From contig OX344749.2 in the NCBI GenBank assembly GCA_947034885.2, forward strand, positions 25,807,501-25,871,500: DNA of 64,000 bases. The letters are read 5' to 3'. Positions 1 to 64,000 of the stretch are shown here, in pieces (position 1 is the stretch's first letter; every line of letters begins with the position of its first letter). The notes beneath the pieces were generated by a model. That model had not been told where the DNA came from and made no database searches. It saw only the letters and a list, made by a program, of their open reading frames with translations. Both the position numbers and the translations under genes were made by a program. This DNA comes from Thuidium tamariscinum (Eukaryota > Streptophyta > Bryopsida > Hypnales > Thuidiaceae).

Positions 1-1531
1 TGAGTCAAAGTTAGAAAGTCAAATATGGAAATGTGTAGAAAAACACTTTCTTTCCACTTTGAATACTTTAATCTTACAATCTACTTTGACAAATTTTCTA
101 AAAAAAATTTAAACACATTTTTCATAAAAGTCTTATGCAATCATGATTATATAGTTGGATATGCAATAAAAACATTTTAACTTTGTGCAATAGAAATGGT
201 AATTTTGAAGTGTTTTTGATGAAACATCATCTCCTAATTCTAAGCGTTAAATATGTTGATTGTCGGTGAAACATTGTGGATCAATGCTCTAAAGTAAGAG
301 ACTTGGTTTGTATTGTCATACAATCACCCTACTTGTCTCACTATTTATTAGTAGTGTACATTTCAACTTTTCAAATGCATTTTTGGGTTTATAATGCCTA
401 AAAAATGGCACAAATAGAGTGAGTCTTTTATTTCAATATCCAGAAGTCTTTGGCCTTGGTCCAACAATTTTTGTGTGTGAGCCTCAAAATGCAAGCCTAT
501 GAGCCTTGAGCCTTGGTGTAAGGTACCCTACAACCATTGAAGGTGTTAATGACATATACATTTGTAACTAATGTACACTATTATAACATAGAAAGTGCCT
601 TTAACATAGCTCTTAATTTCATAAACTCAAGATTCTAGGATCTAACAATAGTTAATTGCTTGGCCATTGCTTATCATCCATTGATCATTTTCAATAGTAT
701 CATGTAAACTTGAACAAAAAAAGGATTCCAATTTCAATTGAATATCGAAGCTTCAACAAGTCGTTCTCTCTATGTAATTGAAAGCAAACTTTCTTCAAAG
801 ATTGAAGTGAATTGAAAGTGGGTTTGACTTGAAATCGACCAAATTTTTTGTGCCCATTCTTTATATTCTTTGCAATTGAGAATTTTTCATTTTTTGGACA
901 ATTTCTATCCATTTAAGAAATTTGAAAATTTACATATATCTCAAAAAAATACAATTGAAAATTTGACATATACAACAAATAAGTAAGACAAAAAAATAGA
1001 AAAAGGAGAATTGCAATGGAAGGGTTCAAAATTCAAGATTTTAGAATAATATAGATTTTATATTTGTTTAGTATTATGGCAAGGAATATTTATCATTATG
1101 ATGGTGCTTATAGCCAAATTTTTTCTTAAGAAAATTGAATAAATTTTATATTTTATTGAATGAACTTTTTTAACTTTTGGTCACCAAGAGTTGCATCCAC
1201 AAAAAATATTTAGTTGGTTTTACTTCAAACCCTAAAACGAGATGAATGAAATCTAAAGAGATGATGGAACAATGTATGTATTTTAAGACATATAGGATTC
1301 TATATTTTTATATTACATATTCATCCATTTCTGGTCATGGTTATTTTTTTTCTTAGTATTATAAAGAGTGGCATTTGAGACTCATTATACTCTTCATTTC
1401 CAAATTTTTATACATAATGATATTGTTAGCCATAAAAACTATTGAAGTAGATGAAAAAAAAATTAAATGTAGTAATGTTGAATGGAAGAACAAAAACTTA
1501 TAAGCCATTGTCTAGAGATTAGGAATTGTCA
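1..1531. other. AT-rich intergenic DNA
   Basis: No supported gene. All open frames are short, AT-rich and without recognisable motifs. I see no RNA gene or clear repeat structure here. Confidence 0.6.
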
Positions 1532-1743
1532 CACTACAAGAGAAAGGGGTGTTTTAAGTATTGTCCTAGAGATAACATTTTAAGTAATGACCTTTATAAG
1601 AGACTTTAAGTAAGAAATAAATGTCTTTTTAGTAAAATTTTACTAAAAAGACACTTATTTCTTACTTAAAGTCTCTTATAAAGGTCATTACTTAAAATGT
1701 TATCTCTAGGACAATACTTAAAACACCCCTTTCTCTTGTAGTG
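1532..1743. mobile_element. CACTA-type foldback MITE, 212 bp
   Basis: The element is an almost perfect palindrome centred between 1637 and 1638, with two 106-bp arms and about one mismatch. It begins CACTACAAGAGAAAGG and ends with the complement. It is flanked on both sides by the trinucleotide TCA (1529-1531 and 1744-1746). CACTA termini plus a 3-bp target duplication are the signature of the CACTA (En/Spm) superfamily. There is no coding capacity, so it is non-autonomous. The near identity of the arms suggests a recent insertion or a hairpin-derived origin. Confidence 0.9.
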
Positions 1744-1746
1744 TCA

Positions 1747-2144
1747 TGGCTTTGAAATAGGATAGAAAGTTTGATTGGAAACATTTCTTACAACTATCTT
1801 TAAACAAAATTGATATTTTGAATTCAATATTATAGAACATGGTAAAAATGAGCATCTATCAAGATCATCTTTAGCAATTTCTTTTTAGTTATAAAAATGT
1901 ACATCCTCAATTGCAACCAAATAATAGTAATAGTCACTCAAAGATTAAGATTGTAAATAGAGAGTTTGTTGGAGGGATTTGTTGACAATACACAGTGATG
2001 TGTTAGTATGATTTAGGCTTCTAGGCATAGCCTAACTACAACTAGCCTCACCAAAATCAACAAATTTGGTAAGTAGAATCTACCTTTCTACTAATGCATG
2101 ATGCATAAATTTGGTTTTCACTACAATGTTATACATTGCAATGA
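1747..2144. other. AT-rich intergenic DNA
   Basis: Nothing recognisable; a spacer between two MITEs. Confidence 0.5.
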
Positions 2145-2237
2145 CTCCCTCTGTCCTACTAAAAGCTTTCTAATTAGGCTGACTAAAAGTCTTTGTAGGA
2201 AGAATTTGGAAAGCTTTTAGACTTAGGACAGAGGGAG
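2145..2237. mobile_element. Stowaway-like (Tc1/mariner) MITE, about 93 bp
   Basis: The inverted termini CTCCCTCTGTCCTA and TAGGACAGAGGGAG (allowing one or two inserted bases) enclose a short spacer, and the AAAGCTTT region also pairs. CTCCCTCYGTCC is the typical Stowaway terminus. TA follows the right end, but the left flank reads GA, so the TA duplication is imperfect. Confidence 0.8.
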
Positions 2238-3700
2238 TAGGACCTAAAGAGAAGTTTCCAAATTTTTCTAATTTGCATTGTAATTGTAATTTCTCTTCAC
2301 ATTTCCAAAATAAATTCCCAAAAATTTCAAGTTTTTATCAAAATAAATTTTATAAATTTTTTGAATTCTTCTTAATGGGCTTATCGAATACATGTGGCTG
2401 AATAAATTTAAAGGGAATATCAATAAGAACATCAAATGTAGTAGAAAAATATTCAAATTTGACTACAAGATCATGCTAAGGCCACTCATTGATCATATTA
2501 TTTGGATAAGAAGAGAATGAAGTTCTAAGTAAAATATATTCTTATAGACTAATGCCATAACAAGAAATTGTATTCAACCAACATAGTATTCAATTGAATA
2601 TAACTACTCTATAATGAGTCAAAAATTCAAAAATCACAATTTCAAAAGTGGTTTTATAGAATGTAAATCCTAATTGCCATTTTGAAGTGAAATAGAAAGT
2701 TTGATTGCAAAAATATTGAACAAAGTTATAATTCTTAAACAAAACAATTTAAAAAAATGCAAATTATTTCTTTACACACTCTTTGTTTGGAAGATTTGTT
2801 TGTGCCAAATTGACCTTGCCAACAAGGTTATTAACAATTACATAATTATTTCATAAAACAATTATCAACACTATGAGAAATTCTATTGGGATTTGCTTTG
2901 GAGTATGGTTGTACTCAAATTCCATTACAATTAGCTTTTTTTAGTGCAAATCTTCTTGACCTTGGCCTAAAGTCACCAACCTAGTAAGCTCAATGCCCAT
3001 TATTGTGATAGTTACCAGTTAGATTTAATATAAAGTTGTATTTTGAAATGCGTGTTTTTAGCATATAATTTGTTGTAGTATTACCAAAACAATGATCTAA
3101 ATTACTTGAAGGATAGGTGTATTAATTATTCTACAATTTCCTTGAAAGCTATTTTAGTCCACTTCAATTTAAAATTAGCTTTGCTTTCAATTGTTAAACT
3201 TATAGCAACCCCACAAATTTCAATCCAATGTTAAAAATAGTTTTTTAGAAGTTGAATATTTGCATCCCCATTAATTTGGACACCCAACAATTATGATTCT
3301 CTATTTGTATCCATAGCTCACTTCTATTTAGAGCATCCACATCCTTACTTGCCAAATTCAAATTTTCCATCTAATTTCAAAGACCCCCAATTTCTTTGTC
3401 CCTTACCCTTACTCACCAAACACAATTCATAAATAGTGAAGCAACTAGTTATGAAACATAATAAATGATAAAACAATTAAACTTATCATGAACAGTGATT
3501 TCAACCTGAAGTCATTCCCTAACACATTAAGATTGAGTGTCAAGAAAATATTGTGAGAGGTAGGCCGTAATACTTTTCATACACATTTAAAGAGTGTCAT
3601 ATTCCTTAGGCTATGCTCTTAGCATTCAAATTTTTTTTTTGTTGTCTTTTGTGCAAAGAATGGCCCATTAATTCTAAAAGTGCATAGTCGCTCAACTTCC
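2238..3700. other. AT-rich intergenic DNA
   Basis: No gene, RNA or ordered repeat that I can support. Confidence 0.5.
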
Positions 3701-3719
3701 TTTTCTTTGTTTCTTTTTT

Positions 3720-4629
3720 TGTTCCTTGACACAAATTCCAAGGGGTTGCTGCACCCTCTGACCCCAGTCGAATGTGGCTCGCAGGAATGCGAGTACTAAG
3801 TACAAATCTCGTGAACTGTAGCAGGCGAGAAAGGCGGAAGCGGATCAGGACGTGGGAGCCGGGAAGCAAGTCAAGAAACGCCGGGCTTGGCCGCCTTGAC
3901 AGAAAACCCGCTGTCAAAGTCGCCGCAAGCCCGCAACTGCAGTGACAAACTCGCGCAACGTCCGCGCGGGCTCCAGCAAAAGCTCGTAGCGTCTGTTGCG
4001 CTGGCTGGTGATCAGGAATTCCAGCCTCCCACATCAAATCTTAAACAAACCAAGCAACTAAACAACTACCTTTCCTTCTGTAATTCTTCTGACATAGAAC
4101 GGTACGATAGTCGCAAGTAAGTTATAATAGTGCGTTTCTCGGGAAGCCCATCTGCTCCGGGGGATGGAAGGTTCCGTGCGGCCTTGTGAATGGTTTGTCG
4201 GCATCCATGCACGCCCACCGCTCACGTTAGGGTCAGACTAGTATGCGCCCAGGCTCAGCTTCTGCGCTGGCGCTCGAGGTGTACGTCTAGTTTCAACCCC
4301 GGGCCGTCGGCGAGTATGCATCCCCGGGGTCGATTTGAACCTAGTCATGGCGGCTCTAGCATGTTTCGAGCTGTGGAGGCTTTGAGAACCTGATGGACTG
4401 GGAGGCAGGTCTCCCTCGGTCAAGCCTAGTTTAGGAAAGGAAGTGGGATGATAGAGGTGTGTTGAAGTTGTGAAGTTCGCGAGATTTGGATTCTTGAGGT
4501 GCAGTGATTCTAGATGTGGAGCAGTGAGCTGGAAGGGGGTTCAGGTGATGGTCTAGTCGTACTGGGAGATGCGCCGGCCCCGCGCCGCCGGTTGTGAGGA
4601 AGGTGAAGATTCGGCCGGCGGCAGGCGCG
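3720..4629 (+). promoter_or_regulatory. GC-rich upstream and 5'-leader region of the histidine kinase gene
   Basis: Base composition rises sharply from about 3720 and stays GC-rich into the first coding exon at 4630. That is how promoters and leaders look in this otherwise AT-rich window. An in-frame TGA at 4546 and no in-frame ATG before 4630 bound the coding region. An out-of-frame ATG at 4569 opens a frame that overlaps the main start; if the leader includes it, it would be an overlapping upstream ORF. I see no convincing TATA box, so the transcription start is not placed. The minus-strand frame over 3606-4037 is judged a shadow. Confidence 0.5.
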
Positions 4630-7600
4630 ATGGAGACCGTGCGGGACGGGGAGGAGAGGACGACGTCCACGCCCGTCCCGCGGCCGTCGAGCACGCGGAT
4701 CCCGGGGCGTGGTGGGTGCGGCTTGCTCAGTCCTCTCATGCGATCCTGGTGGATACGCCTGCTGTGCGTCCTGTGTGCGACCAGTCTGGTGGTGGTAGTC
4801 GGCGTCGTGGTGTACCGGAATTCGTTGTTGAACAAGCGGCAGGAGCTGAAGCTCAAGTGCGAGAATCGGGTGGAAGTGAGTGCCTGGTTCCACTTGTTAG
4901 GACGATGTTGTAGTTACGCTGTTGCTGCAACTTACTTTTGCTTTTTGTGGTTCGTCTCCCAGAAATCTGTTGTGTTGGGTGCTGCAAGTGGGCTGTGGGA
5001 TTGACGAGGGCATACGACACGAGTTAGGGATAGTCGTCTAGACGAAACTTGAAGAAGATAGAATCTAATGATTCGCTTGCGGATTTAGCGATTGTTCGGC
5101 GGACTGTTTTTTCCCAGATTCTTGAGATGTGAACTGCGGTTTTACTTTCCATGATTACTTTCTTAGACTTTGAAATGCTGTGTTCTTGGGACGAAACCTC
5201 TCAGATCCGCATTTTAGAAAACCTGTTCAATCATTGCTGAAACTCGTCACGTTCTGAAACGCTGTTCTTCGTGACAAACTTGCGTTCAAAAGCTGGTGGC
5301 ATCTTGGTGAGACCAGCATCTGAGCTTGTTGAATGCAGTAGGGGTGTCTCCGATTTAATACTTAACTGTTTTAAATTTGTCATAATGGTTCATGTGCAAT
5401 TCTGTGCCTCAAATTCTTGTCAGAATTACTAGAAAGCCCTGACGTAGAATTTTCCTTTGCCCTCATATTGCTGAAGGCCGGTCTTGCATTCTGACACACC
5501 TAGGGTTTAAGTTCTGCATTGACGAGGCTTTTCCTTAACCTATAAGCTTATGGTAGTTACGATTGCCAGCAGAAGTTGTACATGAACTAGATAGATGACA
5601 ATATTAGAGTCTCAACTTGATTTGTCATTAGTCTGAATTCAGGAAGCACGCAACGAGAGGGTTTCTTTGGGTGAAAAACTCTTGAAGCCCAAATTTTTCC
5701 TCCTAATAATGTCTTTAGTAGTTCGTGGCCAGATTTTTACGGACTTCTAGTGTCCGTGGCCAGCTTGAATTCGTTTACGAAGATAAGGATACAGGAATGC
5801 CCATGATGCAAATTTCTAGACTTCTTTCTAGGGTTTGTAGATTCATTTCAAACTTCTGTATTCCTAGAAATCGTATCCGTGGTTGCCTAAATAATCCTCG
5901 GGCGGAAACAACTTAGTGATGTAAGCCAGGAAATTTTTTGGGTGTACAACGGCCGGCGGATTCTCGAGAACACGTGTTTTAGGCTACCTCCGCAGCTAGT
6001 GGAGGATTTGGAATGCATAGGATTTGGATTTTTCTACGTTTGCTTATGCACAGGCAGTGTTGGAACGGTAGAGGATACTTCTTGCATCACTTTACACTTT
6101 ATTCGGGAGTGTGATTTTCGGGAGATCAGTATCGGAGAGCCTGTGGAGATTTTACTTTGGATACAAGAGTTGAATTCAAATTCTTTTCACAATTTTTGTT
6201 TGTAATTCCTTCAAAGTGGAAGACTGTAAACCACCGCAAAGTGGCTATGGACGAACCCCATTTCCGTGCAAAGATCAGTGGCCATAGACGTTTTGCCAAT
6301 CTATGCAACATGCAAATTGAACGCTAACGAAGTGTATGTATAGAGTTCTGAAAGTCGGTTACGGGAGCCGGGGTCAGTATGCGAGACAGGATCACTCAGG
6401 TGCCTTTCAGTTTGGGTAACCTGAGTGTGAAACAAGATTCATCTGTTTTAACCGAAATTTTGTGAAATTGCTGGAAATTCACTACTTTGGCAGTCTTCCG
6501 CAATTTCAGGGCTCGCCTGAAACCTTAATCCACACTTGAGCTTTCTGTAGACGAAAGTCGCAATCTTTAGGCGCCAATTGAGCAAGTGATTCTTTGCGTT
6601 GCAGGTCTTCAAGTCCGAAGTAGATAACAACGTCGGCGCGTCCTTCGTAATTATGGGCCTGGTGGTGACCTTGCCGGACGTCGATCAATCCACATGGATG
6701 GCCTTCACAGAACAAACCCTGTTTCTGCGTCCTCACGTGCGCAGCCTGGTGTACTGTTTGCGCGTCTTGCCTGACCAGCGAGCCGCAGTGGAGACGCGAT
6801 ACAACGCCTCGATCATCCGGCGGAATGCCACGGGCGTTTACGTTGTGGGCGCGGACGAAGAGTACACCCCAACGGTCCTCCAGTCGGCCGGCATCGATTC
6901 GTTTATGGTGGACCTGTATGCTTATCCCATTTTCAGGAGTTCGCTCATTCAGGCCCGGGATACAGGAAACTTCTCCCTAAGCGCCCCGTACAAGCAGCAG
7001 AACAAGTGGCGCATGGGCTCGTTTTTGCCGTTCTTTGGAGAGAACGACCCTGCCACGCTTGAAACTGTGGATGCACGAAGAGCCAACTGCCTGGGTTACG
7101 TGGTCACCGTTCTCAATGTGGAGGAGGTTTTTGGAGCCGTCGTTTCAAGGTTGGTAGAATACTCGTTAGCTTTCGCTGGGCGTATACTAGTTTGCATTTG
7201 GGACGGGAGCTTCTCACTGTGTCTCTTCTCACTGTCAAGGGCTTAGTTTCAAATTGGTGTGAATTTGTGATTGCTTGCTTGCCTTGTAGAGCTTAGATTA
7301 GGGGTACGTTCATACTCTCAATGCAGTCAAGCTTGGCCGCTGTGAGAAGTTGTGGTTGGCAAAGAATCGTCCAGGAATTGTGAAGATTGACAATGCTGGA
7401 TGGGCCTTATGCACATAATATGACCGTTAAAGGTTTTTTGTTTTTTCAGATCGCAAGGCAATCAAATGGGTTAAACTAAGATAATGTGAGGTAATGGCAA
7501 AGCAATCTAAGTCATGAAGAACAACAGCTGGTTAATAATCTTCTTGCCACTGACGAGGCTTGGTAGGGACTCACCTAGCTTGCTTTGCCATCACCTACTT

Positions 7601-10600
7601 CAGAAATTGATCGGGTTCCTACAACTGTCATGTCTATGTTAATTTGAATGGTATGTTTTACAGCGCCCCAAATGTGATCTAGTGCCCAGAGCTTTATGAA
7701 CTAGGAACTTAGGTTTAGATGTGAGCTTTCAGTTGAGCAATTGATACTCCACTAATTTCAGTGACATCTACCATTCAAACGAATATTTTAGGGTTTCCCT
7801 GATCTAATATGGTTCAATGTTTCATCTCTGAAGTGTTTAACGCTCGAGGTTAGGGAGAGTGTAAGGAATCCGGTCAGTTTGGTGACTCTTTTTCGTGTCA
7901 GTGTTTTGTCACGCAGTCGAACTTTGGGCATTGTGAAATTGAGTGCAAAATCTTCGCTCTCAAATGTAGTCAGCATTCATTTGTAATTTATTGGAAGCGA
8001 TGGCATTGCCAGAAATTCCAAAGCTAGAATTAATTTTTGTTAGTTCTAAACCATTATTAGATGATCTCGAACTTGCTATGCTTTCAGCGTTCTCACGATG
8101 TTGTAATGAACAGGTTTACGGATTCAGACATCAACATTGGCGCGATCGCCAAAGTGGATCCAAGTCTGGAGCTGAACTCTTATTACAATTGTTCCCCTAC
8201 CGCCAATCCTTGTGACGCCAGTTTTTATGGAAACTCGACGAAGCGCAAGCTTGAGGAAGTGAGAGTTCCCTTTATGTACGGAAACCAGAACATCGAGTTT
8301 CGGTGCTGGTACAATTACAACGTCCGGCTGAAAGTCCTGCGAGGCATGATCGCGTGGCCCTTGCTGATGTTGGCAGTGGTGGTGTTTTGCGTCATAGCGG
8401 TCTATTTAGTGTTGAAGAGGATGTCTACAGCCGAACGAGACAAGGACGAAAGGGAGAAGATTAATGCGAAGCTTGAAGAGGCCAAAACGAAAGCGGAAGC
8501 TGCGGACACGGCCAAGTCAAGTTTTCTTGCCACGGTTTCACATGAAATCAGGCACGTGAACCCCTCACTCTCTCCTCGTTTCAACATTGCAAACGGGGAG
8601 CACTGGAACTTTTCAACCTAGACCTTCCTTGTGGGTGAATTGATCTGATCATTTCACAGAGACTCTAATATGTAATTCCCGTGTGGCTTTGATTGGAAAT
8701 TTCATTGGAGGTGATCCGTTTATCAACATGTGTGCCGGGACGTCAGTTTAGTTAAATAGGAGGAATACCAAAATTTGGACTCTTTGTTACATATCTGAAA
8801 GTGCATTGAATTTTCATGCGAAATTGTGTTTTATTACGAGCTTGGAGACTCTTAAAATTTCAGATTCGAGATGCCTAACTTTGTGTTTTCGTTCCCGCAG
8901 GACTCCAATGAACGGCGTAATAGGTACGGTTGATGGTTGCTTCTCCTCGAGTTTAAAATCTATATGTTGCAGAAAACGGAATGTGCTTGTTGACATTCGT
9001 TTTTGTTTGGGGAGTTTAATACGATTGAGGATTATGCAGGAAAGCAATACCTGAAACTTACTGTTTCTTTTTTGTACAGGAATGACAAATCTATTAATGG
9101 GAACAGAATTGACTCCCCAGCAACTGGATTATGTCAAGATAGCGCAGGCGAGCGGCAACTCTCTAGTGTAAGTAATAATTTCTATATTTTTACGATACTA
9201 AAATTTGTGGAGGTGAAATGGAGACTTTTGAGAGCTTACTGTGCTTCATCCAAGGCGAGACTTTCCTTCCAAACTTAATTCATATCGTAGTATGGTGAAA
9301 GACCTACTCTTGTCATATGGGTTTGAGGCTGACCTTGAAGCACTGCATACATATTCGAGGATGAAATTAATTTCAGCGTTGCTCTTCTGCAGTGCCTTGA
9401 TAAGCGATGTCCTGGACCTTTCCAAGATTGAGGCAGGACGAATGGAGATCGAAACCGTGCCTTTTGATATGCGGGAGGAGGTGGACAATATTCTCTCCCT
9501 CTTCGAAGAGAAAGTCCATCTGAAGCAGCTTGAGATTTCAGCCTTGGTGCATGATTCTGTGCCCCAGTGGCTGTACGGTGACCCCGGCAGATTGCGTCAA
9601 GTTCTGATTAATCTCGTCGGAAACGCCATCAAGGTGAGGCCCTGATTTGGATCTTGTACAGAACCCTTTCTTCGTGTGTCCAGAACAAAGTGATCCTCAA
9701 CATTCTCTACTGAAATGCTCGAGTTATCTTGATTGAAAAATGCGGTTTGAACATAAATTTGATAGCTCATGGACAGTGGTGTTGTTTTCTGCTCTTTGGG
9801 TTTGAAAGGAATAATGCAAGTGTCAATATTCTTCAAGGATTTCGTTTGAGTGTGGATTCGAAGCTTATAGACCTGCTTGCGTCAGGATACACCAATATAT
9901 CGTTAGGAACCTGATCCCGAACACCTAAACAGTAACTCGTCTCTTCTAGTACACTCGGTTGATCTTGATTCAGCAAGTTGAGAGTAACTATTTCTTGGCT
10001 AAATGCTAATGGTCACTTATATTTGAATGGTCCAAATGGGGTTGTACACCGTCGCCCAGTTTAAAATTACACTCAAAGAAATTCATGAATAGGACTCAGA
10101 AATTCTGGATCTCAACAAATTTCAAGGCTCTTGTATGGGAAAAGTGGTAACTTTCACATCTCAAAGTAAGTCAATTCCGTTAGAATGGTGGAATTCCATG
10201 ATTCTATTATATCAGTTTAACAGGTCCTTGTCTTATTCTAAAACATGAATCCTACACTGCAACATTGTGTCCAGGATCTTTGAACTGTCAATCTATGTTC
10301 TTCCGATTCATGTTTTGGTATTCCGGCTATCTAATTATATAATTTCTGAACACAAAGTTTATGATATTGTAGTACGTCTTGATCTCCCAATTTAAGCCAC
10401 CGAGGCCACATGTTGGTTCCAATGCTTCGAGTGACGTCCCTTAATCTTCGAAGTCCTATCAGGCCTGAGTCCTCTACCAGGACGGGTGTCTCAACGGCGC
10501 GTGTGGGGATTTTTTGGTGTGCAGTTCACCAAGCAAGGCAGCATTTTTTTGTGCGTACGTCTGGTGGACCCGTTCTTTTCCGAAGCCATCCCCGCGCTTT

Positions 10601-13600
10601 CGAGTGAGCGGTTTCTGAACCTGATGGACCCCCTGCAGAAGCTGCGTACCATAGGGGAAGGGCTGGAAATGGAAAGTCTGGGGGACCACCCGCCCGACGG
10701 CAGTATGAAGGGAGCGGTGGCTGTGCGCAGCTCTTTGTTCAGGGACCGGTACCCACAGATGGCGCCCCCTTTGTTGAGCATGAAAGGCGGCCCGGCCAAC
10801 CCCAGCGCCAGCAGCGCCGCCTGCGTCGCCCACTGGCGACAGTGGCGCCCGGCTGGCGCCTTGGACTGCGACGACGTCACACTCGTCGTCTCCATTGAAG
10901 ACACCGGTAATCTCATCTCCCTGACTGTTTTTAACGTCAATTTCGTTGAAGTGGCACAATTCGGCGCCAAAAATTGTGACATATGTATGTACTTAAAAGG
11001 TCTAACATTATGGAACTTTATGGACCGGTATGAATTTATATTTATATTTCAGGACTGGTGTTTTGAAAGGTGACAATGGAATGAAATACAGTCAATTTTA
11101 ACGAAATTGACGTTTTCCATAAATTTCAGTTCGATGTTCCGGAGCTCGGACTAGTTTTTAGTCGATCACCTGAAATCTCGGAACTCTAATGCAGTTTTGC
11201 AGTAAGCCATGGAATCTTGACCTTCATTTGATCCCCTATAAAGAGATTTTGGTAGACCTCACCTTTTGCATTCCAAACTGCAAGGAGTGGTCAAGAAATT
11301 CTTGCACCTTGAATGACGCGAAAGTAGTTCTTTACCCCAATTGAGTTGGTAGGGTCAACCTAAACCTCAATTTAGAGAGCAAACTTCCCAATTAGTGATT
11401 AGCATATCTGTTGTCTTGTCTTTTATTGTCTTTCCTAAATTTAACAGGTTGAATCAAAATTCAAATGCATTCTAGAGTTTTCATTATGGGATTACTCTAA
11501 TTTCAATGCCAGTATAGATCTTAGATTTCAAGTGCTGTCTCAAACTGCTCCAGATGGGGATCTCAAACAGATCTGGCTCTCAGTTGAGACCCAATTCCGG
11601 AACTCTTGTATTTACGCCACATATAGATATGATATTTGAGATGAGTGTCATTCTGGTCTTGTTCCCAGTTATAGCCCAAGTTTTCTATTAGTGCATACCA
11701 TGTTCATGAATCATCTATTGAGTGAATTTCCTTGAATGCCAGTCAATGAACTGAAAGTAGGGCACAAATGGACCTTCAAACGTCTTTTGAGCGCACTAAC
11801 TTGGTATTGTTTCAATTCACTGTGCACAGGAATAGGAATTCCCAAGTTCATGCACACCCGTCTCTTTCAGCCTTTTGTGCAAGCGGATAGTAGCACCTCC
11901 AGGGAGTACGGAGGAACGGGCATTGGTTTATCCATTTGCCAGGTTTGGCTCTGAGCCCAATTAAGCTTTGTGTGTAATGCAATGAAGTTATCCTCAAAGG
12001 CTTTTAAATTGCGGGTGCTGACCTTGTTTGAGCAAAATCGTGAGGGTGAATCATCTAATGAGTGATGTCGTAAATACCTCTTTCTGGTTCGATCTATCAC
12101 TCGACTTTAAGATAACTCTTATCCTTATAAAAATTTCAAAGGAACTACCAGTGTTTGAGTTTTGGTAGTTTAAACGCCCCAAGACCCGCAACTCAGCCCA
12201 AATGGTGGCTTCCGTAACTAAAGCAGTTAAAATGAAAGACCTAAGAAGGTAATAAAATGCACACTTTAATGGAAAGAAGAAAACACGTCTACATCCGGCC
12301 TTGAACAATGGAAAAACAATTTGAGCCTGACTTATACAATTGTAATGCTAATTGCTTTCGAAGTAAACTTTCTAATGAGATTGGCACGGCGAAGAGAGTC
12401 TCAGTTTACTTCAAATTACTCTACCATTGCCTTTCGTTTGATGTTTTCTCGGTCGATGGACGAAAACTGTTGATCGATATGACAGGAACATTACGGTGAA
12501 CTCATTAATCTGTCGACTCGGTGTTTGCAGAAATTGGTAAGGTTATCAGGAGGAGACATAGTTGTTGAGAGCGAACCAGAGGAAGGCAGTGTTTTCAAGT
12601 TTTCACTGGTGTTGCCAACATCAGGGCAACGAGGCAACTTGCAGAAGCTGAGTCAGGTCATGATGCGCACGCCGTCGGGGTATGTCGACGAGCGGATTCG
12701 GGGAATTAGGGTTCTGCTTGTCGACGCTAATCCTGTGCGACAGGTACTGAAATTATAAACCAAGATTTAGCCGGAATGTTTGTCAATTCAACCGTTATTT
12801 CGTTCTATTCTAGCAGCGCTATGAACTTTGTCCCTTGCCTGGGGTGACTGCTGGGTTTTTTCCGAATGCATTGTGTTGCTATGCATATCTTTGAGCATCG
12901 GATTTTCTAGTTCTATTTATTTCCTGTGCCAATGATGATCTCTCTTCGAACGAAAGTCTCGTTGTTTGCTGGTTTTTGACAAATATGTTTGAACATGGAG
13001 CAGGAAGTGGCTGCGACGTATTTGCGAAGAGTGGGAGCACTGACCGAGTACGCCGAGGGGATTGATATTGCTTTAGGATTGCTAATGAGGTAAGGATTCC
13101 TGCTGCCAACCGTTGGAATGACATAAGGGTTACATGGATCAATGCAACCAGCTTGAGGTGACCAGAAATCCTTCACTTTGATTGGTTTTTTCTGCTGCCA
13201 TATCTCTCCTGTTCACCTTCTCCTCTCCCATCTGCTTAATATAATCTGCTCAATTTAATAGTGCTTACAATGGGCATTTGATAGTGAGCGTTGCTAATTT
13301 TCAGTTGCCAAATCTCTCCCTTTCCACCTTCACCTCCCTCATAACGGTATTCAACAATGGAGTCTGGGTGTCATTTGAATCCATGCAGCAAATGATAATT
13401 TAAGTCGATAACTTAACACAAATTATACTAGGATTTAACCCACCTCCGCTAATCTATTTTGATTTCTTCTCAATTTTGTGAACTTGTCAGAGTTGAGCTG
13501 ATTTCCTCTTCATTTTTGTTAGTTGAATTTTTAGTACTTTACAATGACATAATATTTTGCCTCTGGGACTGTGTTGTGGGGAAATTCCAGCCCTGCCAGT

Positions 13601-16179
13601 GAACAATGTATGCATAGATCTCCTTAATCGAAAGATCCATCACTAGCGATTGCCAGTGATCTGCTGCCATATCTGGCTTCCTTCTCCTCCCATTGTCTCA
13701 TCTGCTTAATCTCAAGAGCTTAGCCTTGCAACGTTTTAAACCTTTCTCTGAGTTTCTGCTTGATTTTCTTTGATATACTTCTCCTAAAACATCGCATACC
13801 TCAATTTCATCAAATTGGTCATATAAAATTAGGTTGGTGTGTAAAGAGTCCAGCATTGCTTTGGATGGAATTGAAGCCCTAATTTGTTCAAACGAAACAT
13901 TGATCACCCTCAAGCACTCTGTACTTCATCATCCAGAGTCCGCTGGACTTCGCATCGCTTATGATCGAAATAGGCGTGCACCGTTTTCGCATTTTCGCGT
14001 AGTACCTTTGCATTTGGGATTCTGAAGATTTGATGTACTGCATGATACCAATGTGCTTGTTGCCTCTTCTTCTGCAGGGAGGACGGCCCTCCCTTCCAAG
14101 CGGTGGTCGTGGACTTCCAGGGCCTGGATCACAAGTCTTTGATCCAGCTGGTGCAGCGCCTGAAGCAGTCGCAGCCGCCCGTGAATGAGCTCCCCGTTCT
14201 TGCTCTCTCCGTGCCTCCAGGGAGCGCCCTGCAGAAGGAGTTCAACGATGCCGGGTACGCGCACATCGTGCACAAGCCCCTGCGCTGCACTACGCTCCTC
14301 TCCGGCTTGCTGCAGATCCTGGGCCTGCAAGTGACCCACCTTGCCCGGAAGCCCAACACGAATGCGGACCTGCTGACGGGACAGCGCCTGCTGGTGGTGG
14401 ACGACAACCTGGTGAACCGTCGCGTGGCGAGCTCCATGCTGCAGAGGTATGGCGCCACGGTGGTGACTGTGGAAGGGGGGAGGCAGGCGATCAAGGCGGT
14501 TAAGAGGCAAGCGACGGCGGCGGAGGGGCAGTTCGACATCATCTTGATGGACATCCAAATGCCGGAGGTACGTGCGTGAGGGATCCAGATCAGGTCGGGT
14601 CGGGGTGTTCCGGACGTACTTGGTCAGCATCGTACACATGCCAAGGAACCTGAAATTTGCAATAAACGTCAATGTATTGCGTTAAACTGGCATACGCACA
14701 GCCAAAAATGGTGACACATTTCTTCACAAAAGGTCTAATTTCAGGTTACAAACGAGGATAGGTGTCGATTTGGGGCGGACGGAAGCATGCCACAGTAATG
14801 GAATATCGCTTAATTGACGTTAATACCCAGACAGCTCATCAGGCATATTGAACTGTCCTATGAACAAAAGAGAATGTCCTGTGAATACATTGACCACACT
14901 ATGCCCCGTCTTGTGAAGGGCATAATGCCCTTCTGTCATACCAACTACAAACCTATGTGAACTCAAGTTGAGAAAGGTCACAACTTGTTCCACAAAACTT
15001 CAATATTCTTGTTGTACCTTGGAACCAACTCCATTAGTAATCAGCATTTCCAAAATAGGAAGATTTCAGTAGTACCTACTAACTAAGAAACTAGTGCGAA
15101 GTAGTATCGGTAACCGGTCCACATTGGCTTGTGTACGATACCTTAACTTGAGGTCGGTTTTGTACATAGGGAATTCAAACTGATTTGGTGATCAATCACA
15201 TATTGAATTATAGACCAATTGCAACTGAACCAAGGTGAAAGCTAAAATTGACATTGGAATATTATATGCGAAGTCATAAGAGGTCAAATTGAATTCATCA
15301 ATTCTCAATATCGATGCCCTAGTTTCTATGTCTTGAACATTGTACCATTGGAGCATCCATTTATTGTTACTTAATATGGTAGAGCATGCTTTCGGGGTAC
15401 AATTGCTTTTTGTCATCCTATGGTAGCATTGAATTTGAGTTTGCTACACCACGTCTTGTGATTTTTGTTTGATTGTTAGTGGGGTTGGCAAAATGTGTGT
15501 TGACATTACAGATGGATGGGTACGAAGCCACCAAAATTATTAGAAGATGGGAAGTTGACAATTGTGAGCAATGCCGAGGTCTGGAAAAGATTAATTTTGA
15601 CTTCATCGATTTGAAGGAGTGCTCCCATCACCGAATCCCTATTGTGGCCGTCACTGCCGATGTCATGAAGGGAACCCATGAGCAGTGTTTCAGTGCCGGC
15701 ATGGATGACTACATTCCCAAGGTAAGGTTTTGTCCGTCCTTGTGAATCTTGTGCATTGTTTTAGCACATTCTAAACATCACAAAGAGAATCTTTTCTATA
15801 ATTCAGGTGTGGAGATTTCCCTGTGATCACATTGATCTTATGAAGGCCTCGGTCTGTGTCATTGGGAAGATTCTCTTTGTGATTTTGTCTAAATCATTCT
15901 TGAAATAGTCTCATTTTATTAAATTTCCTATATTTCACGAAATATATCATATTTCTAATGCATGTTAAAAGAGATTCTCTATAGATCAACAATTTTCGGT
16001 TAAAGAACGACAAAGTTTTGTCCAAATGTACTAAACTTTAAATTTTCGTTCTTACGCAACTGTGGACATTTTGTACATTGTGGTGCTGCCAGCCCCTGGA
16101 TCAGAAACAGTTGCAGCTGCTGCTACAAAGGTTTCTCGATCACAGACTTGTCAATGCACCAGGCCCATCAGCCAATTAA
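4630..16179 (+). CDS. CHASE-domain hybrid histidine kinase (cytokinin-receptor type), 13 exons
   Basis: Predicted exons: 4630-4875, 6605-7153, 8088-8551, 8901-8923, 9080-9167, 9393-9633, 10525-10906, 11830-11942, 12531-12743, 13004-13089, 14078-14567, 15512-15721 and 16093-16179. They join in frame to 1,063 residues, the usual AHK length. Order: membrane segment (about 41-62); CHASE sensor (about 85-345); second membrane segment (about 350-374); linker coiled coil; H-box SHEIRTPMNG with phospho-His 417; N-box [11 protein letters not shown]1 EDTGIGIP; G2 GGTGIGL; degenerate receiver (about 760-880); canonical receiver with Asp910/911, phospho-Asp960 and Lys1035. In the family, CHASE binds cytokinin on the lumenal side and phosphate passes His to Asp to HPt proteins. 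CHASE keeps [10 protein letters not shown] and a TG-N-F-SLSAP stretch but is otherwise divergent, so the ligand is uncertain. The start is the first in-frame ATG after the TGA at 4546. Symbol withheld because the species is unknown. Confidence 0.93.
8552..8900 (+). other. GC-AG intron 3 of the histidine kinase gene
   Basis: Conserved protein sequence dictates the join: SHEI-R must continue into TPMNG. The only frame-correct join is CAG at 8549-8551, intron starting GCACGT, and acceptor CCCGCAG ending at 8900. No GT donor gives an intact H-box. GC-AG introns are a known minor class spliced by the major spliceosome. The splice falls inside the codon for the Arg that follows the phospho-accepting His by three residues. 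Confidence 0.85.
8901..8923 (+). other. 23-nt microexon of the histidine kinase gene (H-box)
   Basis: This exon completes a split Arg codon, encodes TPMNGVI and supplies the first base of a Gly codon. It is bounded by acceptor GTTCCCGCAG and donor GTACGG. It is needed to join SHEIR to GMTNLL in frame; skipping 23 nt would shift the frame inside the H-box. Confidence 0.85.
15777..15883. mobile_element. Small MITE-like inverted repeat in intron 12
   Basis: A perfect 17-bp inverted repeat, ATCACAAAGAGAATCTT, bounds 107 bp lying wholly inside intron 12 (15722-16092). A diverged relative lies 3' of the gene near 16415-16560, sharing AAAGAGAATCTT and the block AATCTTATGGAGGCCTC. No target duplication is clear. 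Confidence 0.55.
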
Positions 16180-17720
16180 TATTCCTCAAGAGGACTGCCC
16201 TCGGAGTCGCTGCATCGGTATCAGCGAGCATTCGAAGCAGGTTGTTTCTTGAACGATGAAACTATTTATTTTGTTCCATGCTTGTCGCAGTGAGAAAGGG
16301 TTACAAGTGGAATTATGCCACTGATTTTTCCAGTAGCTTCAATACCGTTTTCGAATCAAATTTAAGAGGGTTTTCAGTAAATTTCTAGTATTTGCAGAAA
16401 CTTGTGGACATCATTTTAAAGAGAATCTTTGCCATTGTCCCATGATTCATAGAAAGGTCTCTCTGGTCGTGCTAATCTTATGGAGGCCTCCTCCCATGTT
16501 TCATTGGGTGGCCTCTGTATCAGATTTACTAAAACCATACGGAGACCTTGTGAATTATGGGGGAGATTTTCTTATGATGTCGCTTAATAGTTTCTGAAAC
16601 AGTGAAATTCTTCTGAAAGTCCTGTTCTGTCAATTATGCAATATCGCATTTCTGTGGATTAATTTCAATTATTCTCTAGAGCTGACAATCAATTGGTTGG
16701 TTTGTGCTGTGTGTTTGGACTGTGTTCAGTTTCATCCGGCAACCACGTTTCCTTACCAACTGATACGCCTGACACTGTGAAGACATGATCTGTCACCCCT
16801 GCCTGTTGATTGTCGGCGTTTCTTTGTTTTCGACGTGCAAGAAACTGATTCCTTGTCTTTATGTTCGATGAAGTTTTAGTTACTATTTGTTTGGTGCCGC
16901 AAATTATGCGGCTAATGCCCAAACAAAGCAATGATAGCTGGACGTAATTTAATCCTGGCCAGACATTCGAAAGCTTCCAAGGGGTTTAAGGGTCATGTCC
17001 AGAACATATTTTTACCCCTGGACACGCTGGAATGTTAGTTATGCCAAGGTAGGTTGCTATCGTTTTTTTTAGCTTCACAGTGATCGAACATGAAAGGACA
17101 GGATTGCACGTCAAGATCTACAGGTAGGGGTGGGCTTCGAAGAAGCTGCAGCTACTTGTAGATATTTCCGCCTGGAACCAACCAGGCGTGATCTCTAGTT
17201 CCACCGTTGTTTAGAATCTGAGGGCTTAATTGGTGCACTCAATTTTTCTGGTGGTTTCTTTTTGTTTTCAGAGACTGTTCGCGCTGACAATCAATGAAAG
17301 AAGGTTCTGAAAGGACCTTGGGTTTCCGTGTTGGGCTGAATCCATACTACTCTCTCTCTCTGCTGGTATTTTGATTATGTGCTGCTTTTATTTGCAGTTC
17401 CACGTACGCTTGTTGTCACTTCTGCACATGTGATTTCTTTTCACGATTTGGGTGGACGACGTTATCCTACTCTGACCCTCTCCTGAATGAAATTCTGCAA
17501 TATTGCGCACTCTTGCCACACTATCATTGGCTGCAGCACTTGCAATTGTCTCAAATTCAGACACTAACTTTGACAAGAAACATGATCGTCTTCTACTCTG
17601 AGTGCATTATTTAATTTTCTCTGGCCCTTCGAACTACTCCATCATGCTGCGCAGTTGAATCCCAGGCTGGAGAAGATGGAGACCAGGACATGCTCTGATT
17701 CTACAGCTTGGTGAACATTT
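16180..17720 (+). other. 3' untranslated and downstream region of the histidine kinase gene
   Basis: After the TAA at 16177-16179 the sequence stays moderately GC-rich to about 17.7 kb, without a supported coding frame. It should hold the 3' UTR, but I cannot place the poly(A) site. A (CT)n tract lies near 17350. Confidence 0.4.
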
Positions 17721-20178
17721 CCAAGATCTCCTTTCTCCTTGTGTATGTTTCAAGATTTCATGCACTTGAAAGTGCCAAAACCTTGGAATTTTGTGAAGTT
17801 GACGTTCTGTCCTTGTGACCTAGAAGATGTCCAAAATTTGACACTTTGAGAAGAAACTAAGAAATTGACAGTTGAATTGACTTTTTCCTTCTGTAACCAT
17901 CGAAACACAATCACTCTTTCGTTGTTTATCGATCGCTAGTTCAAGTCCCTAGAAAAGTTGGTGACCTACAAAAATGGTCAGAATCTTCCTCATCAATGAG
18001 AACGTTAAAATCCTCGCGGAAAAATAGCATACACGGTAGGTACTAAAAGAGGATGTGTAGACTAACCTTTAATTTTTTAAGTATTCTCCAATACGATTTT
18101 CCCATTTTGATACTGGTTGAGCATAGCTAATTTTCTTGAACGATGCGGCATAGCATTACCTGCAGAATTGGTTTGTATCCACGATCAAATGTTGCTCTCA
18201 ACTTTTGAAATCAAACCCACATCATCACTGATCACCATGTTTGAGGATAGAAGACTAAATATTTAAGTCTAGATTTTCCATCCACGTCAATCAGCGGAAG
18301 AACCACTGTCTTGCTTTTCTTGTACAACCTCCAGGTTGCAACATTGTAAGTAGACATCAAGTACGAGGAGCATCGCATCACAATATATCATTTGCACTCT
18401 GTTTATCAAGTCAGACATTGAAGCTAGAAGAGACATTCTGAATTTATTACGAAAAAATAAATCTCCAATGTAGAGTTTGTTGGTATCGATGCTAAAAGTA
18501 ATATCTTTTGTAGCTAAATTGCTTGTAAAACCCGACCTTTTTTTACACAATTCGATTGAAGTTGAAGTGAGCTAACGCTTCATCATCTCACATTGTTTGC
18601 ATTGCTTGACTTCGTGGTTGTAGCATCAACATGCAAAGTCACTAAAATTTTGCACACGTTTATTAGACACGGAGCCATGGAACCAGCAGAGATTTCGGCA
18701 TGGCGTGAAGAAACTTCTTCTCTTTGGCATGCCCTTCTTGAATGTATCTCAATACCTTCCAAGTAGCTCCTTGTATCTGTCAAGCGCTTCCTTGGATATA
18801 AGAAATTAATTTTATGCTATCACAACCAGAATCCATAAAATTGATCAAAATTGTTTTAATTAGAGGCAACGGGGAGCTGGTGTAAGGGTGCACTTGGTTC
18901 CTTCACCGCCCTTAGAAGAACCTTCTACACAATCTACAGTCTAGAACTCACACAGTCAGCAATTTTCAACATCCTACCGACATGGAAGGCCGGGCCACAC
19001 TGCCGCAAATGACTAAGATCTCAAAATCTCAAAATTAATGACTAAAACTCAAATCTGTACTTGTCATGGATCGGGGTTTACAGCGCACGGCTCTTGAAAG
19101 AGTCACAATTTGCACTCTGAAATTTGTCAGTTCTTAATCACCGGAAGTCCGACTGTGCTTAAAAACTGCTTACTTTTCAAGCTGCATAAGTCTATATGAA
19201 ACTAAGATATGAAGATCTTAACCGTACAATATTGTATTGTTCATGTTGTAGATGACATGGTTAAAATTTGAAGTCATTTTACCGCATAGATTGAAATATT
19301 ATAATGTTTTAGTTTTGAAAAAAGATGCTGAAAATGTCCTGAAAACATATTTGGAGGTCAAATTTGATTTCTAAACCTACTCAAATGTAAAAACTTTGTA
19401 CTAGAAAGTGCTTCAAAATGAACATGTAAACACATTGGTGGAAAAAAAATTCATTGAATTGACTCATAACTTTGTGTTTGCAAAATGACTTTGAAATGTC
19501 AAAAAAATAACAAAAAAGTGTGCAAAAAACACATTTACAACTGAACCTCCTTCTACTAAAATGCCTCTCAGCCACTCATAACTTCTTGGATTGATATGAA
19601 ATTTCAGCCACACAAACTAGATTGAAATGCACAACTTTTACAAAAAAAATAATTCTAAACTAACACTATATGAGGAAGAAAGAAGCTGCCAAAGTTCACT
19701 GTAATCCAAAAATGTTAGGATTTTTTGAACTTTGAATTGCTTCCAAGCATTCAAACAACTTGGATTGCCTTGAAAATTTGACCACAATAACTAGACATGT
19801 AGAAGAATTTAATTCAACAAATTTTATTGAAAACAATCGTTGTATGAAGGAGATACAAGCCTTCAAAGTTGCAGCCATCAACTGCAGTGGTGAACTCAAA
19901 TTGAACTTGTGAACTTCGATTGGCTCCCAAATGATCTGTATATCTTGGATTGGTTTGAAAATTTTACCACACAAACTAGACTAGTGTGCGCAAATTTACC
20001 AAGAATTTTTATTGAATTTGGACTTCAGATGAAAAAATTATAGCAATTTGAATCGGACTGCCTGGCTGTGAGGACACTTTTCGTCCCTTGCGGCGATGGG
20101 GGGTTAAACTCGACCATTAATCTTGGCTTAGATTTTCAATGCCACTCAAAACTTTTTGGCATGCTAAAATAGGCTAAT
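17721..20178. repeat. Non-coding region with degenerate ~180-bp repeats
   Basis: No gene is supported. Between about 19400 and 19990 a diverged unit recurs: CTTGGATTG, then a TGAAA block, then an ACTAGA block begin at about 19585, 19759 and 19944, spacings of 174 and 185 bp. The rest of the stretch shows nothing clear. Confidence 0.5.
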
Positions 20179-20182
20179 TTAA

Positions 20183-20833
20183 CCCCTAAATGCCCAAGGC
20201 ACCAGAATGTGGTGTTTGCAAAACTTTGAAGTTAAATAAAACCTAACCAAATTGCTAGTTTTAGTAGGTTATGTTTTTGAAAAGTTCTTTTACAAGTCCA
20301 GTTTTAGTGTCAAAAATCCAATCTAGAAAATGAATGACATTGATTTTTCTATTCAAGATTTTGTGCAAGGATACCCCTTGCAATCTTGACTTTCCATAGT
20401 GTTGAGAGCTCTTGAAAATGAGCCTCAAATACACTAGATCTTAGAGAAAAAATCACATTCAAAAGTCATTTACAAAAATTGTAGAGTAGATTTTGAGAAG
20501 CCATAAGTTGATTGGAGTTATGCATGTTAGGCCCTTTAACCTCATATTTTGTTGGTCACCAACTTTTCAGATTTGACTAGCGAAAAGAGGATAGAGAGAC
20601 TTCACATCACTTTTGCAATTTTAACACCCTCATGGTCAAACATTATAATCTTTCACTCCATAAGTGATATTGTTGTGTTTTCTTTTCCTCTACAATATCT
20701 AACGTATCTAGTTTGAATTTGTGTAGTTACAATTCAAAAAAATTGATACAACCTATCAAAATGTTGGCATTTTGTTCAACTTAGAGCAAACTTTCCAAGA
20801 AGCTCAAAACAGCCTTGGGCATTTATTTAGGGG
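20183..20833. mobile_element. TTAA-flanked inverted-terminal element, 651 bp
   Basis: The left end reads CCCCTAAATGCCCAAGGC. The right end, reverse-complemented, reads CCCCTAAATAAATGCCCA and continues AGGC, so the termini match apart from a 4-bp insertion. Both ends are flanked by TTAA (20179-20182, 20834-20837). There is no coding capacity. The TTAA target recalls piggyBac- or Kolobok-type elements, but the termini are not ones I recognise. Confidence 0.75.
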
Positions 20834-20837
20834 TTAA

Positions 20838-22799
20838 CGAAATTAAAGTCATATTATTGTATACCCTCAAGAAGTCTGATGACACATCAAAATTTTTGCA
20901 ACGTCACACAAATTTCATTCACAAGGCAGCACTTGTTCTCAATTTAGGCTAAATTTAGCAAAACTTATTCCAATGTTCAAAATCAGAAAAAAAAAATAGT
21001 TGATTACTAGTGAGTTGAATTTGAAATTGAAGCTCATGTAGCTGTGTTTACCATCAATTTTGTTAAGTTGGCACGATTCTGTGTGCCAAAACTTTGTGCC
21101 ATTCACAAAGCACAACGCTCTTAGAAATAAAACCCTTACACCAAAATGGTTATATAGTATAATTATATGGTTTAAACTAATTATCATGACATACTATAAT
21201 TCTGTTACACTAGTTGTAAGTTGTGTTAAATATAGCATTCATGTTGTGCAATGGTGGTATTGTTAAATTGGGTATCCTAATTCTCATGCTGGCTAATTAT
21301 ATATCCACCCATTCTAAATAACCATTTTAGTGAACTAATTATTTAAACATTTCAAAGTGCCAACCTTCAAATGTCAATTAAAAAAGTAGAATTCCTCCAT
21401 TTTAATGAAATTGTCCCGTGTTGTTTTTAGCCTTGTCATTGCCGGGGGGAGGGGGGGTAGAGGAAACAATGTATAGGAGGAGGCTCAAAATCCGTTTGGG
21501 CATTAAGAATCGCCCCTACAAAAGAGCCTAAAATAGTTCACAGTGTTGTAGAAATGGAAGAAAATCTATGTGCTAATAAATTATGATCATAAGTGGGTGG
21601 TTTCATATTACTCTTAGCAGTTGGAAAGGCTACCATGAATGTGTGATATTTGCTTATACAAGACTTCTTAATGACATGAAGATGAAACTGAAATGCAATT
21701 ATTGTAGTGCACTAAATTCATATTTATAGTAGGAAGTGAATTCAATGACTTTGGAAGATGTGTTTTGGCTGATTTTAGAAGGGCTATGTAATTGAAAGAT
21801 TTATTTTCATAGAATTTGTAGATTTCTCCACATGAAGCACAATAATTAAATTGAAGAGTAGTTATTAGTTGTCAGGTTTCATAGTGTATAGATTCAGAAT
21901 GTACATGATGTCATTTATGGCTTCACATGGATGCTTTAATAATTTCAACAAACTTTATAGGCCTTGTAATTAATTGTTGTGTACATTGAATTGCTCCATT
22001 CAAACACTAGTTTGTATTCATTGTTCCTCAAGTGTATGAGCATGTATAGCGACCTAGAGACCTACATCTTCTGAAAATCCCTTCTAATTCATACTAAGTG
22101 CAAGAAATCTGAAAAAATATCGACTATAGAATCAGCCATTTCTCTTCTAATCTATAACTTAGGGGAAAAAATTGGATCTACAGGGTTCCCTACACAGGCT
22201 TTTTTCCCCTTAGATGAATGCTTTCTAAACCTTCTATCTTACCCAGGAAATGACAAAGAGAATAACGTGGAAGTCTTCCAGTGTGGTTTGAAGTTATTGC
22301 TTGATCTAGACAAATACAAACTTTTGAATTTTCATTTTTTTTCATTTTTCATTTTTACATATCCAACCGTAGGATCTTATATTTGACTAGTATATGAATA
22401 TATGGAAGAAACTTTAGAAACTTTAACCATTTAGAATGCAAGATATTTGCAATTAAAGTGAAGAGAATAAGTTTATTTTTAACTTTGCTTTACTAGATTT
22501 TTTGGTTTTGAATCTTTTTAGCTCAAAATTTTTGCACTACTGATTTTGATTTTTTACTTATTTATGTTAAATAGTTGAATTGAGAATCTACAAAAAAATT
22601 TAGGAAAAAAACCACTTAATTTGTGCTTACAAGGTAGGTTCAAAATTAAAGAAAAAACTAAAGTGTTAATAGCTTTAGAATGGAATTGAATCACAGTAAT
22701 CTCAATTGTGATATTGTTCTAGCAAGTCTTTAAATGATGCAGTCACGATGTGTCCCGGCCCTTGCAGTGATCTCGTACTTGGAGATGGATTATGTATAT
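20838..22799. other. AT-rich intergenic DNA
   Basis: No gene or RNA supported. A short G-rich tract (two G runs) lies near 21441-21457; nothing else stands out. Confidence 0.5.
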
Positions 22800-23712
22800 A
22801 GGGTAAGTGTACCTATTGTTGCGCCGAACCCCATGGTTGCGCAACCAGAACCCATGATCGCGCTTGATTTGATTTCAACCGTTGGATCTTGATCGATGGA
22901 TTTCAACCATTGGATGCTCGCCGTTCCCTGTCATTTCTCAATGCCTGCGCCGTGTCTTCCTCATTTACACCCTTCCTTGTCAGTGTGTGTCTGTTTCTGA
23001 GCATTGTTTTTCTTGTTGTTCTGCTTAGTTTGTAAGCTTCGCCATAGCCACAGGGGCCAGTTTCAATGGCGAGGATTGTATTCTCTAGAAATCAGAGTAA
23101 ATTGCCAGAGAAAGCTTGTGGAAGTTTGTGTTACGTTTCAGGTATCCGCCATAGCCACATGCGCCATTTTCTTGCAGCATTGAGAGGGGGTGATGCTTAG
23201 TAGTTTTGGCAGATTCTTTTACATTGCGCATTTGCATGCTCGCTCTAGACAGAGCTCAATTGATCGCTTTGAGATGCATGCTCGATTGAATAAAAGGTTG
23301 TAGTACAGGTAGCAATTGATGCCAATGTCAACCTAGAGATTCCTAGAAAGCGCCTTGATTCCTTCGCAGATCTGCAACAACGGAAATGAGGAGTTTCGAT
23401 GAGCATTGCGTGGTCTAGGAGTTCGGAGTGACGACCTGAGCGGAGCATTTTGGTGAGTCTCATTTCTCCCGATGAGTGTTTTGTTTCTCTTGCTTAGGGT
23501 TGCTCATCTGATATTCATTTTTCAGTGATTTGAGTTTGGCCACAAGCTAGCATTGATTGCGGCATCGGGAGTTATTAAAATTGCGGCATAATATTAAATT
23601 GCGTTCCGCAGGTCGATGTCGTGTCTAGTAAGCTTTAGAAAGTAAATCTATTGCGGAACTTTTGTACTGCGTAAGCAAATTATACGGGAAGCAATCGCAC
23701 TTAGACATCGAA

Positions 23713-23975
23713 ATTATTCTAATAGATTCTCGGTCTAATAATCCCAATTTTTGCTTGTTATAATTGCAGCTGGCTGCTTCGTTCCTATTATCGAATATCT
23801 GTATTCACAATTTGTATACATAGAATGTTTACGAAATCATCTATTACTCTAATTCATTACTCTAATTGATTCTCGGTCTAGTATTCCCAATTTTTGCTTG
23901 ATATAATTGCAATTGGTTGCTTCATTCCTATGATCGAATTCTGTATTCACGATTTGTGTACATGGAATGATTACA
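23713..23975. repeat. Diverged tandem duplication, unit about 140 bp
   Basis: The block GATTCTCGGTCTA, CCCAATTTTTGCTTG, ATAATTGCA, CTGTATTCAC, ATTTGT at about 23724-23826 recurs at about 23870-23970 with scattered substitutions. It lies upstream of the protease exons inside the same element. Confidence 0.7.
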
Positions 23976-24640
23976 GGGGAACCTGGATCGAGAAAACTTC
24001 ATGACGAATAAATTGACAGACAAGAGCAATACCTGCGTATGCTGTGTTGAAACCGTGGAAGACGAAGACCATTGCTGGCAGGGGCCATAACAAGCTGCTG
24101 CAATAACGATGTCGTGCAATTGCTGTTGCGGAGGCATTGAGTAAGCTTAGTTCGGGAGGATTTCAGCTTGGTTGTGTACAAATTCATTCTCTCCTGGCGT
24201 TGTCAGTGTTGCTGCTCCTTGACTTGTAGAATAATCCGTGCGCTTCTTGCTGTAGATTTTGATTGGGAAATGGCTCAGTCACCGTTCTACATTGATCTCA
24301 TTCAGGATTTCTTCAAATCGGTTTGCATCGACTGCTTTGGTCATATGGAGAGTGTGACTGGCGCGGCGAGGAGGAGGGCGCCGACGCCGCCAAGGAGTGG
24401 TATTGTTGGACTTAGTCGACTTACTAGTGTTTCTTTTGGATTCAGGGAAGGCATGAACACTGATAAGGTACGTCATGACATACAAGAGATGATATTTATT
24501 ACTAACCTTTTTGATGATTTACAAATGATGAATTTTGATTTCTAATCTCAAATTAAAACATCTAAAAATTGTCTATTATGCATTATTTAGACTAACCATG
24601 TGTCAATGTGTTATACATTAGGGTCTAACTTATGAAACAG

Positions 24641-25365
24641 GTCCCTTTGTAGGATAATGGATACGATTGTGGCGTCTTTTTGTTGTATTACATTGAAAAG
24701 TTCTTGGAAGATGCCCATCAAGTGCTAATCTTTCAAAATTTGGACAAGAATTTCAACCTCAATTGGTTTTCTCCAAGAGAAGCTTCAAATTTGAGGGGGA
24801 AAATTCAAAAAGTACTATTGGAGGAGTTTGGGAGAAAGAAAAAATTCACCAACAATCTCTCTAATGGTAAAGGTTTTTTATATCACTAAAAATATTTTTA
24901 TAAACAGTTGTAACATTGTAAGATAATTTTTTTAAACCATGTTTTGTTTTGACATCATGTATGTTTTTTGTAGAACCTTTATTGAAGATTTTGGATGTAC
25001 CTACTTACAAGATGCGGGAGCCAAAGGTCAATGTTGCACGGGATATTGCAACTCAACAGTTGATTACATCGCATGAATTCATATCCCATGCAGAGACAGA
25101 GTTGGCCTCTAAAGTGGAGAAAAACCGAATGGTAGAAGAACGGGCAATATCAAGGGCTATCCGTAAGAAGGAGAAGGAGAAGTTAGCTGGACAGAAGAAA
25201 GATGCAGCAGAGAAGAGAATTCTTGGCTTGAAGAAGAGGCCACCCAACAATGTTAGAAATCATGTTGTTAGGAGTAGTGAGCTACCCCAGGTGCTTTCCA
25301 AAAGAGCAAGAACATTTGTAACACCTTTTGTCTCTCAAAGTTTGTCAAGTTCAATAGCAAGTTAG
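24641..25365 (+). pseudogene. C-terminal part of a ULP2-like SUMO protease (C48), probably disabled
   Basis: Two exons are clear: one ending at 24866 and 24974-25365, joined in phase after LSN, giving about 201 residues from Asp at 24653. The protein begins DNGYDCGVFLLYYIEKFLED, the catalytic Cys motif of Ulp1/SENP peptidases, followed by LNWFSPREAS typical of the plant ULP2 (SPF1/SPF2) group, then a charged KEKEK-type tail. Directly upstream the frame reads V-P-L-stop: TAG at 24650-24652 stands where the family has the oxyanion-hole Gln (VPQQ-x-N-x-x-DCG). Either it is a CAG to TAG nonsense mutation, or TTGTAG is used as acceptor and the motif is lost. No catalytic His or Asp segment is recognisable upstream, so the domain looks incomplete. 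A possible upstream exon ends at 24472 with REGMNTDK. Confidence 0.7.
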
Positions 25366-25867
25366 GGTGGTTAGGGTGGTTTGTATCGTTAGGGTGATTG
25401 ATGATTGTTTTACGAACAGACTATGGAAGAAGCCAAGATTCGGCAATTACAAAAGAAGTCGGCTCCAACCTTGAGTTGTTAAAAATTGTGAAATTGGCAT
25501 GTAATTTTGCTTTAGAATAGTTTAGCCAACTTATAGCATTTAGATGGTTTTAGAATTCACAAAATTTTAGAGTGTGCAATGACACAAACAGTTTTTATGC
25601 GCAATGATAGGGAGAATGTGCGCAATGAAAGGTTAGGCATGCGCAAGTATAGGTGATTTGGTCTTTTGGAACAATGCCCTATCTTAGGTGTACAACTTTT
25701 CATACATGAGACACAAAGTCCCAATAAATTTAATTTTGAAAGGTTGTCTACAAAGTCAACTCCTTGATAAACTAATTTGATTTAGAAGATTAAAGCTAAA
25801 TATATACACTGAAGATTTTACAGTAGATAAAATTCTTAAGTGCGCAATGATACATACATCTACCCTA

Positions 25868-27381
25868 AATTGCCCTAGAACTTTTCCAATGCAGCAAGGA
25901 CAACATTAATTGGACGGAGGGAATCTCCGCAATGTGAGAATGATGATGAAACACAAACTAGTAAACTAAGGCGAGCCTGGAACATGCGAATGCAATATGA
26001 TTTGGAATGTCTATGGCCGCAGCCTCTTGCACTCACTTACAAGTAGCAGCATGAGAGTGATGACGAGGAGATTCAATCCAAGCCGACAAATATAACTGCA
26101 AGTCCAGAGAAGAAAGTTGGCAAAGGAGATTGATTCAGTGTCAGCTTTTCTGTGGGGATGGAAATTAACGACTTGGAAATCTCATCTTCATACACCAACT
26201 AAAGCTAGCGTCTTTTTCATTGTCATGAAGTCAAAAAACTTGTAGACATACGTATATTCTTGCATAAAAATGGACTGTACTTGTTGACTGATTGAAGCTC
26301 TTGCAGTTCATTTTGTGATGAACCGATCTTGTAACTATGGATGACGAGCTTGCTAACACTGCAAGCGTCACTTCAAGAGGCTAGCTACACTGAATACTGT
26401 ATTCAATGTCACCTACACTAATCGATTTCAAAATGCTATTTGATGGATACTTCTACAAACTATATTTGCTACAACGTTAACTATGTTTTATAGCCAGATC
26501 CTCTCTTTTTGGAGTAGTTTTGAGATCTTTGCTTGTGACAAAAAGTGTTCATAAATTGTAAAAAGTTTTGGATTTCAGTAAGTGGTTAGTACATATGGGT
26601 GTCACCAACTAAAGTTTTTAGTGTACCAGTGAGAATCACTTTCTGAGGGAAGCGTTGCAATCGGTTGGATGAAGCTTAGGGTTCAAAAGAAGGCGTTTTC
26701 ACATCAATGAATCTAGTCGGTAACTAGAATTACATTCCGACATCATTTGATTTGATTGTGACTTCCCAAGAGCGTGTGCATTGACACTCCTTCACGGATC
26801 GTGTCCAGAGAATATATGATGTGTAAACACGGATCGGAATTTGAAAAAATCAAGAGATCTATGTTGTACATCATCGCATCCACAACTTGACAAACTTCAA
26901 CGACTCCTCTCCACCATGTGGCCATGAATTTCTCGCTTCATGGAGCTGAGCTTATCTTCTGTATAGTGGACTTAATGTGTGAGCTTTGATGCTGTGGTGG
27001 ATGATGGACTCTTTATTGCCTGATTTCGGATTGCACTGCATATGTGTTGACCATTGAATTGAATTCAATGCAAGATTCCCCAATATTTTGTTGACTACAC
27101 TTACCTTAGCTACATGTGGGAGGTAATTATGTAGTGTCGCTGCATGTAGGGTAGCATGTCCGATTTGCAACAAGTAGGGAGTACAAAAGTTTAGACCTTC
27201 TAATCCTTCTACTTATCTGTGTGAATTGGCTCGGTCCACGATGCTTTTGTGGGGAACCCAGTCATGAGGCTTGCTTGTCGTTGACTTCAGGAGCATTGCA
27301 AATCTAAGCACGGAGTACTTTGTATTTTTTTAAATGCAACTTGTAGTTTGTCCATTTCAACTGATGCAATGCCCTACTATG
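25868..27381. other. Intergenic DNA, no gene recognised
   Basis: Mixed composition, with slightly GC-richer patches at 25.9-26.4 and 26.7-27.3 kb. No long or motif-bearing frame. These could be decayed gene or element remnants. Confidence 0.4.
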
Positions 27382-27385
27382 TTAA

Positions 27386-27615
27386 CTCTTAAACCTAGAA
27401 GGACGTGGTGTCTGTATGGAATTCATCATTTCTAAAACCGTGGGAATCATTGGTGATAAAAGATTAAAAAAAACCTCATTTGAAGTCAAAGTACTATAGA
27501 AGATCTTTACTTTCCACTTCTAAAACCGAAGATGAATGATTGCATTTCTATCCTACGTAGGAGAATTCCTTGTCATAATTATCGAACCATTTTGGTTCGC
27601 AGTGTCTTTATAGGG
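27386..27615. mobile_element. TTAA-flanked MITE, 230 bp, diverged copy
   Basis: Flanked by TTAA (27382-27385, 27616-27619). The interior matches the pair at 61935-62403: GTGGGAATCATTGGT, GAAGTCAAAG, TAGAAGATCTT, GATGAATGATTGCA and a TCCTACGTAG block occur in the same order. Confidence 0.75.
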
Positions 27616-28010
27616 TTAAACCCAAAATGACCTTGAAGACATAATCTATCCCTAAATAGTTTTTGAAACTGAATAATGTAAAATCAATGTTGAATTAGGT
27701 AAAATTCTAGATAAAAAAATCAAAGGGCTTCAAATGCTGAAAAAGCGCAAACTTTTGGATTTGACAATTAACAAGGCCTTCACCCATTAAGGACTAGTCG
27801 ACCACTTTTTGGTTGATTTTGAAACTTTTCCAATGGTAGGCAGAGTTTGGTAGGGAATTTGGAGATGAACCCAAAAGAATGAATGTAGAAAATTAGGAGT
27901 AGGAGCATTTGGGACAATAAACACGCCAATTTGACCTTTCATGTGGATTTGGCAATGGAAAGACTCACAAGATGCTGATTGAAAATAATACAATGAATGT
28001 AGAGAGACAT

Positions 28011-28069
28011 TAGAGGGGATTTGAGGGCTCTAAAGGGCCGTTTCAGGACTATTCCCATAGTTGTTGCCC
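28011..28069. repeat. Left part of a dispersed repeat split by a transposon
   Basis: ATTAGAGGGGATTTGAGGG and the following 40 bp match 31397-31445. The repeat continues at 30267 after the Mutator-like insertion, through the block GGCACTCTCTC around 30358 and on to about 30470. Confidence 0.7.
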
Positions 28070-28933
28070 CGGGGAGATTACTCGCGATTTTTAGAAAACT
28101 ACGTGAGTTAAAAGATAGGGTCTATTTAATTCCAATGGGATAAATTTTATATATATGTAGAACTACTATAGGATTCTTGAAATGTCACATATCCTATTAT
28201 ATATAAATCAGGATATGTATAAACATCATTTAGTAGGAAATTTTTATTAATAAATTAGCCTTTACAAATAGGATTCATATAAAAAGTTTGTAGTACAATG
28301 AGTATAGATGTAAACAAACTTTTTTAATTGAATGATAAAACTTACACAATTTAGTAAATCTAAAGATGTTTTTCAGGAGATTTGTTGTTATCATCAAATA
28401 ATTCTAGCCTATATATACAAATCTTTCCTTGAATATATCAATTATGTAACAGCATATAAGAATCTATTGTTCCAAGATAAAAGAATTGAGCTGTAAATTT
28501 ATAATGAGGTTGTACTATGGAGATTTGTGTTCACACAAAGTACCCATTAAGAAATTGGTATAGAGTGTGCAACATTTGCATGGAATCTTTTCTATACTTT
28601 GACACTACAAACTCTAGATTTGCCTCAACTACTTGAACATATACTTGTAAATGTTTAGAATCATCTTTTTTTTACTAGTGTTTAATAAACACTCTTTTAT
28701 TTTTTGATTCTAAATTCAAAATCATTGTAAATGCATATGTAAAAATAAAATACATAGTCTCTATATTAAAATAGAGGTCATATTCTTGGGTTAATCTACA
28801 ATGTTTTTATAGTGTCAATTTCTCATGTTGTTCATGTCATATTATTAGTATTGGTGTTTTTCTTAGTTTCAGTATTATAACTATATTTAATGTTTCTATG
28901 ATGTTTATTATTCATCATATTAGGTTGTCTAGA

Positions 28934-29204
28934 CACTAGAAGAAAAATGCAGAAAAACAGGTTTTAGCAAACAGATCACGTCAGGTAGATTGTGTTGAAA
29001 TTGCGTTGCTGAAAATGCAGGAAAACACTAGAAACACTGAAAAAATGCAGAAAAAATGCAGAAAAAACGCAGAAAAACACAAAAAACGCGTTTTTTTTGT
29101 GTTTTTTTGTGTTTTTTCCGCGTTTTCAGCAACGCAGTCTCAACACAATCTACCTGACGTGATCTGTTTACTGAAACCTGTTTTTCTGCATTTTTCTTCT
29201 AGTG
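28934..29204. mobile_element. CACTA-type foldback MITE, 271 bp (nested)
   Basis: Begins CACTAGAAGAAAAATGCAG and ends with its complement, flanked on both sides by AGA (28931-28933, 29205-29207). The arms are about 95% alike by eye over some 80 bp around an A/T-rich core of A-rich and T-rich tracts. Non-coding. Confidence 0.88.
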
Positions 29205-29405
29205 AGAATACATGGCATAAAATTTAGAATATTTAAAACTATTGTTTCATTTTACATTTTTATTTATCATTTGAAATTGTACTACAATACAAGTAGTGCA
29301 TATATTAAAAAAATAGTGTATATGTAAGACACTACTTTTATAGTGTGTTGTAAATGGATATGAAAAAATTAGACATATAAATTTTGTATATAAGATAGCC
29401 TAACT

Positions 29406-30127
29406 CGGTGATTGCAAGAAACACCTGTCCTATTTTGTGTCACAAGTCGCATTCTAATTTTTTTTTTGGCCATAACTTTTGTGTTTTAGCTCCAATTGAC
29501 TCAAGATTTGTAGGGAAGGTATTCATAAATATCATAAACCTTCCATAATTTTTTCATAATTTTCAAAAATAGTTTACTATCCAAAAATAGACCCCAATTG
29601 GATGTCACACTTGGTAGTTTAGGGGTTTTCAATACCTGAGCTATACCTTTTTTTAATGATTTTAACATGAAATTTGGATGAGACGGTCTTCTAATAGACT
29701 TCCAGCTTTCCAGGGAAGGATTTAAAAAAAAAGTTAATTTTGTGAGGTGTAGAGGTCTACAAAGTGAGCTCCCTTCTGCTTGTATTTTGAAACATATAAA
29801 ATATTATTTTGGTGGATTTTTTTTGAATGACCATCTCCATAAAGTTGTTGCAAATGGACACTTTTTATTTTTTGAAAATATCTATTTTTACTATTTTTCC
29901 CTAATTAAAACATGAAGGTATGTATTTTCTGGAGGTTTGGCACTTTTCAAGTTCTCCTACTTAGAGAATTTTTCTATCCATTTCCTTCAGTGAAAACCTT
30001 CATCTTAGAGGTATATACACTATTCATATTTTTCAAATTTTTTTCAAATTAATTTTCTAATTTTAAAGTACTCCCGAAAAAATCAGCCAAACGCAACAAA
30101 TAGGACAGGTGTTTCTTGCAATCACCC
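29406..30127 (+). mobile_element. 722-bp inverted-terminal element, copy A, 4-bp target duplication
   Basis: Termini CGGTGATTGCAAGAAACACC and the complement of GGGTGATTGCAAGAAACACC, each continuing TGTCCTAT. Flanked by AACT (29402-29405, 30128-30131). No open frame of note. Same length as, and about 90% similar by eye to, copy B at 54740, which lies in reverse orientation. A diverged third copy is at 56584. Family not recognised. Confidence 0.88.
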
Positions 30128-30276
30128 AACTATAAAAAACAAATGATTGAATTCATATGTAAAAATACGGTCATTTTAATTACTAAAATGAAGGTAAATA
30201 GCCCTATGTTAAATACCCTCTAAACTCACGTGTATGCTTAAAATTACAAGGAGTGATCTCCCCGAGGTTGTTGCCC

Positions 30277-31396
30277 TTGTCAAGCCATCATTTACCAAAA
30301 AATAAAAATAAAAATAAAAATTAGAGGTCCTAAAATATTTTTAAAAATTAATAATATGGCACTCTCTCAACCAAATAGGATTCTTGCGATTTTGTGTTCC
30401 CGCACCAGTTTCCGCGTTTTTAGACTTTGAGAACTTGCAATCTTCCAGAGGCCTCAAATTTTTCCTAACGTAGGTATAAATGATAAAGAGACAATACAAT
30501 GTACACTTATTGCTCATGAGTTGGCATTCCCTAGAAATAAAGATTCTTCTCATATCCATTATGATGCTAAAATATGTGTAACGTGGTCCAATCAGCACTC
30601 TAAAGAATTTTCTTGAAATAAATATGTTCAAAAAGTGTACCTTAGCTCTTACATATACACCAACAGAGATACAAATACCAAAATGACTTATAAAATGAAA
30701 TATAGATACCATCTCTTGTAAAAAAATTTAATACAATTCACCAAATTGTTATCCGCACTTCAATTGGTACACTCAAGTTTTTGAATAGCATTGAACTTCA
30801 AAAGTTATTACAATTTCATCCATTTGTTGTGAAAAGGCCTTGCCCACCCCAAATCAACCATGGACATTAATGGGTTAATTTTATAAGGCCTAAGCAACAA
30901 CGCTACCCTCCATTGCGGGAAGAAAAGTACCATAAGAGGATTTTGCAGGACGCTAAGAGATTGTTTCAATCTCGTTCCCCAATCTGTGAACTAATCACTA
31001 TTGGTTAGATTTTTTTTTTAAATTAAAAATTTTTTTAATAGAAATTTTAGAAATATTAAAATATTAAAATATATTTTTAAAAATATTTTAAAAATATTTG
31101 CTTATATGGAAAATTTCAATGAGTTCCCATAGTCTAGAAACTCACGGTCTATAAACTAGCTAAAAATCCTCTTATGCATACTAGCACAGGTAGTGAAGCC
31201 CAAGTAATGAGGTCCCCATCCAAAGGGAGATTAGAAATGTATGTTATAGTGTCTTTATACACCCTCATCACTTTGTTCTCTAGCCATTCCAATTCATGTA
31301 GTCGACACATTTTTGACCTATCGCGTTTGCTTCCCTCGCTCACAACCCTTCCCTTCATCAAGTCGCCTATAATTTGCAAAGAGGAATGCCCCTACC
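30277..31396. other. AT-rich intergenic DNA with the right part of the split repeat
   Basis: 30277-30470 is the continuation of the dispersed repeat from 28011. The rest is AT-rich with A/T homopolymers and no supported gene. Confidence 0.45.
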
Positions 31397-31690
31397 ATTA
31401 GAGGGGATTTGAGGGGTCCAAAGGGCTGTTTTGGGATTGTTCCCAAAATTGGTCTGGAAACTGCTGGCCGTTGTTAGGCTAGCATTTATCCAAAAAAAAA
31501 AAAAATTGGGGTAATGAAATATAAAAAAAAGTCCCCCCTAAAAAAAATTCTCAAAAAAAATAAAATTTAATGACATGGCACTCTCTCGACCACGTAGGAT
31601 TCCTACAAAATTGCGTTCCTGTGGCAGTTTCCACGTTTTTGGACCCTAGAAACTTGTGGTCTCCTAGAGGCCTCAAATACACCATCTAAT
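31397..31690. repeat. Uninterrupted copy of the split dispersed repeat
   Basis: Matches 28011-28069 plus 30267-30470: the shared blocks are AGAGGGGATTTGAGGG, AAAGGGC-GTTT, GGCACTCTCTC, TAGGATTC, GCAGTTTCC-CGTTTTT and AGAGGCCTCAAAT, in order. It shows the pre-insertion form of the Mutator-like element's target. Confidence 0.7.
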
Positions 31691-31769
31691 TTGCACAAAA
31701 GTAGGTTTTATTGTTTTGTAAACTTGAATAGATTGTTTCCACCATTTAGATCACTCTTTGTCAACAAGT

Positions 31770-31789
31770 ATGTATATATATATATATAA
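31770..31789. repeat. (TA)n microsatellite
   Basis: A short alternating TA run within AT-rich DNA. Confidence 0.7.
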
Positions 31790-32227
31790 AATTTTAAATG
31801 ATATTTTCACCCATTCAGTGGACATCACAAACACCTTCAACTTTGGCATTATTATTTTGAATACATTTTATCCCTATTGCTATTTTTGGGTCTAATCCGT
31901 TCTCCATGTTGTCCTCTTCTAAGAATTAAAAAAAATCCTTCAATCCAATATATATTCATCTTGCAACACTCCTTGGCAATTCTTGAAGTTCTAAAAAAAC
32001 GCATGATTTGGCAGCTTAGTACTTTGAAAACTAGGTCAATCTAATATACCGTCACAAAAAATTTGGAGGAAATATAAATTGGTACATGGCACTTGCAAAG
32101 TGGAATTGCAATTAATATAGTTAAATCTTTACTTGTTGGCTTTAACTATTTATTAAAAAAAAAATTTGTTGAACTCTCTAACAAGGGGGCTTTAGTTTGA
32201 AAAATCAAATGGTCATTTGGAAATTAA

Positions 32228-32443
32228 CCCCTAAGCACCCAATGCATAGTTATCCAAATCTAAAATTTACTCCAATAAAATTGTCACCCATAACAAGATT
32301 TACAAAAACTAGCTATATCAATTGGTAGTAGAGACAAGGTTGAATCTCCAAGTGAAAGGATAAATGATTTGATTGCACTATAAAAAAGATCTTTGTAGTC
32401 AATGAAGGAGTCTTTCAATTTGGAGTGTTTGGGCACTCAAGGA
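32228..32443. mobile_element. TTAA-flanked MITE, about 216 bp
   Basis: Left end CCCCTAAGCACCCAA; right end, reverse-complemented, TCCTTGAGTGCCCAAA. Flanked by TTAA on both sides (32224-32227, 32444-32447). The termini match imperfectly, so it is an older or distant member of the TTAA group. Confidence 0.55.
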
Positions 32444-32447
32444 TTAA

Positions 32448-33129
32448 CTCTTAATCTATTGACAATAACAAGGACGTTGTCGGGTAGGGAGGAGCGCGCT
32501 TAGAGAACACACAGGGTGTCTGGCTGCACGTTGATGAGTGAAGTTGGGTAAGTCTTCAAAACTCAAATCTTCTCTTGATCTTCACTTGAATCTTTGCTTG
32601 GATTTTCACTTGTTCTTTCGTTGGCCTATCCTGTGGCTGACTCTATAGGGCCAAGGGTAAAACGGGACGACCAACACGAGTGACCGTCCGGATGATGGGC
32701 CTCTAAACTTCAAACCCACGATGACCTTTCATCACTAGGAACAATATAAAATATCGACCATGTGGGCCATTAACCCCACTTTGTCGCCACAAACACAAAA
32801 TGGAGCGCTTACTAGATAACCACGGCTCGCAACAGTTTTATAATGCAGAAATTGAATTTTCAACTAGCCTCCAAAACTGGCTGGGAATAACAGAAATGAA
32901 AACAAGCCACAAGCCACAACACAAGGCTAGGTCCTCGGCATGTACAGCCTTCGAATCTTCAAGTCTTCAAAAGAACCCAAAGAACCCCAAAGAACTTCAA
33001 AGAACCCCAAAGAACACTAGAGAATTTCTCCTCTTACTAGTTGCGATCTTCTTTCTAGTGCTACAGATGGCTTAAGTCTCCAAATACTTAGTGTAATAGC
33101 ATTTTGAAAAGATAACTTTACAAAGAAAG
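32448..33129. other. Mixed-composition non-coding DNA
   Basis: Moderately GC-rich patch without a convincing gene. A short imperfect tandem of AAAGAACCCC units lies at about 32967-33016. Confidence 0.4.
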
Positions 33130-33890
33130 AACCCTCTAAATCTCAACTCTATCTAAACTACTGTCCAAAAGTTATTAGAGTGCAAAATAGAGGTTCCTCA
33201 AATCCCTTGGCAACCAACTACTGCCTCTATATTTTTCTATAACTTTTGAAGTACAAATCCAAATTGCAAGTGTGATATCAATTTAGAATCTTCAAACTAA
33301 TATCCACAATCTCAGAAAGTTTCATGAGAAACTAAGACTCTGTCCAAAAGTTATTAAGGAACAAAGTCTCGGGTTTCTAAACTATAAAGGCAACACTTCT
33401 TCCTATCTTCTACACTTTATAATTTCTTCAATAGGAGTTCAAATGAAGTGAATGAACTCATTATGGATAGAAAATTCTACAAACTAACTCCACAAGAATT
33501 TTCAAAGACATATGAAAAACACACCCAAAGTTGTGGTCGTTTCAAGTCACCGCCTTTCTCCTTCCAAACTCCAATTTTCCTCCAGACCTTCAACTCCTCA
33601 TAACTTTCTCCTCCAAACTCCAAACTAGATGAGTGATGACTTTTTGGAAAGTTGCTACAATGATATACAATCCCTCCAAATCTCAAGACAAGATAAAAAA
33701 TATTCCAAAAGTTATGGCTCAAAGAAGCCTTTGCTTTTCTCAATGAAAGGCCTTAGGTCCTCTCAACTTCAAAACTCTATATCTTTTGATTCACAAGTCC
33801 AAATTCAACTTGCAAGCACAATTTGAAAAAGTCTAATCACAAGGAATGAGATGCCAAAGTTTCAATTCCAAAGATTCAATGCTCAATGGG
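33130..33890. repeat. Degenerate tandem array, period about 180 bp
   Basis: The block CCAAAAGTTAT (or a near variant) recurs at 33165, 33344, 33525 and 33705, spacings of 179, 181 and 180 bp. Each is followed at a similar distance by an AACTT-TCTTC or AACTTTTGAAG block and an AAGTCCAAAT-like block. Units are highly diverged. The period is close to nucleosome-repeat and plant satellite lengths. Confidence 0.7.
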
Positions 33891-36800
33891 CTACATCAAC
33901 CCAAAATTCGGCTTCAAAACCCCATAACCCTCACACACAAAACTCCGTCTCCACACACTAAGAAAAAACTCCCCTAAAAAAACTCTCTAAATCCCCTCAA
34001 AAGGAGGAAGAAGATCACTCACCAATCCTACTAGACCCTAAGTTAAGTGAGAGATGCCCAAATGGATCTCCAAACAACTATTGGCTAAAAGAAAAGAACA
34101 AGAACATAAGTTCAAGTTTACTCTCTAAAGCCAATGAAACTCAAAGGTCAAACTAAAAAATAAACTAATTCTAACTCATAATCTTATCTTTTAAACATAT
34201 AGATAAAATATAAGATTAAAATTAGATATTAAACTTCAACTAAACTAAATGGAGGTAAAAACTAAAGTCAAAGAAGAATCCTAAGACTCTAAATCTCATG
34301 ACTTCATAAAAACCCTCTAGTTCAACATTTTAGTGTTGAACTTTAAACCTAAATATAGATTCCAGAACTTGAATTCTAAAATCTAATTTAAGTCCAAAAT
34401 ACGTATACATTTTAAATAGTGTACATATTTACATCACAACAACGTTTTGTATTCAATAAATGACAAAAAATCTTTCTATGTAGGATATAAGTGCTACCAT
34501 TCATCTCTCAAAGTTTTGTATTAAGAGAAGAGATCTTCTACAATACTTTGACTTCCAATCATTGTTTTTTGGGGTTTTTTAACCCTGAAGCGCTTTGATG
34601 TCTATATTCTAGACGATGAACAAAGGCCTTCAAGGCATTGTTTCATCCAATTAACTTCTAATTCATCAAATGTAATACTTGAATCTAGAGAAAACAACCT
34701 TCTTTAAAGACCAAATTCATTAGATTCTAGTAAATGATATATTTGTACAAAACTATAAGCGAAAATGTGCAAAAATTCAAAAAAGGATTGAGATGTTTTA
34801 GGGTTAAACCAATCATTTTCAAGGTCATAAGTTTGTCCTTTAAGGGATTAAAAAAATATAATTGTTCCTCAAGGGCAGCCTAAGGAATCTATCATAGTAT
34901 TTCTAACAATAGCTCATGGTACAATCACAACTCTACATATAGTATTGCTCTAAACTCAAACTCTCTCTCTCAAATAAGAAGTGTCCTCTACTTAAGCACT
35001 TGTTGATTCAGAGAGTGTTCTCTTAGAAGTAGTGAAAATTTTAAAGCACTTCAATTGAGTTTCATGCCTACAAGGAGGGGGGAAATGCAACAATATTTGA
35101 AAATCTTAAGGCATTCACAACAACTTCCATAATTCTTGTTATTTCCTAGACAAAAGAGTTTAAGGGACACAAAATGGCTTCACCATTTTAAGGGCTAATA
35201 GTCTAGAGAGACCACTTTTTGATACAATATGGATTCTTTTTAATGTATTTGATAAAGAGGGACCATAGCTTAAGTACATGTTAGTGAAAAAAATTTGTCT
35301 TCATGTAAAATTCAATCCAATGAAAATTAGAACTCTCAATTTGGATCATTATTGCACCTCCTCTAGGTAGGAGAAGCTTTAAAATGGTCACATATTCTAT
35401 TTAGTGTTATATTAGACTTGTCTTGTAAGCACAAAACTTGCATTGATTTCATAGAAATCAACTAATTTGTAGATGGAAGAAAAATACGAATAGAAATTTT
35501 TTTAGCGCATTCTATTAATTTAGTGCATAATATGAAATAAGAGAGTTTGTACACAATCAATGGGCTTGTGTGTGATTCAAGATGGAAAGCTTAATTAAAT
35601 GCCTAAACCTCTCCTAGTGTATAGTCATGGCATCATGTACTAAAAGAGGTTCTACTTGTAATGTAGTAATCATTAGTGTATTAGAGGTGATGTTATCAAA
35701 GTGAGTTTAGTTCAAAAAGTACACTTAAATCATGCTTAAAGACCCTTACTAATGCCATTCTTAATTTCAATAAGAACATAATTACATACTTAATGCAAAG
35801 CATCATGTCACAAATTCACTTGTTACTAGTTTTATTACATTTTCATTGACACAATTCTCACCTATTCATTCTTGCTAAACTGTAAAAACATACTAAGCTT
35901 ATCAATGGATGCAATGAGGAAACTAATCCTTTGCCAATTGAACCTTACAATTTGTAATTGTTTGAAAGATAACTCATATGAGTTCTTTTTAAGGGATTTC
36001 GCAATGAAATACCTTTTATGTAAAAAAGGTTTTTTCATACCTAGATCCCTTTCCACTTGTGATCAAGTCAATGCACCTATTTAGGGTGGATTTTGGATAC
36101 CTTTAACCCTTAAAGGATGGACCTATAACCATTGATTTCAAGCTTCATTGCTCATTACTCAGTTTGTTGCCATTTTGGAACTAGATATGTATGAAAAATT
36201 TTATTTTTATTTTTCAAAGATGAAATTACATGTCTTCTCTACTTCACAAAAAATTTAAATTTTTTTGAAGCAAATTAATTTTTATGAGAGTTTTCAAAGA
36301 AAAAGTGAAGAAAAAAATCATATCAAATAGAAATTTATCTCGGAAAATCTGAAATTTTCACCATGTGTGTACATTATAGTGACAAACATCATGGTGTAAA
36401 CTCAATTTCTGTGTCCTTATATAATTAGAATGCAATAGACATTGAAAATACATCCAAAGTTCAAACCAAAATAAAATATTCAATATTATGAGTTTTTACA
36501 AAATTCCAACTAGAGTAGAAACTAGAGTAGAAAAAATTCATTTCATTAATTGGGCTCAAACTCAAAAAATATCATTTTTGTGGAGAAATTTCAGATTTAC
36601 TCAATTTCTCAAAATACTCTAAATTGGCATATTTGCCATTGGTTTTTTGAACTACATGAACAAAACATTTTAGTTAGACTCTTGGTTAGACTAATAATTC
36701 AATTGGATACTCTTTGTAACTCAACATGAAAGGTCAATAAAAAAAAGTGAATGAAAAAACTACTTCTAATCTCTTCTTATGACCCTAGATTATCATCCAA

Positions 36801-38689
36801 ATGTCATAGAATGGCGTCAATGGCACTCCAAGGTTAACTTACAATGTACCTCAGTGTGTTCAAATCTTAAAAGAACGAGACCTATCACAAAGGTACTTTG
36901 CCAAAAATGAGTTGAATCTAAAAACAATAAGTACATTCTTCATGGTGATATCCAATGATCTTGAAAATTGTCATCCACTGGCCACTTTTCATCTCAATGT
37001 CCTTTCAAGGTCAATTCTTTAGTTTTGTTGTTTGACCATGTAAAGACATGCTACAACAACGTATGCCCATTTTTGAGAAGAAGGCCTTGGGATTATTTCT
37101 TACTTCACACAAGTGAACACTTCTTTCCTTACAAAAGAGGGCTCTAAAACAGTATAAGCATTTTCAACTATCCAATAGGAGGTTGTAAAATGGATATTTG
37201 ATTGTGGAAAAATGGACTCTTCATTACATCAGAGCATGATTCGATTTAGCTTGTACTTCTTCAATGAATGGTTTAAGAGCCACAATGGGTTCTTTCTTGA
37301 CTAAGTGGATAGGTGTCTACTACTTTTATTCAAAATAAAAATTGGTAGTCCAACTACCTTCTTACAAATATTAAAAAATCTAAAATAATGATGGATTCAA
37401 GCATTCATTTTAGTTTTAGAAGGGTTGTATTTAGAAACCATCTCTATTATTTTTCACATATTGCAATGTTAGTTTTTGAACAACCAGATTTTTTTTAAAA
37501 CTAAGCATGTGTGAGTTTCCAAGGCCTATGAATCACAAATAGGACCTATGCCAAATTTTGTTTAAAAATTCATAAGTAATTCATAAATGCTTCCAAAATT
37601 ATGAAACAACCTGTATTAGATTCCTCCTTTATTTCTCTTTCACTAAAAAATGAGCAAAAAATATTACCATCTAAGAAATAAATGATAAAGGTGGACCAGC
37701 CTTTAAATGAGTGGTTTCTAAGCCTCTTACCTTAGTTCTTGGCCACAGTCATACATCATTTCCAAGCTCAATTTGGTCTTGTAAACAATAAAAGATTTTC
37801 AATTTCATATTTGTATTACATGAAACAATATGTTGTCAATTGAAGTGGAAGATCTTGAATAGTCTCATGAAAAAATTGTGGTGGGCATAATATTAATTGG
37901 AAAAAATGAAAATAAATTGATAATTATAACCCCCCAGAACAGAAAAATAAACACAAATTGGCAAAATGCACCGGAATTGACATCCTCCAAATTCTTGGAG
38001 CCACTAATACGGAAGGGAGAAAAAAAATTCCAGGGTCGGAGCCCCTTGCAACCCACAATTGCAAGTAGTTCAGAGACACTAAACGCTTACAAGCCCCAAA
38101 GAAGATTCTTCTATAGCTCTGCTGTCCAAGTGATGCAAGTGCAAGAAATGAGTATCTGGTTCAGATGTGATGGAATATGGGTGCTGGTCACAAGAAATAC
38201 CTCACAGGAGCATTCCGTTTGTCTCTCATCTTTACAACCTCCTTGCTGCGTCATTAAGAATATTTTCGTACATTGTTTCTCAATTGCCGTACTCGGTGCA
38301 TCCATAAGAAGTATAATATTCGGTTCGAGTACTGTACCTCATATATGCATCTAAAACTTGCGATCAAATCATGACAATCGAATAGCACAGCATCTCGGGC
38401 ATGAGAAAATTTCAGAAAAAACAACTGGATCCAACATTACTGAAATAAACTTTGAGATGGGACTGCACATCTATTTTTCTAGACAATAAGTTGAAGAGGT
38501 GAAGATGAAATTCAACCAGAAAACCGCAGGCATTCAGCTCCCTGGTTTCAAAAGTAACTCAAGAGTCGAACAAACCTTCCACAGCTTCCATCGTGGAAAA
38601 TGCCTCAACCAAGTCCAAACTAAAAACACTCGATCTCAAGAACACGGGAGGAAGTCACTTGCACCAAAAGTTTACAAATTATATGAAAA
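33891..38689. other. AT-rich intergenic DNA
   Basis: No gene is supported. About 34440-34585 holds a truncated relative of the 61.9-kb MITEs (ATCTTTCTATGTAGGAT, AGATCTTCTACAATACTTTG, GACTTCCAATCATTG). The frame at 37878-38354 lacks motifs and is not called. Confidence 0.45.
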
Positions 38690-39386
38690 AGGATCATTTG
38701 TTTTATTCAATCCACAAACGATAGCATAAAATACTCCAGAGATACCAGGAGACAGCACGCTGGTTAATCGTATTGATCATGCAAAGCACAAACATAGAGC
38801 AGATCAAAACACATGAAAACAACATAAGAAAACATATAACCCTGATACTGCACCTGAAGGCCAAGGACTGACCAGGGCTGGTGCAAGCTTCCGTTCCGAG
38901 ACACGGTCAGTGGTGATGGTTATGATGACCACCATGGTAAGGAGGAGAGGGAGGAGAATGCTGAGGAGGAGGGCAATAGTACTGATCCTCCATATGGGAG
39001 TGGTGGTGATGGTGACGGTGCGGTTCATCCATTTGAGAATGGTGGTGGTGGTGATGGTGGTGAGGAGATGGAGGATAGAAAGGCGGCGGTGGAGGAGGGT
39101 GATGGTGGTGATGTGGTGGAGGAGGAGGAGGGTGATGGTGATGATGGGGAGGAGGCGGAAAGAAGGGCCCGGATGGTCGGAAGGGGGAGTACCCAGGCCT
39201 TCTGTAGTCGTCGTCATCATCGCAACAGCCCCAGCAAAACGGTAGACACATCTTGCTCACCCTTGCTCCTGCCTCTGGGAACACCTGCACAGCAATGATC
39301 CCACCGCAACCTAGCACCCTCCAATCTGCAACGGATCCAAAACAAGCTCCATCAGTCAGTTTATAGTGAAAAAGAGTGATGGTCAA
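38690..39386 (-). CDS. His/Pro-rich small protein, minus strand (CDS about 38907-39251)
   Basis: From the ATG at 39251 the frame gives 114 residues. It opens MCLPFCWGCCDDDDDYRRPG, a Cys cluster then an Asp run, followed by alternating poly-Pro and poly-His blocks (runs of 4-6 Pro and 5-8 His; about 32 His and 32 Pro in all). It is an island of GC-rich sequence in AT-rich DNA, which supports coding. An AATAAA lies downstream on this strand (38702-38707). The same frame is open to an ATG at 39386, but TTGCAG acceptor-like sites lie between, so a spliced 5' leader is also plausible. There is no signal peptide or membrane segment. Function is unknown; His and Cys clusters could bind metal, which is inference. 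Low-complexity composition means an artefactual frame cannot be excluded. Confidence 0.55.
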
Positions 39387-41289
39387 GAAAATTGTTGCTC
39401 ACGCAAGGTACAGGCCAAGCGAAGTGAACAGATCTCAAGGTTACTTGGCAATTAATCCAGACGCTCCGAAGTTCATATCCTGGATGATGAAAAGAGTGCT
39501 TCCGGGGAATACTTTTTTTCCATGTAACTTCGCATTCATACTAAGTAATATTGGAATCTTTAAGAGAAAACCTTCCTTCATAATCTTTGCTTGGTAAGTA
39601 ATCAACGTTTCAAGGTACAGTATAAAGACGACCAATCTTTTATAGATGGTAATGTGAAAACTGTGATTCAGATGGGGCGAAATCTCGTATCACCATGACC
39701 AGTGAAAGAAATTTCATGCTTCGGTCAAAAAATGAACAAAATGGAACACAAGACAGTACCTACTGAAACTGCAATGAAAATCGTGCGGCCCAATTTGGTC
39801 TTGTTGGTCTCTTTTTGTGATTAAACAAAAGGTGAGTGCGACGAATCTTTCCTGATAATGATAAAAATTGCACATAAACTAGACACTTGTTGCAATAAAC
39901 CTCTCATTCTCAATAGATTCGGCAATTGCAGTACAGTACATTGAATTCAACCCTAATTTACATTTCATTTTGTTATTTTAAGACGGACGAAAGATGGCTC
40001 AATTCGAGGTTAATCCACCAATTACATCAGTAAAGATAATACGCAGTTCCTTGCTACTAAAACAATATCAACGTCTCTGGAAACGTGGTGAACTTCACTC
40101 TGAAACAACTTGCTCAAGAAATTCCTACACAAATCCTCGATTGAAGATACACAATGTTCAGAAGAAACAAAAGACTACTTGCTTGCTGCAAAAGCAAAAG
40201 AGCATCGCAAGCCAAAAGTACCTCGCCCAGTAAACAAATTGATAGCGCCGGTCACTCGATGCGAGCTTGAGCAGCGTCGGAGAGTTGAAGTAGGAGCTGG
40301 AGTGCGTGGTGGCCAAGAAAGCTTCAGGGCGGGAGAAGTCTATGTGGAAGCATACGTGGAAGGATATGGGTGAGAGCCAATGGAAGTGAAATGACCTGGC
40401 TTGGGTAAGTAATGTCGGTACACTAAAATGGTATATAGTGTTGGTAACACTAATTATGAAGCACAACATTAAATGTCAACAATCTTGTGAATGTTACCAA
40501 CACAAAATGTCAACATAGATATTATTTGTCAACTATTGGATATAAACATTTTACAAAATTACATAGTTAGTGTTATATCTTATTTCATCAAATTGTTATG
40601 AAAAAAATACAAACCTAAATTTATGAAATGAGGGGTGATGAATTCAAGACAAAATGAAAATCTTTTGAAATCATTTAAGAGTAGGTGTCATAAAGTTCAT
40701 GTACCACTATTAGTAACATAACTCTAACTACCATTATTAGTGTAGTCAACTCAACCTTAAAACTATTTAAGTTGTTCATAGCTTTATAAACAATAAAGAA
40801 AAGAAAACACACTTTGGATTTTTGAAATTTTTTCTAAATTCAAAAATCATAGCAATTTGAAATTTTTACTTGAAAATTCTAGGGTGGATTGTAATTATCC
40901 CAATCCATGTTTGAAGATTAGTTTGACATCATTTTCATCAATATTATTATTATTATTTCAAATCTCATTTTTATATGCAATTGGGAGGAATAAAAAATAT
41001 TTTTTTATTGTACAAAAAAAAACCTCAGAGCAATTCCATTGTGTAGATTGATAAATCCATAAAGGATAAGCTTGCTAAATTCAACAACATAACAGTTTTG
41101 GATAGGTATATGTAATTGGAGATTTCCATGTTTTGGATCCAAAATTTAAAATAAAGTAGAGATAAGTAATATTTTTCATATATACTAAAAATTAGGACAT
41201 TTAGAAATATTATTCATCAGTTGTGGTCTAATAAGTTATTTTTTTTGGTATATAGGCAATTCAAGTAGATATTAAAAAAAAATTCCTAA
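39387..41289. other. Upstream flank of the His/Pro-rich gene and AT-rich DNA
   Basis: 39.4-40.4 kb is moderately GC-rich and could hold leader exons or promoter of the minus-strand gene. No frame on either strand is convincing. From 40.5 kb on the DNA is AT-rich and featureless. Confidence 0.35.
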
Positions 41290-44200
41290 ACAAAAATTTG
41301 AAATTGGTTGTAGAGATTTATGTACACGTGAAAAGCTTTCAATTATTCCATATTTATCAATGAAATGAAAATTATAAGGGATTTTAGTTTGTAAGCATTT
41401 ATGGATTCTATACTCCAAAATAAATTTCAAAGTCCTTTATTTAACTCAATTTTCAATATTTTTTTGGAAAAGAAAACTAGGATTCAAATTGTTCATTGTA
41501 ACATTGCAACCATTGGGATTAGAATTTTTCAATTTCATAACTAGATTATCACTAATAATTTAATATTTTGAATCATTCTCTACTTTCTATTTACTATTTT
41601 TTATCTAATATATTTTCTAATTCCAAATGCTAGGGAATTTTTCAAGCATATAGTCCAACTTGCCTTGAAGAATTAATTGACAGAAGCACTACTAACATGA
41701 ATTATTTTCATGCAAATGTGAGCTTGTGAAGTGTAGCTACATGTTTATATGCATGGCTCCAAAAGGGATTTTCATCACTTCAAACACTAATATCTCGCAA
41801 TTGCTATGTAGTGGAAATTTTTGAAATTTTTTCTACATGTTTTCGATTCAACATATTATAACATCTTATATTTATATGGATCTAAAAAAGATTTTTTTTC
41901 TAACTTTGGTTCTTATACTAAAAATGACCATTTGCAGGCTTAAAAATATCGTTGAGGAACTTAGAGGGCTAACTATTCAAAAACATTTGAAACACTTAAT
42001 TTTAAATAATGAAGCTAGTTATAAGAAGTTTTATTTTGTGAGTAATGAATAATTGATAAACAATTATTTATTGTTGAAGTTTTTAATCTAAATATTTTCA
42101 CAACCAAACTAATAAATTTCAAATTTTCAAAAAATTTATTAGTCATTTTGGCCTTTCTTTCATTATGTCTCACTACAAAAAAAAAACAGTGAATAAATGA
42201 GTGGAGGAAATGACTGTAAAGCAAGCTTTTCTTTTTTGGCGATTTGGTGCAAAATTGCACCAAATTTTTTGGCTTGGCACCAAGCCTATAGGAAAAAATT
42301 AGTAAAATTTTGGATGAAATCGCCAAATAATGGATGAAAATATAATGATACATATGTATTACATGCTAATATGATATTTTCTATCCAATATATAGATGAA
42401 TGTTGAGATTTAGAGCTCCACAATAAAATGAAATATCGCCACTTTGGCAATTCACAAGAAATGAAAAAAAAACCTGCTGTAAAGTGACTATGTGTCCGGA
42501 ACAACTGAAAAATGTTTGGGAATTCCATAATTGCACCAATACTAGGGCATCAATATCAGAACAGTCATTTGGTTATCATTTTTCTAAACCGTAGACAAGT
42601 GTGCAATGAAGGTAGACTTTCATCTACGGTTTTCAATTCTCCCTAGCAATGAGATCTAACCTTCTACTTTGTAGGGTTTTTTTAAAGATGAATACAAAAG
42701 GTTTTTTTTTATTAGACTTTCTTACATGAATTTTCAACCTAATTTACAATATATTGACTAAAATACATAAGTTATAGGACTTATGTGTTTTTTCCTAAAA
42801 GTACCAAAACAAAAACTTGCAATTTAAGAAGATCTAAAAAGATCTACATTTTGAAGTTTAGATACATAGAACTTGCAATCAATGGAGAAAACACTCTAAA
42901 ATTTTGGAAGTATGTACATGAATAAGCTGTCTAAAAGATATACAATTGATTTTGAAAAAAAATGAAAATGAAGATTTTAGCCTTGCTTTGCAGACAAGCT
43001 CTTTGAAAAATTTAGAACCTCTAACCATCAAAGAACTTTAAGGTTAATTGAAAGAAGAATTTTATTCTAAAAATAAAGGAAAAAACTATGTAAACGTCAA
43101 AAATGGCATCATAAATAGCAGCACTACATTCCAAACTATCAATAATTGTACAACCAAGCATGCCTACCTACAATGGGCAACAATTACATATGAGTATAGT
43201 TTCTAAATATAGTTTCTAATTTATTTTAAAAAAATTTGACTTGCAACTAAAAGGGATTATAGTGTACTTTTGCATGCATTATTTGAACACTATACTCAAA
43301 TTCAACACTACGTTCTATTCAACTCTTTTGTTTGATTATGTACATTTGAACCCTTAAAGTTCCACTTGACAATGCTTTCACCAAAAATGTTCCAAAATTG
43401 TCATTTCTACTACGAGTATCAAACTTAAGATTTTTTTTTGACACACATGACCTCAAGATCTTGATGAAAACTAGTTTCAGAAGGTGTGCAAAAAACTTTA
43501 AAACATTCCTGTGATCCACCTCATTGATTGCCAAATATTAATGTTTGAATTGACAAAAATCCTCTTTTGGGCCATGCAAATAAATAAGAAGCTACACTCT
43601 ACAAGCTCACATTTGCATGAAAATTATTCATGTAAGTGGTGCTTCTTTGTATTCATTCTTCAAGGCAAGTTGGCTATGCACTTGAAAATTCCCGATCATT
43701 TGGAATTGTGAAACATATTGGAAAAAAATAGTAAGTAGAAAGTAAAGAATGATTCAAAATACTAAATTATCAATGATAATTTAGTTATGAAATTGAAAAA
43801 TTCCAATCCCAATGGTTGCAATGTTACAATAAACAATCTAAATCCTAGTGTTTTTTTCCAAAAAAACATTGAAAATTGAGTTAAATAAAGGATTTCAAAG
43901 TTTATTTGGGGGTATAGAATCCATAAAATAATGCCCTTAATCAAAAACCATCCTAATCAAAATTTTGAAATTGGCTGTTGTGTAGATTTATGTATACGTG
44001 AAAAGCTTTGAATTATTCCATATTTATCAATGAGATAGTGAAAAAAAAAGACCCTGGCTGGCAGTTTGGTTGCAAGTCCTTGTCCTCTTACAAACAAGTT
44101 TGCAATAATCCTTGTGCCTCAGCTGAAAAAAAATGAATACTGTAGGTTTGCCTTCCAAAAAATTAACGTGTGTAAATCTATACCTTAAGACAGGTAGTTT

Positions 44201-45310
44201 GTTTTGTTTGTTTGTCACGATGAGATCTCCCGGACCGTGCGTCCCCCGGTCGTGTGCTTAGTAATGTTAGAAAGCTCTCAGCAAGGAGGGGTGCATGGGC
44301 TTGGTTTCGTGGTGTTTGGACTCATGATGAAAAAGTTATTGAATTTCAAAGTTTTAATGAATTAAAAAACTGGAAAATATCTTTTACTTTGGATTTGATT
44401 GTGGCAATGGCACAAGGCACTCTAGTTAATGTGTAAATATGTAGAATATAAGGTAAATGAGCTCATTGTGGACAAAATCAAAGTGGTTTTGCATAGTTAA
44501 GTTCTCAAATATACACATCTCATATTAATTTTGCCCACATTGACCTTGCTCCCATTTGGCCGACAATAGGCTCACTTATCTAAATGTAACCCTTGTAAGG
44601 CAAACATTCACACATTGGTAGAAGATGTATTAGCTAGTGTAACCCAATTTCTAGATTGAATATGAGTCTTTTTGCCCATTGTAATCCTCCCAAGTTCTAT
44701 TCCAACTATAATAACAAAGTTTCTTAGCCCTTAACCCCTAAAGCCCTGACTATGTTTTCATCAAAAAATACTCCAAAATTGCCATTTCTAATACAAATGC
44801 AATTTTCTTTAAACACATTTTCGAATCATGTAACCGTAGGATCTTGTAGTAAGGTGGTTTGTAAGCATGTGGAAAAAATTTCAGAATTTTCACCGTGTAG
44901 ATTGCAAGATATAAGCATTTGAATTGACAAAAATTATTTTTTTTATCCCTGCGAAAATCCGGACAGCTGCACTTCACAAGGTCACATTTGTGTGAAAAAA
45001 ATTCAAAATGTAGTTACTCTTTGAATTCATACTCCAATGCAAGTTGGCTACATTCTCAAAAAATTTCAAACCATTTGGAATTTTACAACATATAGGAAAA
45101 AATAAGTAAGTAGAAAGAAGTAAAAAATGAGCCCAAATATTATATTGTGAACATTTTATTCATGAAATTGAAAATTTTCAATCCCAATAGTTAAAATGTT
45201 GTAATAAACAATCTACACCTTCTGTTTTTATTTTTTTTCAAAAATATGAAAAATTGAATTAAATGAAGAATTTCAAACTTTTTTTGTACGGTAGAGATTC
45301 TGTAATTAGC
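41290..45310. repeat. Three related dispersed repeats in mixed orientation
   Basis: A block of about 380 bp at 41400-41780 matches the reverse complement of 43560-43925, and a third diverged copy lies in the latter's orientation at about 44950-45300. Shared blocks include CAAGCTCACATTTGCATGAA, CAAGTTGGCTA and CAATCCCAATGGTTGCAATG (with variants). A separate segment with GTGAAAAGCTTT at about 41310-41370 and 43960-44030 is in direct orientation. CTTAACCCCTAAAGCCCTG at 44728 marks a TTAA-type terminus. Confidence 0.65.
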
Positions 45311-45490
45311 CGCAAACTACCCCAAACTCAAAATCTTCATAACTTTTGACTCATTGATCGGAATGGATTGATTCAAAGCTTCACATGTCTGTATAAACCT
45401 AAAGAACCAATTTGAAATTTCACTTTTTAAAAAAAAGTTTTTTTGAAGAAGTTTTTTTGGCTGCCCGGGCTGCCCGCCGAGTAAAGTTTG
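45311..45490. repeat. Dispersed repeat block, copy 1
   Basis: Shares TTCATAACTTTTGACTCATT, GGAATG(G)ATTGATTCAAA and TTTGAAGAAGTTTTTTTGGC blocks with 46330-46490 and 49850-49990. Confidence 0.65.
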
Positions 45491-46249
45491 AGAATTCGCA
45501 AGTGTAATTAAAATTAAATTCTTTTTGAAAAAAAGTGACTTTGCTATGAATTTTTGAAGTGCTAAGTGCATCATGCTGTAAAAAAGTCTGTAGACTACTT
45601 CAAAACTAGCAAAATCTTAATTGATAATGCTCATCTTACTACCTTAAGTAGTCACAATATTTTCTATCATGGAAGGTCTAAAAATTCAATTTTTACAATA
45701 AATTTTGCATTAAAAAGTTGGAAGTTCCTAATGAGGTCACTAACCACTTCATTACTGTCTTGTAAGATAATAAGATATTGATTGTAGCCCAAATCTCACA
45801 TTCTAAAAATAACCACAATGGTGTCATTTTCTACTTGTTCACTATGGGTCATTTGAACACAATAGGCTATTCTAGTTTATATAGAGTATGAAGGAAGTTG
45901 CAATCAAACTTTTCTTAAAATTATGAGATCATATTAGATATGTTACTCAATGAGTTTGAAGGTGTGCAACCAAGTGTAAGGTTGTATATGAAGTTTTGAA
46001 GGTTCAAAGTTTTTGAATGGATTTTGAATAGGTTTTAAGATGTCAAATTTTAGTAAGACATTCAAACCTTTTGTTTTGAGGTGCAAAAAATTACTACCTT
46101 TTTAGGAATATAGTGCTTATTTTACTCCTCAAACTCTTTCATGCTTAGAGGTCTAAAACAACTTCAAAAGGCTAAACTCCAAAGCAAAATTTAAATGTTC
46201 ATCTCTAATTATTTTTTAACAAATACCACTATTGGATACTTTAGTTAAT

Positions 46250-46966
46250 CCCTAAAATCCCTAAATTGCATTTCTTAGCAACATAGCTATTTGTTTTTTA
46301 GATATGATATTCAAAGAATTCGTACATGCGTGCAAACTAAAACTCTTCATAACTTTCATCTCATTAATCAAAATGGAATGATTCAAAGCTTTTCATGTAT
46401 ATATAAATCTAAAGTATTTATTTCAAATTTTTATTTCTTAAAAAATTGATTTTTAGAGAATTTTTTGACCTACCTAGGTTGCCTATTAAGGAATGAAAAT
46501 CACATATTATACAAAAACTTTTTAACCATGTAGTCAATAGTTATGAAAATTGTATAGACTTAAAGCTACTCCTTGGATACATGTATTAAATTTTCAAAGA
46601 AAAATAAAATATAACTCCATTTGCAGTGAGCTTTCCAAAATTGCCATGCTGCCAAAAAAAATGCAGTTTTTGCATTCAAGGCATTAATTTGTTAGTGTAT
46701 ATATATCTATAAACTAATATCATATTTTATTTTCTAAAAAAAAATTCTTCAAATTTGCCTCTGATCCAAAAGAAATTACATATAATTTAATAAACTTTTA
46801 ACCATGCAATAAAAATTTATGAAAATTAAAAGCTTTTGTATGTTTAAAGCTATTCATTGACTACATATTGTAAAAAAGTTTTTAACTCCAAAAATAAAAA
46901 TATCATTGGAAATGGATGATTGAAAATGCTTTGTTCCCAAAAGAATGTTACTTGGACCTTTAGGGA
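46250..46966. mobile_element. TTAA-flanked element, 717 bp
   Basis: Left end TCCCTAAAATCCC, right end (complement) TCCCTAAAGGTCC; TTAA on both sides (46246-46249, 46967-46970). The interior includes copy 2 of the CTTCATAACTTT repeat block. Non-coding. Confidence 0.6.
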
Positions 46967-46970
46967 TTAA

Positions 46971-48654
46971 TCGACATGTAAGAGAGAAAATTTTATACTA
47001 TGATTAGAGCGCAAATGTTCAATCGTAGGCAAATACAAAGAAAATCTCAAGAAATAAATCTTCTAATTCTTTTCTAATATCTATATCTTGAGTTAGGTTT
47101 CTATTTATTTATTTTTATTTGATAGAGTAATATGTAAAAAATCTTGAGTCCCTTAGCTATGTTCTTCATACTATTGTAAAGCGGGTTGTAAAGCTTTCTA
47201 CAAGGAAAGGTGCACACTTTGTTTTGTGTTTTTTGGAATTGTGGTGTGAAATTTGGATTTTTGAATTATTTTAAAATTAAAATATTGAGTTAAATATTTT
47301 TTTAGATTAGAAAAACATGACTTTCACATTGCATGTCCAAATGACTCAGAACAAAGTCCTTGCATTCCTTTATGCATACAAGATATTGAATTTTAAAAAA
47401 AATAAAAAATAAAAATTTATTTTATCTTTTATTTTCATTGTAGCAACACTCATAGGGTACACCACCAATGTATCCATGTCTACATGGAATGTTTTGAATC
47501 ATTCCATTTAAATTAAAGATGTGAAATATATGAACATTCTTGTTTTGCAGGCAATGAAGGCATTTTGAAGATGTACAAAACTCCAAATCAAATTCATAGA
47601 GTTTTAAAAATTTGTAACCTAATTCAAATCCAATCCTAAAACCACCCCTTGCAAATCCTTACCTCAAATATGGAACCATTATAATTTATGCAATATAAAT
47701 TATACTTTTGGATACACTTGTTTTTCTAAAATTTAGAAAATCCATACTAATACTAAAAGAGAATCTAAAAAAGTCTTTTAACCATTAGCAAGATCCACCA
47801 AAAATTTATACAAGTTAATAATAGAAAAAAATGCTCAATCACTTATTTAGATGCAATTAGGAGTAGTTGTCTAATACATCAAATTGCTATAGTCTCTGAA
47901 GGTCTTGCCTTAAATTTCATAATTGATTGTTGTGTTTGAACCTTGCATGCAATGAATATGGATTGACTTTTTATTCTAATTAGCTAGAAGGACAAAAAGA
48001 TCTTTTCTTTGCTAAGTCCCTTCACCACATAGTAAATTTCTCACCAAATTCAAAACTAACAGCATAATTTGTACATTGCAAATTGTAAACAAATGGTATT
48101 AAATTTTGAAGAAAATTAAATTAAAAAAAGGAAGTTAAAAAAATTTAGAAGCAATGAAGGACAATCATAGTTAGAAGACTCTAGAAGTTGCTTTAATTTA
48201 GAATATAACCATAGGACCTTGAAGTTCTCTTTGAAAATGAACATCTCAAAAATATTCAAATTGCTTGATCATGTAGATTTATTAGTAGATATGTAATTTG
48301 AAGTTTATTTGGGTCAACAAAGAAACAAGGCATTACACTTCAAAAGAGCATATCTTATTGAGATTTTCTTGATATGAAGACCTTTAGGTGTTCAATAAAA
48401 GACAAAAGAGTAGAGATCACTCATCTAAAATTTGATTTCATAACATTTTGGTTATTTTATAAACTAGGGTGGAGCTTGCCATAGATGGTGGTGACTAAAA
48501 TGAGAGTTGTATTTGTAAAAGAAACAAAGATGAGTTTTTTCTTTGAACTTGTTGGATTTGCCTTTTTGAAGTGGGCAACAATCACATTTTTTGGCTACCT
48601 TTCAATCCATGCCCAAATACATGACTCAACTTCCAAAATTCCATAAGGTGGAGT
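46971..48654. other. AT-rich intergenic DNA
   Basis: No gene, RNA or ordered repeat that I can support. Confidence 0.45.
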
Positions 48655-48658
48655 TTAA

Positions 48659-50165
48659 CCCCTAAAGCCTTGAGCTTTGTTTTTTGGCAACATAAGTTTT
48701 TTTGGCAGCTCACTACGAATGGAGTTTTTGTTTTTTTTCTTTGAAATTTCTACATAAGATGTGCCCAAGGAGTGTCTTTAGGGCCCAAAATTTTTCATAA
48801 CTTTTGACTTTGTGGTTAAAAAGTTATGGCATGATATGTTGTTTTCTTTACTTGGAGGGCATCCTAGGCAGCTGAAAAAACTTCTTTAACAAAGACTCCA
48901 TACCTACACTGGGAACTTTAAGCGCTTGAGCCGGGGTTAAATTGCAATGGCTTAGCCTAGATTTCAGCCCCCTTTAACACTAAGTGAAAAAAGTGGGGGG
49001 GCTAAACCAATTAGCCCCATTTTGGTACTACAAGTCGAGGCTATATTTATTGTTCAGCTAGGGCTAAATCCATTTAGCTAATCGTTTTTATTAGATTTTT
49101 TCCATTTTGAATATTTTCACTTTTTGGATGGATGTTTGACTTTCATGAATTTCGGGATATTTCGGAATTTCACTGGATGATATTAAGATAGTTGGCCTTG
49201 TAGTGAATCTAGGTAAATGTTCGACTGAAAGTCACTCTGTCTTTCTCAAGCTGAGCAAGTAGAACTGCAAAAAATAAAACAAACACACACTATGCAAGAG
49301 TTAGTTAGATATAAACATACAAAAGAAGTGTCTCATTGCAAACGCTTGAATGAAGACAAAAAGACATGATTGTGCATAAACTAGAATCTCTCACCGGAAT
49401 GCTCACTAGAATCTCTTCAAATTCAGTACCACGATCTCAAATTCTGGCCAGCTTGAAGAAGCCATAAACCGTAACTCACCAAACTCACAACTCTTCCACA
49501 CGAACTGAGAAACTCTTCTGCACAAACTCACAAACTCTTCTGCACAAACTCTTCCGCACCAAACTTCTACACAAACCGGAAATACCAAACTTTTCCGCAC
49601 AAGAAAGTGAGGTTTGGGGCACAACGTCTGTGCCCTTTCACTACGGACTTCTCTCTATAGTTTGGCGGTTTGAAACAGTGAAAAGTCGTCCTCCTATTGC
49701 CACAACTTTAGTTTGAACGAACGAGCGATTCACCAACACCGATTTTGGAGGGAACTAGTCTAGCCAGCGTTACCCTGCATGGTTTAGCCCCCACAGACTT
49801 TGAAACGTGGGGAGCTAAACGATCCAAAGTTCCTAGTGCTACCCGCACACTAAAATTCCTCATAACTTTTGACTCATTAATCCAAATGGAATGATTCAAA
49901 CCCAAAAAATCAATTTGGAATTTCACTTTTCAAAAAAAGTTTGTTTAAAGAAGTTTTTTCAGCTGCCTAGATTGCCCTCCAAGTAAAGAAAACAACATAT
50001 CATTTTTAACCACAAAGTCAAAAGTAATGAAAATTGTTGGGCCTTAAAGCTACTCCTCGGGCACATCTTCTATAAAAATTTCAAAAATCAAAACAAAAAC
50101 TCCATTCGTAGTGAGCTACTGAAAAAACTTATGTTGCCAAAAAATGTAGCTTAGGGCTTTAGGGG
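48659..50165. mobile_element. TTAA-flanked foldback element with a nested CACTA insertion
   Basis: Ends CCCCTAAAGCCTTGAGCT and the complement of CCCCTAAAGCCCTAAGCT, flanked by TTAA (48655-48658, 50166-50169). The arms, about 48659-48890 and 49935-50165, are long inverted repeats, for example TCACTACGAATGGAGTTTTTG against its complement. Removing the nested insertion 48907-49838 and its duplicated CTA leaves about 570 bp. Confidence 0.8.
48907..49838. mobile_element. CACTA-type element, 932 bp (nested)
   Basis: Termini CACTGGGAACTTT and, complemented, CACTAGGAACTTT. Flanked by CTA on both sides (48904-48906, 49839-49841), a 3-bp target duplication. The interior is GC-richer, with repeated GGGCTAAA and TTTAGCCCC motifs near both ends that could serve as subterminal binding sites. 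No transposase, so non-autonomous. Confidence 0.8.
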
Positions 50166-50169
50166 TTAA

Positions 50170-50490
50170 CTTGGAATTTGATAAACTACCCTAAACTCAC
50201 TCACTCAAAATCTCACAAAAAGTTCTATTTGTGCATAGATTCCCATGCATCGACCTTTGGTGGATAACATAATAAGTTCATGTTCCTTCTATACTCCCAA
50301 ATTAAGACAAAGTCTATTTAATTTGGTTTTGTACATTATAGACTAGCTACAACTCAAACTCATACAAGTGAGTCCAAAAAGGGCCTTTCACACCCCATAG
50401 GGTCAAAGGATGGTGAAGCAATAGTCTACACCTCAAATTTCAATGCATTTTGTCCCCTCCCTTTCTCAAGTTTTAGAATTTGTAATTAGT
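50170..50490. other. AT-rich spacer
   Basis: Nothing recognisable. Confidence 0.4.
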
Positions 50491-51300
50491 TTGAATTTGG
50501 TCAAGAATTGATTGTTGGGTGAAAGGTCCAAGTGAAGAACGGATCTAACGTTCTTTGTCCACTGACTTCCTCGATTTCTTAGCCAGGCTCTCACTTCGAA
50601 AATCGTGCTTCGTTTCGAGTGCTGCATCTCGATGCGATGCAAAAGCTTCCCTGAATTCCGATCCTGTGCAGCAAGCGGGGCAGCAAGTTCCAGGTACGGT
50701 GAATTCGAAGCCATGCCCCAGGAGGTGTAGCTGGAGGCCACTCGATCGATCAGGCAAGTGTACGCGAAGCGAGGGCCACTAACTTCACTCGATCAAGATA
50801 AGAACGCTTCCAAATTCCAATCCATTGATCGATCTTCCTCGGCTCCTCCTCGCCCACATCGGCTGCAGCGCAGTGACTGAGAGACAGAGAGACTAGCTGA
50901 GCTTGGATCGATGTGCCTATGGGAATATGCAGGCTGTCGGTCGTCAGCTCCGCGCACAACGCGCAGTTTTGCCGGCAGGGCCGCAGGCAGACATTGCAGG
51001 CAGCCGCAGGGTCAGGCCAGGCCAGCCGCAGCCAGAGCCCATCATCCCCGCCGTCTGAAGAGACATTTGCAGGCTTTTTGCCTTTTGCAAATTTATGTGA
51101 AGTTGGGAACTCAGTGGTGCAGCCAGAATGTAAGCCAGGGAGCAGTGGTGACGGTGATTTGTGGGTGCAGGCTCAAGTTACTGATCTCTGGGTGCAGTCA
51201 GTCGGAACCCCATGAGAGGCGGGCAGTTCCCGTGGGTGCCGCAGCAGAGGGCCGATTGCAGCTTCGTTAGTGATCGACGAGATTACGGTGAGCCTGTTCA
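50491..51300. other. Unexplained GC-rich island
   Basis: About 800 bp with composition like the known gene starts in this window. It contains stretches such as CAGCCGCAG repeats and several short frames on both strands (up to 119 codons), none with recognisable motifs. It could be the first exon or promoter of a non-coding transcript, or a gene remnant. No known microRNA sequence was seen in it. Confidence 0.4.
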
Positions 51301-51526
51301 GTTGCAAGAATTACTGCAGTCATTGAGGAGATGGATGTCATTAGGGTTTAGTACAAGCAAATGAATGAACCGGATTAGGTAATTATATTTTTTCTTTTCT
51401 TTTATGAAATAAATGTGTTGAAGAATACACTGCAAGGAATTCTATCAAGAGGAAGGACTTCTTTGTTGCCAAGTTTTGAACCCACAACCACACCGTTCAG
51501 TTTTGAGTACCTCTCCACCATCATCT

Positions 51527-51784
51527 AAGGTAGGTATACCCAAAAGCGCCACTTATTCATACTGTGCCTAGTTCCTATTATTAGGTAGTTCAGATTTTTA
51601 TGCAGTCTTGTTCGCAAGTGAAAGCATGTTCCAACGCACCAAAGAACGCAAGATTTGGATATCATATGCATAAGTTATTAACGGTTAAAGTTTGTTTCAG
51701 AAAGCGCCATCTACAGCATGTGAACATGACTGATTTTGGAAATGTATGTGCACTGTAGATGGCGCTTTTGGGTGTACCTACCTT
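51527..51784. mobile_element. 258-bp MITE with GGTAGGTATACCC termini
   Basis: Left end AAGGTAGGTATACCCAAAAG continuing CGCCA; the right end is its complement with one change. An inner inverted repeat, GCGCCATCTACAG and its complement, lies at about 51705-51768. The pattern GGTA-GT-TACC-...-GCGCC resembles the ends of the protease-bearing element at 22800. Confidence 0.75.
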
Positions 51785-52480
51785 GGTAGTTCATTTCAAA
51801 TTGTCTTCTTCTCCTTTTAATGCTACAATTATTTTGGGGGAAAAAATGAATGACAAATTGGGTGGATTAGATTGCAGTGAAGAATTTTGAAAGGGTGAGA
51901 CCTATCAATCTATCACCAAGGTAGTCAACCAAAAATGATTTGATTACTAAACAAATACTTAGGTACATTCTTCATTTCTACACCAACCTTGAAAGTTATC
52001 TATTGGGAACTTCTTGGCCTCAATGTCTTTTATTATATATGAGATGCAAGATTTCATTGACAAGATGGATGTCATTTGGATTTAGCAACGACATATGGAT
52101 ACAAAATCTTGTGTAGATGAGAAGAATTACAAATGAAATTATGCCACAAATTGCATTTAACATAAGGTACATCAAATCAAAATAAAGACTTGAAGTTTAG
52201 AGATATTTAAAGGAAGGTTTGATTTGGCACCTAAATATCAAAATTGAATTTTACATGTTGAATTCTTAAGGATTCACATCACTTCACACTACTCACAAGA
52301 TGACATGTGCAATACTTTTTTTAATACAAAAATAACTTAATTTCTACTAAATCTAATCTTTGTGCGATAGAAGATGGAGATCCTAATTGTGGTATGATTC
52401 AAAAATTATCCTATTTATATCACTATAGATGAGTAAGATCGGAGATCCTTAAATGGATCATCTAATGGCTGAAATTGAAT
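51785..52480. other. AT-rich intergenic DNA
   Basis: No gene or ordered repeat seen. Confidence 0.4.
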
Positions 52481-52663
52481 TTTGGAGAGGTGAAACACCT
52501 TGAAATATTTTTCACTAAATTTTCCTTATAAGACAAGTGGAATTGACATTTAATTCAATTTGTCTCATATTTTTTGGAGAGGTGAAACACCTTGAAATAT
52601 TTTCAGTAAATTTTCCTTACAAGACAAGTGGAATTGACATCTAATTCAATTTGTTTCATATTT
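52481..52663. repeat. Recent tandem duplication, unit 91-92 bp
   Basis: Units 52481-52572 and 52573-52663 both begin TTTGGAGAGGTGAAACACCT and differ at only a few positions; a third start TTTGGAG follows at 52664. A diverged relative lies at about 56465-56530. Confidence 0.85.
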
Positions 52664-53829
52664 TTTGGAGCTTGGTGGAATTAGTTATAAAATTTTGAAG
52701 TTGAAGTGGCATAGGGCTCTAAAATGGAGTATTTTCTAAAATGTACACAATTTTACATTGTTGAAGGCTGTAAAAATAGGATACATTTACAAATAGGATA
52801 CATTTAAGAAGGTGATTCATTTTTAGAACTTGCTCTGGTTTAGAACCTCCTACCGTAGTTAGTATCTATTTTAGACTGTCAAACATAAGCTACTAGTTTA
52901 TAGTGGCTCAATAAACAATACAAGTAGGCTAATACTAGAGTCTTTGATCTTATTGTTACATTAAGTGAAGGACTTTTTCTACAAATTTTAGACTATAGCT
53001 AGAATGGCAATCATTGATATTGTTTTGTAGTTGAATTTGGATAAAAAGTTGATCAATTGGATGAATGAACATTATTCAATGTCGATGAAGATATTGGCAA
53101 TATGACAATCAAATGTTTTTTGAATTTTTTTTAAGGATATTTGACCATCCAATATTTCTTTTTTGCCACCTAAAAAATGGATGGTTAGATGTGAGTATGG
53201 AAGTGGAGCATGGGACTTGAAAAATGTAATTTCACTTGTACAAAACCATCACCTATTTATATTTCTAAGGAGTTCCTTACCAACATCTTAACAATAAATA
53301 AATATTGTAGTACCTTATATGTAGTTCTACCTTAGTGCAAATATGAAATAGACCATAGATCATTGGTATTACATGTTTACACATTTCAAGATTCAACAAT
53401 ATAAATCCCAAGATGAAATAGTCAAAAACAATGGATGTAAGATTTAAGACATTGTAGTCTTCTAAAGTTACTTTGAACTATTTCAAAGAAGTTTATAGAA
53501 TATAGCTTGGCCATTAGAATTCCAAGTATATTAATTTATCATCAATAGAAATGGCATACTTTTGACTCAAGTGCAAATTCAACTTAGACCCTCACTCACT
53601 AAAAGAAAATAAAGGATTTTGTGACAACAAAAAACAATTAATATTTGAATTGCATCGGATATTTGCTATTATGAGGCCTCTAGTCATTATAAACAAGTCA
53701 CATGCCAAAATGTAGTTGCAGAGCTAAATGGGGTTGTTTCTCATCTAATAGCTTACTTGAAACTTGGTTGGCAAGCTTCTTTCATATAGTTGGTAACGTT
53801 GTATTTGTTACCACAACTCTATCAATAAA
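52664..53829. other. AT-rich intergenic DNA
   Basis: No gene or ordered repeat seen. Confidence 0.4.
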
Positions 53830-53972
53830 TTTTGCAACTTATTGGTAGCTCATTTGCAACTAATATACTACTTATTTGCAACTCATTTGTAACTTCATTG
53901 CAACTCATCTATGACTTATTTGCAATTCATTTTTGCCTTCATTGCGACTTATTTGTACCTTCATTGTAACTT
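53830..53972. repeat. Degenerate minisatellite, unit about 16-18 bp
   Basis: Variants of CATTTGCAACTTATTTGCAA recur about eight times. A few scattered copies continue near 54415-54480. Confidence 0.7.
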
Positions 53973-54173
53973 TTAGATTTTTAGATTTTGTATTTTTAAT
54001 TTCAATGATTTTTAGATTTTAAAATTATTTGAAGTTTAGAGTTTTTTGAGATCTTGTAGATTTTAGAAATCTACAAATTGTAGAAGTTGTAGAATTTTAT
54101 TAAGATATTTTATCACATGAAAGTAAAATAAGATTCTTAAGTTATATCAATTGTTAAAAGTACCATTAGATTT

Positions 54174-54200
54174 TTGCACGGTGTTTCTTGCAACGACCCC
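54174..54200. mobile_element. Isolated terminus of the 4-bp-TSD element family
   Basis: The complement reads GGGGTCGTTGCAAGAAACAC then CGTGCAA, matching the family termini. No partner terminus was found within about 750 bp to the left, so it is probably a truncated copy. Confidence 0.55.
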
Positions 54201-54739
54201 AAAATGCAATTAAGACATGACTATTTTCCAATTTATAGTCGCATTTACAATCTAGTTGTTTCCTAGTCATTTTTTCCAACTATAGATTCACACAATGCAT
54301 TCCAAATAACACAAATTTGTCCACATAGCAATCATGATGGATAATGGATGGTGTATAGCTCACATTCATTTTAAATTTGAACTTTATCACAACTCTCATA
54401 ATCTAGCACTTCATTTTGCAACTACTTTGCAACTAAAAAAATTTATATACTTCATTCTACAGCTACTTTGCAACTAAAACAATGCAATAATGATTTAACA
54501 CAAGGATGTATATTAGTGACTTTAGAGTTGGTACAAATAGAGAGGTCTAAAGTCATTGGATAGTTGTACATGACGCTTAGTCGCATTTTAGTTGGTTGTG
54601 TCACACATGTTTTCAACTTCTAGTGGCTAGAATTACATTCTACTATTTATTGGCCAATTCTTCCTTTAATTCCTAAATATAAATTGCAATATTCATTTAT
54701 GAATTTAGTTTTCACAATATAAAAAAAATTGTTTGACAA

Positions 54740-55461
54740 GGGTGATTGCAAGAAACACCTACCGATTTTGTTGCGTTTGGCTGATTTTTTCGGGAGTACT
54801 TTAAAAATAGAAAATTAATTTGAAAAAAATATGAAAAATATGAATAGTGTATATACCTCTAAGATGAAGGTTTTCACCAAAGGAAATGGCTAGAAAAATT
54901 CTCTAAGTAGGAGAACTTGAAAAATGCCAAACCTCCAAAAAATACATACCTTCATGTTTTAATTAGGGAAAAATAGTAAAAATAGATATTTTCAAAAAAT
55001 AAAAAGTGTACATTTTCAACAACTTTATGGAGATGGTCATTCACAAAAAACCCCACCAAAATAGTATTTTATATGTTTCAAAATACAAGCAGAAGGGAGC
55101 TCACTTTGTAGACCTCCACACCACATAAAATTAATTATTTTTTAAAATCCTTCCCTGGAGAGCTAGAAGTCTATTAGAAGACCATCTCATCCAAATTTCA
55201 TCTTAAGATCATTAAAAAAAGGTACTCCATAGTACTAGAAACCCCTAAACTACCAAGTGTGACATCCAATCGGGGTCTATTTTTGGATAGTAAAATATTT
55301 TTGAAAATTATGGAAAAATTATGGAAGGTTTATGATAGTTATGAGTACCTTCCCTACAAATCTTGAGCCAATCAGAGCCAAAACACAAAAGTTATGGCCA
55401 AAAAACAGATCAGCACACGTAGTGTGACACAAAATAGGACAGGTGTTTCTTGCAATCACCC
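54740..55461 (-). mobile_element. 722-bp inverted-terminal element, copy B, 4-bp target duplication
   Basis: Termini GGGTGATTGCAAGAAACACC at both ends, inverted; flanked by ACAA (54736-54739, 55462-55465). Same length as copy A and in the opposite orientation. The interior has stop codons in all frames. Confidence 0.9.
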
Positions 55462-55465
55462 ACAA

Positions 55466-55727
55466 TTGAGTTATTTGTAAAGTCCCCCCCCTTTGGACAT
55501 GACTTTTTTTGAAGTTGAGAAGGCAACTATAGTTGAAGCGTCAAACTTTTTTGCAAGATACTTATGTCACATGACTTCAAAAGTGGGGACCAAACTTTTT
55601 TAGGCACCATTTTGATGAAAAAATAAGTTTCATACCCACTTTTATTTAAACTTTTTTAACTCAACCAGCTTTTTCACAAAACTCATGGGTTTAAATCCCG
55701 GTTTAGTGTACTTTACAAATAACTCAA
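55466..55727. mobile_element. 262-bp MITE with TTGAGTTATTTGTAAAGT termini
   Basis: A perfect 18-bp inverted repeat bounds the element. It starts immediately after the right target duplication of copy B. Non-coding; the target duplication is not clear. Confidence 0.65.
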
Positions 55728-56583
55728 ATGTTAAATTTGTTTACTTGAACAATCTAACAATTTTCATTATTGTATTTCAATCCCATCTTAGAGCTATTAA
55801 CGATTTAATTTTTCTTTCTATCTTAGACCTTCTTCTATTTAATGATCTTTAAAAGAATAAAAACCTAGTTTAAGAAAAAATTTAATCCTAAATTCAATCT
55901 CAATTCTTCAAAATACATTTTTTTTAATTCAAATTTTGCAATACTAAAAAATTCAAAAATGGTGGTCAAGTCATCTAAAATTGCAACTTGCCTAGTGTTT
56001 AAAAAACCATTTTTTTCCAACTTTGAATAGATATATCTTCCACTTTGTATGATCAAATTTCATGAAATTTACCACATGATTTTAGACAAATGAAGTACAA
56101 GATTCCATGGTTAGGCTCCAAAAAGATATATTTTTCTTACAATGTCCTTGGATGAACTTTGTAGAAATGGAAATTTTGAGTGGTTTTTGATTTAAAATGG
56201 ACTTGGCCCTGTTTAGATTAAAAAAATTTATATAGAAAGAAATTGGATAGAAAAAAATAAATTAGTAATAGTTGTAAGATTCTAGCCAATTGAATTACTT
56301 TTTGAACTTAGGAGTTAGGTTAGGATAAATTTTGTTTTCAAGGATTGCTTGAAACAATGATAATATAAACCTACAAAAATCCCAAATGTCCCTTGAAAGA
56401 ACCTTCAAACTTTAGGGGTTAAGAGCTAGAAATTAGTTTGGACAAATTAGACTTTTGAAACCTTTTTCAATAAAATTCCCTTAAAAGATGAATGGAATTT
56501 GCACCTAACTCAAGTTGTTTCATATTCTTTAAGAGCTTTGCAAAGGTAGTCATGAATTTTTGAAGTAGAAATAGAGTGGTTGC
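55728..56583. other. AT-rich intergenic DNA
   Basis: No gene or RNA supported. Holds the diverged relative of the 52.5-kb repeat unit near 56465-56530. Confidence 0.4.
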
Positions 56584-57313
56584 AGGTGATTGCAAGAAAC
56601 ACTTGTCCTTTTCTTTGTCCCCTTGACCTTTAGGAGGTAGTTTTTTGCTCATAACTTTTGCATCTTTTGGTCATTTGACTTGAAACTTGAATTTAAGGTG
56701 CCTACAAAAGTTTTACATTTTGTGTAATTTTTTCAAATTTTTCAAAATTAATTTACTATTTTTAAACTGCGCCCGATTGGGTGTCTACTTTGGCCATTTT
56801 GGGGGGTTTTAGTCCTATTTTTGACCCAAAAATGAAAATTTTGAGCTGAAAATTGGCATGCAAGGACCTCACTTAAAGTTACACAAGACCATAAAGATAT
56901 TTTTTGAAAATACTATACTCTTCAACCTCCACAAGTTGTCAAAGTGGATGACTTTGCGCAAGTGTAGAGAATAGAATTAATTTTTTCCAAAGATGAAATT
57001 TATTGGAAAAGAAAGACCTTTACTTGGAAAAAAAAATATTTTTCATTTGAATTTTTTGAATTTTTTTTACTATTTTTACCAAATTAGTGAAAAAAGAGCT
57101 ATTTTCATTGTATTTTCTATTGTCTATAACATTTAGAGAAAAAAATTCTTAGGTCTGAATTTCAAGAGACATGATATTTTCATTGCTCTTCAAATTATCC
57201 ATATTTTTTTCAATTTAAAATTTTTTATTTCAAAGGGTCGTGTAGGACTCACAAGACTCACTAATTTTGAGCCATTTTGAGACAAAACCGGTAAGTGTTT
57301 TTTGGAACGACCC
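56584..57313. mobile_element. 730-bp inverted-terminal element, copy C, diverged
   Basis: Left terminus AGGTGATTGCAAGAAACACT; right terminus, complemented, GGGTCGTTCCAAAAAACACT. Flanked by TTGC on both sides (56580-56583, 57314-57317). Interior landmarks of copies A and B (CATAACTTTTG near the end, similar spacing) are kept but the sequence is strongly diverged. Confidence 0.75.
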
Positions 57314-57929
57314 TTGCTTACAACATTCATCCCTTGAAATGCATACTATTTGTACAACATTAGTGCAATGGGAAAACAAAGTATACAAAAGGTGTACATT
57401 TCAAGAGATGGACGCTTTTAAAGCTTGAATACTTTGCGTCTCTTTTACCTTAGACTATTTGCATTCATCTTTCCAACCTATGACTTTGACGACTCCTTGA
57501 GTGCTTACATGCGAAAAGGTGCCCTAAATAAAAACAAGCCAATGTCCATAATAGTCAAGGACTTGTACAACCACTCCATATCTCCATAGCATAAATTTGA
57601 TGAATCTATGACAATTTGCGGTTGTATGAGAGCTTGATCCCTTGCTTCAAAGCATTGTGAGTTGTTGGAGAGGTGCCACGTGATAGTCTAGTCTAGAGTT
57701 GGGAATGTACCCAAGTCAGCCGAATGGGCGACCCCTCCTCAACCTCAAAAGCAAATCCGGCGCGACCCCTCAATGTGGCCTAAATTGAGGGCTACTTTTC
57801 TTGAGTATGGGTGCGGGTGCTCTCCCCGTAGAGTCCTGTCACTCGTCCTGTCACTCCTGTGTTGCCCAGTTCTCACGGTTCACCCATCCTTTCCAGCTCA
57901 GTTCGTGCTCTAAGTTTACCGCCGGCCCC

Positions 57930-57936
57930 TATAAAG
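57930..57936 (+). promoter_or_regulatory. TATA box of the MIR319 transcription unit
   Basis: TATAAAG in a GC-rich context, followed about 30 bp on by a pyrimidine/CA-rich stretch (TCTTCCTGTACACTCACT) suitable for transcription start at about 57958-57970. It lies about 550 bp upstream of the miR319 hairpin on the same strand. Confidence 0.6.
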
Positions 57937-58525
57937 CGCCTCCAGCCCTCTCTTCCTGTACACTCACTTCTCGACACCCGCCTGCGGGCTGCAGCAGCGC
58001 AGCACCCCGTAGCCGGCCCTCTCCTCAAGCCTGCAGTCGATCACTCTCCACATCTCCACATCTAGATTACAGCTAGTTTTCCTTATCCACGCACTGCTGC
58101 CCCCCAGTCCTCAGCTGGCCTCGCTCTCGTCACCCTGCGCGCGCGTACACCGGTGGATTCACTGATCTTGCTCGCCGTTTTGCAGCTGGTGGAGTGGTGG
58201 CAGCCGTATGTGCAGGCAAGTGAGGGAAGGTCGATCACTCGTGAAGTGGAGGAGTTTCGTTGTTTTTGAGCTAGCTAGGCTCTGTTGGTTGTGGTACTGA
58301 TGTGTGTTTGAAAGGTGGTTGTGTGGCGAGCAGAGTTATGGAATCTAGCTAGGATGTGATGTGGCAGGGCGGTTGGGACGGGGTCGCTGACTAGTTTGGT
58401 GGGGGCGACACGGGTGCCAGATTTGGCTTGAAATTGGGCTGGCGTGGGGCTGCTTTTCTCTCCTTTGTTTTGTGTGGTGCGTCCGGTCTCGACTTTTTGA
58501 AGCTGTTGTTGAAGTGTCGTTAGCG

Positions 58526-58545
58526 CGGAGCTCTTTTCGGTCCAA
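58526..58545 (+). ncRNA. MIR319: miR319 star region
   Basis: CGGAGCTCTTTTCGGTCCAA pairs with the mature sequence, with three G:U pairs and the terminal C mismatched. Confidence 0.85.
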
Positions 58546-58667
58546 TAGTGGCTACTGGGAGGGTTGTCCTGCTGCCGGCTCACACTTCCGGCTTCCGTAT
58601 CATGAGCAGCGTGATGTGGAATCCGAATGTCTGATCCGGGAGCTGATCAATCAATCCCTCGGCGTCT

Positions 58668-58688
58668 CTTGGACTGAAGGGAGCTCCC
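58668..58688 (+). ncRNA. MIR319: mature miR319
   Basis: After an initial C the 20 nt TTGGACTGAAGGGAGCTCCC are identical to canonical plant miR319. The 21-nt form starting with C is, to my recollection, the annotated form in moss, liverwort and Selaginella. Confidence 0.96.
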
Positions 58689-58740
58689 CCTGTTCCGACA
58701 CTTGTGTAAACTACCTTGAGTGAGAGAGTGAGTGAGTGTC

Positions 58741-61700
58741 GTTATCGATTCGGTTAACTCTGACGGGGTCTGGTGTAACTGATTTCCTTGGATTTTTTCA
58801 TGCCGCTAGGATGCCCCTTTTTTCTATGTTCTCAGACTTAGTCAGCATGGAAGATCAATTGCTTCTAAGGAAAGTGACTCTCAGCCGGAGCTTATCAAGG
58901 TATCCGAGTGAGATTGCGAGCTTTGGACATTGGCAAGCTGCGGGCGCGACAGTTTTTCGGCGTCCTTCGGCCAAACTTTTCCAGGCTTGGGTTTCACCGA
59001 CGGAATTGCAGTTAGGGCTTCTGATATGAGAGCTGCTATAGGTAGAATAGTGCCCACTTGTCCTGAGCAGGGATTCTACATCGTTGGGTTGTGACGTGAT
59101 TTAGTGACTAGGAACCAGCTTGCGGCACTTGATCCGCTGACAGTCTCTCGTACGACTTTGTGTGAGACTCAGCTGGAGTCTGTGTTCGAGTTGATTAGAA
59201 ATCCGTCACATTCCTGTTATTTTTTTTTTTGTCTTTGCCAGAGAATCGAATCACTTGACTAAAACGTGAGGAAGGCGGACTTGGAGCTCGATTACCAATG
59301 ACTAGTGAGGTAGCTGGTTGGTGCTGCAATTTTCACTTACATGTTCAACAGTGCCCCGAGTTTTGTCACCAATGTGGGTTACACTACTGATGATTGAAGG
59401 ACTATCTTGACCAACAACAGTTTCTTGCATCCACAAGTTCCTATCCGCAAGCATTCAGATTGTACAAAATGCCTCGATGCAATAAAACAAAAGCTTCTGC
59501 TGGAAGAAAATTTAATGTGTAAAGGCTGGGTGGCAGCTTTTTCATTCCTTTTGCATGTCAGTTACTCAATTTCTACCTTTTTCCCAGTGACTCCTGAGAA
59601 CTGATGAGTTCATAACTTTGTCTTCCGTACTCTAAGTATCATAGTCACCTACTCACCTGACGTGAAATGAACTGTCAAATCTTGAATCCAGTCAGGATTT
59701 CTTACTTGTCACTATTCTACTACTCATTCAACCTGGTCACCGAACGGGTCAACTTTCGTGTATAAGTTAGCACTTTCCTAAATTCAGTTTTCTCCAGGAT
59801 AAGCAAGCCTCCTGATCAGCATTGTAGAAGGCGTGGCCCACTCCGTCACCTGATCGAAGCTAACTGATTCCCTCCGTCCATTTCCGAACCTCTTCCTAAA
59901 TCTAGAAGTCTACGAAGAGTAGGATCTAGACTACCCTGCCACCCGAAACTTGTATAATTGTACGCGTACTGTAGCCATAATATCGGCATGCATGATTCCT
60001 TCTGAATGTACTCGCTGTGACTCATTCGTGAATGTTGGAACCCCAATCTGCATTCGAAGACTAGTTCGTTAACGACCGTCGACCTTTTCCGAGCGATTCA
60101 AGGCCCGAAAAGGTTACCGAACTCGGTTGAATCGGTATTCGCCACTGGTCGTCGGCTTGGAGGCCTTCGAGTTGCGGTATTGAGGGGAAAACAGTTCCTG
60201 GTACAGTATGACTCGCTCGTCCGTTGAATGAGTAACGGATACGGGATGTATGGTCCAAATCTGACATCTATTCATATTTCTATTAATTAATACTTTAATA
60301 TTACCGAAGCTATAAAAACTCTGTCTCGCTCCTGCCTGCCGTGCATTGTCTTGTGTGTGGTGGTTCCGTCAGTTGTTTCAGTTGATATCGCAGCCAATCT
60401 TCGATATAGTTTTTTATTGTCTGAATTGTAACAAATTTCACCGGCGAGTGAGGAAAATTATAAATGTATGTGTCAGGAAACTGTAATTTTCTATGAGCAT
60501 TGAAGGCGGTTCTTTGTGACGTACTGTAGAGTTCTCGCTTGTCAACCCCGGGCGGAGAGAGTGTGATAACGTGCGTCTTGAAGATCCAGTATTTACAGAC
60601 TTCGTCCGAGACTTCCAGTTTCTGTAAAGTAAGCTTAGCCTTGCCTGCAGTTTGTCAGTTCTGCACCTGAGGAGAAACCTTATTCCTAATTTTTTCTGAT
60701 TTAGAAACTTAGACATTTATGTCCCATTAAAATGAAACTGTCCTTGAACCATTTTTTTTACGGAGCATTTATTTCACTATTTCATTATTTTGGGAACTGC
60801 CGCAAGCAAGCTTGCCTCAATGATTTGATGATTCAAGCAATTTTCATCATTCTCAAAGTGTGTTTATTCATCAAACAACAGGGACACCATCTCCAGATTT
60901 TGTACCAATTTTAGCTATTTTCCACTTTTCTCTTGAAAACAAGTGTATAAATCAGGGAATGCAGTTGTGGGTGTAGACTACATGGGTACGCAATGCCAAA
61001 GGTGTCCCTATATTGGGCGTTGAGTAGGCCTTGGAATTCCAAGTCTAGTCACAACCCCTCTCCACCTCCACGCCACCGGTAGAAGATACCCTCGTTTGAA
61101 GCAAATCCGACTACACTGTGAATATAGATTCGCTCGAAAAGAACACCCGGAGGGCTACGTGATCCCCTTCTGTCTGTCTATTCCAATTTGCACCCTGCGC
61201 ACAAGCCAATTCCCTGCTACTGGAATTGAAACAGTGCAGACCCCGGGGTGCAGACTGAAGATGAGCTGATTCTTATCCAGGGGGGAAACAATTGGTCTTG
61301 AACTCACTTGAAGTGATGTACTGAACTCCATGGAACTCACTTGAACTGATGTACTGAACTTCGACTGCATCTTGAACCATCCCTTTTCGCTGTTTTCAGA
61401 GCGTACCACCTCCAGGCCCTTGGTTTTGTTAGGGTTCTTAATTGTGGCGACTCAGGCACATTGTCTGATTGGGTTGCCAAGGTAGACCAGCACCCGGTAC
61501 CAATACGGAGGTACTGTCAAAGATCTTCCGCAGCCGTTCTTGAAGCTAGTGAAAACCCAGGGACCGACAAAGGGAGAGAAGCTTGCGTCCGAACTTCACT
61601 TTTATAGATATATGACCTTCAATTGAAATGGCGCTTCACATACCCAAGCCCATGTACTTGCTGCATACCTTAACATATATTGCACTTCCAATGCTGCACA

Positions 61701-61930
61701 GGAAGCCCCACAGAAATGGCATTATGCAGTGGGTCAAAAAAAACCGACCCAATGCATATGAGCCACTCTTTATTCCGGGTCCCATCACTAAACAAGCCCG
61801 GCTCGATATTTAGGAAGATATTTGAAGACCGGAAGTGACAGACAGTAGTGACAGTCAACACCTTTTCAATCTTGGTTTCCATGCTATTAAATGTAAGCTC
61901 TCCCTTTTTGAATGAAAGATCATTCTATAT
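58741..61930. other. Moderately GC-rich non-coding region
   Basis: No convincing gene. Short frames (up to 97 codons) lack motifs. A second GC-richer block runs from about 59.8 to 60.3 kb and another from 61.0 to 61.9 kb. These could be downstream parts of the MIR319 transcript, other non-coding transcripts or decayed genes. Confidence 0.35.
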
Positions 61931-61934
61931 TTAA

Positions 61935-62155
61935 CCCCTAAACGACGAGCCGGTGGCCGTGGAATTGAGGAATTTTGATACCATGGGAATCATTGGTTCA
62001 AAAAAATCTAAAAACACACGTTGGAAGTCAAAGCACTGTAGAAGATCTTCCTTTTCCACCCCTAATTCCGAGGATGAATGATTGCAATTCTGTCCTACAT
62101 AGAAAGATTCCCTGAAGTTCATCGACCAGAAAATGGCTTGGGCGTTGTTTAAGGG
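61935..62155 (+). mobile_element. TTAA-flanked MITE, 221 bp
   Basis: Left end CCCCTAAACGACG, right end (complement) CCCTTAAACAACGCCCAAGC; flanked by TTAA (61931-61934, 62156-62159). About 90% identical by eye to the inverted neighbour at 62188. Confidence 0.88.
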
Positions 62156-62187
62156 TTAATGCAGAATCTCTCTTCAACATTCTTTAA

Positions 62188-62403
62188 CCCTTAAACGACG
62201 CCAAAGCCATTTTCTGGTCGATAAACTTTAGCGAATCTTTCTGTGTAGGACAAAATTGCAATCATTCATCCTCGGAATTAGGGGTGGACAAGGAAGATGT
62301 TCTACAGTGACTTCCAACGTGTGTTTTTAGATTTTTTTGAACCAATGATTCCCACTGTATCAAAATTCCTCAATTCCATGACCACCGGCTCGTCGTATAG
62401 GGG
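62188..62403 (-). mobile_element. TTAA-flanked MITE, 216 bp, inverted relative to its neighbour
   Basis: Left end CCCTTAAACGACGCCAAAGC; right end, complemented, CCCCTATACGACGAGCCGGT; flanked by TTAA (62184-62187, 62404-62407). With the 61935 copy it forms a near-palindrome of about 470 bp with a 32-bp spacer. Confidence 0.88.
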
Positions 62404-62407
62404 TTAA

Positions 62408-64000
62408 TAATACAATGAAGGTGCATTTATTGGTGTTTGTATTGCTCGCTTTGCATTGGGGCATTTTTTTCTTCCAGAAGTGGCTGGAACAGAGTGCCAT
62501 GAGGTCCCCATACCTCCACTTTAAAATGTGCATATTGCGGTTTTAACAATGTGCAACATTGGAAGTGCCCTAAGTTAGGGCTCCCCAGGCCCTCTAGTTG
62601 TTCATCACACATCACATTGACATAGAGCCTCCATTTGCCTACTTGCTTAGCTACGAATTGGTGAAGTTTAGTATTGTTGGTCCATGTGGAATATCTAACA
62701 CCATCTGCACGAGGACGTGGGCAACAATTTAAATTTAAATTAGAATATACGTACCCATGAATGGCAATCCCACTGGCTCTATCGGAACCAAGTTTGTTTT
62801 CTTGTTTTCTGGACAAATGGTGATGTGGCCTTCCTTTCAAGAAGGTTTTAAGTTGACTGGCTCCTTAACTTAGGGGCTTTAATTGAAGGAGGCCAAATTT
62901 TGAGTATACAATTTTGAATATGTAATTTTTATATGCAATTTTGGCTTTGTATGATAAATGAAATGAGGTTTTAGAAGCATGTTGGCAACGATAAAGAAGG
63001 CTATTATTTCTATTTGGCATTTTTTTCACATTTATCCTCATTTTTTTTCTATAGGCTTGAAGTTGTCCCTTTTCGTTTTGAGGAAATGGGGCATTTAATT
63101 GCTAAAAAGAAAAAACGCTGATCGGAACAGTTGCTCGTAGAGTTGACAATGCAACAACCTTGTGAAGGTGTGCTACTAGTTGGCATGAATTTGTTTATTC
63201 CAATTTCATGTTGTGTAAGGGCAAAACACCCATTCCCGCACCTCTTCCTTGCAGTGGACTGTAGATTCATCCAAATGTGTCAGTAGAGTTCCCTTAATGT
63301 ATTCGCCACATGTGTGATTGTAATTTGCTGACACAATTGAAGGACACATAGAAAAATTTGGTTGGCTGAGTGTTGATTTTTAGAGGGTTCACTTTGGGGG
63401 GCACCTATAGGATGGTTCCATAGGTCTAGGGAGCCAACACTTTGAAAATTTGTAGAAATTACATACTGTATCCAAAAAATCTATTTCTTTTTTAATATTC
63501 ATGATTTTCACTCGCTAATACTAGAAAAATATCATTTTTAGAAAACGCTGCCTCCAACTATGCTGAATTCCTTATTTGGATGGTTTTGGGTGTTTCCACT
63601 GTACAACTGATTTTAGAACTTCATCAAAACCCACAAGGTGAGAGTTTCCCTCTGAAGTCAGTGGCAATATTTGCACATAGTTTAATTTACAGACTGGGTA
63701 ATCATGCTCTCACACTGGGTCCAACCGTGAGACTAAGGTAGCTAGTTTCAGGATAAGACTCAAGGGACAAGGCTGGATCAAGTTTCCAATAAGAGGGAAT
63801 AAAATCGCATGGGCTTGCAAGGTACATCAGGGAATTTCCTCCCCACATAGTACACGTCAGTCAGGTACACCATACACCATGGAATTATTTTCCCTTGGAA
63901 GTACACCTTAGCCTCTTGCTGACATTAAATCCTACCATCAAAGGTGGGCGCAGCTAAGTAAATTTTGGATTCTCTAGGATAAAAGTGAAAAAGCCCCCTA
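62408..64000. other. Intergenic DNA
   Basis: No gene, RNA or ordered repeat that I can support; the frame at 62427-62840 on the minus strand has no motif. Confidence 0.4.

Follow-up and report, generated by a model that had tools for sequence, protein, structure and literature searches.

Three related insertions in a 64,000-nucleotide stretch of Thuidium tamariscinum DNA, referred to here as the window, are most probably members of a non-autonomous DNA transposon family that duplicates 4 bp of its target, a reading to which we give a probability of about 0.93. The sampled copies are MITE-like, being shorter than 800 bp, bounded by inverted ends, flanked by a target duplication and present at high copy number, and the two copies that were translated are non-coding. 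The inverted termini of the family read GGGTGATTGCAAGAAACAC.

Copy 1 (29406-30127, plus strand, 722 bp) is flanked by AACT at 29402-29405 and 30128-30131 and carries perfect inverted ends of 29 bp (29407-29435 and 30098-30126). Copy 2 (54740-55461, minus strand, 722 bp) lies between ACAA at 54736-54739 and 55462-55465; both are placed in subfamily A. Subfamily B is represented by copy 3 (56584-57313, plus strand, 730 bp), which is enclosed by TTGC at 56580-56583 and 57314-57317. The boundaries of the three copies and their different, perfect 4-bp flanks had been given in an initial annotation of this DNA and were reproduced exactly. The 18-mer GGTGATTGCAAGAAACAC is found unchanged at five of the six ends, and the right end of copy 3 reads GGTCGTTCCAAAAAACAC, with 4 mismatches in 18. 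When the window was shuffled in blocks of 3 bases, a mean of 0.12 matches at up to 3 mismatches was obtained (50 shuffles). Copies 1 and 2, described earlier as highly alike, show 92.2% identity in opposite orientation. Copy 3, described as strongly diverged, aligns with them by BLASTN at 68% over only about 200-240 bp.

The lone terminus announced in the same annotation was recovered at 54181-54199 on the minus strand, with 2 mismatches to the family terminus. A search of 40001-54300 for a facing partner with 4 or fewer mismatches found none, the best candidate having 5, and the 800 bp on the interior side of the terminus display no similarity to the sampled copies or loci, the self-match aside. 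An old repeat lies nearby, mainly at 53596-54131, and since it stops about 50 bp before the terminus it is no extension of the element. The lone terminus is probably a relic of an element.

The abundance of the family was estimated on the 363.2-Mb assembly (19 contigs, window included). The genome search proposed in the initial annotation, performed with the 20-base terminus GGTGATTGCAAGAAACACYT, returned 2,283 + 2,341 exact matches (4,624), as against none for the reversed-pattern control. The 18-mer GGTGATTGCAAGAAACAC at up to 3 mismatches gave 13,309 + 13,314 matches (26,623), and its reversed control 89 + 113 (202). This terminus count suggests about 13,200 copies, or roughly 13,000, assuming that both ends are kept in each. 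The family would thus account for some 9.5 Mb, about 2.6% of the genome, a figure that is rough owing to damaged and overlapping copies.

Target duplications were examined in a set of copies from sampled loci whose two ends face each other at a spacing of 640-800 bp. Each end was allowed up to 4 mismatches, only one possible partner had to exist, and flanking sequence of 20 bp or more was required. Pairs outside this spacing, pairs with multiple partners, copies less than 20 bp from a locus end and all copies in loci L039-L068 and L111-L114 were excluded, and identical copies were collapsed to one, which left 69 distinct full-length copies. Best matches to copy 1 provided 37 of them, another 20 came from the first 30 sites on contig C1 with an exact terminus, 8 from exact-terminus pairs, 2 from other regions and 2 from the window, window copy 1 being counted under L001. 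The retrieval had comprised 38 of the 40 full-length places matching copy 1 and 10 exact-terminus pairs. Because 37 + 8 copies were picked by match, the rates of duplication and divergence given below lean to young, intact copies.

The outermost base is G at each end in 63 of the 69 copies, and one extra outer base per end was therefore counted as part of the element. The refined ends, GGGTGATTGCAAG..., directly abut the duplication and give the element GGG...CCC as terminal bases. In this frame a perfect 4-bp duplication is present in 60 of the 69 copies, compared with a mean of 1.31 when left and right flanks were re-paired (200 shuffles), and none of the 69 displays a perfect duplication of 5-9 bp. 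The initial annotation had named the lack of a consistent 4-bp duplication in genome copies as one observation that would refute it; the collected copies show the opposite. Perfect duplications were counted in 34/37 best matches to copy 1, in 16/20 of the less selected copies from the first C1 termini, in 6/8 exact pairs and in 2/2 copies from both the other regions and the window. Seven of the nine remaining copies are off by one base and two by three (L030 and L037). In shifted frames, 27 copies appear to have 5-bp and 4 to have 6-bp duplications, as is expected where the outer G/C coincides with the adjoining base of the flank. The duplicated 4 bp are 75% A+T and lack a fixed motif across the 69 copies.

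Most copies (47/69) group with copy 1 at more than 84% identity over at least 500 bp, 8 group with copy 3 and 14 with neither at this level. The mean K2P distance to the majority sequence is 0.034 in subfamily A, where it is biased low by the sampling through matches to copy 1, and 0.058 in subfamily B. The distance between A and B amounts to about 0.73 in the full multiple alignment, the deeper part of which is uncertain. Lengths range from 676 to 756 bp with a median of 723, partly as a result of the 640-800 bp selection. The sole longer coherent copy seen measures 1,080 bp (L029, 442-1521, ATCT/ATCT); it was rejected as a longer coding element, for it is a full-length fold-back with 84.5% self-complementarity. 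Six-frame translation of one copy per subfamily (L002 and window copy 3) revealed 8-19 stops in each frame and a longest stop-free stretch of 72 codons. Column agreement among 31 aligned copies averages 0.97 over the first 20 consensus columns, 0.92 from column 701 on and 0.61-0.87 in between. Judged by their alignment, copies 1 and 2 on the one hand and copy 3 on the other represent two subfamilies that share their ends but separated long ago, in keeping with the long activity proposed for the family in the initial annotation. One set of ends would accordingly have served several separately amplified miniature families.

The preservation of nearly the same 18-bp ends in subfamilies with very different interiors suggests that these ends are probably the recognition site of the transposase. 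The window copies would be mobilised in trans by an enzyme encoded elsewhere. A DDE-type transposase may bind the conserved ends, excise the element and join it into a target whose two strands have been cut with a 4-bp stagger, and repair of the gaps would generate the 4-bp duplication.

No autonomous copy or linked transposase was found in the approximately 300 kb of genome sequence read. The search for longer copies yielded three places where two exact termini face each other 2.4-7.3 kb apart. Two of these, C1:7545600-7548400 (L069) and C1:9515585-9517995 (L115), consist of family members about 720 bp long that adjoin or are nested in one another. The third, C1:825978-833274 (L014, L070 and L015), has outer flanks that both carry CATAA, which in the usual frame amounts to a match of 5 bp; it contains several other termini as well as open frames that by eye resemble a host gene, and is unlikely to be one element with later insertions. 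Profile searches with PF13359 (DDE_Tnp_4) produced 150 scored matches among 331 candidates, with many open frames of 400-500 amino acids, the listed matches falling on contigs C1-C11. The family terminus at up to 3 mismatches was absent from all of the 30 best of these 150 loci, searched with about 1.5 kb per side. At 4-5 mismatches it was present in 11 of the 30, eight of which form one near-identical family where the match is located inside the repeat. The longer, transposase-encoding copy with the same ends that the initial annotation had recommended looking for was accordingly missing from the three intervals and from the 30 DDE_Tnp_4 loci. PF01609 gave 67 matches, those compared by eye coinciding with PF13359 places, and PF10551, the profile of Mutator-type transposases, gave 33. 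PF07592, which we take to be a possible relative of the Sola transposase, had no match in the genome, but its 14 controls were equally silent, so that this negative carries no weight.

Target duplications measure 8 bp in hAT, 3 bp in Tourist and 2-3 bp in CACTA elements. For Mutator and Tc1-mariner/Stowaway, the accessible part of PMC10741241 indicates 7-12 bp and TA, respectively. With a duplication of 4 bp in 60/69 copies and of 5-9 bp in none, the family agrees with none of the values for hAT (8), Mutator (7-12), CACTA (2-3) and Tc1-mariner (2, TA); the conflict with these groups and with Harbinger asserted in the initial annotation therefore stands. The family resembles Tourist and Stowaway in being shorter than 800 bp and non-coding, and in its inverted ends, very high copy number, target duplications and nested insertions, but its varied 4-bp duplication sets it apart from Stowaway (TA) and Tourist (3 bp) as it does from hAT (8 bp) and Mutator (7-12 bp). 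The available portion of PMC12550479 assigns plant MITEs mainly to five superfamilies and also names one special group. A search of open-licence full text with a 12-base terminus on either strand returned a single match, unrelated by its title and abstract, and the titles and opening abstract lines of the open-licence papers listed name no such family. The family is rated as probably new within a known kind, this novelty being judged from the literature rather than from a Repbase or Dfam comparison, and a deeper novelty has a modest probability.

Among the known plant superfamilies, Sola is the best fit by duplication length and would be our tentative choice, at somewhat below even odds and with membership unproven. 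Duplications of 4 bp are recorded for Sola in plants in the accessible part of PMC10741241, and Sola1 is listed for Physcomitrella in that of PMC9033089, which places Sola in at least one moss. Dictyostelid Sola2 elements, as presented in the part of PMC3627910 consulted, possess inverted ends that are short and 4-bp duplications that are rich in A+T, a likeness to the 75% A+T counted here. However, the defining feature of Sola is a DDD transposase, whereas the present family is known from non-coding copies and their duplications alone. A 4-bp duplication does not on its own assign the family to either member of the pair suggested in the initial annotation; Sola is retained for its duplication length and Ginger is disfavoured. 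Ginger elements make 4-bp duplications, as the earlier annotation also states, and this is the point in their favour. Their ends are TG...CA and their inverted repeats 40-270 bp long in the accessible part of PMC10741241, whereas the family has GGG...CCC ends and copy 1 a perfect inverted repeat of 29 bp; a Ginger-type element is for this reason very improbable.

A PIF/Harbinger-like transposase, related to IS5 and unusual in duplicating 4 bp, is a doubtful candidate for mobilising the family. DDE_Tnp_4 transposases are many and diverse in this genome, as the 150 scored matches testify, and some bacterial IS5 relatives make 4-bp target duplications. The PIF/Harbinger duplication is the 3-bp TWA, however, and that of the family is a varied 4 bp. 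The one Harbinger family that could be fully bounded (L113/L114, 741-5962) is a DNA transposon whose ends share the GGGT start of the family; it differs by its length of 5.2 kb, its own DDE_Tnp_4 transposase, its GGGTACGTTCGCACC ends and its TAA duplication. For a second family (L111/L112) a single boundary was obtained. Since at least one Harbinger family here has an ordinary duplication and other ends, and since the terminus is lacking at up to 3 mismatches in the 30 best of the 150 loci (about 1.5 kb of flank), the Harbingers of this genome are probably not the motor of the family. A transposase from a superfamily so far undescribed in plants, or from none described at all, is somewhat less doubtful but still unlikely. 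It would be consistent with the lack of a relevant open-licence full-text match to the 12-base terminus, with the absence of a linked transposase and with a 4-bp duplication lying outside the five main plant MITE superfamilies as given in the available part of PMC12550479. On the other side, failure to find an autonomous copy in about 300 kb is weak evidence, and Sola offers a ready alternative. A further reading takes the GGGTGATTGCAAGAAACAC ends together with the 4-bp duplications as the signature of a plant DNA transposon superfamily still to be described, or of a deep lineage within one that has gone unrecognised; it is rather improbable. If true, the transposase of this group would over a long period have driven some 13,000 miniature copies, which perhaps make up 2-3% of the genome.

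The five main superfamilies normally lack 4-bp duplications, and pipelines built on them could misassign an abundant family of this kind or leave it without a class. The transposase behind the family is a concrete target, and its nested and empty sites are a ready system for dating its activity.

Empty sites were sought by joining the flanks of each copy, minus the element and one duplicate, and by comparing them with all sampled sequence. A junction-spanning match was obtained for 13 copies, and the alignments of six were inspected. The filled site of a subfamily B copy (L011, ACTT/ACTT) has a relative within the window at 20178-20454 on the minus strand, carrying a single ACTA and aligned without gaps over 277 bp at 90% across the junction. 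A copy in L099 (AAAA/AAAA) corresponds to a single AAAA at window 36233-36315, also on the minus strand (83 bp at 86% identity, with two gaps, neither of them at the junction). In L069, a copy at 1362-2087 (TCAT/TCAT) is nested in another family member, and L023 constitutes the uninterrupted counterpart of this site, with TGAT, 84% identity and gaps elsewhere. These related empty sites, two of them within the window, show insertion and duplication. The remaining three are weaker: L005 and L071 are gapped at or near the target, and the duplicates of L100 are unequal (AGAA, AAAA). The other seven junction matches include that of the flanks of window copy 3 to L111/L112, at 69%.

The window also encodes a CHASE domain and an AHK4/CRE1-type receiver domain, which point to a plant cytokinin-receptor-like kinase.

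A multi-copy repeat of more than 6.6 kb, represented by genomic loci L058-L065 and L111/L112, encodes a transposase of the DDE_Tnp_4 (PIF/Harbinger) type. The repeat looks recently active, since its copies are near-identical (98-99.9%) and the transposase frame of 458 aa is open.

Two copies of the element family, L005 (C6:10424812) and L006 (C6:10371673), lie approximately 53 kb from each other on the same contig. As each is adjoined by a second copy, 89% similar and placed at an equal distance in both cases, the pair is probably a segmental duplication. Another family copy, of 1,080 bp (L029, 442-1521), folds back along its entire length with a self-complementarity of 84.5%; its ends are standard for the family and its flanks are ATCT/ATCT.

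Within the window, copy 1 (29406-30127, + strand) is located a short way downstream of a 112-bp inverted repeat (28934-29204), which contains many AAAATGCAGAAAAAAC-like units and has arms that are 87% complementary and separated by a 47-nt spacer. An old dispersed repeat occupies positions 53596-54131 and ends about 50 bp before the lone family terminus (54181-54199, - strand). At least 54 matches to this repeat, the window's own included, came from the 40 candidates scored out of 167; most display 65-83% identity, and nearly all those listed fall on the 53596-54131 interval. Positions 6590-14576 (+ strand) hold pieces of a cytokinin-receptor-like histidine kinase gene, with a CHASE domain at 6590-7243 and a CRE1-type receiver domain at 14046-14576, both on the + strand.
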